The notes under the pieces were generated by a model. It was not told where the DNA came from. It ran no database searches and saw nothing but the letters and a program-made list of their open reading frames with translations. A DNA stretch of 64,000 bases from the NCBI GenBank assembly GCA_963693285.1, contig OY848918.1, positions 9,551,156 to 9,615,155 of the forward strand, in the 5' to 3' direction. Shown piece after piece: positions 1 through 64,000 of the stretch (the first letter of the stretch is position 1; every line of letters starts with the position of its first letter). Position numbers and translations under genes: made by a program. The stretch is from Xestospongia muta. Lineage: Eukaryota; Porifera; Demospongiae; Haplosclerida; Petrosiidae.

Positions 1-480
1 TAATGAACAAGATATTAAAATCCATAAGACAAAGAAGTTTGCTGTCTCTTTGAGTTGCAATTCATCTTGCTTGTCTTATACATGTATTACAAATAGTCTA
101 ACTAGTCAATTTATATATATTATACTAATAATCAAAATATAGTCTACACTATACAAATAGACTTGTATATTTTAATTGTTTATGTTTATAGTTGTACAAT
201 CAACTTAATTATGTGGACATGAGTTTAACAAATGTCTCTCCTCTATATATATTACTACTTCATTATTTTATAATATAACCCCATAGATGATATAACTAGC
301 AATGTATGTTATGTATTACTATATTTAAGACTCTGAATTATAATAATTTAAAGTAATAACCACAAATGTATCCTTGTACATTCCTTGGGTGTAAAGACAG
401 AAGATAGATCAACTATATTACATTAGCAATAGAAGAAGCTATCACTAAAGATAACAATATCATAACTTACCCACTGTCTG
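1..480 (-). repeat. Intergenic array repeat with 5' remnant of the small Ig-TM family
   Basis: No intact gene is visible here. Bases 20-75 on the minus strand match the first-exon region of the small Ig-transmembrane family seen again near 4.8, 22.0 and 50.0 kb. Bases 190-430 match the spacer repeat found near 5.0-5.4, 50.2-50.5, 59.1-59.4 and 62.7-63.0 kb. At about 410-480 the spacer is joined directly to the cytoplasmic exons of receptor 1, so the end of that gene has been lost. Confidence 0.55.
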
Positions 481-484
481 TTTG

Positions 485-3400
485 ATGTTGATTTTTAGAA
501 GAAGTGACAGCTAATCCATATCAAAGATGATACATCTTTATACATGTAGACTTTTCTTCCCGTCTGTTGTGTATAAATTGTATTACATTAACAATAGAAC
601 AAGCTATCACTACAGATAACAACAAGTACACCCAGTCCAGTAATAGAACTAGTACAAGATATCAATATAAACATCAAATATTAGAGACAGTACCTTTTAC
701 TACTATCAGTATACAATGTAGGATTTGTAATTGATGGCTCAACTAATGTTTGATTAGCAGTAACTGACCATAGTCCATAACCATTAATAGTGTAACCACG
801 TACACCAAACAGATAACAGGTGTTACCTATCAAATCACTTATAATCACATTTGTACTACTTGTATTAGTTTTAATCATTGGACTAAACTCATCACTAGGA
901 GAACAACTACCATTAGACTGATGAGTAGTGTACCCTATCTCATATGTGATAATGGGATAGTCTACAGGAATATAACTAGGTACACTCCATGAGATAACAG
1001 CCCATGTAGTAGACACTAAACTGGATAGTGGGTGAACTGGACCAGGAACTGAGTAGAAAGTATATTTATTACCTATAATAACTGACAATGTACTTACTAG
1101 TTCCAATCTGTACTTCAACAAGATCACCATCTACACTCATGTTATATACATTACCAAATACTAGATCATTCACAACGTTATATCTCTCAGTACTGGTGAG
1201 GTTGTATGTGATACTATTGTTACTAATGATCACAATATACTCAATAATTCTACCATTACGTAGATAACAATCAATCTCTTCCCATATGATTTTGTTTACT
1301 GTCAAATTTACTGAAAGAGTCATAATTGATTTTGGTGATCTAAATGGAACTATAAGATTATAATTTTTAAATATTAATATCGATAATTATATTTTACATA
1401 AAGTGGGTTTTGTTTCATCAACTATCATCACTGGATTAGACTCTCCTAATATATTACCAGCTCTCACTGTGATGATATAGTTCATACCACTGAACAATTC
1501 TCTTAATATATAGCTGAATTTGTAGTGAACTGATAAGGGGTAACAGAAACCAATATCACATTCATTGATGTTAATGGAGGACAAAGTGGACTATAGGAGA
1601 TGTTGTAATATGTTACATAGTTCCCATCTTCACAATTAGGACTACTCCAGTTTACTGTAATAGTAGTAGTTGAGACATCAGTCACTGAGAGACTAGTTAC
1701 TGGTATGGGAACTAAAAATTAAAATTAACTCAGGTTAATGTTATCCAAATATGAACTTACCATTAAACCTTAACAATGTTTGTGTATTATTAATTGAAAG
1801 ATCTTTCTATGAGTACACTTAATACTAGTTTCATTAAAAATATATGTCAACACATTAGATGGAGACCATTGGGAACTAGAAATAAGGACTTTGTCAATAG
1901 AGTAACAACTAATTTGGATCCTAATGGACCAATAGTCAAAGTTACAACTAATAAATAAGTGCAAGTATAAGTAAGCTGACTGTCAGTAAAATAACTTCTT
2001 ATAAAATATAATATTGGTAACATTATGACATGATATACTATGATTATAATAATATCTCATTTGATTATTAGTTATATTAATTAACTATTCACTTTATAGT
2101 TGTTGTATAATTCTGGATGTAACTTATTGTAGTAATACTACTAGAAAATATATATAATGTATACCTCATCCACTAAATTATAACAACTCTTTAATCATAA
2201 ACAACAATAGTTTATGACTCTCTTACAGTTGTTGCTGATCATATTATAAAGTCCATATACTTACAATGACCATCACTTAATGATTACAACTATAGACTAT
2301 TAGACGACTTCATGTTTGTTTACCCTAGAACAAGATTATTAGATTAACTTTTTGAACTTTTATTAAGTTCAGTAGTACTGATGTGAACATAAGTATGTTA
2401 GGTACATATACAAGTATCTGTAATGTGTATTGTGTTGTCTGCTACTTAAATAAGCAGTGACTAATGAAACTAACAATGTTATGTTTGAGTATATTAGATT
2501 AGATATCAGAACAAAATTATGGAAATCCTACAAGTAGTTTATAAATTAGTATATGATATCAGATGAATAGCTATATACCTTGTAATATCACAGTGTCACT
2601 GTAGTTCACTCCTTTATACATTGCTATACAGGTAACATTAACTGATACTCCCAGTGGATCAGGATATACCAGTAGTGTGTTGTTGTATCTGAGGAATGTA
2701 TTGAGTGTTTTGAGATTCAATAATTGATGAGATAAATGTCTAATTTACTGATAAAATGACTAAATTACAAAGCAAAAATATAAATAAACTTCTGTAACAT
2801 AAATACCTGATAATAATGTCTTTATACTAGTTGTATTACTAGAAGGTCCCAGTATATTTTGATATGCTCTGATTGTGATGTTATAAGTTGTTTCTGGTAT
2901 TAGCCCCTTCAGTATCATCATATTCTGACTACCTCCCTTTACCTGTTGTGTCATAGTGTGTTTGTCACTAGTGGTATTGACTACATATCCATCAGCATCA
3001 GATGGAACAGGTGTCCAATTGACAGTGATAGTTGTAGATGTCTTGTTGACCAGAATAGGAAGAGAGGGAGTAAATCCTGGAGCTGAGAGGATTACATATG
3101 ACACACAATCACAGTAATAGAGTACTTAGCAGAGTATTCATCAGTAATAACATTAAGTAATAGAAATACTTACCAGTTACTGTAAGATAGCGATGTCTAG
3201 TAATCTCATCAACTTTTTGACACCAAAATGTATATGATCACCATTATTGTTTGACTGACTAAATATTCCACTAATGATCTCTGCATACCAAGTAACAGTA
3301 AGATTACGAACAATTATATTATTAATACTATAAAGGGTTTGATTGTCAATACTACAACTGTATCCAAAGTGTGGTGATACACAATTAAACTTGTTAAAAT

Positions 3401-4020
3401 TCTTTTCCAGTCCACTTAGAATACATTGTAGTGTGTATTGTTGTGGTAGAACTGTCATATTAGAAGGAAGTTCAACAACACTGAAGTTTAAGATTGCTAC
3501 ATGTTCTAAAGTAGATAAGTAACAAATGACAATGTGTACTAGTACAATGAATTATAACTTACTGAATATATTAACAGTGATGATGTTGGTAGAAGGAACA
3601 AAATTACTAGATAGACAACACTTGAATGTATTGTCTTCTGAATCAAATTCACAAAATTCTTCTCCATTAGGTTTATATACAGTGATGTAGCAGGATTATT
3701 AGAGACAATACAGCAAAGAGGATCATTGGTATTATTGTTGCTATAGTTGACAGGTTGTCCATTAGGATTAATCCACTGTCCTTCAGATAAGGTAGAATTT
3801 AGTAACACATACACTGAAGCTTGCTCAAGTGTGTGATGTACATTTCATTGATGTATGAGCATTTAGGATAACAATCTCCTTTGAACATTAGGTAGATACC
3901 TAGAATATTATCAAGAAATGATGTAATACACACATCAACTCACTCGCTTGAGTTTGGTGGACAGTTACTAATAACTTCACTGACATATAACAAGAAGAAA
4001 GCCTTTAATAATACTGACAT
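485..4020 (-). pseudogene. Receptor 1: broken Ig/FN3 receptor of the tail-type family
   Basis: This copy keeps a signal exon at the right (start 4020, MSVLLK...), Ig1 (about 3566-3930), Ig2 (3174-3500), FN3-a (2806-3090), a shortened Ig3 (2577-2735), a degenerate FN3-b (1760-1870), FN3-c (1396-1715), FN3-d (1069-1350), FN3-e (700-1060) and a transmembrane exon (545-660) of the tail-type sequence. Several lesions are visible. Ig1 loses one base near 3690, which shifts the frame. Ig3 has an internal deletion. FN3-d lacks the segment between VAG and VEVQIG. No ITIM-like tail exon follows the membrane segment, because the array spacer is fused there. It is best read as a pseudogene of a cell-surface receptor. 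Confidence 0.75.
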
Positions 4021-4045
4021 TGTCTTATTCTTAACAAAACCTCTT

Positions 4046-4865
4046 CCTAATCTTCAATACATTTCCTATGAAGTATACCTGATATTCTACAATGTCTCAT
4101 GTATAATAGTATTTTAATAGTTATATATGATATGATAACAATCAGAGTTGATGTTGTTAATGTACATAAACATCCAAAAATAATAGTAAGTGCCTTTATA
4201 AACAAAAGAATATTTGTAAAATATTTGTTATTCTTACATACGTAGTCTTAGGTACATAATACCACTATAGTGAACAAGATAGCAAATTCATAAAACAAAA
4301 TGTTTGCACAATCTCTTTGAGTTGCAATACATCTTGTTTATCTCATGCATGAATTACAAATAGTCTAACTTTTGAACTTATATATTTTGCACTGACAATT
4401 ATATATAGTCTACACTATACAAATTAACTTGTATATTTTAAATGTTTATATTTATAACTGTACAATCAACTTAATTATGTGGGTATGAGTATTATTATTA
4501 AAACAGTTACCAGTCATGTATAAATGTAAATGTTGAATATCACACCCAATATAATATGGAGGATCATGATTGTAGTATTCATTAAAAATATGTCCTCTAA
4601 TTTCTAACTCTTCAGTTGTCATATTATCAAAATGAACTCCATCAATAAACCAGTAGAGATATGAACCACGAACACAACAATAGAAGTAAGCTTGTTGACC
4701 AAGACGGACAGTAGTAGAGTAAGGATAATCCAAAAAATCTGAAACAGCTAAAATATTTGTTATTTTCAAATAGTCTTACCTCCATTATGACAGCAAACAA
4801 GATAGCAAATTCATAAAACAAACAAGTTTGAACAATTTCTTCAAGCTACAAATCATCCTGCTTGT
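4046..4865 (-). pseudogene. Remnant of small Ig-transmembrane gene upstream of receptor 1
   Basis: A transmembrane exon (about 4046-4210) encodes a hydrophobic stretch beginning TLTIIFGCLCTLTTS and a basic tail ending CIED, followed by a stop just before the ATG of receptor 1. A separate Ig exon lies at about 4490-4750 and contains YPYSTTVRLGQQAYFYC, LYWFIDG and NMTTEELE, typical of a V-like Ig fold. Its 3' part is cut off and joined to spacer repeat. First-exon-like sequence is present at about 4240-4330 and 4780-4865. The order is scrambled, so the gene is not functional as seen. No known family name can be given. Confidence 0.55.
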
Positions 4866-4869
4866 CTCA

Positions 4870-5781
4870 TACATGCATTATAACTAACTAACTTGTGAAC
4901 TTAATAATATATATTATACTAATAAATATAGTTTACATTATACAAATAGACTTGTATATATTAACTGTTTATGTTCACAGCTGTACAATCAACTTAATTA
5001 TGTGGGTATGAGTTTATGACGTGACATGATCAGACAAATCTCTCTCCTCCATACATTACTAGTTCAATCATACACCACTGTATAGATACAAAGATGATTA
5101 GTAAAAACATAAAAACATAAGAAATGTTATTGAGTGATATTGCATGTATGAAGAAATAAGTCACAATTACTTATACTTGTATGTCATTGATGTTATAGAT
5201 GCTATAATTAGCAATTGTTTATTGTATAATTTTGAACTCTGAATTAAGAAAAATCAACAAATATACAAAGACTTACTGCTAATTTTAAATATAATTTGCA
5301 TTTATCTCAATAACTCGACTTATACATAGACTATAAAAAGTAACAGGTTTGGATGTAACCTTAACCAAGTATCCTTGCACATTTCTTAGGTGTAGAAACA
5401 GAAGATCCTTCATGTTTGGGTCATTTTATAAACTTTCTTTTACCAACATATAGATAATTGCTCAAACTCCAACATATGGTCAGACATTATATTGTGAATT
5501 TACATTATTTTGTTTTATAAATTTTAAATATTGACCATCAATAGAAATATGAAACTAATATAACTCAGGATGATATTTTAATTAATATTTAATTATAACA
5601 TAAATGTTAAAGTTCCTTCCACACTAATATCTATGCTTAAAATAATTGATTGCATCACATAATTACCAAATGAAATATCAATCTACAAGAATAAACTATT
5701 TGACTGCTACAAATAAAACTATACTTAATTCAACATGTGTTTATAGCTACCTAGTGTAGCCATAAATATATATGTTGTCAG
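4870..5781. repeat. Array spacer repeat
   Basis: No gene is seen. The stretch carries the recurrent block around ttaattatgtgggtatgag followed by gacatgatcagacaaatctc, and the block with ggatgtaaccttaaccaagtatcc. Diverged copies of both recur across the window. The left part probably held the promoter of the small Ig-TM gene, and the right part holds the 3' flank of RPTP-L. Confidence 0.5.
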
Positions 5782-6440
5782 TTAAAAACTAAAGTTAGCA
5801 TATGTACTGTTCATTGCCAGATAGAACTGGATGACATCATAAATGGAAGTATATTGTTCCTGTACGAGAGAATATGAGATATCACTCTCTTTTTAACAAA
5901 CTACTCTATTATTACCAGTGTAGTCACAGCTCCTGGTTTGCTTCTTTTAACAGCTTTGGTCACTTGAAATACATCTATTACACCTTCTGTCTTACACTGT
6001 TCTAGAGCAATACTTAGTGAACAGTATACTCCAGAACGACTCACTGTGTCACTAGAGGAAAAGGAAATGGAAGAAGGAACTATTGTCATGTGTACAATCT
6101 CTCCGCTACCTGCAGTGTACAACTATTGGTCCTCCTCCAATCTTTTGTTGTACTTTAATAACTCCATCAATAACTTGTAACAATGTCTGAGGTTGTCTGA
6201 CACAACCATCATTAGGCCAGTCCAGTACTTGGAACTGAACTAAATTGTATGTCAAACCCTTGAAAGTATTACTACCATTAATTTTATTACTTTTGTGATA
6301 ACTATCTCACTTCATTAGATAAATTACTAACAAGAAGATTTCTCTGAACATACCCTTGTTTCTCCTCTTCAGAGGTACATCTTATACAGTATTCACCATA
6401 CATACCATGTGTTGCTTGCCAGTACTGATAACATGTTTCC
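5782..6440 (-). other. D2 pseudophosphatase region of RPTP-L with intron inside the catalytic loop
   Basis: The membrane-distal domain has VLDWPNDGC in place of WPD. The catalytic loop is split by a 58-base intron (6052-6109) just after the Cys codon, giving HC|SDTVSRSG after splicing. CX5R is formally kept, but the small residues Ala-Gly are replaced by Asp-Thr. The C-terminal helix reads EQYTSIYDVIQFYLAMNSTY. D2 domains of animal receptor phosphatases are often inactive and regulatory, and this one fits that pattern. Confidence 0.75.
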
Positions 6441-9400
6441 TAATTCAGTGCAACAAAAAATAATAATAATGCAAAGACTAACAATTTACCATTCCATTCT
6501 CTTCTAGTTCACATAACATAACAATAGTAGACACTTTATAATCCATTATCATCTTCCAAAAGTCTCTGGTGGTATTCTCCATAGGACTCTGAGCTATAAT
6601 GAATGCTTTCTTCTCTCGATAGCCCTAATGAAGAATTGATTAATCAACAACACATCAGTTTATTAACTCACATTTAAGAAAGAGGCATTAATATAGCCTT
6701 TAGTACCCTGAAGTGTAACAAGAAATCTCTCAGCTAAAAATATATTGTCAATAATATTAGCTTTATTATCCAACAGTCCTTACGTGGTAGGTACTTGTCA
6801 GAACGATTTTTAGCACTATTGACCTCTGCTGTATTACAGTATATATCATCAGGATCAGGACTTATTTGAGATAAAAGATTAAACTGAGATTCTAGACCTG
6901 TCTGGTGTGTTTTGGAGTCAGGTTTTTTAAGTTTTTGAAGCTCAAATTGATATTTGTATGCTGTGATATCTGTTTCTCCACAAATAATTGTTTCTAGTAC
7001 AGCATCATGAGCAAAAGCATACTGTTCCTATAGAGGTAATACATTGTATTAGGGACAGTTCTTAATATTGTGACTTACAGCTGTTTGTACCATCTTCATT
7101 CTCTGTTCTCTGAGTCTATTGATAATACCAGCAATATCTACTACTCCCTCTTTACTAGCCTGTTCTAGAGCTATGTCCACAGCAATATATGTACCAGTAC
7201 GACCTACACCAGCACTACAGTGGACTAGGATGGGACCTTTAGATGGAGACCATGTATTAGTCACTCGTTTGTGAAGAATCATTAGAGGAGTAGCATATTC
7301 GGGTACTCCTTGATCAGGCCATGAAGTAAGATGATATTGTGTTATGTCATGAGTCTGATTGGATCCATCCTCTATCTATTAACAGATAAATCTATATGTA
7401 TTTAACAGTTATATTTACTTTCACTTTGAGACTTCTGATAGTGAAATCTGGTAAAACTTGTTCATCCAGTATTGTAACAGTGAATGGTCCAAAGGTAGTG
7501 GATTGTTTATGAGGATCTGGCCAATATTGTTCACATTTACTTTTTGATCCTTCCTTTAAATTAGTTACCATGACAATAATTTGTGGTCTCTCCTGCCAAA
7601 TTAGTCTCCAGAAATCAACCAATGTTTTACTCATTGGTCCTACACAAAAATAACAACATTTATAATTTTACATAATCTATTATCTTTACATGTCTACCTT
7701 GTGATGCTATAAACTTCTTGGGACAACTATAGCCCTAATATACATTATAGTAATAATGGTAAATAACTACATCAAGTACTAGTAACTTACATCTATATAA
7801 CTAGCATTGATATATTCTCTTTGACATTGATTCAGTTCAGGATTAGGTATGAGAACAATCCTGTTGTCATCATCTGTTCAATGATCATAACAAGACATTC
7901 ATACCATATATGGTAATGATATATGTACTACATACATGTTGTGATGTTCTTGAATCGATTGAGAAGTTTATTCTCCTTACTAAAACCTACTGTACAAGGT
8001 TTGTCTTCTCCTTTAGACAGCCCCTATGAATTAATGAATGATCATACTGTGGTTTCATTCTTTACCTTATATTGTTCACTAAAAGCTGCATTACCATCAC
8101 TATGACAACTGGCTACATGAGTACCAAGATCATCAAGTGATATAGGAAGAGTAGGAGGGATCTGAGGATGAAAATTAATAGTGGGAGGAGGAGAGTGAAC
8201 TGGAGAGGAGGAAACAACATATAATGTATCAGTTATACCACCATTTTGTGATTTATTACCAGTAGTATCAGTGGGTATAGGGAGGTCAGTAATTACTGAA
8301 TATTCTAACAATACAAACAATATTACTTGTAATATATTGACATATTGTATACCTGGTTCAGGTAATGATATCTCAATGTTAGCTTGTTGTTTTACATTCT
8401 CATAACCAGTAGTATTTGATAAAGAGGAATGACTGGACTTTTTCAATTTATTAACTACAGCATACTGTTGTTCTTCTAGTGAACACAAAACAATAACAAT
8501 ATTCTAGCTAGATCTACTATACCTGTTACTGGTTCAATTGGTCTCTTTTCAGTTAGTATAAAGTTTTCATTACATTTTTGTTTGAAATTCTTGTTTATTA
8601 TTCTGTGTCTGTGTTAAACCATACATACTTTATCAATATATGTATGTATTACTGATCTTACCTTACAACACATACTACAATTAGTATCACTACTATTAGC
8701 AATATAGTCAAGACAATAGCACTAACAACTCCAATTGCTGTACCTAAAACTAAAAAATATAGATATATTGTTAAAATTTATATTTATATTTCTTTGTCTC
8801 TACTATAAATTAAACCATATGTCACTAAATTTATCTTACTTCCATTAGTAGAGATTGTTGTAGGTGTTGTTGAAGAAACAACCAGTGTTTGGTTAGAAAT
8901 TACTGTCCACACTCCATAACCATTAACAGTGTAACCACGTACACCAAACAGATAACAGGTGTTACCTATCAGATCACTTATATTCACATTTGTTGTAGTA
9001 TTTGTACTTGTATTAGTTTTTATCAATGGACTAAACTCATCACTAGGAGAACAACTACCATTAAACTGATGAGTAGTGTACCCTATCTCATATGTGATAA
9101 TGGGATAGTCTACAGGAATATAACTAGGTACACTCCATGAAATAACAGCCCATGTAGTAGACATCAAACTGGTTAGTGTACCAACAGGACCAGGAACTGA
9201 GTAGAAAGTGTAATTATTACCTAAAATAACTGACAATGTACTTACTAGTTCCAATCTGTACTTCAACAATATCACTGAATGGACCTCTTCCAATAGAGTT
9301 CACACCAGCTACACTCATGTTATATACATTACCAAATACTAGATCATTCACAATGATATATCTCTCAGTATTAGTGAGGTTGTATGTGATATTATTGTTA

Positions 9401-12041
9401 CTAATGATCACAATATACTCAATAATTCTACCATTACGTAGATGACAATCAATCTCTTCCCATATAATTTTGTTTGATGTTAAATTTACTGAAAGAGTCA
9501 TAATTGACTTTGGTGATCCAAATGGAACTATATGATTATATTATTTAAATAATATTAATAAATATATTTTACCTGAAGTGGGTTTTGTTTCATTAAATGT
9601 CATGACTGGACTAGACTCTCCTAATACATTACCAGCTTTCACTCTGATGATATAGTTCATACCACTGAGCAATTCTCTTAATGTATAACTGAATGTTGTA
9701 GTGGATTGATAAAGAGTAACAGAGACCAATGTCACATTCAAGGAAAATAACTCAGAACAAAATGAACTATATGAGATATTGTAGTATGTTACATAAATTC
9801 CATCTTTACTACTGGGACTAGTCCAGTTCACTGTAATAGTAGTAGTTGAGACATCAGTCATTGAGAGACTAGTTACTGGTGTAGGAACTAGATAACAAAA
9901 TAAATTCAGATTGTGTTTATCCAAATATGAACTCACCATTAAACCTTAACAATGTTTGTGTACTATTAATTGAAGGAAGATCTTTATATGAGTACACACT
10001 GATGTTATATGTATTCAATGTTAGTCTGTTGATTATAACTTCATGTCCTGTAGTAGATAATATCTTGTTGGTTCCTACTCCAGTAGTAGAGTTAATAATA
10101 ATGACATATCCATTAGTCTGTGATGACATAGTCCAGTTGACTTTAATACTAGTCTCATTCAAAAGATATGCCATCACATTAGATGGAGGACCACTAGGAA
10201 CTAGAAGATGAACCCTTGCTTAATAGCGTAACAACTATTTTGGGTCTAATGGACCAATAGTCACAGCTACAACTAATAAATATTAGTAAGTATCAGCTAC
10301 AACTAATACGTATATATTATATCTGTTTTGTGTTGTCTACTACTTAAGCAGTAATTTATAAAACTATGTGTGTTAATAGTTAAGATATCAAAACAAATTA
10401 ACTATATTTTGTTTATGTATATTAGTTAAGATATCAGAACAAAGTTTTAGAAAAACTACATATACTATAGTAGTATATATATGATATCAGATGAATAGCT
10501 ATATACCTTGTAATATAACAGTATCACTGTACTTCACTCCTTTATATATTGCTATACAGGTAACATTAACTGACACTCCAAGTGGATCAGGATGTACCAG
10601 TAGTGTGTTGTTGTATATGAGGAGATCAGAATCAATTAATGTAAACATTGAGTTGTACTTCATCACTCCATTCACTAACCAGTAAACATCAGTAGTAGCA
10701 TTGACAATAGTTGTGATACAGTCAATATAATATTGAGTGTTTTGAAGTTCAATAATTGATGAGATAAACACCCAACTTACTGATAAAATAACTAGATTGT
10801 AAGGAGTAAAATAAAGCTAAAATCTACAATATAAATACCTGATATCTGTACACTAGTTATATTACTAGCAGGTCCCAGTATATCTTGATATGCTCTGACT
10901 GTGATGTTATAAGTTGTTCCCAGTATTAGTCCCTTAAGTGTCATAACATTCTGACTACCTCCCTTTACCTGTTGTGTCACAATGTGTGTGTTATTAGTGA
11001 CATTGACTACATATCCATCAGCATCAGATGGAACAGGTGTCCAGCTGACAGTGATAGTGGTAGCTGTTTTGTTGACCAAAATAGGAGGTGAGGGAATAAA
11101 TCCTGGAGCTGATAGGATTACATATGCAACATAACCACAGTAATGGAAGCACTTACCAGTTACTGTAAGATAGCCACGTCTAATAATCTCACTAACTTTT
11201 TGATAAAACAAATGTCTATGATCACCATTATTGGTTGACCAACTAAATATTCCACTATTGATCTCCTCTGCATACCAAATAACAGTAAGATTACGAACAA
11301 TTGTATTATTAATACTATAAAGGGTTTGAGTTTCAATACTACAACTGTATCCAAAGTGTGGTGATACACAATTAAATTTGTTACTTGTACTAATGTAATA
11401 CCATCCAAAATTCTTTTTCAGTCCACTTAGAATACACTGTAGTGTGTATTGTTGTGGTAGAACTGTCATATCAGAAGGAAGTTCAACAACATTGAAGTTT
11501 AAGATTGCTACATGTTCTACAGTAGATAAGTAACAAATGACAATGTGTACTAGTACAATATGAGATATAACTTACTGAATATATTAACAGTGATGATGTT
11601 GGTAGTAGGATCAGAACAACTACTAGGTAGACAACACTTGAATATATTGTTATTATCTTCTGAATTAAATTCACGAAATTCTTGTCCATTAGGTTTATAT
11701 ACACTGATGTTAGCAGGATTATTAGAGACACTGCAACGAAGAGGATTGTTGATATTATTGTTGTTACAGTTGACAGGTTGTCCATTAGGATTAATCCACT
11801 GTCCTTCAGATAAAGTAGAATTTAGTAACACACACTGAAGCTTGCTTGTTGGTGTGATGTACATTTCATTGATGTATGAGCCATCAGGATAACAATCTCC
11901 TTTGAACATCAAGTAGATACCTAGAATATTATCAATAAATGATGTAATACAGACATCAACTCACTTACCTGAGTTTGGTGGACAGTTATTAATAACTTCA
12001 CTGACATATAACAAGAAGAAAATCTTTAGTAATACTGACAT
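5782..12041 (-). CDS. RPTP-L: intact receptor-type tyrosine phosphatase, Ig/FN3 ectodomain
   Basis: This spliced gene has all modules and no frame lesion that I found. The order is signal exon (11969-12041, MSVLLKIFFLLYVSEV), Ig1 class alpha (11576-11920), Ig2 (11157-11510), FN3-a (about 10840-11115), Ig3 (10505-10784), FN3-b (9937-10205), FN3-c (9573-9890), FN3-d (9245-9535), FN3-e (8840-9215), transmembrane exon (8660-8755), juxtamembrane exons (8065-8625), D1 (7076-8025), linker and D2 (5782-7028). Extracellular exons begin and end in phase 1. D1 has WPDQGVP, HCSAGVGRTG (about 7193-7222) and REQRMKMVQT, so it should be an active phosphotyrosine phosphatase. D2 keeps Cys and Arg but has HCSDTVSRSG and WPNDG, so it is probably inactive. 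The last exon ends at a TAA at 5782-5784. The ligand is unknown. It is the best phosphatase-type gene in the window. Confidence 0.88.
7076..8025 (-). other. D1 catalytic phosphatase domain of RPTP-L
   Basis: Five or six small exons build the domain. One starts GLSKGEDKPCTVGFSKENK, and the next carries YDDNRIVLIPN and REYINASYID, the usual substrate-binding region. GYSCPKKFIASQG follows, then a long exon with KTLVDFWRLIWQERP and CEQYWP. The final exon (7076-7375) carries the WPD loop and the catalytic loop HCSAGVGRTG, with the nucleophile Cys near 7217-7219 and Arg near 7199-7201. The Q-loop REQRMKMVQT is present. All elements needed for catalysis are visible. Confidence 0.88.
8360..8625 (-). 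other. Juxtamembrane tyrosine-containing segment of RPTP-L
   Basis: Two exons between the membrane and D1 encode EKRPIEPVT, EEQQYAVVNKL and NTTGYENVKQQ. TGYENV fits the TxYxxV pattern of an ITSM, and its YEN fits a Grb2-type SH2 site. The next exon (8065-8307) adds EYSVITDLP and DTLYVV. These are predicted phosphorylation sites only. Confidence 0.5.
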
Positions 12042-12062
12042 TATCTTATTCTTAACAAAGCC

Positions 12063-12745
12063 TTTCTTTCTAATCTTCAATACATTTGCTATGAAGTATA
12101 TCTGATATTCTACAATGTCTCTTGTATAATAGTATTGTAATAGTTATACATGATATGATAACAATCAGAGTTGATGTTCTTGATGCACATAAACATCAAA
12201 AAATAACAATAAGTGTCTCTGTAAACAAATGAGTGTTATTACAAAACAAACTACATATAGTTATATTCACAGTGGTAATTATACTGTTTGTACCTGTCAT
12301 TGACAATATCAATGTTGTGTTCTCATCATGATAGAATAGAATACTTTAAAGTCTGTGAAAACTTCTGAATTAAATGTATGTATATTTTTATATTAAAAGG
12401 AAACTTTAATAAATTCAAAACATGAAGAGTATATATGCTGTAAAAATTGATTAGTTGATTTAACCAATATATTGGCATACAAGTTATATTTGGTAAAACT
12501 TAGTATGATATAAAAGTAAACGTTAAATTACAAATGTACTATTAGCTATGTAAACAGTAGTACATTAGTAATCAAAACAGTGTTATGATTAATTATACAT
12601 CATACTAAGTTTGCTAGATGTAACCTGTATAAACAATATATTGCTTAAATCACCAAGCAATTTTTACACTTATATAGAGTTACCTTGAACTTTTAATATT
12701 GCTGAAGAACATGTTACATTATAAGGAGTTGTATTACCTAGAATA
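12063..12745 (-). pseudogene. Remnant of small Ig-TM gene upstream of RPTP-L
   Basis: The last exon (12069-12225) matches the transmembrane exon of the small family but has a stop (ATT TTT TGA) inside the hydrophobic stretch. The short exon with TLILSMTGRNN-type sequence lies at about 12290-12365. The end of the Ig exon is at about 12690-12745, after which an inverted segment begins. The natural stop of this family falls 28 bases before the ATG of RPTP-L. A MITE sits in its intron. Confidence 0.5.
12440..12667. mobile_element. Foldback MITE, copy 1
   Basis: This element of about 228 bp starts gtaaaaattgatt and ends caatttttac. Its inner arms (cttagtatgat and atcatactaag) pair over much of their length, and it has no coding capacity. 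Near-identical copies sit at 42053-42280 and 58666-58882 in the same intron position. Copies of that intron near 49580, 61740 and 21565 lack it. Confidence 0.7.
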
Positions 12746-12749
12746 ACAC

Positions 12750-13390
12750 ATTATAAGGCAAATTATATTGAATATTAGTGAGACTGTAAATTTATTGAAA
12801 TTTTATATTCATAGTTCTAAATATAGTAACACATAACACAGTTATATGGTAGTTATATGATGAACTAGTAATGTATGGAGGGAGACATTTGTCTGATTTC
12901 ATCATGTCTTAAAATCATGCTTACATAATTATGTAAGTTGCTTATACAACTATAAACATAAACAGTTAAAATATACAAATCTATTGTATACTATTGCAGA
13001 CTATATTTTGATTATTAGTATAATATATATAAATTGACTAGTTAGACTATTTGTAATACATGTATGAGACAAACAAGATGAATTGCAACTCAAAAAGACA
13101 GCAAATGTTTTTGTCTTATGAGTTAGCTATTTTGTCACTATGCTACCATTATGGATGTAAGACTATCTGAGAACAAAAAACACTTTAAATTGTTTCAGAT
13201 CTTTCATCAGATCCTTACTCTACCTTGTTTTTTATGGTCATGGTTCATATTTCTACTGTTTTTTAAAATTAATTCTGAGAATATGATAACTGAAGAGTTA
13301 GAAACTAAAGGAATTAGTTTTAGTAGATACTACAATCATTATCCTCTATATTATGATGTAATATTCAACATTTATTTATTAACTGAGATT
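12750..13390 (+). pseudogene. Inverted segment: spacer, first exon and Ig exon of the small Ig-TM family
   Basis: Here the spacer block, the first exon (around atgaattgcaactcaaaaag at 13078) and the Ig exon (about 13195-13385, with ITEELETKGISFS) run on the plus strand, opposite to every neighbour. The intron gtaagactatctgag...tgtttcag between them is visible at 13158-13199. The Ig frame is broken, and the segment joins phosphatase linker sequence at about 13390. It is a rearranged, non-functional piece. Confidence 0.6.
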
Positions 13391-16110
13391 CTAGACCTGT
13401 CTGGTGTCTTTTGGGATTAGGGTTTTTAAGATTTTGAAGCTCAAATTGATACTTGTATGCTGTAATATCTGTTTCTCCACAAATAATTGTTTCTAATACA
13501 GCATCATTAGCAAAAGTATACTGTTCCTATGGAGATAATACATTGTGTTAGGAACAGTTCTTGATATCATAACTTACAGCTGTTTGTACCATCTTCATTC
13601 TCTGTTCTCTGAGTCTATTGATAATACCAGCAATATCTACTACTCCCTCTCTACTAGCCTGTTCTAGAGCTATGTCCACAGCAATATATGTACCAGTACG
13701 ACCTACACCAGCACTACAGTGGATTAGGATAGGACCTTTAGATGGAGACCGTGTATTAGTCACTCATTTATGAAGGAGCATTAGAAGTGTAGCATAGTCA
13801 GATACTCCTTGATCAGGCCATGAGGTAAGTTGATATTGTGTTATATCATGAGTGTGATTGAATCCATCCTTTATCTATTAGCAGACAAATCTACATATAT
13901 TTAACAGTTATGTTTACTTTCACTTATTTACTTTTATTGTAATAAATAACTACATCAAGTACTAGTAACTTACATCTATATAACTAGCGTTAATATATTC
14001 TCGTTGACATTGATTTAGTTCAGGATTAGGTATGAGGACAATCCTATTGTCATCATCTGTTCAATGATCATAACAAGACATTTATACCATATATGGTATT
14101 GATGTTATATGTACTACATACATGTTGTGATGTTCTTGAATTGATTGAGAAGTTTATTCTCTTTACTAAAACCTACTGTACAAGGTTTGTCTTCTCCTTT
14201 ATATAGCCCCTATCAATAAATGAATGATCGTACTCTGGTTTCATTCTTTACCTTATATTGTTCACTAAAAGCTGCATCACCATCACTATGACAACTGGCT
14301 ACATGAGTACCAAGATCATCAAGTGATATAGGAAGTGTAGGAGAAATCTGAGATCAAAATTAATATTGGGAGGAGGAGAGTGAACTGGAGAGGAGGAAAC
14401 AACATATAATGTATCAGTTATATCACCATTTTGTGATTTATTACCAGTAGTATCAGTGGGTATAGGGAGGTCAGTAATTAGTGAATATTCTAACAATACA
14501 AACAATATTATTTGTAATATATTGACATATTGTATACCTGGTTCAGGTAATATCTCAATGTTAGCTTGTTGTTTTAAAGTCTCATAACCGGTAGTATTTG
14601 ATAAAGAGGAATAACTGGACATTTTCAATTTATTAACTACAGCATACTGTTGTTCTTCTAATGAACATAAAACAATAACAATATTCTAGCTAGGTCTACT
14701 GTACCTGTTTCTGGTTCAATTGGTTTCTTTTCTGTTAGTATAAAGTTTTCATTATTATTACTAAAACTTTGTTTGGATTTCTTGTTTATTCTTCTGTGTC
14801 TATGTTAAACCATACATACTTTATCAATATATGTATGTATTACTGATCTTACCTTACAACACATACTACAATTAGTATCACTACTATTACCAATATAGTC
14901 AAGACAATAGCATTAACAATACCAACTGATGTACCTATAACTGAAATACATATGTGGTTAAAATTTACATTTGTTTGACTCTATTGTAAAAGTTAAACCA
15001 TACTTCTTAAAGAATCAATTAGTGTTTGATTAGTAATTACTCTCCATACTCCGTAACCATTAACATTGTAACCGTGTACACCAAACAGATAACAGGTGTT
15101 ACCTATCAGATCACTTATAATGATATTTGTACTACTTGTACTAGTTTTTATCACTGGATTAAACTTATCACTAGGAGAACAACTACCATCAAACTGATGA
15201 GTAGTGTACCCTATTTCATATGTGATAATAGGATAGTCCATAGGAATATAACTAGGTACACTCCATGAGATAACAGCCCATGTAGTAGACATTAAACTAG
15301 AGAGTGCACCAGGAACTAAGTAGAAAGCAAATTAAGCAATGAATTGACAATATACTCACCAGTTCCAATTTTTACTTCAACAGGGTCACTGAAGGAACCT
15401 CTTTCGATAGAGTTCACACCAGCTACACTCATGTTATATACATTACCAAATACTAGATCATTCACAATGATATATCTCTCAGTACTGGTGAGATTGTATG
15501 TGATACTATTGTTACTAATAATCACAATAAACTCAATGATGTACTATAGGAGATGTTGTAGTATGTTACGTAGTTCCCATCTCTGCTATTGGTACTAGTC
15601 CAGTTCACAGTAATAGTAGTAGTTGAGACATTAGTCACTAATAGACTACTTACTGGTGTAGGAAATAAACATTGAAATTACGTCAGGTTAATGTTATCCA
15701 AATATGAACTCACCATTAAACCTTAACAATGTTTGTGTACTATTAATTGAAGGAAGAAAATTTATATGAGTACACACTGATGTTATATGTACTCAATGTT
15801 AGTCCATTGATTATAACTTCATGTTCTGTAGTAGGTTATATCTTGTTGGTATCTACTCCAATAGTAGAGTTAATGACAATGACATATCCATTAGTCTGTG
15901 ATGACATAGTCCAGTTGACTTTAATACTAGTCTCATTTAAAATATATACCATCACATTAGATGGAGGACCTGTGGGAACTAGAAGATGAAACCTTTGTTA
16001 ATAGAGTATCATCTATTTTGGGTCCCAATGGGCTAGCAGTCACAGCTACAACTATCTGCATCTGTAATATATATAATCTGTGAAGTTTGCTGTTTGCTAA
16101 TAAAATCAAC
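13391..16110 (-). pseudogene. Fragment K: partial phosphatase receptor
   Basis: Read from the right, this fragment holds FN3-b (15715-15980), a piece of FN3-c (15540-15670), a piece of FN3-d (15356-15538), FN3-e (14998-15320), a transmembrane exon (14855-14940), juxtamembrane exons (14290-14760) and part of D1. D1 keeps WPDQGVS and HCSAGVGRTG in its final exon (13577-13880). The exons for GYSCPKK and for KTLVDFWR...CEQYWP are missing between 13880 and 13980. D2 is absent. Signal and Ig exons are also absent, so it cannot make a receptor alone. Confidence 0.7.
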
Positions 16111-16114
16111 TATG

Positions 16115-19100
16115 TGTGAGATAAAAGATTAAAATGAGATTCTAGACCTGTCTGGTGTCTTTTGGGATTAGGGTTTTTAAGATTTTGAAGCTCAAATTGA
16201 TACTTGTATGCTGTGATATCTGTTTCTCCACAAATAATTGTTTCTAGTACTGCATCATGAACAAAGGCATACTGTTCCTATGGAGGTATTACATTGTATT
16301 AGGGACAGTTTTTGATATCATGACTTACAGCTGTTTGTACCATCTTCATTCTCTGTTCTCTGAGTCTATTGATAATACCAGCAATATCTACTACTCCCTC
16401 TTTACTAGCCTGTTTTAGAGCTATGTCCACAGCAATATATGTACCAGTACGACCTACACCAGCACTACAGTGGACTAGGATGGGACCTTTAGATGGAGAC
16501 CATGTATTAGTCACTCGTTTGTGAAGGATCATTAGAGAAGTAGCATATTCAGGTACTCCTTGATCAGACCATGAGGTAAGATGATATTGTGTTATGTCAT
16601 GAGTCTGATTGGATCCATCCTCTATCTATTAACAGACAATTCTACATGTATTTAACAGTTATGTTTATTTTCACTTTGAGACTTCGAATAGTGAAATCTG
16701 GTAAAACTTGTTCATCCAGTATTGTAACAGTGAATGGTCCAAAGGTAGTGGATTGTTTATGAGGATCTGGCCAATATTGTTCACATTTACTTTTTGATCC
16801 TTCCTTTAAATTAGTTACCATGACAATAATTTGTGGTCTCTCCTGCCAAATTAGTCTCCAAAAATCAACCAATGTTTTACTCATTGGTCCTACACAAAAA
16901 TAACAACATTTATAATTCTACAGAATCTATCATGTTTACATGTCTACGTTGTGATGCTATAAACTTCTTGGAACAACTATAGCCCTAATATACATTATAG
17001 TAATAATGGTAAATAACTACATCAAGTACTAGTAACTTACATCTATATAACTAGCATTGATATATTCTCTTTGACATTGATTCAGTTCAGGATTAGGTAT
17101 GAGGACAATCCTATTGTCATCATCTGTTCAATGATCATAACAAGACATTTTACCATATATGGTATTGATATATGTACTACATACATGTTGTGATGTTCTT
17201 GAATCGATTGAGAAGTTTATTCTCCTTACTAAAACCTACTGTACAAGGTTTGTCTTCTCCTTTATATAGCTCCTATCAATTAATAAATAATCATACTATA
17301 ATTTCTCTCTTTACCTTATATTGTTCACTAAAAGCTGCATTACCATCACTATGACAACTGGCTACATGAGTACCAAGATCATCAAGTGATATAGGAAGAG
17401 TAGGAGGGATCTGAGGATGAAAATTAATAGTGGGAGGAGGAGAGTGAACTAGAGAGGAGGGAACAACATATAATGTATCAGTTATACCACCATTTTGTAA
17501 TTTATTACCAGTAGTATCAGTGGGTATAGGGAGGTCAGTAATTACTGAATATTCTAACAATACAAACAATATTACTTGTAATATATTGACATATTGTATA
17601 CCTGATTCAGGTAATGATATCTCAATGTTAGCTTGTTGTTTTACATACTCATAACCAGTAGTATTTGATAAAGAGGAATGACTGGACTTCTTCAATTTAT
17701 TAATTACAGCATACTGTTGTTCTTCTAGTGAACATAAAGCAATAACAATATTCTAGCTAGATCTACTTTATCTGTTTCTGGTTCAATTGGTTTCTTTTCA
17801 GTTAGTGCAAAGTTTTCATTATAATAAAATTGTTTTGAATTCTCATTTATTTTTATTTGTCTATGTTAAAACAAAAGTAATTTATCAATATATGTATGTA
17901 TTACTGATCTTACCTTACAACACATACTACAATTAGTATCACTACTATTACCAATATAGTCAAGACAATAGCACTAACAACTCCAATTGCTGTACCTAAA
18001 ACTAAAAAATATAGATATATTGTTAAAATTTATATTTATATTTGTTTGGTTCTACTATATATTAAAACCATATTTCATTAACTTTCTCTTACCTCCATTA
18101 GTAACCACTGTTGTATGAGTTGATAAAGAATCAACTAATGTTAGGTTAGTAATTACTGTCCATACTTCATAACCATTAACAGTGTAACCTCACACACCAA
18201 ACAGATAACAAGTGTTACTTATCAGATCACTTATAGTCACATTTGTACTACTTGTATTAGTTATAATCATTGGACTAAATTCACTTTCACTGAAAATAAT
18301 TTTGGACTATAGGAGATGTTGTAGTATGTTACATAGTTCCCATCTTTACTACTGGGACTAGTCCAGTTCACTGTAATAGTAGTAGTTGAGACATTAGTCA
18401 CTAATAGACTAGTTACTGGTGTAGAAACTAGACAATGAAACTAAGTCAGACTGGGTTTATTCAAATATGGGCTCACCATTAAAACTTAACTGCTACTTAA
18501 GTAGCATTGACTACATATCCACCAGCATAAGCAATAAGTAATAAAAACAACTATGTTTGTTTATTTATATTAGTTAAGATATCAGAACCAAGTTATGGAA
18601 AACCTACAACCAGTTTATAAATGAATATAATGACACACACACACATATATATATACATGATATCAAATAAATAGCTATATACCTTGTAATATCACAGTCT
18701 CACTGTAGTTCACTCCTTTATACATTGCTATACAGGTAACATTAACTGATACTCCAAGTGGATCAGGATATACTAGTAGTGTGTTGTTGTATATGAGGAG
18801 ATCAGAATCAATTAATGTATTTATTGAGTTGTACTTTATCACTCCATTCACTAACCAATAAACATCAGTAGTAACATTGACAGTAGTTGTGATAAAATCA
18901 ATATGATATTGAGTGTTTTGAAGTTCAGTGATTAATGAAATAAATGTCCACTTTGCAGATAAAATAACTAAATTGTAAACACAAATAAAATTAAATTTTA
19001 TAACATAAATACCTGAAGATAATGTCTGTACACTAATTGTATTACTAGCAGGTCCTAGTATATCTTGATATGCTCTGACTGTGATGTTATAAGTTGTTCC

Positions 19101-20220
19101 TGGTATTAGTTCTTCTAGTGTCATCATATTCTGACTACCTCCCTTCACTTGTTGTGTCACAGTGTGTGTGTGTTACTAGTGGCATTGACTATATATCCAT
19201 CAGCATCTGATGCAACAGGTGTCCAACTGACAGAGATAGTTGTAGCTGTCTTGTTGATCAGAGTAGGAGGAGAGGGAGTAAATCCTGGAGCTGAATGGAT
19301 TATATGATATAATGTAACTATAGTAGTACTTACCAGTTACTGTAAGATAACGATTTCTTATGACATAGTCAACCTCTTCATAACACCTATATTTATGATC
19401 ACCATTGTTGTTTGATTGACTAAATATTCCACTATTGATCTCCTCTGCATTCCATGTAATATTAATAGTACAAGATATTGTATTGTTATTATTGTAAATG
19501 GTATGACTTTCATTAATACAACTGTATCCAATAGTTGGTAATGAACAATTAAATTCAATACTCTGACTATTATATACATAATACCACCTGAAGTGTCTTT
19601 TAATTCCACTTAGAATACACTGAGCTGTGTATTGTTGTGGTACAACTGTCATGTCAGAAGGAAGTTCAACAACCCTGTGTGCTATGATCTCTACATGTAC
19701 TACAGTAGATCAGTAACAAATGGCAATGTATAAAAGTACAATGAGATATAACTTACAGAATATATTAACATTGATCATGTTGGTATTAGGAGTAGAACAA
19801 TTAGTGGGTAGACAACACTTGTAGAAATTATTATTTGGAAGAACTTCAGTAAATGTTATACCACCATTAGGTCTGTATAGACTGATACTAGCTGGATTAG
19901 TAGTTTTGTCACAATGGAGAGGATTAGTATTACAACTAAGAGCAATTCCATTAGGACTAACCCACTCTCCTCCAGACATAGTAGTATTAGGTAATGCACA
20001 CTTCAGAGGAGAATAGTTAACATGGTCTTTTGTGATGTAAATATGATTGATGTGTGAGCCATTAGGATAACAATTTCCATTGAACATCAGGTAGATACCT
20101 AGAACATTATCAATAAACAATATACTACTGATTAAGTCACTTACCTGAATCTGGTGGACATTTACTAATAACTTCATTGACACATAACAAGATGATAGTA
20201 ACAAGTATTAGTACTGACAT
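16115..20220 (-). pseudogene. Receptor J: beta-class phosphatase receptor with deletions
   Basis: The signal exon (start 20220, MSVLILVTIILLCVNEV) is followed by Ig1 class beta (19757-20110), Ig2 class 2 (19332-19680, RWYYVYNSQSIEFNC), FN3-a (19012-19295), Ig3 (18680-18955), trace FN3-b, part of FN3-c (18290-18430) fused to part of FN3-e (18090-18290), membrane exon (17915-18005), juxtamembrane exons and D1 (16325-17275). FN3-a carries a two-base expansion in a GT run near 19165, which brings an early stop. D1 has HCSAGVGRTG, but the WPD loop reads WSDQGVP. The gene stops in the linker at about 16115, so D2 is lost. Pseudogene. Confidence 0.72.
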
Positions 20221-20399
20221 TGTCTTATAATTGAAGCTCATCAATCCTTATGGACAGGTACTAACCAAACACTAGTTGTTATAACAAGGAAACACACCCC
20301 TCTAACTCTGACTGTACAAACAATCTATGTTATGAAAGTCATTATATATAAATGGTTCATTATAAACAGTATTTGTATAAACAATAAAACTGATGTATA

Positions 20400-20810
20400 T
20401 CTACTTTGAATGAGGAGGTGTATCATCCATAATAACACAGTATACTTCAGCGTTATTATTAAAACAATTACTAACCATGTGTAGAAAATATAATAAATAT
20501 GACACTTGATAATCAATCACATCCATCATATGGAAGGTAATGATTATAGTCCACTAAAACTAATTCCTCTAGTTACTAACTTTTCAGTTGTCATAAATTA
20601 TATCATCTATCATAACAACAGAAAGTAGCTTGTTGACCAACACTGGCAGTAAGAATATGAAAGATGAAACAAATTGAAAATTATTGATTATTCTTAGGAT
20701 AGTTTTATATCCATAATAGCAGTATCGTGAACAAGATAGTATATTCATAAATCAAAGAAGTTTGCAAAATCTCTTTGAGTTGCAATTCATCTTTTGTTTG
20801 TCTCATGTTT
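20400..20810 (-). pseudogene. Degenerate Ig exon and first exon of the small Ig-TM family
   Basis: On the minus strand 20410-20690 matches the Ig exon of the small family in broken form. Bases 20700-20800 match its first exon, with an in-frame TGA after CNSKRFCKLL. No transmembrane exon follows before receptor J. Bases 20225-20400 resemble the upstream region also seen near 31.9 and 32.3 kb. Confidence 0.45.
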
Positions 20811-21059
20811 ACATTACAAATAGTCTAATTTGTGAACTTATATATATTATTCTAATAATTATATATAGTCCACACTATGTAAATAGACTTGTATATTTTA
20901 ACTGCTTATGTTTATTGTTGTAAAATCAACTTAATTATGTGGGCATGACTATGACATGACATGATAATGGTAATAATAGCACATATATTTATTGCCATGG
21001 TTCTCTTAAGACTCATAGTTTTCTCCAATAGGAATCTTAACAATTTAAAGTTGACATAA

Positions 21060-21310
21060 GAGAATTAAAAATGAAAATGTTAACAATAACTTATTGTACT
21101 TCACCTGATCATGGTGTTGAACTGATATATTAATTTCCTCTTGCTGCAATACAGAAATAATCTGTATTTTCCTTGTAGTCCTAATCATTTACAAATAATG
21201 CAACAATAAACCAATTACTACCTTTTTCAACATCACTTATACATATAAGCTACAGCAGAACTAGACTGGTCACAACCAGCATACACATTTTGAGGTGAGA
21301 GAGTGAAGTT
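21060..21310 (-). other. Unassigned exon-like segments unlike the rest of the array
   Basis: Two minus-strand open stretches do not match other modules. One (about 21225-21300) reads PQNVYAGCDQSSSAVAYMYK and ends near a possible GT donor. The other (about 21100-21175) reads LQQEEINISVQHHDQ and is followed by gtgaag. They may be alternative 3' exons of the small gene just upstream, or an unrelated fragment. No family was recognised. Confidence 0.25.
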
Positions 21311-21369
21311 ATATAAAGAACAAGGAATGGAATTATCTCTCTACATATTCATAAACATTACTTTTTTCT

Positions 21370-22050
21370 GTTATATTCAAAGTAGTGCTTATATTGTTAC
21401 TGTTTGTAATAGACAATATTAATCTGGTGTTGTCATTAACAACAGAGTCAACACTCCATGATAAAAATAGACTATTTGAAGTAATAGAAAGTACTTTAAA
21501 GTATTATAAAAATACTAGAAACATGCATATGTATAAAAGAGACTTTAATAGCTTCAAAATATAAAGAGTATACAGAACTACCTTGTATCTTCCATATTGT
21601 TAAAGGACCTGTTACATTATGAGGCAATGTATTACCCAGAATAATACAGTATACAGCAGTGTTATTATTAAGACAATTACCATGTATAAAATGTAGTAAA
21701 CATGACTCCTGATAATCATGTACATCGATCATATGGAAGATAGTGATTATAGAATCCACTAAAACTAATTCCACTAGTTACTAACTTATATCTGTTCACA
21801 TAGAGTAACTACATTAATAACCCGGTATAGATATGAACATCACTATAACAATAAATAGTTCTATAACAACAGAAAGTAGCTTGTTGACCAACACTGACAG
21901 TAGTAGAGTAAGGATATGAAAGCTGAACAAATTGAAAATTATTGATTATTCTTAGGATAATTTTACATCCATAATGGTAGCATAGTGAACAAGATAGTAT
22001 ATTCATAAAACAAAAAAGTTTGCACAGTCTATTTAAGTTGCAATTCATCT
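21370..22050 (-). pseudogene. Small Ig-TM gene copy without its membrane exon
   Basis: The first exon lies at about 21965-22050 and can start MNCNLNRLCKLFCFMNILSC, a plausible signal peptide. The Ig exon (about 21580-21925) contains LSYPYSTTVSVGQQATFCC and further on NNNTAVYCIILGNTLPHN, the second-Cys region. The short third exon is at about 21370-21500. The usual transmembrane exon is not found downstream. The middle of the Ig exon has stops. It is the most extended copy of the small family outside 49-50 kb. Confidence 0.45.
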
Positions 22051-22054
22051 TGTT

Positions 22055-22905
22055 TACCTCGTGTATACATTACAAATAGTCTAATTTGTGAACTTATAAA
22101 TGTTACATAATTATATATAATTATATTATACTAATACTAATTTTATATAGTCCACGCTATACAAATAGACTTGTATATTTTAACTGCTTATGTTTATTGT
22201 TGTACAATCAACTTAATTATGTGGGCATATATTTATGCCATGACATGATCAGACAAATCTCTCTCCTCAGTATATTTCTATCATACCACCTTCAAATGTA
22301 TACAAACTTGAATCTTTCATTATACATGATACTAAAATTAGAAATGAGTGTTGTGTGTTACTATATTTAGGATAATTGAGACACTAAAATATGAACATTC
22401 AACAATTATATAAACTATTCAACTGAAATGTGAACCATTTTCATTCTCCTCATTAATTTTTAAATATAATTTATACTTATCTCAAACCTTACTTATAGAC
22501 TAAAAATGGTATAGGTCTGGAAGAGAACACATGATGATTGCATCATCAATGTATTCATGTACTCTAAAAGCCTTCCTTACATGTGGTCAGAAATAGCAGA
22601 TCGTTGTATGTCTGTGTCATCTAATAGGCTCACTTGCTTTTATATTTTTAATGGCTGAAATGTATAATGGTCATACATTATACCATGAAATTTTGATTGT
22701 TATGAATGTATATCTCATCTGAAAATTTAAATACTACCCATCAACAAAAATAACTTGACATGACATTTTAATTAATTTCACTTAAATAATTTATTGCATA
22801 TAGTAAATAGCTAATAAAATATTTGGAAGCTACTAATAAAAGCTATACTTAGTTAAACATGTGTTTATAGCTACCTAGTGTAGCCACATATATTACATGT
22901 GGACA
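22055..22905. repeat. Array spacer repeat
   Basis: No gene is seen. Bases 22080-22270 match the block upstream of small-family first exons. Bases 22300-22880 match the 3' flank of the phosphatase receptors (compare 5.1-5.75 and 59.2-59.7 kb), ending in the shared atgtgtttatagctacctagtgtagcca. Confidence 0.5.
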
Positions 22906-22906
22906 T

Positions 22907-25900
22907 TTATAAACTAAAGTTAGCATATGTACTGTTCATTGTCAGATAGAACTGGATGACATCATAAATTGAAGTATATTGTTCCTGTACAAGACAACAT
23001 GAGATATCACTCACTTATTAACAAACTACTCTATTATTACCAGTGTAGTCACAGCTCCTGGTTTGCTTCTTTTAACAGCTTTGGTCACTTGAAATACATC
23101 TATTACACCTTCTGTCTTACACTGTTCTAGAGCAATACTTATTGAACAGTATACTCCAGTACGACTAACTGTGTCACTAGAGGAAAAAAAGATGGAAGAA
23201 GGAACTATTATCATGTGTACAATCTCTCTACCTGCAGTGTACAACTATTGGTCCTCCTCCAAACTTTTGTTGTACTTTAATAACTCCATCAATAACTTGT
23301 AACAATGTCTGAGGTTGTCTGACACAACCATCATTAGGCCAGTCTAGTACTTGGAACTGAACTAAATTGTAAGTCAAGCCCTTGAAAGTATTAGTAACAT
23401 CAATTTGATTTGCTCAGTGATAACTCTCTCACCTCCTTTAATAAATTCCTAACAAGAAGATTTTGCTCAATATATCCTTGTTTTTCCTCTTCTGAAATAC
23501 ATTTTATATAGTATTCACCATATTGAACAATGTCTGTTGTTGGCCAGTACTGATAACATATTTCCTAATTCAGTGCAACATTAACAATTATACAAAATAT
23601 TAATACTAACAATTTACCTTTCCATTCTCTTGTAGTTCACATAACATAACATTAGCAGACACTTTATAATCCATTATCATCTTCCAAAAGTCTCTGGTAG
23701 TATTTCCCATAGGACTCTGAGCTATAATGAATGCTTTCTTCTCTCAATAACTCTAATGAAGAATTGATTAATAAATAACACATCAGTTTATTAACTTACA
23801 TTTAAGAAAGAGACATGAATATAGCCCTTAGTACCCTGAAGTGTAACAAGAAATCTCTCAGCTATAAAAATATATTGTCAACAACATTAGCTTTATTGTA
23901 CAACAGTCCTTACGAGGTAGGTACTTGTCAGAATGATTTTTAGCACTATTGGCCTCTGCTGTATTACAGTGAATATCATCAGGAGAAGGAGTTATTTGAA
24001 ATAAAAGATTAAACTGAGATTCTAGACCTGTCTGCTGTGTTTTAGAATCAGGTACTTTAAGTTTTTGAAGCTCAAATTGATACTTGTATGCTGTGATATC
24101 TGATTCTCCACAAATAGTTGTTTCTAGTACAGCATCATGAGCAAAAGCATACTGTTCCTATAGAGGTAATACATTGTATTAGGGACAGTTCTTGATATCA
24201 TGACTTACAGCTGTTTGTACCATCTTCATTCTTTGTTCTCTGAGTCTATTAATAATACCAGCAATATCTACTACTCCCTCTCTATTAGCCTGTTCTAAAG
24301 CTATGTCCACAGCAATATATGTACCAGTACGACCTACATTAGCACTACAGTGGACTAGGATGGGACCTTTAGATGAAGACCATGTATTAGTCACTCGTTT
24401 GTGAAGGATCATCAGAGAAGTAGCATAGTCAGGTACTCCTTGGTCAGGCCATGAGGTAAGATGATATTGTGTTATGTCATGAGTCTGATTGGATCCATCC
24501 TCTATTATCTATTAACAGACAAATCTACATGTATTTAACAGTTATAGTTACTTTAACTTTGAGACTTTGTATAGTGAAATCTGGTAAAACTTGTTCATCC
24601 AGTATTGTAACAGTGAATGGTCCAAAGGTAGTGGATTCTTTATGAGGATCCGGCCAATATTGTTCACATTTACTTTTTGATCCTTCCTTTAAATTAGTTA
24701 CCATGACAATAATTTGTGGTCTCTCCTGCCAAATTAGTCTCCAGAAATCAACCAATGTTTTACTCATTGGTCCTAAACAAAAATAACAACATTTATAATT
24801 TCACATAATCTGTTATGTTTACATGTCTACCTTGTGATGCTATAAACTTCTTAGGACAACTATAGCCCTAATATACATTATGGTAATAATGATAAATAAC
24901 TACATCAAGTGCTATTAACTTACATCTATATAGCTAGCATTGATATATTCTCTTTGACATTGATTCAGTTCAGAATTAGGTATGAGGACAATCCTATTGT
25001 CATCATCTGTTCAATAATCATAACAAGACATTTATACCATATATGGTATTAATATATGTACTACATACATGTTGTGATGTTCTTGAATCGATTGAGAAGT
25101 TTATTCTCCTTACTAAAACCTACTGTACAAGGTTTGTCTTCTCCTTTATACAGCTCCTATCAATTAATGAATGAATGATCGTACTGTATTTTCATTTTTA
25201 CCTTATATTGTTCACTAAAAGCTGCATTACCATCACTATGACAACTGGCTACATGAGTACCAAAATCATCAAGTGATATAGGAAGAGTAGGAGGGATCTG
25301 AGGATCAAAATTAATAGTGGGAGGAGGAGAGTGAACTGGAGAGGAGGGAACAACATATAATGTATCAGTTATACCACCATTTTGTGATTTATTACCAGTA
25401 GTATCAGTGGGTATAGGGAGGTCAGTAATTACTGAATATTCTAACAATACAAACAATATTACTTGTAATATATTGACATATTGTATACCTGGTTCAGGTA
25501 ATGATATCTCAATGTTAGCTTGTTGTGTTACATACTCATAACCAGTAGTATTTGATAAAGAGGAATGACTGGACTTTTTCAATTTATCAACTACAGCATA
25601 CTGTTGTTCTTCTAGTGAACACAAAACAATAACAATATTCTAACTAGATCTACTGTACCTGTTTCTGGTTCAATTGGTTTCTTTTCAGTTAGTATAAAGT
25701 TTTCATTATAATAAATTTGTTTGGACTTCTTGTTTATTCTTTTGTGTCTATGTTAAACCATATATACTTTATATACTTTATCAATATATGTATGTATTAC
25801 TAATCTTACCTTACAGCACATACTACAATTAGTAACACTACTATTAGCAACTAACAACTAACAAAATAGCACTGACAGCTCCACCTACTACACCTATATA

Positions 25901-28900
25901 CATTCAATAAAATTTTTCTTTAATTGTTAGGCTCTATTACAAAAGGTAAAGCTTACTTCCATTATTAGCCACTGTTGGTTTTATTGTTGTTGAATTTAGT
26001 GTTGGGTCTGATGTTGGTGTGGCCAGTGTTAGCTCTGTTGTTAATATATATTTAGTGTAAGTGATGATGTTGATGTTGATGTACTCGGTATTGATTTTAT
26101 TGTTGATGGATCAACTAATGTTTGATTAACAGTTACTGTCCATATCCCATAACCATTAACAGTGTAACCTCGTACACCAAACAGATAACAGGTGTTACCT
26201 ATCAGATCACTTATAATCACATTTGTACTACTTGTATTAGTTTTAATCATTGGATTAAACTCATCACTAGGAGAACAACTACCATAAGACTGATGAGTAG
26301 TGTACCCTATCTCATATGTGATAATGGGATAGTCTATAGGAATATAACTAGGTACACTCCATGAGATAACAGCCCATGTAGTAGACATCAAACTAGTTAG
26401 TGTACCAACTGGACCAGGAACTGAGTAGAAAGTATATTTATTACCTATAATAACTGACAATGTACTTACCAGTTCCAATTTGTACTTCAACAGGATCACT
26501 GAAGGGACCTCTTCCAATAGAGTTCACACCAGCTACACTCATGCTATATACATTACCAAATATTAGATCATTCACAATGATATATCTCTCAGTACTGGTG
26601 AGGTTATATGTGATACTATTGTTACTAATGATCATAATATACTCAATAATTCTACCATTACGAAAATGACAATCAATCTCTTCCCATGTCATTTTATAGG
26701 TAGTTAGATTTACTGGAAAAACCATGATTAACTTGGGTAATTCAATAAGATCTGTAAATGGAATTGTAAATGTATAGATCACAATATATTAGTCACTTAC
26801 AAGTCGCATGAGTTTTGCCAAATTTCACTTTTCCACTAGATATTCCTAATATATTACCAGCTCTCACTCTGATAGTATAGTTCATACCACTGGACAATTG
26901 TCTTAATGTATAACTGAATATTGAACTGGGCTGATGAGGAGTAACTAAACCCAATGTCATATTCACTGATGATAATTCAGAACAAGATGGACTATAAGAG
27001 ATGTTGTAGTATGTTACAGCTTCACTACTTGGAGTAGACCAGTAATATAATATATAATAGTAATAATAATAGACTATAATAGTAGTATTTGAGACATCAC
27101 TGAGAGACTACTTGACTTACTGGTGTAGGAACTAGACAATGAAGTAAGGTTATTTTATCCAAATATGAACTCACCATCAAACCTTAACAATGTTTGTGTA
27201 CTATTAATTGAAGGAAGATCTTTATATGAGTACACACTGATATTATATGTACTCAATGTTAGTCCATTGATTATAACTTCATGTTCTGTAGTAGATAATA
27301 TCATGTTGGTACCTACTTCAGTAGTAGAGTTAACGACAATGACATATCCATTAGTCTGTGATGACATAGTCCAATTGACTTTAATACTAGTCTCATTTAA
27401 AATATATGCCATCACATTAGATGGAGGACCACTGGGAACTAGAAAATGAACACTCAATTAGAAAATAAATAGCTTAATTTCACATACCTCGTAATATCAC
27501 AGTGTCACTGTAGTTCACTCCTTTATACATTGCTATACAGGTAACATTAACTGACACTCCTAGTGGATCAGGATATACCAGTAGTGTGTTGTTGTATATG
27601 AGGAGATCAGAATCAATTAATGTATACATTGAGTTGTACTTCATTACTCCATTCACTAACCAGTAAACATCAGTAGTAGCATTGACAGTAGTTGTGAGAC
27701 AGCTAACAGTGTTTAGAAATCCAATAATAGATAATAATGAAGTTATTGATAATATACCAATAGCTATAAGATAGTAAAATAAATTACAAAATTATATCAA
27801 TACAGCTTAATACCTGTAGTTTCATTATTATTAGTTTGTACACTAGTTTCATTACTAGCAGGTCCAAGAATATCTTGATAGGCTCTGACAGTGATATTAT
27901 AATTTGTTGCTGATATTAGTTCTTTGAGTGTGATCTTGTTCTGACTACTTCCCTGTATCTGTTGTGTCACAGTGTGTGTGTCACTAGTGGCATTAACTAC
28001 ATATCCATCAGCATCAGATGGAACAGGTATCCAACTGACAGTGATAGTGGTAGATGTCTTGTTGACAAGAAAAGGAGTAGAGGGAGTAAATCCTGGAACT
28101 GACATACAAATCTCATATAACATATAATCATAGTAATAGAAGTACTTACCAGTTACTGTAAGATACCGATGTCTATTAATCTCATTAACTCTTTCATAAC
28201 ACAAATGTATATGATCACCATTATTGGTTGACTGACTAAATATTCCACTACTGATCTCCTCGGCATACCAAGTAACAGTAAGATTACGAACAATTGTATT
28301 GTTAATGCTATAAAGTGTTTGATTGTCAATACTACAACTGTATCCAAAGTGTGGTGATACACAATTAAATTTGTTACTTGTACTAATGTAATACCATCCA
28401 AAATACTTTTCCAATCCACTTAAAATACACTGTAATGTGTATTGTTGTGGTATAACTGTCATATCAGAAAAAAGTTCAACAACACTGAAGTTTAAGATTG
28501 CTACATGTTCTAAAGTAGATCAGTAACAAATGACAGTGTGTACTAGTACAATATGAGATATAACTTACTAAATATATTAACAGTGATGATGTTGGTAGTA
28601 GGATCAGAACAACTACTAGGTAGACAACACTTGAATGTATTGTTATTATCATTTCCATCAGCTTCATTAAATGTTTTATCACCATTAGGTCTGTATAGAC
28701 TGATACTAGCTGGATTAGTAGTTTTGTCACAATGGAGAGGATCAGTATTACAACTAAGAGCATTACCATTAGGATCAACCCACTCTCCTCCAGACAAAGT
28801 AGTATTAGGTAATGTACACTTCAGAGGAGAATAGTTAGCATGGTCTTTTGTGATGTAAATATGATTGATGTATGAGCCATTAGGATAACAATCTCCATTG

Positions 28901-29037
28901 AACATCAGGTAGATACCTAGAACATTGTCAATAAATGATATACTATTGATTAAGTCACATACCTGAATCTGGTGGACAGTACTAATAACTTCATTGACAC
29001 ATAACAAGAAGATAGTAGTCAGTAGTAGTACTGACAA
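22907..29037 (-). pseudogene. Receptor I: full-length phosphatase receptor with several lesions
   Basis: All modules are present: signal exon, Ig1 class beta (28569-28930), Ig2 (28148-28495), FN3-a (27812-28105), Ig3 with an altered start (27487-27765), FN3-b (27172-27440), FN3-c (26799-27140), FN3-d (26467-26770), FN3-e plus a Ser/Thr-rich stalk (25965-26440), membrane exon (25810-25895), juxtamembrane exons, D1 (24208-25155) and D2 (22907-24155). The usual start ATG is TTG at 29035-29037. FN3-c has frame-breaking changes and an inserted AT-rich stretch. The stalk and the membrane exon each show a frame shift. The D1 catalytic loop reads HCSANVGRTG, with Gly to Asn by two base changes. D2 reads HCSDTVSRTG. 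The intracellular frames are otherwise open. It is probably a recent pseudogene; assembly error cannot be excluded for single lesions. Confidence 0.72.
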
Positions 29038-29118
29038 TGTCTTTTTATTAACAGAGACTTTCTTTTTAATCTTCAGTATATAGCCAACATTCTACGTACA
29101 TTAAAGATGGGATGCTTA

Positions 29119-31849
29119 CTGTACTAAACAAGGAAATGTACATCTTATGAGGTTGTATGTGATACTATTGTTACTAATGATCACAATATACTCAATAATT
29201 CTACCATTACGTAGATGACAATGAACATCTTCCCAAGTGATCCTGTTTACCATCAAATTTACTGAAAAAGCCAGAATTATCTTTGGTGATCCAAGTGGAA
29301 CTATAAACTTCTGTAATATTTTTAACATAAAAATAACATTTTACCTGAAGTGGGTTTTGTTTCATCAAATATCATCATTGGACTAGACTCCCCTAATACA
29401 TTACCAGCTCTCACTGTGATAATATAATTCATATTACTAGACAATTCTCTTAATGTATAACTAAATGTTGTAATGGACTGATGAGAAGTAACAGAGATCA
29501 ATGTCACATTTACTGAAAATAACTCAGAACAAAATGGACTATAGAAGATGTTGTAGTATGTTATATAGTTCCCATCTTCACTATTGGGACTAGTCCAGTT
29601 CATTGTAATAGTAGTATCTGAGATATCAGTTACTGAGAGACTAGTTACTGGTATAGGAACTACACAATGAAATAAAGTCAGACTATCTTTATTCAAATAT
29701 GAACTCACCATTAAACCTTAACAATGTTTGTGTACTATTAATTGATGGAAGATCTTTATATGAGTACACACTGATGTTATATGTACTCAATGTTAATCCA
29801 TTCATTATAACTTCTTGTTGGTACCTACTTCAGTAGTAGAGTTAATGACAATGACATATCCATTAGTTTGTGATGACATAGTCCAGTTGACTTTAATATT
29901 AGTCTCATTTAAAATAAATACCAACACATTAGATGGAGGACCACTGGGAACTAGAAAAATGAACTGTTAATTAATAGACTATCATCTATTTTGTGACCAT
30001 TTTGTCACTATTTGGGGTCATATGGACTAATAGTCACAGCTACAACAAAGTAATATTTTAAAGTAATTGCTACTTAAGTAAGCAGTAAATTATAAAACAA
30101 ACAATGTTTTGTTAATATTAGTTAAGATATCAGAACAAAGTTATGGAAAACCTACAAATAATTCATAAATTAGTATATGATATCAGATGAATAGCTATAT
30201 ACCTTGTAATATATCACAGTGTCATTGTACTTCACTCCTTTATACATTGCTATACAGGTAACATTAACTGATACTCCAAGTGGATGAGGATATACCAGTA
30301 GCGTGTTGTTGTATATGAGGAGATCAGAATCAATTAATGTATACATTGAGTTGTACTTTATCACTCCATTCACTAACCAGTAAACATCAGTAGTAGCATT
30401 GACAATAGTTGTGATACAATCAATATGATATTGAGTTTTTTGAAGTTTAGTAATTGATGAGATAAATGTCCAATTTATTGATAAAATAACTAAATTATAA
30501 AGCAAAAATTAAAAAACATTCTGTATCATAAATACCTGAAAATAATGTCTGTACACTAGTTGTATTACTAGCAAGTCCTAGTATATCTTGATATGCTCTG
30601 ATTGTGATGTTATAAGTTGTTGTTGGTATTAGTTCTTCTAGTGTCATCACATTCTGAGTATCTCCCTTCACCTGTTGTGTCACAATGTGTGTGTTACTAG
30701 TGGTATTGACTACATATCCATCAGCATCAGATGGAACAGGTGTCCAATTGACAGTGATAGTGGTAGATGTCTTGTTGACCAACATAGGAGGAGAAGGAGT
30801 AAATCCTGGAGCTGATGGGATTATATAAGACATATAATGTAACTATAGTAGTACTTACCAGTTACTGTTAGATAACGATTTCTTATGACATCGTCAACTT
30901 TTTCATAACACCTATATTTATGATCACCATTGTTGTTTGATTGACTAAATATTCCACTATTGATCTCCTCTGCATTCCATGTCATATTAATAGTACGAGA
31001 TATTGTATTGTTATTATTGTAAATGGTATGACTTTCATTAATACAACTGTATCCAATAGTTGGTAATGAACAATCAAATTCAATACTCTGACTATTATAT
31101 ACATAATACCACCTGAAGTGTCTTTTAATTCCACTTAGAATACACTGAACTGTGTATTGTTGTGGTAGAACTGTCATATCAGAAGGAAGTTCAACAACAC
31201 TGAAGTTTAAGATTGCTACATGTTCTAAAGTAGATAAGTAACAAATGACAGTGTGTACCAGTACAATATGAGATATAACTTACTGAATATATTAACAGTG
31301 ATGATGTTGGTAGTAGGATCAGAACAACTACTAGGTAGACAACACTTGAATGTATTGTTATTATCATTTCCATCAAATTCATTAAATATTATGCCACCAT
31401 TAGTTCTGTATAGACTGATACTAGCTGGATTAGTAGTTTTGTCACAATGGAGAGCAGTATTATGACAAGTAAGTGGGTTTCCTTTAGGATCAACCAACTG
31501 TCCATCAGTCAAAGTAGTATTAGGTAATGCACACTTCAGAGAGATATAGTTAACATGGTCTTTTGTGATGTAAATATGATTGATGTATGAGCCATTAGGA
31601 TAACAATCTCCATTGAACATCAAGTAGATACCTAGAATATTATCAATATATGATATACTACTAATTAATTAATATAGGAGCCATTAGGATAACAATCTCT
31701 ATTGGACATCAGATAGATATCTAGAACATTATTAATAAATGATATACTATACATTAAGTCACTTACTTGAGTTTGGTGGACAGTTACTATATTATAATAA
31801 CTTCACTGACACATAACAAGAAGATAGTCAGCAGTAGTAGTACTGACAT
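29119..31849 (-). pseudogene. Receptor H: ectodomain-only copy without membrane segment
   Basis: This copy runs from a damaged signal exon (31849, early TAG after an AT insertion) through Ig1 class beta (31280-31640, with an extra partial copy at 31666-31740), Ig2 class 2 (30857-31200), FN3-a (30533-30813), Ig3 (30205-30475), FN3-b with a small deletion (29710-29955), FN3-c (29343-29670) and half of FN3-d (29152-29313). FN3-d then joins the upstream region of receptor I and stops at 29119, after NLIRCTFPCLVQ. FN3-e, membrane and tail exons are absent. If expressed it would give a soluble ectodomain. The broken signal exon argues for a pseudogene. Confidence 0.65.
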
Positions 31850-32790
31850 TGTCTTATAATCGAAGTTCATTGATCCTTCTAGACAGACATTACCAAACAC
31901 TAACCAAATACTAATATTATTACAAGGAAACACGCCCTCTAACTTTGAACGTACAAAAAACTGTTATGATATTTATTATTTTATTATAATGTGTTAGGGT
32001 GACAGATTTTTTAAAAAAAAAGAATTGATCATGAAATTTATTAAATTATTCAATTGTATTTTTAGAAAGCTACAAGCAAAACAATAGGATTTGAAGTATA
32101 TTATCTTGGGTTCTTGTCACTATAAGAATCCTGAGAGAGGGAGAGAGAGAGGGAGTTACAAATAACTTCGCTGACACATAACAAGAAGATAACAGTCAGT
32201 AATAGTACTGACATTGTCTTATAGACAGGTACTAACCAAACACTAAATGTTATAACAAGGAAACACACCCCTTTAACTTTGAATGTACAAACAGTCTACG
32301 TTATGATAGCTATTATATATAAATAGTTTATTATAAACAGTATTCATATAAACAACAAAACTGCTGTATATCTACTTTAAATGTGATAGGGTGACAGATT
32401 TTTAAAAAAAATAGGAAATAATCATGAACTCTATTAAAGCTTCCAATTGTATTTCAGAAAGAGCTATAAACATACTTCAAGATTCATACCTAATAAATCA
32501 GAAAAATGTAGTTTTAAGTTGTATTATTGTTAACAGTATCTGCCTCAGGCACTAGATAAAAAATGACTAATGTAATGCAGAATTGTCATAATATTTATTA
32601 TATTTTCTGACTAATTCTGTGTCCATGACCAGGATTAGTGTGTGAGGTGCTTCTTCATTCAACAACATCATGGTTTTACTATTCATAGATAAACATTCTA
32701 AATTGAATCAACAACAAAACTGTTCATACTACAACAGATATAATAGATAATACATTAAATTATACATTTATTATTAGTCAACTAAACACA
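31850..32790. repeat. Repeated 5' flank with a partial signal exon
   Basis: Bases 31855-31990 and 32215-32390 are two copies of the same receptor upstream region, each with ccaaacactaa and caaggaaacac. A partial signal exon on the minus strand (about 32160-32215) encodes MSVLLLTVIFLLCVSEV and has no Ig1 after it. A short GA-rich run is at about 32130-32155. Bases 32400-32790 show nothing recognisable. Confidence 0.45.
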
Positions 32791-32856
32791 TTTAAGTTAC
32801 TAAATTAGTCCAGTTAAAAATACAACAACTAATTTGGGCTGTTATGTACAAGTGCA

Positions 32857-33361
32857 ATGAAATATAACTTACTGAATATATTAACAGTGATGATGTTGGT
32901 AGTAGGATCAGAACAACTATTAGGTAGACAACACTTGAATGTATTCTTATTATCATTTCTATCAAATTCATTAAATATTTGTCCACTAGGTCTATATACA
33001 ATGATGTTAGCTGGATCGTTAAAGAGAATACAGCGAAGAGGATCATTGACATTGTTGGTGTTACAGTTGACAGGTTGTCCATTAGGATTAATCCACTCTC
33101 CTCTAGATAAAGTGGAATTAGGCAATACACACTGAAGGTGTGATATATACTCACTTATTCCTGGTGTGAAGTAAATATGATTGATGTATGAGCCATTAGG
33201 ATAACAATCTCCATTGAACATCAGATAGATACCTAGAATATTGCAAGTAAATGATATACTATATATTAGGTCTCTTACCTGAGTCTGGTGGACAGTTACT
33301 AATAACTTTAATGACACATAACAAGGAGATAGTCAGTTGTATTACTAACATTGTCCTATTT
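32857..33361 (-). pseudogene. Fragment G: signal exon and Ig1 only
   Basis: The signal exon (start 33361, MLVIQLTISLLCVIKVISNC) is followed by a complete Ig1 exon (about 32874-33245) with GDCYPNGSYIN, LQCVLPNSTL, RCILFNDP and FKCCLPNSCSDP. Ig1 ends in the usual phase-1 donor at about 32873. No further receptor module follows within 1 kb, so it is a truncated duplicate. It could encode a very short secreted protein by read-through, but this is not supported by anything seen. Confidence 0.6.
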
Positions 33362-34045
33362 TTAACAGAACTTTTTTTTCTAATCTTCAATGTACAGTCA
33401 ATGTTGTATTCACCTTAATTTGTTTTACTTCACTAAATAAGGCATGTATGGAGATCTTATAAAATGGGAATACTTTCATGTTTCCATAATCATAGCTGAG
33501 TAATAATAATCATTTAGAACAATAAACCATGTTGCCAATAAACACTACATTAAAATCTCTAAACAGATATACATACAATGTTTGATTGAGTAAACAATAT
33601 AGGACTATACATGTGTTGTCCATACTACAATCAATTATATCATATTGAAATTTGAATTCTCTAAAATATAAACTAAAGAGTTGCATGCTGTTTGTTGGAT
33701 ATTGTATAACTTTCATTGTCAGTTTTATAACTACATATAAACAAGTGTTTACAAGAGTGATGTAATAAATATCTACTAATAGGTATCAGGTTTGATGTTA
33801 ATTCATATAATAAGCATTTTTATGATTTTGACAAATCTAGTTATTTTGTAAATTGTTTCTTTGTCCCAAGTAATGGAAATAAATCGTGGTACCTATATAT
33901 TTAAAATATTAAGCCTAAAATATTGCTTATGTGTAACAGCTTGACATGACAAAAAAAACATGAAATAAAATAAGTCTTTTAAAAGTAACATATGCATATA
34001 AAGTAAAGCAAAAGTCACAATTATTGACAATGTTAATATGTATTG
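33362..34045. repeat. Shared intergenic region of beta-class receptors
   Basis: No gene is seen. The block with aaacactacattaaaatctc, caatcaaacattg and ctacaatcaattatatcat recurs in diverged form at 37150-37560 and 44820-45150. It lies between the signal exon of one receptor and the tail of the next, so it holds a promoter and a 3' end. Confidence 0.5.
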
Positions 34046-34050
34046 TGAAT

Positions 34051-35424
34051 TCATATTGACTCATAGACACTAGTACCAGTAATATCAGTTGTTGACAGTT
34101 GACACTCATAATATATCACTTTACTCTCATCAGTTGGTTTAGACTGATGAAGACTGTATGGTTCACAGACTGTCATTTCAATATCTTCATCAGGTCTATA
34201 GATAGACAGTGTATGAATTGACACAAGGCAATAAAAATATGACAACTTACCCACTCTCTTTTTGATGTTCGCTTTTAGAGGTAACAGTTTCCGTCCTATT
34301 GAGTCTGTATAAAATTAAAGTAAATTTAAACACATGAATAATAAAGATTTACTATACCATCCGTTATGTATAAACATTAGCAATAGAACAAGCTATCATT
34401 ACAGATAACAATATGACAACTTACCCACTGTCTTCTTGATGTTGATCTTTAGAAGAAATGACAACTAATCTGTATCAAAGATGATATATTTTTATACATG
34501 TAGATTTTTCTTACCGTCGGATGTGTATAAATTGTATTACATTAGCAATAGAACAAACTATCACTACTGATAATAATATACCAACAAGTACACCCAGTAC
34601 AGTAATAGTCATAATTGACACTGAGAGACTAGTTACTGGTGTAGGAACTACACAATGAAGTAAAGTTATTTTTATCCAAATATGAACTCACCATTAAACC
34701 TTAACAATGTTTGTGTACTATTAATTGAAGGAAGATCTTTATATGAGTACACACTGATGTTATATATACTCAATGTTAGTTCATTGATTATAACTTCATG
34801 TTTTGTAGTAGATAATATCTTGTTGGTACCTACTTCAGTAGTAGAGTTAATGACAATGACATATCCATTAGTCTGTGATGACATAGTCCAGTTGACTTTG
34901 ATACTGGTCTCATTTAAAATATATGCCATCACACTAGATGGAGGACTATTGGGAACTAGAAAATGAAACCTTGTTCAATAGAACAACAACTATTTTGGGT
35001 CCTAATGGACCAATAGTCACAGCTACAACTAATAAGTATCAGTAATATATATAATCTGTGAATTTTGTTGTTTGCAACTTAAGTAAGCAGTGACCAATAG
35101 TATATATAATCTTATTAAGTTTATTGTTTGCTAGTTAAGTAAACAGTAACTAACTATGTCTTTTATGTATATTAGTTAAGATATTAGAACAAAATTATGG
35201 AAAAACTATATAGTTACATGTATCAAACTTATTATGATATAAAAGTAAACATAACACTGTTTTAATTACTAATGTACTACGAGCTACATAAACAGTAGTA
35301 ATTAGTAATCGAAACAGTGTTATGTTTAGTTTTACATCATACTAGGTTTGCTATATGCAACATGTATAACAATATATTGTTTAAATCAACAAATCAATTT
35401 TACAGTGATAAATGTACTATAGTA

Positions 35425-35467
<43 letters not shown>

Positions 35468-35501
35468 TATGAATAGCCTTATACCTTGTAATATCACAGT
35501 A

Positions 35502-35548
<47 letters not shown>

Positions 35549-37120
35549 TATATTATATTATGAATAGCCTTATACCTTGTAATATCACAGTGTCACTGTA
35601 GTTCACTTCTTTATACATTGCTAAACAAGTAACACTAACTGACACTCCCATTGGATCAGGATATACCAGTAGTGTGTTGTTGTATATGAGGAGATCAGAA
35701 TCAATTAATGTATACATTGAGTTGTACTTTGTCACTCCATTCACTAACCAATAAACATCAGTAGTAGCATTGACAGTAGTTGTGATACAATCAATATGAT
35801 ATTGAGTGTTTTGAAGTTCAATAATTGATGAGATAAATGTCCAATTTATTGATAAAATGACTAAATTAAAAAGGAAAAATTAAAATAAATTCTGTACCAT
35901 AAATACCTGAAAATAATGTCTGTACACTAGTTGTATTACTAGCAGGTCCTAGTACATCTTGATATGCTCTGACTGTGATGTTATAAGTTGTTATTGGCAT
36001 TAGTTCCCTCAGTGTCGTCTCATTCTGACCACCTCCCTTCACCTGTTGTGTCACAGTGTGTGTGTCACTTGTGGCATTGACAACATATCCATCAGCATCA
36101 GATGGAATGGATTTCCAACTGACAGTGATAGTAGTAGCTGTCTTGTTGACCAGAATAGGAGAAGAGGGAGTAAATCCTGGAGCTGATAGAATTACATATA
36201 ACACATAATCACAAGTAATAGAAGTACTTACCAGTTACTGTAAGATAGTGATATCTATTAATCTCACTAACTCTTTCATAACACAAATGTATATGATCAC
36301 CATTATAGGTTGACTGACTAAATATTCCACTACTAATCTCCTCTGCATACCAAGTAACAGTAAGATTACGAACAATTGTATTATTAATACTATAAAGTGT
36401 TTGATTCTCAATACTGCAACTGTATCCAAAGTGTGGTGATACACAATTAAATCTGTTACTTATACTAATGTAATACCATCCAAAATTCTGTTCCAGTCCA
36501 CTTAGAATACACTGTAGTGTGTATTGTTGTGGTAGAACTGTCATATCAAAAGAAAGTTCAACAACACCAAAGTTTAAGATTGCTACAAATTCTACAGTAG
36601 ATAAGTAACAAATGACAGTGTGTACTAGTACAATATGAGATATAACTTACTGAATATATTAACAGTGATGATGTTGGTAGTAGGATCAGAACAACTAGTA
36701 GGTAGACAACACTTGAATGTATTGTTATTATCATTTCCATCAAATTCATTAAATGTTATACCACCATTAGGTCTGTATAGACTGATACTAGCTGGATTAG
36801 TAGTTTTGTCACAATGGAGAGGATTAGTATTACAACTAAGAGGGTTTCCATTAGGATCAATCCACTCTCCTCCAGACAAAGTACTATTAGGTAATGCACA
36901 CTTCAGAGGAGAATAGTTAGCATGGTCTTTTGTGATGTAAATATGATTGATGTATGAGCCATTAGGATAACAATCTCCATTGAATATCAGGTAGATTCCT
37001 AGAACATTGTCAATAAATGATATACTACTGATTAAGTCACTTACCAGAATCTGTTGGACAGCTACTCATAACTTTACTGACACACAACAAAATGATAGTC
37101 AACAGTAGTAGTACTGACAT
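34051..37120 (-). CDS. Receptor F: short tail-type receptor made by in-frame deletion
   Basis: The signal exon (start 37120, MSVLLLLTIILLCVSKV) is followed by Ig1 class beta (36651-36995), Ig2 class 1 (36235-36590), FN3-a (35908-36185), Ig3 (35575-35850) and FN3-b (34690-34960). The next exon is a fusion. It starts as FN3-c (VPTPVTSLSV) and within ten residues becomes the membrane segment (SIMTITVLGVLVGILLSVV), in frame, at about 34615. FN3-c, -d and -e are therefore gone. Cytoplasmic exons (34443-34483, 34256-34306) and the tail exon (34051-34193) follow in phase and end TSVYESI. No frame lesion was found. It should be a type I membrane receptor with an ITIM-like tail and no phosphatase. Confidence 0.75.
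35205..35405. mobile_element. Foldback MITE, partial copy in receptor F
   Basis: This copy lies in the Ig3/FN3-b intron of receptor F. Its arms pair well: taaacataacactgtttt on the left matches the complement of aaacagtgttatgttta on the right. The left outer end is missing, and the right end is tcaattttac. It belongs to the same family as the copies at 12440, 42053 and 58666. Confidence 0.6.
35427..35597. repeat. Two (TA)n runs around a duplicated Ig3 splice donor
   Basis: Long TA runs lie at about 35428-35466 and 35504-35545. Each is followed by the same gaatagccttataccttgta segment, which is the 3' end and splice donor region of the Ig3 exon of receptor F on the minus strand. A unit of about 85-90 bp has been duplicated. 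Confidence 0.75.
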
Positions 37121-37124
37121 TGTC

Positions 37125-37765
37125 TTTTTATTAACAGGGACTTTCTCTTTAGCCTTCAGTATATAGTCAACATTCTACATATATTAAAGATGGGATGTTT
37201 ACTTTACTAAACAAGGAAATGTACATCTTATGAAATATTAATAACTTCACTAGACTATTGTAAACATGGCTAGTTATTATAAGTAAAGATAACAGTAACT
37301 ATGTTGACAAAAAACACTGCATTATTTACTCAACCAAACACATACTTACAGTTGTTTAACATAGTTTAATATAGTGTTTGGACTAGATATATACTGTCTA
37401 TACTACAACTAACTATATCATGTTGAAAATTGGAAGTCTGTAAATATAAACTGAAGAGTACATGTTGTGCTGTTGTCTCTCACACTGTCAGTTTGACAAT
37501 CACACATATAGTGTTTGATGAGAATAATGTAATAAATATCTACCAATAGATATCAGGTTTGATTTAAATTTATATTATGATTATGATTTTGAAATATTAA
37601 TTAGTTATTTTAAAGTAGTTTCATCAATCCAATTAATGAAAAAGGTTATGATGTCTGTATATTTGTAACATGAAATATCAAATATTGCTTAAATGTAATA
37701 TAAGTGTAGCAACAACATGACAACAACTACAATTATTGACAACATAGTCAGTTACTATGTATTAT
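37125..37765. repeat. Shared intergenic region
   Basis: No gene is seen. The sequence parallels 33.36-34.04 and 44.76-45.35 kb, with catatattaaagatgggatg, actcaaccaaacac and aatatctaccaatagatatcagg. It would hold the promoter of receptor F and the 3' flank of receptor E. Confidence 0.5.
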
Positions 37766-37769
37766 TAAT

Positions 37770-40700
37770 TCATATTGAGTCATAGACACTAGTACCAGCA
37801 ATATCTGTTGTTGACAGTTGACACTCATCATATATCACTTTACTCTCATCAGTTAGTTTAGACTGATGAAGACTGTATGGTTCACAGACTGTCATTTCAA
37901 TATCTTCATCAGGTCTATAGATAGACAGTGTATGAATTGACACAAGGCAATAAAAATATGACAACTTACCCACTCTCTTTGTTTACATTTAGAGGTAACA
38001 GTTTCTGTCCTATTGAGTCTGTATAAAATTAAAGTAAGTTTAAACACATAAATAATAAAGATTTAGAATAGTGAAGATTTACAATACCATTTATTATGTA
38101 TAAATTGTAACATATAACAAGATATCACTAAAGATAACAATAAAAAAACTTACCTAGTGTCTGTTTGATGATGATCTTTAGAAGAAGCAACAATTAGTCT
38201 GTATCAAAAATGATACATCTTTATACATGTAGACTTTTCTTACCGTCTGTTGTATATAAATTGTATTACATTAGCAATAGAACAAGCTATCACTACAGAT
38301 AATAATATACCAACAAGTACACCTAGTCCAGTAATAGAACTAGTACCAAGATATCAATATAAACATCAATTATTAGAGACAGTACCTTTTACTACTATCA
38401 GTACACAACGTAGGATCTGTTGTTGATGGCTCAACTAATGTTTGATTAGCAATAACTGTCCATACTCCATAACCATTAATAGTGTAACCACGTACACCAA
38501 ACAGATAACAGGTGTTACCTACCAAATCACTTATATTAACATTTATACTACTTTTATTAGTTTTAATCATTGGACTAAATACATCATTAGAACAACAACC
38601 ATCAGATTGATGAGTAGTGTACCCTATCTCATATGTGATAATGGGATAGTCTACAGGAATATAACTAGGTACACTCCATGAGATAACAGCCCATGTAGTA
38701 GACATCAAACTGGTTAGTGTACCAACTGGACCAGAAACTGAGTAGAAAGTGTAACTATTATCTATCATAACTGAGAATGTACTTACTAGTTCCAATTTGT
38801 ACTTCAACAGGATCACTGAAGGAACCTCTTCCAATAGAGTTGACACCAGCTACACTCATGTTATATACATTACCAAATACTAGATCATTCACAATGATAT
38901 ATCTCTCAGTACTGGTGAGGTTGTATCTGATACTATTGTTACTAATGATCACAATATACACAATAATTCTACCATTACATAGATGACAATCAATCTCTTC
39001 CCATATGATTTTGTTTGATGTCAAATTTACTGAAAGAGCCATAATTGACTTTGGTGATCCGAATGGAACTATATAATTATATTATTTAAATAATATTAAT
39101 AAATATCTTTTACCTGAAGTGGGTTTGTTTCACCAAATATCATCACTGGATTAGACTCTCCTAATACATTACCAGCTCTCACTGTGATGATATAGCTTGT
39201 ACCACTGAGCAATTCTCTTAATGTATAACTGAATGTTGTAGTGGACTGATAAGGGGTAACAGAGACCAATGTCACATTCAATGATAATAACTCAGAACAA
39301 AATGGACTATAGGAGATGTTGTAGTATGTTACATAGTTCCCATCTTTACTACTAGAACTAGTCCAGTTCACTGTAATAGTATTAGTTGAGACATCAGTCA
39401 CTAACAGACTAGTTTCTGGTATTGGAACTACACAATGAAGTAAGGTTATTTTTATCCAAAATATGAACTCACCATTAAATCTTAACAATGTTTGTGTACT
39501 ATTAATTGAAGGAAGATCTTTATATGAGTACACACTGATGTTATATGTACTCAATGTTAGTCCATTGATTATAACTTCATGTTCTGTAGTAGATAAAATC
39601 TTGTTGGTACCTACTACAGTAGTAGAGTTAATGACAATGACATATCCATTAGTCTGTGATAACATAATCCAGTTGATTTTAATACTAGTCTCATTCAAAA
39701 GATATGCCATCACATTAGATGGAAGACCTTTAGGAACTAGAAGACGAAACCTTGTTTAATAGCATAACAACTATTTTGGGTCTAATGGACCAATAGTCAC
39801 AGTTACAACTAATAAATATTAGTAAGTATCAGCTACAACTAATACGTATATATTATATCTGTATTGTGTTGTCTACTACTTAAGCAGTAACTAATAAAAC
39901 TAACTATGTGTGTTAAAAGTTAAGATATCAAAAACAAATTAATTATATTTTGTTTATGTATATTAGTTAAGATATTAGAACAAGTTTTGGAAAAACTTCA
40001 TGTACTATATATGTATAATATATTTATGTAGTACGTATATATGATATCAGATGAATAGCTATATACCTTGTAATATCACAGTGTCACTGTACTTCACTCC
40101 TTTATACATTGCTATACAGGTAACATTAACTGACACTCCGAGTGGATCAGGATATACCAGTAGTGTGTTGTTGTATATGAGGAGATCAGAATCAATTAAT
40201 GTATACATTGAGTTGTACTTCATCACTCCATTCACTAACCAGTAAACATCAGTAGTATCATTGACAATAGCTGTGATACAATGAATATGATATTGAGTGT
40301 TTTGAAGTTCAGTAATTGATGAGATAAATGTCCAATTTATTGATAAAATAACTAAATTATAAAGCAAAAATTTAAAAAAACGTCTGTACCATAAATACCT
40401 GAAAATAATGTTTGTACACTAGTTGTATTACTAGCAGGTCCCAGTATATCTTGATATGCTCTGATTGTGATGTTATAAGTTGTTGTTGACATAAGTCCCC
40501 TCAGTGTCATCACATTCTGACTACCTCCCTTTACCTGTTGTGTCACTGTGTGAGTATCACTAGTGACATTGACTACATATCCATCAGCATCAGCTAGAAT
40601 AGGTGTCCAACTGACAGTGATAGTTGTAGATGTCTTGTTGACCAGAACAGGAGGAGAGGGAATAAATCCTGGAGCTGATAGAATTACATATGACACATAA

Positions 40701-41607
40701 TCACAGTAATAGAAGTACTTACCAGTTACTGTAAGATAGCCACGTCTAATAATCTCACTAACTTTTTGATAAAACAAATGTCTAAGATCACCATTATTGG
40801 TTGACCGACTAAATATTCCACTATTGATCTCCTCTGCATACCAAGTAACAGTAAGATTACGAACAATTGTATTATTAATACTATAAAGGGTTTGATTCTC
40901 AATACTACAACTGTATCCAAAGTGTGCTGATACACAATTAAATTTGTTACTTTTACTAATGTAATACCATCCAAAATTCTTTTCCAGTCCACTTAGAATA
41001 CACTGTAGTGTGTATTGTTGTGGTACAACTGTCATATCAGAAGGAAGTTCAACAACACTGAAGTTTAAGATTGCTACATGTTCTAAAGTAGATCAGTAAC
41101 AAATGACAGTGTGTACCAGTACAATATGAGATATAACTTACTGAATATATTAACAGTGATGATGTTGGTAGTAGGATCAGAACAATTACTAGGTAGACAA
41201 CACTTGAATGTATTGTTATTATCTTCTGAATCAGATTCACGAAATTCTTGTCCATTAGGTTTATATACAGTGATGCTAGCAGGATTATTAGAGACAATAC
41301 AACGAAGAGGATCGTTGATATTATTGTTGTTACAGTTGACAGGTTGTCCACTAGGATTAATCCATTGTCCTCCAGATAAAGTAGAATTTGGCAACATACA
41401 CTGAAGCTTGTTCACTGATGTGATGTACATTTTATTAATGTATGAGCCATCATGATAACAATCTCCTTTGAACATCAGGTAGATACCTAGAATATTATTA
41501 ATAAATGATGTAATACACACATCAACTCGCTTACCTGAGTTTGGTGGACAATTACTAATAACTTCACTGACATATAACAAGAAGAAAGTCTTTAGTAATA
41601 CTGACAT
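37770..41607 (-). CDS. Receptor E: full-length tail-type receptor, nearly intact
   Basis: The signal exon (41541-41607, MSVLLKTFFLLYVSEV) is followed by Ig1 class alpha (41150-41500), Ig2 class 1 (40727-41085), FN3-a (40402-40675), Ig3 (40073-40345), FN3-b (39473-39738), FN3-c (39114-39430), FN3-d (38787-39070), FN3-e (38397-38745), membrane exon (38250-38340), cytoplasmic exons (38155-38200, 37980-38025) and tail exon (37770-37912, ending TSVYDSI). Two possible lesions exist. FN3-c lacks one T in a run near 39124, which shifts the frame at the exon end. The middle cytoplasmic exon is shortened, so its inclusion gives a stop right after the next junction. Skipping that exon restores the tail. 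It may be a very young pseudogene or carry a sequence error. Confidence 0.65.
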
Positions 41608-41629
41608 TGTTTTATTCTTAACAAAGCCT

Positions 41630-42365
41630 CTTTCTAATTTTCAATACATTTGCTATGAAGTATACCTGATATTTTACATCGTCTCTTGTATAACAGTATT
41701 TTAATAGTTATATATGATATGATAACAATCAGAGTTGATGTTCTTGATGCACATAAACGTCCAAAAATAACAATAAGTGTCTCTGTTAACAAATGAGTGT
41801 TATTATAAAACAAACTACATAAAGTACAAGGATTGGGACTATCTTCTACATATTTATAACATTATTTTTCCTAGTTATATTCACAGTGGTAATTATATTG
41901 TTTCTGCCTGTCATTGACAATATCAACGTTGTATTCTCATCATGATAGAATAGAATACTTAAAGTCTGTGACAACTTCTGGATTAAATGTATGTATATTT
42001 TTACATTAAAAGGAAATGTCAATAAATTCAAAACATAAAGAGTATGCATGCCATAAAAATTGATTGGTTGATGTAACCAACATATTGTTATACAAGTTGC
42101 ATGTGGTGAAGTTAGCATGATGTAAAAGTAAACATTAAATTACAAATCTACTATTAGCTGCGTAAACCGTAGTACATTAGTAATCAAAACAGTGTTATCA
42201 TTAAGTTTACATCATACTAAGTTTGCTAGATGTAACCTGTATAAACAATATGTTGCTTAAATCAACAAATCAATTTTTACAGTTATCCAGAGTTACCTTG
42301 AACTTTTAATATTGCTGAAGAACTTGTTACGTTATAAGGAGTTGTACTACCCAGAATAACATATT
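41630..42365 (-). pseudogene. Remnant of small Ig-TM gene upstream of receptor E
   Basis: The membrane exon (about 41634-41790) is open: it starts TLIVIFGRLCASRTSTLIV, has a basic tail and ends CIEN with a stop just before the ATG of receptor E. The short exon (about 41865-41975) encodes HDENTTLILSMTGRNN and VNITRKNN. The end of the Ig exon is at 42297-42365. The rest of the Ig exon is missing, because an inverted segment begins there. Confidence 0.5.
42053..42280. mobile_element. Foldback MITE, copy 2
   Basis: The arms are long: taaaaattgattggttgatg on the left pairs with the complement of the right end atcaacaaatcaattttta. The element is noncoding and occupies the same intron of the small Ig-TM family as copies at 12440 and 58666. 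Confidence 0.7.
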
Positions 42366-42369
42366 ATAA

Positions 42370-43085
42370 GGCAAATTATATTGAAAATTAGCAGTGAGAC
42401 TGTAAATTTATTGAAATTTTTGTATTCAGAGTCTTAAATATAGTAGTACATAACACACATTGCTAGTTATAGTATCTATGGAGTTATATGATAACATGAT
42501 GAACTAGTAATGTATGGAGGAGAGACATTTGTCTGATTATATCATGTCTTAAACTCATGTCCACATAATTAAGTCAATTGTACAGCTATAAACATAAACA
42601 GTTAAAATATACAAGTCTATTTGTATAGTGTAGACTATATATAATTATTAGTATAATATATATAAATTGACTAGTTATAATATTTGTAATACATGTATAA
42701 GACAAACAAGATTAATTGCAACTCAAAGAGACAGCAAACTTTTTTGTCTTATGATTTAGCTATTTTGTTCACTATGCTGCCAATATGGATGTAAGACTAT
42801 CTGAGAACAATAAACACTTTAAATTGTTTCAGATCTTTCATCAGATCCTTACTCTATATAATGTCAGCTTGGTCAACAAGCTATCTTGTTTTGTTATGGT
42901 CATGGTTCATATCTCTACTGGTTTTTTAATGAAGTAAATTCTGAGAATATGATAACTCAAGAGTTAGAAACTAGAGGAATTAGTTTTAGTGGATACTATA
43001 ATACTATAATCATTATCCTCCATATTATGATAGATGTGATATTTAACATTTATATACATGACTGATAACAACTATCTTAATAATA
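42370..43085 (+). pseudogene. Second inverted segment of small Ig-TM family
   Basis: This parallels the 12.75-13.39 kb inversion: spacer block, first exon (about 42715-42795) and Ig exon (about 42835-43060), all on the plus strand. The Ig frame has stops and a repeated atactataatactataatc. The left junction lies at the same point of the Ig exon as in the 12.7 kb copy, so both probably derive from one inversion that was later duplicated. Confidence 0.6.
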
Positions 43086-43089
43086 ATAC

Positions 43090-43775
43090 TGAATTACCTT
43101 AACTATACCATAGTGGCATGTTTGATGTAACCACAAATGTATCCTTGTACTTTCCCTTGGGTGTAGTGATAGAAGGTCCTTACATGTTTGGATCATTTTA
43201 TAAACTTACTTTTATCTACATATAACTATTTGCTCAAACTCCAACATGTGATCAGACATTGTATCATGAAATTACATTATTTGTTTCATGAATTTTAAAT
43301 AATCACAATCAAAAAACTATGAAAATAATATAACCTCACATGATATTTTAATTAAATTAAAATGTAAAGTATTAACATATATTGAAATATTGACTTATAA
43401 CATAAATATTAGAACTTCTTTCCACTCTAATATCTATACTTAAAATAGTTTATTGTACTTCGTAATTAGCTAATGAAATAACAAATTACAGCAACTATTA
43501 TCACAAGCTATACATAATTCAGTGTGTGTGTAATGTAAACTACTTGAACTATTATTAGTAGTTACCATATTGGTGTTATCTATATCCAGTATATTGTGTT
43601 GACCTCTCATGTATGAATATCTTTATCAGTTGTTATATAAAGAGAAGTAGTTGAGGCAAACAGTTAGTTCTGTCCAGACAATATTTGGAGTCAGAGATAG
43701 TTGTAGGTTGAATAACCTACACTACATGTGTTTATAGCTACCTAGTGTAGCCATAAATATATTATATGTGTTTAT
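43090..43775. repeat. Array spacer repeat with a unique insert
   Basis: No gene is seen. Bases 43115-43470 match the spacer block found at 5.3-5.7 and 50.4-50.63 kb. Bases 43510-43720 have no counterpart that I noticed elsewhere in the window. Confidence 0.4.
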
Positions 43776-43779
43776 TTAT

Positions 43780-44670
43780 GAACTAAAGTTAGCATATGTA
43801 CTGTTCATTGCCAGATAGAACTGGATGACATCATAAATAGAAGTATATTGTTCCTGTACAAGACAACATGAGATATCAATGTCTTATTAACAAACTACTC
43901 TATTACTACCAGTGTAGTCACAGCTCCTGGTTTGCTTCTTTTAACAGCTTTAGTCACTTGAAATACATCTATTACACCTTCTGTCTTACACTGTTCTAGA
44001 GCAATACTTATTGAACAGTATACTCCAGAACGACTCACTGTGTCACTAGAGGAAAAGGAGATGGAAGAAGGAACTATTGTCATGTGTACAATCTCTCTAC
44101 CTGCAGTGTACAACTATTGGTCCTCCTCTAATTTTTGCTTTATTTTAATAACTCCATCAATAACTTGTAACAATGTCTGAGGTTGTTTGACACAACCATT
44201 AGTAGGCCAGTCCAGTACTTGGAACTGAACTAAATTGTAAGTCAAGCCCTTAATAAATAATGGTACCACTAATTTCATATCTTTTGTGATAGCTATGTCA
44301 CTTTATTAGATAAATTGCTTACAAGAAAATTTCTCTCAATATATACTTGCTTCTCCTCTTCTGAAGTACATTTTATATAGTATTCACCATATTGAACAAT
44401 GTCTGTTGTTGGCCAGTACTGATAACATGTTTCCTAATTCGGTGCAACATAAACAAATATGCAAATGTTAATACTAACAATTTAACTTTCATTCTCTTCT
44501 AGTTCACATAACATAACAATAGCAGACACTTTATAATCCATTATTATCTTCCAAAAGTCTCTGGTAGTGTTCTCCATTGGACTCTGTGCTATAATGAATT
44601 TCTTCTCACATTAACCCTAATGAAGAATTGATTAATAAAAATCAATTTATTAACTCACATTTAAGAAAGA
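43780..44670 (-). pseudogene. Orphan D2 phosphatase fragment
   Basis: Exons of the second phosphatase domain run on the minus strand without D1 or an ectodomain: a final exon like EQYTSIYDVIQFYLAMN (about 43800-43860), the exon with DTVSRSGVYCSISIALEQC (43900-44050), and exons with WPTNGCVKQPQTLLQV (44110-44250), CTSEEEKQVY (44300-44430) and DFWKMIMDYKVSAIVM (44490-44610). At about 44670 it is fused to a receptor signal exon. No promoter-proximal part exists. Confidence 0.65.
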
Positions 44671-45350
44671 GGACAATTACTAATACCTTTACTACTGACT
44701 CATAATAAAAAGATAATACAATTGTCATTATCTTATTACTAACAGAGACTTTCTCATTAATCTTCAGTATATATCCAATATTCCGCATAATATTATAATA
44801 TTACATATGATTATTAAAGATAGGATGCTTACTGCACTAAACAAGGAAATGTAGAAATGACAAAGTATCAATAACAGTAACTATGTTGTCAATAAACACT
44901 GTATCATTTACTCAACCAAACATTTCGATTATTATTAGTATAGTTTAATAAAGTGTTTAAACTAGATATGTACTGTCTATACTACAACTAACTATATCAT
45001 GTTGAAAACTGGAAGTCTGTAAATATAAACTGAAGAGTACATTGTATGCTGTTGTCTTTCACACTGTCAGTTTGACAATCACATGTACAGTGTTTGATGA
45101 GAGTAATGTAATAAATATCTACCAATAGATATCAGGTTTGATGTCAATTTACCTTATGATTTTTATTTTGGCAAATTAATTAGTTATTTGAAGTTATCTC
45201 ATTGGTCTAACTAATGTAAATATATCATCATGCATATTTGAAACATGACATAAAAATAAGTCTTTTAAAAATAGCATATGAATATAAAGTACAGCAATAA
45301 CATGACAACACCTACAATTATTGACAACATAGTCAGTTAATATGTATTAT
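44671..45350. repeat. Signal-exon remnant and shared intergenic region
   Basis: Bases 44675-44735 on the minus strand are a damaged receptor signal exon. From 44740 to 45340 the sequence parallels 37.13-37.76 kb. No coding region is visible in the rest. Confidence 0.5.
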
Positions 45351-45354
45351 GAAT

Positions 45355-45497
45355 TCATATTGACTCATAGACACTGGTATTAGCAATATCTATTGTTGAC
45401 AGTTGACACTCATCATATATCACTTTATTATCATCAGTTGGTTTAGACTGATGAAGACAGTATGGCTCACAGACTTGCATTTCAATATCTTCATTAG
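45355..45497 (-). other. ITIM-like cytoplasmic tail exon of receptor C
   Basis: The exon starts PNEDIEMQVCEPY and ends with SVYESI before the stop. S-x-Y-x-x-I fits the ITIM consensus (S/I/V/L)xYxx(I/V/L). Homologous exons are at 34051-34193, 37770-37912 and 55868-56010. The acceptor ctatctatag is conserved in these copies, with one base changed at 55.9 kb. Confidence 0.7.
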
Positions 45498-48400
45498 GTC
45501 TATAGATAGACAGTGTAAGAATTAACACAAAGTAACAGAAATATGACAACTTATATACCCACTCTCTTTTAGATATTCTCTTTTAAAGGTAACAGTTTCT
45601 GCCCTATTGAGTCAGTATAAATTAAAACAGATTTACGAATAAGAAAGATTTACTATACTGTCTGCTGTATATAAATTGCATGGTTTTAGCAATAGATCAC
45701 TACAGAATACATTATGACAACATACCCATTGTCTGTTTGATTTTGATCTTTAGAAGAAGTGACAATTAATCTGCATCGAAGACAATACATCTTTATACAT
45801 GTAGACTTTTCTTACCGTCTGTTGTGTATAAATTGTATTACATTAGCAATAGAACAAGCTATCACTACTGATAATAATATGCCAACAAGTACACCCAGTC
45901 CAGTAATAGAACTAGTACAAGATATCAATATTAATATCAAACAGTAGACACAGTACCTTTTACAACCATTGGTACACAATGTAGGATCTGTCATTGATGG
46001 ATCAACTAATGTTTGATTAGCAATAACTGTCCACACTCCATAACCATTAACAGTGTAACCACGTACACCAAACAGATAACAGGTGTTACCTATCAGATCA
46101 CTTATATTAACATTTGTACTACTTGTATTAGTTTTAATCATTGGAGTAAACTCATCACTAGGAGAACAACCACAATCAGACTGATGAGTAGTGTACCCTA
46201 TCTCATATGTGATAATGGGATAGTCTACAGGAATATAACTAGGTACACTCCATGAGATAACAGCCCATGTAGTAGACATCAAACTAGTCGTTGTACCAAC
46301 TGGACCAGTAGCTGTGTAAAAAGTATATTTATTACCTATAATAACTGACAATGTACTTACTAGTTCCAATCTGTACTTCAACAGGATCACTGAAGGGGCC
46401 TCTTCCAATAGAGTTCACACCAGCTACACTCATGTTATATACATTACCTAATACTAGATCATTCACAACGATATATCTCTTAGTACTAGTGAGGTTGTAT
46501 GTGATACTATTGTTACTAATAATCACAATATATTCAATAATTCTACCATTACGTAGATGACAATCAATCTCTTCCCATATGATTTTGTTTGCTGTCAAAT
46601 TTACTGAAAGAGCTATAATTGACTTTGGTGATCCAAATGGAGCTATAAATTATATTATTAAAATAATATTAATAAATATATTTTACCTGAAGTGGGTTTT
46701 GTTTCACCAAATATCATCACTGGACTAGACTCTCCTAATACATTACCAGCTTTTACTGTGACGATATAGTTTATACCACTGAGCAATTCTCTTAATGTAA
46801 TTGTAATTGTAGTGAATGTGGGAGAACTAACAAAGACCAATGCCACTTTCACTGAAAAGAATTCAGAACAGAATGGACTATATGAGATGTTGTAGTATGT
46901 TACATAGTTCCCATTCTTACTAATAGGACTAGTCCAGTTCACTGAAATAGTAGTAGTTGAGACATCAGTCACTAATAGACTAGTTACTGGTGTGGGAACT
47001 ACACAATAAAGTAAGGTTTTTTTATCCAAATATGAACTCACCATCAAATCTTAACAATAATTGTGTACTATTAATTGAAGGAAGATCTTTATATGAGTAC
47101 ACACTGATGTTATATGTACTCAATGTTAGTCCATTGATTATAATTTCATGTACTGTAGTAGATAATATTTTGTTGGTACCTACTCCAGTAGTAGAGTTAA
47201 TGACAATGACATATCCATTAGTCTGTGATGACATAGTCCAGTTGACTTTGATACTAGTCTCATTTAAAATATATGCCATCACATTAGATGGAGGACCAGT
47301 GGGAGCTATAAAATTAAATTTTTTTTAATAGAGCAATAACTATTTGTGTCCCAATAGACCTATAGTCACAATAATATAATGCATATAATAATAAATAAAT
47401 TTATTGTTTGCTAATTAAATAAGCAGTAAATAATAAATGAACTATGTTTTGTTTAAGTATATTAGTTAAGATATCAGAACAAAATTATAGAAATCCTACA
47501 AATAGTTTATAAATTTGTTAAAACAAACAAAGTTAAAGCAAAGTTATGGTACTATAGTAGTATAGTATAGTAGATTATATATGTGATATCAGATGAAGAG
47601 CTATATACCTTGTAATATCACAGTGTTACTGTAGTTCACTCCTTTATACATTGCTATACAGATAACATTAACTGACACTCCCAGTGGATCAGGATATTCC
47701 AGTAGTGTGTTGTTGTATATGAGGAGATCAGAATTAATTAATGTATACATTGAGTTGTACTTTATCACTCCATTCACTAACCAGTAAACATCAGTACTAG
47801 CATTGACAGTAGTTGTAATACAATCAATATGATATTGAGTGTTTTGAAGTTTAATAATTGATGAGATAAATGCCCAACTTACTGATAAAATAACTAAATT
47901 ATAAAGCAAAAATTTAAAAAACTACTGTACCATAAATACCTGAAAATAATGTTTGTACACTAGTTGTATTACTAGCAGGTCCCAATATATCTTGATATGC
48001 TCTGATTGTGATGTTATAAGTTGTTCCTGGTATTAGTTCTTCTAGTGTCATCATATTCTGACTACCTCCCTTCACCTGTTGTGTCACAGTGTGAGTATCA
48101 CTAGTGGCATTGACTACATATCCATCAGCATCAGATGGAACAGGTATCCAACTGACAGTGATAGTGGTAGATGTCTTATTGACCAAAATAGGAGGTGAGA
48201 AAATAAATCCTGGAGCTGATAGGATTACGTATGACACATAATCACAGTAATAGAAGTACTTACCAGTTACTGTAAGATAGCCATGTCTAATAATCTCACT
48301 AACTTTTTGATAAAACAAATGTCTATGATCACCATTAATGGTTGACTGACTAAATATTCCACTATTGATCTCCTCTGCATACCAAGTAACAGTTAGATTA

Positions 48401-49148
48401 TGAACTATTGTATTATTAATACTATAAAGGGTTTGATTCTCAATACTACAACTGTATCCAAAGTGTGCTGATACACAATTAAATTTGTTACTTGTACTAA
48501 TGTAATACCATCCAAAATTCTTTTGCAGTCCACTTAGAATACACTGTAGTGTGTATTGTTGTGGTACAACTGTCATATCAAAAGGAAGTTCAACAACACT
48601 GAAGTTTAAGATTACTACATGTTCTAAAGTAGATCAGTAACAAATGACAGTGTGTACTAGTACAATATGAGATATAACTTACTGAATATATTAACAGTGA
48701 TGATGTTGGTAGTAGGATCAGAACAGTTACTAGGTAGACAACACTTGAATGTATTGTTATTATCTTCTGAATCAAATTCACGAAATTCTTGTCCATTAGG
48801 TTTATATACACTGATGCTAGCAGGATTATTAGAGACAATACAACGAAGAGGATCGTTGATATTATTGTTGTTACAGTTGACAGGTTGTCCACTAGGATTA
48901 ATCCATTGTCCTCCAGATAAAGTAGAATTCGGTAACACACACTGAATCTTGCTTGTTGGTGTGATGTATCTTTCATTGATGAATGAGCCATTAGGATAAC
49001 AATCTCCTTTGAACATCAGGTAGATACCTAGAATATTATCAAGAAATGATGTAATACATACATCAACTCACTTACCTGAGTTTGGTGGACAGTTACTAAT
49101 AGCTTCACTGACATATAATAAGAAGAAAGTCTTCAGTAATACTGACAT
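45355..49148 (-). CDS. Receptor C: intact full-length tail-type Ig/FN3 receptor
   Basis: The signal exon (about 49077-49148, MSVLLKTFFLLYVSEA) is followed by Ig1 class alpha (48683-49025), Ig2 class 1 (48270-48620), FN3-a (47943-48215), Ig3 (47610-47885), FN3-b (47040-47310), FN3-c (46688-47005), FN3-d (46360-46645), FN3-e (45960-46310), membrane exon (45827-45910) and cytoplasmic exons. The membrane segment reads SITGLGVLVGILLSVVIACS. The tail exon (45355-45497) has CEPYCLHQ, VIYDECQL and a terminal TSVYESI, an ITIM-like site. All ectodomain frames are open, and sequons such as NCT, NNT and NIT are frequent. The middle cytoplasmic exon near 45560-45610 has lost its AG acceptor, but skipping it keeps frame. 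It should signal through tail phosphorylation rather than catalysis. Confidence 0.83.
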
Positions 49149-49174
49149 TGTCTTATTCTTAACAAAGCCTCTTT

Positions 49175-50030
49175 CTAATCTTCAATACATTTGCTATGAA
49201 GTATATCTGATATTCTACAATGTCTCTTGTATAATAGTATTTTAATAGTCATACATGATATGATAACAATCAGAGTTAATGTTGTTAATGTAAATAAACA
49301 TCCAAAAATAACAGTAAGTGTCTTTATAACCAAATGAGTGTTTTTATAAAACAAATTACACAGAATACAAGGATTGGAATTATCTTCTACATATTTATAA
49401 CATTATTTTTCTAGTTATATTCACTGTTGTGGTTATATTGTTTCTGCCTGTCATTGACAATATCAATATTGATTCTCATCATGATAGAATAGAATACTTT
49501 AAAGTCTGTGATAACTTCTGGATTAAATATATGTATATTTTTACATTAAAAAGAAACTTTAATAAATTCAAAACATGAAGAGTTACCTGAACTTGTAATA
49601 TTGCTAAAGAATTTGTTGCATTATAAGGAGTTGTATTACTCAGAATAACACAGTATACTTCAGTATTATTATTAAGACAGTTACCAGTCATGTATAAATA
49701 TAAATGTTGAATATCACATCCATCATAATATGGAGGATAATGATTGTAGTATTTACTAAAACTAATTTCTTCTAGTTTCTAACTCTTCAGTTGTCATATT
49801 CTGATAATTAATTTAAAAAAAACAGTAGAAATATGAACCATAACAAAACAAGGTAGCTTGTTGACCAAGCTGACATTATATAGAGTAAGGATCTAATGAA
49901 AGATCTGAAACAATGTAAAGTGTTTATTGTTCTCAGATAGTCTTATATTCATAATGGCAGCATAGTGAACAAAATAACTAACTCATAAGACAAAGAAGTT
50001 TGCTGTCTCTTTGAGTTGCAATTCATCTTG
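49175..50030 (-). pseudogene. Small Ig-TM gene upstream of receptor C, most complete copy
   Basis: The order is first exon (about 49955-50025, possible start MNCNSKRQQ), Ig exon (about 49588-49915), short exon (about 49400-49530) and membrane exon (49175-49310). The membrane exon is open (TLTVIFGCLFTLTTLTLIV, then a basic tail ending CIED). Its stop lies 26 bases before the ATG of receptor C. The Ig exon end is open (GNCLNNNTEVYCVILSNTTP), but its first half has stops (for example after DPYSI). The gene therefore looks inactive here, though it shows the ancestral plan: a small type I membrane protein with one Ig domain. Confidence 0.55.
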
Positions 50031-50634
50031 TTTATCTTATACATGTATTACAAATAGTCTAATTAGTCAATTTATATATATTATACTAATAATCAAAATA
50101 TAGTCTACACTATACAAATAGACTCGTATGTTTTAACTGTTTATGTTTATAGCTGTACAATCAACTTAATTATGTAGGCACAAGTTTAAGACATGATGAA
50201 ATCAGACAAATGCCTCACCTCCATATATTACCAGTTCATCATTTTATCATATACCTCCATATATACTATAACTAGCAATATATGTTAAGTATTACTACAT
50301 TTAGGACTCTGAATTATAAAAATAAATCTACAGTTTCACTGCTAATTTTCAATATAATAATTATTTGCCTTTACCTCAATGCTACAATAGTGGCAGGTTT
50401 GGATGTAACCACAAATGTGTCCTTATACATTTCTTGGGTGTTTTATGTTTAGATTATTTTATAAACTTGCTTTTATCTATAAATAGATATTTGCTAAACT
50501 CCAACATATGGTCAGACATTATATTATGAATTTATATTATTTTGTTTCATAAATTTTAAATAATCACCATCAAAAGAAATATGAAAATAATATAACTTTA
50601 CATGATATTTTATTTAATATTGACTTATAACATA
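50031..50634. repeat. Array spacer repeat interrupted by the transposon
   Basis: No gene is seen. The promoter-like block ttaattatgtaggcacaag is at about 50164. The block aggtttggatgtaaccac is at about 50395. The spacer ends at tgacttataacata, where the transposon is inserted; the uninterrupted form is visible at about 63160-63180. Confidence 0.5.
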
Positions 50635-51018
50635 GAGTAAACTATTGGTATTCGGACACCATGTATATTCGGACGTCTTCCCTCTTTAGTAGAATATAGA
50701 AGTAGTGAAATTGGTACATATAAATGTAGCTCATAGATAGGTAAAACACTAGATGTGGAGAGCCGCCGTTTTCAACTTTGCTCTTAGCCACAATGATCAG
50801 AAAACGAAGAATGTCGGACACGTCTAAGTTCGGATAAAAAATTCTATTGTCGTACACTTGGCTCTTTTTGTTGAAGGTGAAACAAAACTGTTGGCAACTA
50901 ATAGTAAACAAATGTCCTACTAAACCTCTACAGATTCTGCTACAGAACGTTTGAATTTATTAGTGGCTTTCGCAGTGTTCCGTGATCCAAAAGTAGGAGG
51001 CGTGGCATGTATATTCGT
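50635..51018 (+). repeat. Left terminal inverted repeat of the transposon
   Basis: It begins gagtaaactattggtattcg. The motif tattcggac occurs twice near the tip (50649 and 50666), as expected for transposase binding sites. The open frame across this repeat appears mirrored in the other end and is probably not a gene. Confidence 0.88.
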
Positions 51019-51309
51019 GCTAAAACAAATACTATGAAAGTCAACACAATTGAAAAATTTGACGTCAAAGGTCGCTCGGTCTCTATTAAAAATTGTTCAG
51101 ATGAGAATAAATTAGTTTTTACCATTATTATATTTAAATGAAAGTCAGTTCTTTAAGCATCAAAATAATTTATTTTCATGCACAAACACCAGTACCACCC
51201 ATTACAGTAAGGACACTGTAATTACTTATAAGCTCTTGGGTTAGAACATAAATGACTCATGCAAGCTGTTTCTAGATAAATTGATACAATCTAATCATCA
51301 TACTGGTAA

Positions 51310-52650
51310 CTTGTTCTTACTTCCAGTAGTTGTATCATTCATCTCACAAATGGACTGGGCAGACACATTTTGTTTACCTATATATAATAATTATAAATTA
51401 ATCAATATACATTTATTTACCAGTAGTAGAACTGGTTCCAGAATCACTAATAGAGGGATGAGCTACGCTATATTCACCTACTTACAGTAATTATAGATAT
51501 AATTATTTTAAATAAAATTAATATACAAGGATATTTAGACAAATTGGACATTATCTTTACAACGTACAAACAATATCTATAACACCATTTAATATATATT
51601 TAAGTTTGTTACTAACATAGAACTTAAACTGTTGTAATAGCATTCATTTTTAAATAGGAACTGTATATTCATTTACTGGTAGTAGATCTGGCTCTAGTCT
51701 TTTTAACAGAGGGACAAGATACACTTTGTTTACCTTACAAAAAATATAAAAAATACATTGTAATTGAATGTATATTTATTTACTAGTAGCAGCTTTAGAG
51801 TCAACAACAGAGGGACGAGATATACTTTGTTTACCTAAACTAATTATAAAAACATAATAAAAAATATATTCATTTACCAGTAGCAGCTGTAGATTCACTA
51901 ACAAAGGGACAAGATGCACTTTGTTTACCTAAAAATAATTATTTATGCATTATATTGAAACCAGTATTTATTCATTTACGAGTAGTAGATCTGGTTCTAG
52001 TCTCTCTAACAGAGAGATGTGATACACTTTGTTTATTTAATATAATTATAAATACATCATTATATATATATATATATTCATCTATCAATAGAAGCTATAT
52101 AGCACTAACACAGGAACAGAGTTCATTTTGTTTACCTAAAATAATTATAGTGCATTGTAAACAAATATTTATTTATCTATCTGTAACAGATCTGGTTCTA
52201 GTCTCTCTAACAGAGGGGCAAGATACACTTTGCTTATTTAATATACTTATAAATACATCATTAAAATTTGTTTCTTTACCAATAGTAGATCTGGCTCTAG
52301 TCTCTCTAACAGAGGGGCAAGATAGAGTTTGTTTATCTAATATACTTATAAATAGATCATAAAAATATATTTTTTCTTTACCAATAGTAGATCTGGCTCT
52401 AGTCTCTCTAACATAGGAAGAAAATACACTTTGTTTACCTAATATAATTATAAATACATCATAAAAATGTGTTTCTTTACCAGTAGTAGATCTGGCTCTA
52501 GTCTTTCTAACAGAGGGACAACATAAACTTTGTTTACCTAAAAATAATATCAATGTATTGTAAACAAATATTTATTTATTTACCAGTAATAGAGCTGGCT
52601 CCAGAGTCACTAACGTTAACAGAGAGATTAGATACACTTCGTTTACCTAG
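51310..52650 (-). repeat. About twelve 57-base exon-like units spaced by about 100 bp
   Basis: On the minus strand the best units follow an AT-rich tract ending in ag. They then read gtaaacaaagtgtatcttgt, continue for 57 bases and end ctactg before gtaaa. In most units an acceptor and a donor are visible, and the unit length is a multiple of three in phase 1. The encoded repeat resembles KQSVSCPSVRETRARSTTG. Units near 51975, 52175, 52275, 52380, 52478 and 52580 are regular, and those near 51320, 51417 and 52079 are diverged. The array lies just downstream of the transposase on the same strand, so it could encode a spliced repetitive tail. It may also be a plain minisatellite. Confidence 0.6.
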
Positions 52651-52718
52651 AATAAGTGCCTGTAGTAAATACTTACTTATACAAAGTGTATTAATTGATT
52701 ATGTGTTCATTATATTAA

Positions 52719-54555
52719 TTGGAATTACTTTTTGATCTTTCTCTTGCAAGTCTTTTAGGTTCAGCTTCTTTTTTCTTCCTATTTCTTTCTTCTAGAGCAC
52801 ATTTTTTTTCTTTTCCTTTTCTTCCAAAGTTTCCTTTTCCTTCCTCTCTTTTTTTTCAACCATCTTACGATTTTCGTCACTTGTCAAAACACGAGCAGAT
52901 GTCTTTGCTTCTTTTCTTGGAAGCTTTGTATTTGGCATTTCATTTAAAAAATTGGAACGAGTGGTGACCGAGGTAAGTTGACAAACTTGAGATCCATGAC
53001 ATTTTTCTACTTCAGGTCTAGAAATATCAGGTGAACATGAAACGGATAAAGGAAAAACCTCCCCAACATGTGGTGATAAAAATTGTGGTGTACCTTGAGG
53101 ATGATACATTTCAACCCACTTGTTGTATCGTACATCTGTCTCTAAATTATAGCCTTCCTCATAACGTTGTTAAAAGCATAATATCTCTTCAGTAGTGAAG
53201 GAAGTATTATGTACTGGAGATGTATGTGTTGATGGGCTATAAAGGGGAAGGTAATGGATTTTTTTGTCTTCTAAATCTGCCATCCTAGATTTTACTGGTG
53301 TTTTAATAGAAACAGCTGCTCTGTTAATAGGGTAAATTCCAGTGGTACGAAAACCACTTACAACATTTTCCATTGTCATGCTTCGAGTCCATGCACATCG
53401 AAAAACCTGACAAAATGTAAACCTTTTGATAACCTTTCCAGGGTTTGAGCTTAAGTAATTATGGCACTCCTCTCATCAATATCTGTTTAAAATGGAAAAA
53501 CATCCCTTATCAAGGGGCTGAGTCAAGTGTGTAGAATGGGGTGGTAAACAAAACATAATTATTCCTTCCTCTGCAGCTTTATTAATAACAGATGGAGTAT
53601 AATGAGAGGAATGTTCATCTAACAATAAAAGCAATGGATGAAGTGGTGGAGTATGAGACAGAAAATGATGCCTGAACCACAGATCAAACAGTTCACCATC
53701 AATCCAGTCACTCTCTGACAAGCCATACATTGACCCTGGCACCTCTCCTACAGTCTTTTCAGCCTTTAATGTCTTTCTGTCAAACACTATCATTGGTGGC
53801 AAGACATGGCCACTTGCACTACAACAAGACAACACAGTAATTTGAGTTTTGTTACCAGTAGTAATGGATTGAGTGTGTTTTTGCCCTTTCCGAGCAATGA
53901 CTTTAGGAGGTGCTGGGTCTAGTGGTATACCAATTTCATCACAGTTATATATTTGGCAAGGTTTACTAGACAAGTCATTTTGATCTAATGTTTTTTCAAG
54001 AATATCAAAATAATGATCAAGAACTTCAGGTGAGGTACACGTGGCTCTAACATGGGAGAGTTGTTCAGGATTTCTAAGAGACAATGATGGATGCCTTTTT
54101 CTAAAAGAATCCCACCAGCCATTTGTAACGATAACATTTATGCCTTTTTGGTGGACAACACTTTGAACGATTGCTAAAATTTGCTTCCGAGACTTAGCAA
54201 ATCCTATAGATGAACAACCAAGAAGAAACTGCACAAGTTCTTCCTCTTCAACATCACTGAGGTATTTTGTTGGTCCACTGACAGATCCAAACATCACTTT
54301 TCCACTGAGGCGATCATGTAAAGTACTTTTTGGTATATTGTATTCTTCAGCTGCTTTTCGGACAGACATACCACCCAATACTGCTTCATAAGCTTTAAGT
54401 AATTTATCCTTCTCATAAAGCTTGTATTGTGAGGGGCGCACAGATGTGCTTGATAAAGGCCTATGGCTACTGTGTGATCGAAAAGTTCTGTCAGCTATAA
54501 GCAGATGATGAGATGACAGCTGAATTAGAAAAAATATTTTATTAATAAATAGCAA
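52719..54555 (-). pseudogene. Transposase of the Tigger/pogo group with nonsense and frameshift lesions
   Basis: The N-terminal part (about residues 50-85 counted from 54555) is a Psq-type helix-turn-helix with SVRKAAEEYNIPKSTLHDRL. A CENP-B-like DNA-binding region with WWDSFRKRHP follows. The DDE core has YNCDEIG (Asp 206), LLLLDEHSSH (Asp 313) and QPLDKGCF (Asp 349), a DD35D spacing. Two adjacent TGA codons at 53473-53478 interrupt the frame, and a TAA at about 53157-53159 interrupts it again. The same frame goes on to about 52792 and then shifts in a poly-T run at 52801-52808, with a basic tail ending near 52719. The true start may lie in an upstream exon. It would bind the terminal repeats, but this copy is dead. 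Confidence 0.85.
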
Positions 54556-55211
54556 CAGATAAATTGGTTATACACAAATAATTTCAATTGGCTTAACTTG
54601 TGTTTAACAAGTTGTCACTTCATTTATACCATTATGAAATCCGGCCCACCTTACATCATTATGCTTTGAAATAACCACAAGTTCACAGTATCTTCAGACA
54701 GCAATTAAATAGCATTTTTAGTTCTTTGACAAACAAGCATATGTTCATTCACCACATGATTACAAACATACAGACATACCACCCAATACTCCTTCATTAC
54801 AAATTATTTCACTTTACATTCAGTTTAAAGATTTAGCATTAACAGTTAAAAACTAAAAGAATTCTTTATTGTATTAACACAGACAACAGTAGTGAATAAA
54901 TCAAGATCATCATAAAAAACACACTATCTGATGTAGAGATCATTTTAATTTATAACTTAGAAAAAACAGATTGACTTACCATAACAAATTGTGATAAAAA
55001 GTCAGAATAATTGCAGTTCTAATCTGTGGTCGTAGCAAAATATCCAATTCAAACTCTTCACTATGACAAAAAAACAGTAGGAGTAGTTGAATAGTTGTGA
55101 AATTTATTGATTTCGTACTGAAAGTAGAAATAGACAACTCTAAACACACGACTGAGCCAACCCTACCTTGACGCTTTCACTTAGCATGTGACAACACGTA
55201 TTTAATACAGG

Positions 55212-55595
55212 ACGAATATACATGCCACGCCTTCTACTTTTGGATCACGGAACACTGCGAAAGCCACTAATAAATTCAAACGTTCTGTAGCAGAATCTGT
55301 AGAGGTTTAGTAGGACATTTGTTTACTATTAGTTGCCAACAGTTTTGTTTCACCTTCAACGAAAAGAGCCAAGTGTACGACAATAGAATTTTTTATTCGA
55401 ACTTAGACGTGTCCGACATTCTTCGTTTTCTGATCTTTGTGGCTAAGAGCAAAGTTGAAAACGGCGGCTCTCCATATCTAGTGTTTTACCTATCTATGAG
55501 CTACATTTATATGTACCAATTTCACTACTTCTATATTCTACTAAAGAGGGAAGACGTCCGAATATACATGGTGTCCGAATATCAATAGTTTACTC
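55212..55595 (-). repeat. Right terminal inverted repeat of the transposon
   Basis: This is the complement of the left end, running from acgaatatacatgccacgcc to caatagtttactc. About six mismatches separate the two ends. Confidence 0.88.
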
Positions 55596-55597
55596 TA

Positions 55598-55865
55598 CAT
55601 GATTACGCAATAAGTACTAATAGGTATTATGTTTGATGCCAATCTATATAATTATCATTTTTTTGATTTTAACAAAATAATTAGTTATTTTGTAAGCTCT
55701 TTCTTTGTCAAATTGAACCAAACAATGAAAAAAGATCAATATAAATCATAATGCCTATATATTTAAACATGAAATACTAATTATTGCTTAAAGGTAACAT
55801 TAGAAAGCAACAGCTTCAAATCAACTACAATTATTGACAACACAGTCAGTTAATATGTATTATGA
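55598..55865. repeat. Continuation of shared intergenic region
   Basis: No gene is seen. The sequence aataggtattatgtttgatg parallels the region just 3' of other receptor tails (compare 33770 and 37540). The transposon therefore lies between spacer and the 3' flank of receptor B. Confidence 0.45.
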
Positions 55866-55867
55866 AT

Positions 55868-58233
55868 TCATATTGACTCATAGACACTAGTACCAGTAAT
55901 ATCTGTTGTTGACAGTTGACACTCATCATATATCACTTTACTCTCATCAGTTGGTTTAGACTGATGAAGACTGTATGGTTCACAGACTTGCATTTCAATA
56001 TCTTCATCAGGTCTATAGAGAGACAGTGTATGAGTTAACACAAAGTAACAGAAATATGACAACTTACCCACTCTCTTTTTGATGTTCACTTTTAGAGGTA
56101 ACAGTTTCTGTCCTATTGAGTCTGTATAAAATTAAAGTAAATTTAAACACATGAATAATAAAGATTTACTATACCACCTATTATGTATAAACATTAGCAA
56201 TAGAACAAGCTATCATTACAGATAACAATATGACAACTTACCCACTGTCTGTTTGATGTTGATCATTAGAAGAAATGACAACTAGTCTGTATCAAATATG
56301 ATACATCTTTATACATGTAGACTTTTCTTACCGTCTGTTGTGTATAAATTGTATTACATTAGGAATAGAACAAGCTATCACTACAGATAACAATATACCA
56401 ACAAGTACACCCAGTCCAGTAATAGAACTAGTACAAGATATCAATATTAATATCAAATATTAGAGACAGTACCTGTTACAATCATCAGTACACAATGAAG
56501 GATCTATCATTGATAGATCAACTAATGTTTGATTAGCAATAATTGTCCATACTTCATAACCATTAACAGTGTAACCACGTATACCAAACAAATAACAAGT
56601 GTTACCTATCAGATCACTTATAATGATATTTGTACTACTTGTATTAGTTTTAATCATTGGACTAAACTCATCACTAGGAGAACAACTACCATTAGACTGA
56701 TGAGTAGTGTGCCCTATCTCATATGTAATAATGGGATAGTCTACAGGAATATAACTAGGTATACTCCATGAGATAACAGCCCATGTAGTAGTCATCAAAC
56801 TGGTTAGTGTACCAACTGGACCAGGAACTGTAGTATAAGATATAAATGTAGCTCACTAGAATGGACAATGTACTTACTAGTTCCAATCTGTACTTCAACG
56901 AGATCACTGAAGGGACCTCTTCCAATAGAGTTTACACCTGCTACACTCATGTTATATACATTACCAAATACTAGATCATTCACAATAATATATCTCTCAG
57001 TACTGGTGAGGTTGTATGTGATACTATTGTTACTAATGATCACAATATACTCAATAATTCTATCATTACGTAGGTGACAGTCAATCTCTTCCCATTTGAT
57101 TTTGTTTGCTATCAAATTTACTGAAAGAGCCATAATTGACTTTGGTGATCCAAATGGAACTATATGATAATATTATTAAAATAATATTAATAAATATTAT
57201 TTACTTGAAGTGGGTTTTGTTTCACCAAATGTCATGACTGGACTAGACACTCCTATTACATTACCAGCTCTCACTGTAATGATATAGTTTGTACCACTGA
57301 GCAACTCTCTTAATATATATGTAAATGTTGTAATGAACTGATGAGAAGTAACAGAGACCAATGTCACATTCACTAAAATAACTCAGAACAAAATGGACTA
57401 TAGGAGATGTTGTAGTATGTTACATAGTTCCCATCATCACTATTGGGACTAGTCCAGTTCATTGTAATAGTAGAAGTTGAGACATTAGTCACTGAGAGAC
57501 TAGTTACTGGTGTAGGAACTAGATAATAAAATAATGTCAGATAACTTTTTATCCAAATATGAACTCACTATTAAATCTTAAAAATCTTTGTGTACTATTA
57601 ATTGTAGGAAGATTTTTATATGAGTACACACTGATGTTATATGTACTCAATGTTAGTCCATTGATTATAACTTCATGTTCTGTAGTAGGTAATGTCTTGT
57701 TAGTACCTACTCCTGTAGTAGAGTTAATGACAATAACATATCCATTAGTCTGTGATGACATAGTCCAGTTGACTTTGATACTAGTCTCATTTAAAATATA
57801 TGCCATCACATTAGATGGGGACCACTGGGAACTAGAAGATAAAACATAAAATAAATAGAGCAACAACTGTTTTTGATCCAATGGACCTACCAGTCACAGC
57901 TACAACTAATGAATAACTGTAATATATATAATCTGTGAAATTTGTTGTTTGTTAATTAAGGAAGCAGCAGCTAATAAAACTAACTATATTTATTTATGTA
58001 TATTAGTAATATATCAGAAAAAGTTACAGAGATAGGAGATCCTTACATGTTTTGGGTCATTTTACTAATGAGCCATTAGGATAACAATCTCCATTGAACA
58101 TCAAGTAGATACCTAGAACATTATCAATAAATGATGTATTACACACATCAATTCACTTACCTGAGTTTGGTGGACAGTTACAAATAGCTTTACTGACATA
58201 TAACAAGAAGAAAGTCTTTAGTAATACTGACAT
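55868..58233 (-). pseudogene. Receptor B: tail-type copy lacking Ig2, FN3-a and Ig3
   Basis: The signal exon (start 58233) is followed by only the first part of Ig1 (58070-58120). FN3-b (57560-57835), FN3-c (57205-57530), FN3-d (56878-57165), FN3-e (56472-56825), membrane exon (56335-56430), cytoplasmic exons and tail exon (55868-56010, ending TSVYESI) follow. One-base deletions are visible at the start of FN3-b (gatggggacc instead of gatggaggacc) and in FN3-c near 57375. The tail part is undamaged, including the middle cytoplasmic exon (about 56053-56133). It is read as a pseudogene with a good 3' half. Confidence 0.7.
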
Positions 58234-58264
58234 TGTCTTATTTTTAACAAAACCTCTTTCTAAT

Positions 58265-59005
58265 CTTCAATACATCAGCTATAAGGTATTCCTGATATTC
58301 TACAATGTCACTTGTATAATAGTATATAATATAATAACAATCAAAGTTGATGTTGTTAATGGAAATAAACATCCAAAAATAACAATAAGTGTCTCTGTAA
58401 ACAAATGAATGTTATTTCAAAACATGTTATATGAAGTACAAGGATTGGGATTATCTTCCACATATTTATAACATTATTTTTCCTAGTTATATTCACAGTT
58501 GTGATTATACTGTTTCTACCTGTCATTGACAATATCAATGTTGTGTTCTCATCATGATAGAATAGAATACTTTAAAATCTGTGACAACTTCTAGATTAAA
58601 TATATGTATATTTTTACATTAAAAGGAAATGTCAATAAATTCAAAACATGAAGAGTATATATGCAGTAAAAATTGATATTGATATATATTGTTATATGTT
58701 GCATGTAGCAAACTTAGTATGATGTAAAAGTAAACATTAAATTACAAATGTACTATTTGCTACATAAGCGGTAGTACATTAGTAACCAAAACAGTGTTAT
58801 GATTACTTTTACATCATACTAAGTTTGCTACATGTAACTTGTATAAACAATATATTGCTTAAATCAACAAATCAATTTTTACAGTGTATAGAGTTACCTT
58901 GAACTTTTAATATTGCTAAAGAACTTGTTGCATTATAAGTTGTATTACCCAGAATAACACAGTATACTTCAGTATTGTTATTAAGACAGTTGTTACCAGT
59001 AATAT
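58265..59005 (-). pseudogene. Remnant of small Ig-TM gene upstream of receptor B
   Basis: The membrane exon (about 58300-58410) reads TLIVIFGCLFPLTTSTLIV but stops early after IIQVTL. The short exon is at 58485-58600, with NTTLILSMTGRNS. The Ig exon end is at 58898-59000. The Ig exon is then cut and joined to spacer sequence at about 59003. A MITE sits in the intron. Confidence 0.5.
58666..58882. mobile_element. Foldback MITE, copy 3
   Basis: The outer ends are gtaaaaattgat and atcaatttttac. The inner arms cttagtatgatgtaaaagta and tacttttacatcatactaag pair perfectly over 20 bases. It occupies the same intron as copies 1 and 2. Confidence 0.72.
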
Positions 59006-59730
59006 CTACACTATACAAATAGACTTGTATATTTTGCCTGTTTATATTTATAGCTGTACAGTCAACTTAATTATGTGGACATGAGTTAAGACATGATTTA
59101 ATCAGACAAATGTCTCTCCTCTATATATTACTAGTTCATCATTTTATCATATAACTCTATAGATACTATAACTAGCAATGTGTGTTACATATTACTATAT
59201 TTAGGACTTTGAATTATAAAAATTCAATAAATTTACAGTATCACTGCTAATTTTCAATATAATTATTTGTCTTTACCTCAACACTACCCTAGTGGCAGGT
59301 TTGGATGTAACCACAATTGTATCCTTGTACATTCCTTGGGTTGTAGAAATAGAAGATCCTTACATGTTTGGATCATTTTATAAACTTGCCTTTATCTACA
59401 TAAAAATATTTGCTCAAAGTTCATCATATGGTCAGACATTATATCATGAATTTACATCATTTTATTTCATATATTTTAAATAATCACCATCAAAGGAAAT
59501 ATGAAAATAATATAACTTTACATGATATTTTATTTAATATTTACTAACAACATAGATATTAGAGTTCTTTTCACTCTAATATCTATATATGCTTAGATTA
59601 ATTTATTACATCATGTAATTAGCAAATAAACGCCAAACTACAGCAATAAAATATTTAACTGCTACTAATACAAACTATACTTAATTCAACATGTGTTTAT
59701 AACTACCTAGTGTAGCTACATATATTATAT
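59006..59730. repeat. Array spacer repeat
   Basis: This contains the promoter-like block near 59065-59130 and the ggtttggatgtaaccac block near 59298, then the 3' flank shared with RPTP-L. A 63-codon plus-strand frame at 59292 is open, but its equivalents at other copies are not conserved as a frame, so it is not called. Confidence 0.5.
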
Positions 59731-59734
59731 GTGG

Positions 59735-61456
59735 TTTAGCATATGTACTGTTCATTGCCAGATAGAACTGGATGACATATTAAATGGAAGTATTTTGTCT
59801 TACACTGTTCTAGAACAATATATATTGAAAAGTATACTCCAGAATGACTAACACTGTCACTAGAGAAAAGAAGATGTCCTCCAATCTTTTGTTGTACTTT
59901 AATAACTCCATCAATAACTTGTAACAATGTCTGAGGTTGTCTGACACAACCATCATTAGGCCAGTCTAGTACTTGGAACTGAACTAAATTGTAAGTCAAG
60001 CCCTTAATAAATAATGGTACCATTAACTTCATTTATGTTTTGATAATTATCTCACCTCATTAGATAAAATGTTAACAAAAAGTTTTCTCACAATATATCC
60101 TTGCTTCTCCTCTTCTGAAGTACACCTTATACAGTACTCACCATATGTACAATCTGTTGTTGGCCAGTACTGATAACATGTTTCCTAATTCAGTGCAACA
60201 TTAACAATTATACAAAATATTAATACTAACAATTTACCTTTCCATTCTCTTCTAGTTCACATAACATAACAATAGCAGATAGTTTATAATCCATTATCAT
60301 CTTCCAAAAGTCTCTAGTAGTGTTTTCTATTGGACTCTGAGCTATAATGAATGCTTTCTTCTCATGATAACCCTAATGAAGAATTGATTAATAAATAATA
60401 CATCAGTTTATTAACTCACATTTAAGAAAGAGGCATGAATATAACCTTTAGTCTCTTGAAGTGTAACAAGAAATCTCTCTGCTAAAAATATATTGTCAAT
60501 AATATTAGATTTATTGTACAACAGTCCTTACGTGGTAGGTACTTGTCAGAACGATTTTTAGCACTATTGACCTCTGCTGTATTACAGTGAATATCATTAT
60601 GAGCAGGAGTTATTTGAGATAAAAGATTAAACTGAGACTCAAGACCTGTCTGGTGTGTTTTGGGAATAGGGTTTTTAAGTTTTTGAAGCTCAAATTGGTA
60701 CTTGTATGCTGTGATATCTGTCTCTCCACAAATAATTGTTTCTAGTACAGCATCATGAGCAAAAGCACACTGTTCCTATGGAGGTAATATATTGTATTAG
60801 GGACAGTTCTTGATATCATAACACTGTACAAAATACTTTTCCAATCCACTTAGAATACACTGTAATGTGTATTGTTGTGGTACAACTGTCATATCAGAAG
60901 GAAGTTCAACAACACTGAAGTTTAAGATTGCTACATGTTCTAAAGTAGATCAGTAACAAATGACAGTGTGTACTAGTACAATATGAGATATAACTTACTG
61001 AATATATTAACAGTGATGATGTTGGTAGTAGGATCAGAACAACTACTAGGTAGACAACACTTGAATGTATTGTTATTATCACTTCCATTAGCTTCATCAA
61101 AAGTTATACCACCATTAAGTCTGTATAGACTGATACTAGCTGGATTAGTAGTTTTGTTACAATGGAGAGGATTATTATTACATCTACCATTAAGATCAAC
61201 CCACTCTCCTCCAGACAAAGTAGTATTAGGTAATGCACACTTCAGAGGAGAATAGTTAGCATGATCTTTTGTGATGTAAATATGATTGATGTAGGAGCCA
61301 TTAGTATAACAATCTCTATTGAACATCAGGTAGATACCTAGAACATTGTCAATAAAAGATGTACTACTGATTAAATCACTTACCTGATATTGGTGGACAG
61401 TTACTAATAACTTCATTGACATATAACAAGAAGAAAATCTTTAGTAATACTGACAT
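59735..61456 (-). pseudogene. Chimera A: signal and Ig1 joined to a decayed D2
   Basis: The signal exon (start 61456, MSVLLKIFFLLYVNEV, alpha-like) is followed by Ig1 of class beta (61000-61345) and the first part of Ig2 (about 60826-60935). At about 60823 Ig2 joins the last intron of D1, so the rest of the ectodomain, the membrane segment and D1 are deleted. The linker (60540-60775) and D2 exons follow. D2 lacks the HC half of the catalytic loop and has DSVSHSG, with Arg changed to His. It cannot be a working receptor or phosphatase. Confidence 0.72.
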
Positions 61457-61481
61457 TGTCTTATTCTTAACAAAGCCTCTT

Positions 61482-62220
61482 TCTAATCTTCAATACGTAT
61501 GCTATGAAGTATACCTGATATTCTACAACATCTCTTGTATAATAGTATTTTAATAGTTGTACATGATACAATAACAATCAGAGTTGATGTTGTTAATGTA
61601 AATATACATCAAAAAATTAACAGTAAGTGTCTCTATAAACAAATGACTATTTTTACAAAACAAGTTATATAAACTTCGGATTACATGTATATAAATTTTA
61701 CATTAAATGAAAACTTTGATAACTTCAAAATATAAAAAGCATATAGAGCTACTTTATACTCTCAATATTACTGAAAACCTTGTTATATTATAAAGAGTTG
61801 TATTACACAGAATAACACAGTATACTTTAGTATTATTATTAAGACAATTACCAGTTATGTATAAATGTGAATGTTGAATATCACATCCATCATAATATGG
61901 AGGATTATGATTATAGCACCAACTAAAACTAATTTCTCTAGTATCTAACTCTTCAAGATGTCATATTCTCGTAATTAACTCCATCAATAAACCAGTAGAT
62001 ATATGAACCATGAGCATAACAATAAAAGGTAGCTTGATTACCAAGACTGCATGACAATAGTAGAGTAAGGATATGACCAAATAGCTGAAACAAGTAAAAA
62101 TAGTTGTTATTCTTAGGTTAGTCTTACATTTATAATATCAGCATAGTGAACAAGATAGTATATTCATAAGACAAAGAAATTGGCAGAATTCCTTTGAGTT
62201 GCAAATTCATCATGTTTGTC
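61482..62220 (-). pseudogene. Small Ig-TM gene upstream of chimera A
   Basis: The membrane exon lies at about 61485-61645. The Ig exon end is at about 61755-61860 and the Ig exon body at about 61870-62085 (SYPYSTIV, then a one-base insertion and stop; later YIYWFIDGVN). The first exon is at about 62150-62215. The short third exon is reduced. The intron that holds a MITE in three other copies is empty here. Confidence 0.5.
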
Positions 62221-63220
62221 TTATACAAATAGTCTAACTATATAGTCAATTTATATATATTATACTAATAATCAAAATATAGTCTACACTATACAAATAG
62301 ACTTGTATATTTTAACTGTTTATGTTCATAGTTGTACAATTGACTTAATTATGTGGGGATGAGTTTAAAACATGACAGGATCAGATAAATTCCTAAAGTT
62401 TCTAACTCTTAAGTTATCATATTCTGATAATTAAATTTAACAAAACTGTAGAGATATGAACCATCACCATTGCAAAACAAGGTAGTTTGTTGACCAAAGC
62501 TGACATAAACAGAGTAAGGTTGTGATGAAAGATCTGACAAAATTAAAAATGTTTGTTTTGTGTTTTAATAATAGTGAAGAAAATAGTCTAACTAGTCAAT
62601 TTATATATATTATATTAATAATCAAAGTATAGTCTACATTATGCAAATAGACTTGTATATTTTAACTGTTTATGTTCATAGTTGTACAATCAATTTTAAT
62701 TATGTGGACATGACTTTAAGACATGATGAAATCAGACAAATGTCTCTCCTCCATACATTACTAGTTCATCATGTTATCATATAACTCCATAGATTTTATA
62801 ACTACCGATGTGTGTTATGTATTACTATATTTAGGACTCTGATTTATAAAAATTCAATAAATTTACAGTCTCACTGCTAATTTTCAATATAAAAATTATT
62901 TGTCTTTACCTCAACACTACCATAGTGGTAGATTTGGATGTAACCACAAATGTGTCCTTGTACATTTCTTGGGTGAAGAAACAGAAGATACTTACATGTT
63001 TGGGTCATTTTATAAACTTGGTTTTATCTAAATATTTGCTAACTCCAACAGACATTATATCATATTATGAATTCACATTATTTGTTCATAAATTTAAAAT
63101 AATCACCATCAAAACAAATATAAAAAATAATATAACTTTACATGATATTTTAATTAATATTGACTTATAACATAGATATTAAAGTTTTCTTCACTCTAAT
63201 ATATATATTTATTATTAGAC
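62221..63220. repeat. Two array spacer copies with a partial Ig exon between them
   Basis: Bases 62225-62390 and 62580-62760 are two copies of the promoter-like spacer block. Bases 62395-62545 on the minus strand are a fragment of the small-family Ig exon. Bases 62780-63190 match the longer spacer seen at 50.25-50.63 kb. No intact gene is present. This is the right end of the receptor array. Confidence 0.5.
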
Positions 63221-63223
63221 TAG

Positions 63224-63246
63224 TTGAGTATTGAAAAAATACTCAA
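63224..63246. repeat. Small hairpin upstream of the Crypton-like frame
   Basis: The arms ttgagtatt and aatactcaa flank a short A-rich loop. It lies at the junction between array spacer and the Crypton-like region and could be part of an element end. Confidence 0.4.
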
Positions 63247-63490
63247 ATCTGATTGGTCAATTAGCTGGCAATATTCTCCCATATTGACAAAAGGTTATTG
63301 CCCTTCTCTTATCTTATCTAATCTTTCAATCTACAAGTTGTCTACATACAGCTCAAACTTGCAGAGGCATGCCTTTTGCACAATTTATTTGTGTACATGA
63401 ATTTAATTGGTTAGTTTAGATAGCAACCATCTGCGTCTATAGCAACCACTTAACCAAAGCAGCTGGAAAGCTAGCTCATCCTCAGTAACT

Positions 63491-64000
63491 GTGTTCAGTG
63501 TATTGTGTAGGATGCTTTCTGAGAGTGATGAGTTCTATTATCCCCAAGACTTAGTTAGGGGTACAAAGGAATGGGTTAATGTAACCTATAAGCCAATTGA
63601 AGAAGAAAGCAACCTACGTCAATTCATAGAAAATCAAGCAAACCTGAACACTCGAAAAAAGACAGTTTCGGATATGAAAATATGGGAACAATTCTGTTTG
63701 AGTCGAGGAGAAAATAAGAGTATGGCTGAAATTCCAACTAAGGAATTGGACTGTTTGCTCAGAGTTTTTTCAAGGAAATTGTCAAAAAATGTGGAGAACC
63801 ATACGAGCCCAATTCCCTAACTTCATTTCATCGAAGTTTCAACCAACATCTAAGCCAGAATGGTGCTCAATTCAATTACTGACAAAGATGATGATGACAG
63901 TGACTCAGGTTGATCAAATTATATTATCTTTAATTATAATTCAGTGATGAATCATTAATAATAATTTTTAGTCTAAATAATAAATAAATTATTGCATTCG
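63491..64000 (+). pseudogene. Crypton/DUF3504-like N-terminal region, frame-shifted and cut by the window edge
   Basis: The frame contains FIENQANLNTRKKTVSDMKI, WEQFC and IPTKELDCLLRVF, which resemble the N-terminal SAM-like part of Crypton-derived tyrosine recombinases (DUF3504, QRICH1/ZMYM group). A one-base shift in the A run near 63785 moves the match to another frame, where KKCGEPYEPNSLTSFHRSFN continues. An acidic stretch and a possible splice donor follow at about 63905. The catalytic part would lie beyond the window. It is unrelated to the receptors and marks the edge of the array. Confidence 0.55.

Follow-up and report, generated by a model that had tools for sequence, protein, structure and literature searches.

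The locus analysed here raises the question of whether one family of receptor ectodomains in the sponge Xestospongia muta serves two different signalling ends, and how the outsides and insides came to be combined. The window, the whole 64-kb stretch of DNA that was examined, is enclosed by a cluster of about 310 kb of look-alike receptor genes (the C2 cluster). It contains 87 self-alignments of at least 600 nt, more than chance.

Organization of the receptor array

Two classes of unit are distinguished. The phosphatase (P) class has a membrane exon, a tyrosine-bearing juxtamembrane exon and two protein tyrosine phosphatase domains, PTP-D1 and PTP-D2. In the short-tail (T) class, another membrane exon leads into a short tail in which three tyrosines are conserved. 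As the initial annotation described, four units of each class lie in the window; its unit letters carried no coordinates and were matched to our units by count only. All eight units are on the minus strand. A repeating T-then-P pair was considered and rejected, the T-to-P order being about as frequent, by eye, as in random order.

The ectodomain module common to both classes consists of a signal peptide (SP), three domains with no Pfam match and five FN3 domains. The FN3 part of the annotated ‘Ig/FN3’ ectodomain is confirmed, but no Pfam Ig match is found in the three N-terminal exons of unit L. Fold predictions have low confidence (mean pLDDT 43 for the Amphimedon queenslandica protein P0015 and 36 for domain D1), and structure matches to the low-confidence P0015 model are mostly FN3 chains, over residues 141–360. 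The ectodomains had also been called near-identical. They are similar, but DNA identity is roughly 74–91% in ectodomain alignments of at least 600 nt, with single 250-nt windows reaching 98.7%.

Phosphatase-class units

The P units and the parts of unit L, the intact representative, are as follows.

5785..12041, minus strand: unit L, intact P gene from signal peptide to PTP-D2 (model of 24 exons, 1607 aa)
8816..9196, minus strand: FN3-e exon of L, whose 3′ half is the switch point
8662..8749, minus strand: membrane exon of L, entered in phase 1
8066..8475, minus strand: juxtamembrane exon of L, with QYAVV, GYENV and IQYVNI
6784..8023, minus strand: PTP-D1 exons of L, with WPDQGVP and HCSAGVGRTG
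5785..6733, minus strand: PTP-D2 exons of L; WPN replaces WPD, HCSDTVSRS is kept
22913..29028, minus strand: unit I, full-length P class
16122..20220, minus strand: unit J, broken P unit ending after PTP-D1
13383..15985, minus strand: unit K, broken P unit without the N-terminus, part of PTP-D1 and PTP-D2

The model of unit L contains neither a stop nor a frameshift and is followed directly by a stop codon, although a better acceptor for one PTP-D2 exon exists a few codons upstream of the one used. Unit I carries four frameshifts in its model, a TTG in place of the start ATG and a stop codon that opens one PTP-D2 exon. Tandem phosphatase domains, annotated for all four P units, are present in I and L only; J and K stop inside the exon after PTP-D1.

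Only the P class has the make-up of a receptor PTP of the R2A/LAR-like kind: two PTP domains, the catalytic motifs in PTP-D1, and a membrane segment identified by inspection. PF00102 matches two stretches of the P-class sequence u9415 (Pfam, 2.1e-141), and both L and u9415 contain HCSAGVGRTG and WPDQGVP in PTP-D1. From these WPD and HCX5R motifs, the P class is predicted to be catalytic through PTP-D1; PTP-D2 lacks the WPD aspartate. The PTP exons have dN/dS values of 0.19–0.54. The juxtamembrane exons of the class also contain the ITIM-like sequence IQYVNI.

Short-tail units and fragments

The tails of the four T units end at 55871, 45358, 37773 and 34054. These units, and the fragments that lie among them, are listed below.

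55871..58233, minus strand: unit B, SP and FN3-b to FN3-e, tail SVYESI
45358..49148, minus strand: unit C, full ectodomain, short tail SVYESI
45816..45911, minus strand: membrane exon of C, entered in phase 2, unrelated to that of L
45358..45499, minus strand: last exon of C, with CEPYCLH, VIYDEC and SVYESI before the stop
43898..44607, minus strand: PTP-D2 exon remnant downstream of the short tail of C
37773..41607, minus strand: unit D, full ectodomain with one base deleted towards the end of FN3-c, tail SVYDSI
34054..37120, minus strand: unit E, lesion-free, tail SVYESI; most of FN3-c, and FN3-d and FN3-e, missing
59793..61456, minus strand: unit A, a fragment in which SP-D1 and a partial N2 run into late PTP exons
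32874..33351, minus strand: unit G, SP and D1 exons only
29149..32214, minus strand: unit H, ectodomain truncated in FN3-d, no tail
404..4020, minus strand: unit M, decayed, with a T-type membrane exon

Unit B lacks D1 to N3 and has a frameshift in FN3-c. Unit C is free of lesions provided that splicing takes the first of its two small tail exons; the acceptor of the other is lost. A last tail exon was looked for in unit M and not found. In spliced models, L (P class) and C and E (T class) are the only lesion-free members of the eight tailed units in the window. Among the units modelled in the C2 cluster, 5 of the 18 P units and 2 of the 17 T units are lesion-free.

Most ectodomain exons are not sorted by tail

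Ectodomains exchanged or homogenized across tails, the signature of paired receptors, are expected to be unsorted by tail. The nearest neighbour of an exon has the same tail in 14/28 cases for SP, 9/28 for N2, 12/25 for FN3-a, 14/26 for N3, 14/28 for FN3-b and 14/25 for FN3-d. Values are intermediate for D1 (19/25) and FN3-c (19/23), while for FN3-e the neighbour shares the tail in all 27 exons. On the exon trees of N2, FN3-a, N3, FN3-b and FN3-d the tail changes 7–10 times, and 61–231 of 300 shuffles are as low. The D1 tree requires five changes (13/300 shuffles as low) and the FN3-c tree four (2/300); the FN3-e tree requires one, a value reached in none of 300 shuffles. Across the cluster, sorting by tail is thus absent in five of eight ectodomain exons, partial in two and complete in FN3-e. 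Along single units, the closest relative changes from stretch to stretch.

Ectodomain trees therefore conflict with tail trees for most ectodomain exons, and the annotated design of similar outsides with different insides stands. The ectodomains are best read as homogenized across tails, as in paired receptors, although D1 and FN3-c retain some sorting. All eight ectodomain exons measured have an exon-wide dN/dS below 1 (0.39–0.74). As a descriptive check for positive selection, sliding windows reach pN/pS above 1.3 in the D1 loops, N2, FN3-c and FN3-e.

The switch lies within the FN3-e exon

The membrane exons of the two classes had been described as unrelated, and mismatch windows agree: past FN3-e (alignment column 3400 onward), mismatch is 0.41–0.53 between classes versus 0.06–0.21 within a class. 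The switch point itself had been placed at the intron between FN3-e and the membrane exon. The alignment moves it into the 3′ half of the FN3-e exon, where the windowed mismatch changes sharply. The intron that follows FN3-e is in phase 2 in 14 of 14 T units and in phase 1 in 13 of 16 P units on C2. A simple swap in this intron would break the reading frame because its phase differs between the classes.

Relatives in Amphimedon queenslandica

The closest named relative of the family is found in A. queenslandica, where both tail classes occur (as FN3 proteins and protein-tyrosine-phosphatases in UniProt). Ectodomain order is the same, and the T tail and PTP exons are homologous; overall identity is 44–67%, and the T tail matches at 46–58% in the six proteins with blastp coverage of the tail. 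A. queenslandica has an additional tail class (P0009, P0007), for which a search of the X. muta genome, made without a positive control, gave no match. The conflict between ectodomain and tail trees recurs among 11 A. queenslandica proteins. In two-species trees, species changes once in all six domains and tail 8–12 times (three times for FN3-e), so that ectodomains group by species rather than by tail in both sponges.

Tyrosine motifs of the two tails

As annotated, the T tails of the window end in SVYESI (three) or SVYDSI (one) right before the stop. This terminal motif fits an ITIM in 12 of 15 C2 cluster tails versus 0 of 10 A. queenslandica tails, in which the last tyrosine lies in contexts such as VYERM, VYEHM and IYEPM and several tails have YxxM near the end. 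An ITIM, taken as [SILV]xYxx[ILV] in the tail and conserved in the family, is thus not a family feature; what is conserved is the three tyrosines, which may signal by analogy with known tails. The sequence does not support describing the two ends as ‘opposite’: the P class is predicted to be catalytic, and the last T tyrosine forms an ITIM in this species but in none of the ten relatives. Phosphatases are what an ITIM would recruit, so the two ends might equally well act in parallel.

Possible partners are encoded in the genome. Four single-ORF genes have the SH2-SH2-PTP order of SHP-2 (domains Pfam-confirmed for one), and at a fifth SHP-2-like locus SH2, SH2 and PTP parts lie side by side. 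Among the matches listed, at least nine ORFs on C8 combine SH2 and kinase domains (Src-like). Kinase tails in the receptor arrays were also considered, and no PF07714 match falls in the C2 and C11 arrays among the matches listed (128 of 1237 candidates scored).

Origin and function of the two classes

In our view the array probably represents a paired-type receptor family in a demosponge, with ectodomains mixed across P and T tails. Recombination or gene conversion best explains the mixing of ectodomain stretches between the classes, which reaches as far as the 3′ half of FN3-e and ends there; exchange farther downstream would disrupt the reading frame, given the different phases of the following intron. 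P and T receptors may then bind the same ligands. Src-type kinases would phosphorylate the T tails and so create docking sites for SH2 proteins, among them the SHP-2-like phosphatases that the genome encodes, whereas P receptors would remove phosphotyrosine themselves. The P-to-T balance at a contact could then determine how readily a cell-recognition response starts, self/non-self or microbial recognition being the most plausible kinds. A role in self/non-self recognition is an inference. Counting against this reading as a whole are the small number of lesion-free units on C2, the ectodomain dN/dS values below 1, the tail signal retained by D1 and FN3-c, and the A. queenslandica tails, none of which ends in an ITIM.

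Unsorted ectodomains would also arise with no recombination between classes if an ancestral gene carried both tails in series, spliced to either, and its duplicates each lost one. A unit in L035, on another contig (C11), resembles such a gene, with an ectodomain, a phase 1 linker exon, T exons with a stop and then P exons, both acceptors being phase 1, and PTP-D2 exons persist downstream of the short tail of unit C. The dual-tail unit, however, is decayed, and no second one was seen (10 kb read of the C11 array, which spans about 3.16–3.99 Mb). Tail loss also fits poorly with FN3-e, which sorts perfectly with the tail although its upstream neighbour FN3-d, separated by a short intron, is unsorted, and with the different FN3-e intron phases of P and T on C2. 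We consider this origin unlikely. Neither do we give much weight to ordinary birth-and-death of LAR-type adhesion or developmental receptors, with T units as decoys or duplication by-products that have no signalling of their own. Outside sponges the P class matches mostly LAR-type phosphatases, and among solved PTP structures it pairs best with RPTP-alpha, sigma and LAR; the T units read on C2 are mostly broken, and dN/dS stays below 1. All of this is in line with such a history. Yet the T tail and its tyrosines are conserved in A. queenslandica, and last T exons are no rarer genome-wide than the family’s PTP-D1 exons (77 of 97 listed matches under E 1e-6, some partial, for the former; 42 of 45 listed matches on C2 and C11 for the latter).

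CD45 activates Src-family kinases, and a truly opposite pair would have P receptors do the same while T receptors inhibit through an ITIM. The fit of SVYESI/SVYDSI in the cluster and the SHP-2-like genes speak for such a pair; the A. queenslandica tails, of which none has the ITIM and several have YxxM near the end, and the ITIM-like IQYVNI on the P side speak against it, and we hold it to be distinctly improbable.

Preferring the paired-type family, we can ask how far its role might extend. A large germline recognition system, possibly a sponge histocompatibility or immune receptor complex in which phosphatase and phosphorylatable-tail partners trade ectodomain variants, is conceivable if rather unlikely. 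It would trace the paired-receptor principle back to the base of the animals and extend it to pairs in which one partner bears an enzyme. Mixed ectodomains across P and T would mean that an animal lineage that branched early arrived at the solution known from vertebrate immune receptors, here with an enzyme at one end. Work on sponge recognition gains concrete candidates, and the D1 loops and parts of N2, FN3-c and FN3-e are suggested as the first places to seek polymorphism.

Comparison with known systems

Knowledge of paired receptors comes mainly from vertebrate immunity. Tandem PTP domains are shared with LAR/RPTP-sigma and RPTP-alpha, the LAR type also having an FN3 ectodomain; the sponge genes differ in forming a tandem family, and we know of no short-tail twin gene of these receptors. 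In a limited literature collection, no title or abstract describes this receptor family, nor do the available passages of PMC5336234, PMC4772301 and PMC6208332.

Three further systems come close. Gene conversion keeps the ectodomains of Siglec-11 and Siglec-16 alike while the members signal differently (PMC5701461); these are two genes for sialic-acid lectins with no phosphatase, whereas the sponge family numbers tens of units, one class of which ends in a PTP. CEACAM paired receptors combine similar ectodomains with different cytoplasmic ends (PMC2832619, PMC5112662), but these are ITIM versus ITAM-like tails, with no PTP end. The fester co-receptors of Botryllus are clustered Ig-superfamily receptors with tyrosine motifs, which splicing can swap (PMC12065747). 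Clustering and tyrosine motifs are common to the sponge array; the domains are different, and the Botryllus locus genetically controls fusion while the sponge array is known from sequence alone.

Architecture and integrity of the receptor units

The stretch C2 9551156–9615155 of the 158-Mb genome and its surrounding cluster (9.395 to 9.725 Mb, minus one 10-kb block) were mapped by tblastn with exon peptides; nearly all pieces lie on the minus strand. Thirty-five units were hand-chosen from this map, with a dozen or more smaller fragments excluded, and modelled with a purpose-made spliced aligner. The short-tail (T) reference was used for 17 units, of which 15 contain short-tail exons and two (H and u9638) have no remaining tail. 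The phosphatase (P) reference was used for 18; membrane or PTP-D1 exons are present in 17, and unit A comprises only late exons. Introns are mostly 41–66 nt, with that preceding FN3-b often longer, and one 31-nt intron that recurs in several models is doubtful. The ectodomain introns of L and C are phase 1. Stops and frameshifts are absent from five of the 18 P models (L, u9704, u9697, u9621 and u9415) and two of the 17 T models (C and E), where the models of u9621, u9704 and E begin three codons inside an existing ATG. One D2 exon was modelled a few codons short in L, u9704, u9697 and u9621, all of which contain the GYRE codons and an acceptor that suits better; unit I has a stop codon at this position.

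Pfam recognises the FN3 domains and both phosphatase domains. The exons initially named Ig have no Pfam match and structure models of the N-terminal domains are poor, so we use the neutral names D1, N2 and N3. PTP-D1 of unit L contains HCSAGVGRTG and WPDQGVP; in its PTP-D2, WPN replaces WPD and HCX5R is kept. The last exon of this model was located by inspection. The P layout consists of an optional linker, a membrane exon, a juxtamembrane exon (QYAVV, GYENV/GYEYV, IQYVNI) and the PTP exons. In the T layout, the membrane exon is followed by one or two small exons and a last exon with CEPYxxH, IYDEC and SVYE. Of its three tyrosines, the first is conserved in 13 of the 15 copies in the cluster and the other two in all 15. 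The last tyrosine fits the ITIM pattern in 12 copies, the remaining three ending SVYEST; by a rough estimate, one among three tyrosines would fit this loose pattern by chance about 1 time in 5, which is not rare.

Other elements also occupy the array. A small exon family, ‘Z’, sits between receptor units and is repeated throughout the cluster; the one copy scanned has no Pfam match.

Other elements in the window
50618–55612: ~5-kb element inside the receptor array, with 415-nt terminal inverted repeats (96%)
53476–54567: pogo/Tigger-like transposase (DDE_1, Psq HTH) carried by this element
51680–52601: minisatellite within this element, ~99/201-nt period
4467–4733, 21583–21922, 42841–43002 (+), 49587–49890, 58899–59051, 61757–62525: exon family ‘Z’

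Most ectodomain exons mix across tails, but FN3-e sorts with tail

The initial annotation proposed one ectodomain family joined to two signalling ends, with conflict between ectodomain and cytoplasmic trees as one test. Among exons with ≥90% cover from units of one tail class, with split or frameshifted exons removed, the nearest neighbour has the same tail in 14/28 cases for SP, 9/28 for N2, 12/25 for FN3-a, 14/26 for N3, 14/28 for FN3-b and 14/25 for FN3-d. The expected conflict is therefore found in these exons, but is partial in D1 (19/25) and FN3-c (19/23) and absent from FN3-e (27/27). Fourteen P and eight T units, all full and selected by hand, were also scanned in 200-nt windows. No tail sorting is seen from N2 through most of N3; it emerges over some of FN3-b and FN3-c (p 0.006–0.05, uncorrected for window number) and is lost again in FN3-d. 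Early FN3-e is sorted in 15/22 units and its 3′ part in 22/22. Exon trees agree with both analyses, and, from one end of unit L to the other, its closest match is at some points a T unit and at others a P unit. At the sequence level, these results show a two-class architecture and ectodomain mixing across tails.

The intron between FN3-e and the membrane exon is phase 2 and 45–46 nt in all 14 T units having both exons. Of the 16 P units, 13 have a phase-1 intron here; two damaged units have phase 2 and phase 0, and in one the phase is unassignable. Because the phases differ, genes recombined within this intron would be out of frame, a constraint that would account for the FN3-e end staying with its tail.

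One unit on contig C11 (2186–8156 of stretch L035) has an ectodomain and a linker exon followed by T exons and then by P exons; the T and P acceptors are both phase 1. It is decayed: FN3-b contains a stop, and the P path has a frameshift as well as stops, some of which are perhaps unspliced intron in the model; no adjoining SP or D1 was found. Unit C retains PTP-D2 exons behind its short tail. Both are remnants, either of hybrid units or of an ancestor that carried both tails.

Mean pairwise dN/dS is 0.39–0.74 for ectodomain exons, 0.19–0.54 for PTP exons, 0.35 and 0.88 for the T membrane and last exons, and 1.19, from few differences, for the P juxtamembrane exon; these values are raised by stop-free exons from broken units. 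Windows of high pN fall in the loops of D1 and within N2, FN3-c and FN3-e, each of these three in part. The observed values would be compatible with local positive selection or with its absence.

The family in Amphimedon queenslandica

The closest named relatives are from A. queenslandica (28 of 37 matches, 44–67% identity). By motif, seven of these 28 proteins have a T tail, five PTP-class parts, two a third tail and 14 no visible tail. The third tail class, in P0007 and P0009, is on the same ectodomain and has no match in the X. muta genome. T-tail and PTP exons are homologous between the species. P0168 (T) and P0173 (P) are on contigs both 37353 long, suggesting that they are neighbours.

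Trees of six domains contain seven T and four P proteins of A. queenslandica (the fused gene model P0004 excluded) plus cluster units. In every tree a single change divides the two species, whereas the tail switches 8–12 times (three in FN3-e). Either exchange is ongoing in both lineages, or both re-expanded from genes bearing both tails; the FN3-e result favours ongoing exchange.

Genome-wide extent and candidate signalling partners

FN3-e has at least 150 matches (150 of 238 candidates scored), some being pieces of one exon; those listed lie mostly at C11 3.16–3.99 Mb and C2 9.41–9.72 Mb. Of the 97 matches listed for the last exon of the T class, 77 fall under E 1e-6, some partial. PTP-D1 has at least 45 (150 of 226 candidates scored): 18 on C2, 24 on C11 and three on C7. 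Two more large PTP-exon arrays lie outside the C2 and C11 clusters, at C7 0.31–0.72 Mb and C12 0.98–1.34 Mb.

Four SH2-SH2-PTP genes are single ORFs: one on C5, confirmed by Pfam, and a tandem trio on C3 (11956215–11961741) representing an SHP-2-like phosphatase expansion. A fifth locus, on C8, has its parts in adjacent frames. One SHP-2-like gene is 77% identical to one from A. queenslandica and 97% identical to a further sequence. C8 also has nine SH2-plus-kinase ORFs, eight of them Src-type single-ORF genes in one tandem array (6531713–6584463).

Relation to known paired receptors

We infer that the two classes share ligands, that T tails are phosphorylated and dock SH2 proteins, and that the family acts in recognition. 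The two ends, initially described as opposite, could both be dampening; CD45-like activation by the P class is possible, and the YxxM contexts in A. queenslandica T tails point in another direction. For allorecognition, the standard described in the Botryllus review (PMC12065747) requires polymorphism and genetics. The hallmark of paired receptors, as presented in the work on Siglec-11/16 (PMC5701461), is similar ectodomains kept so by conversion, a mark that the sponge array bears at the level of sequence.
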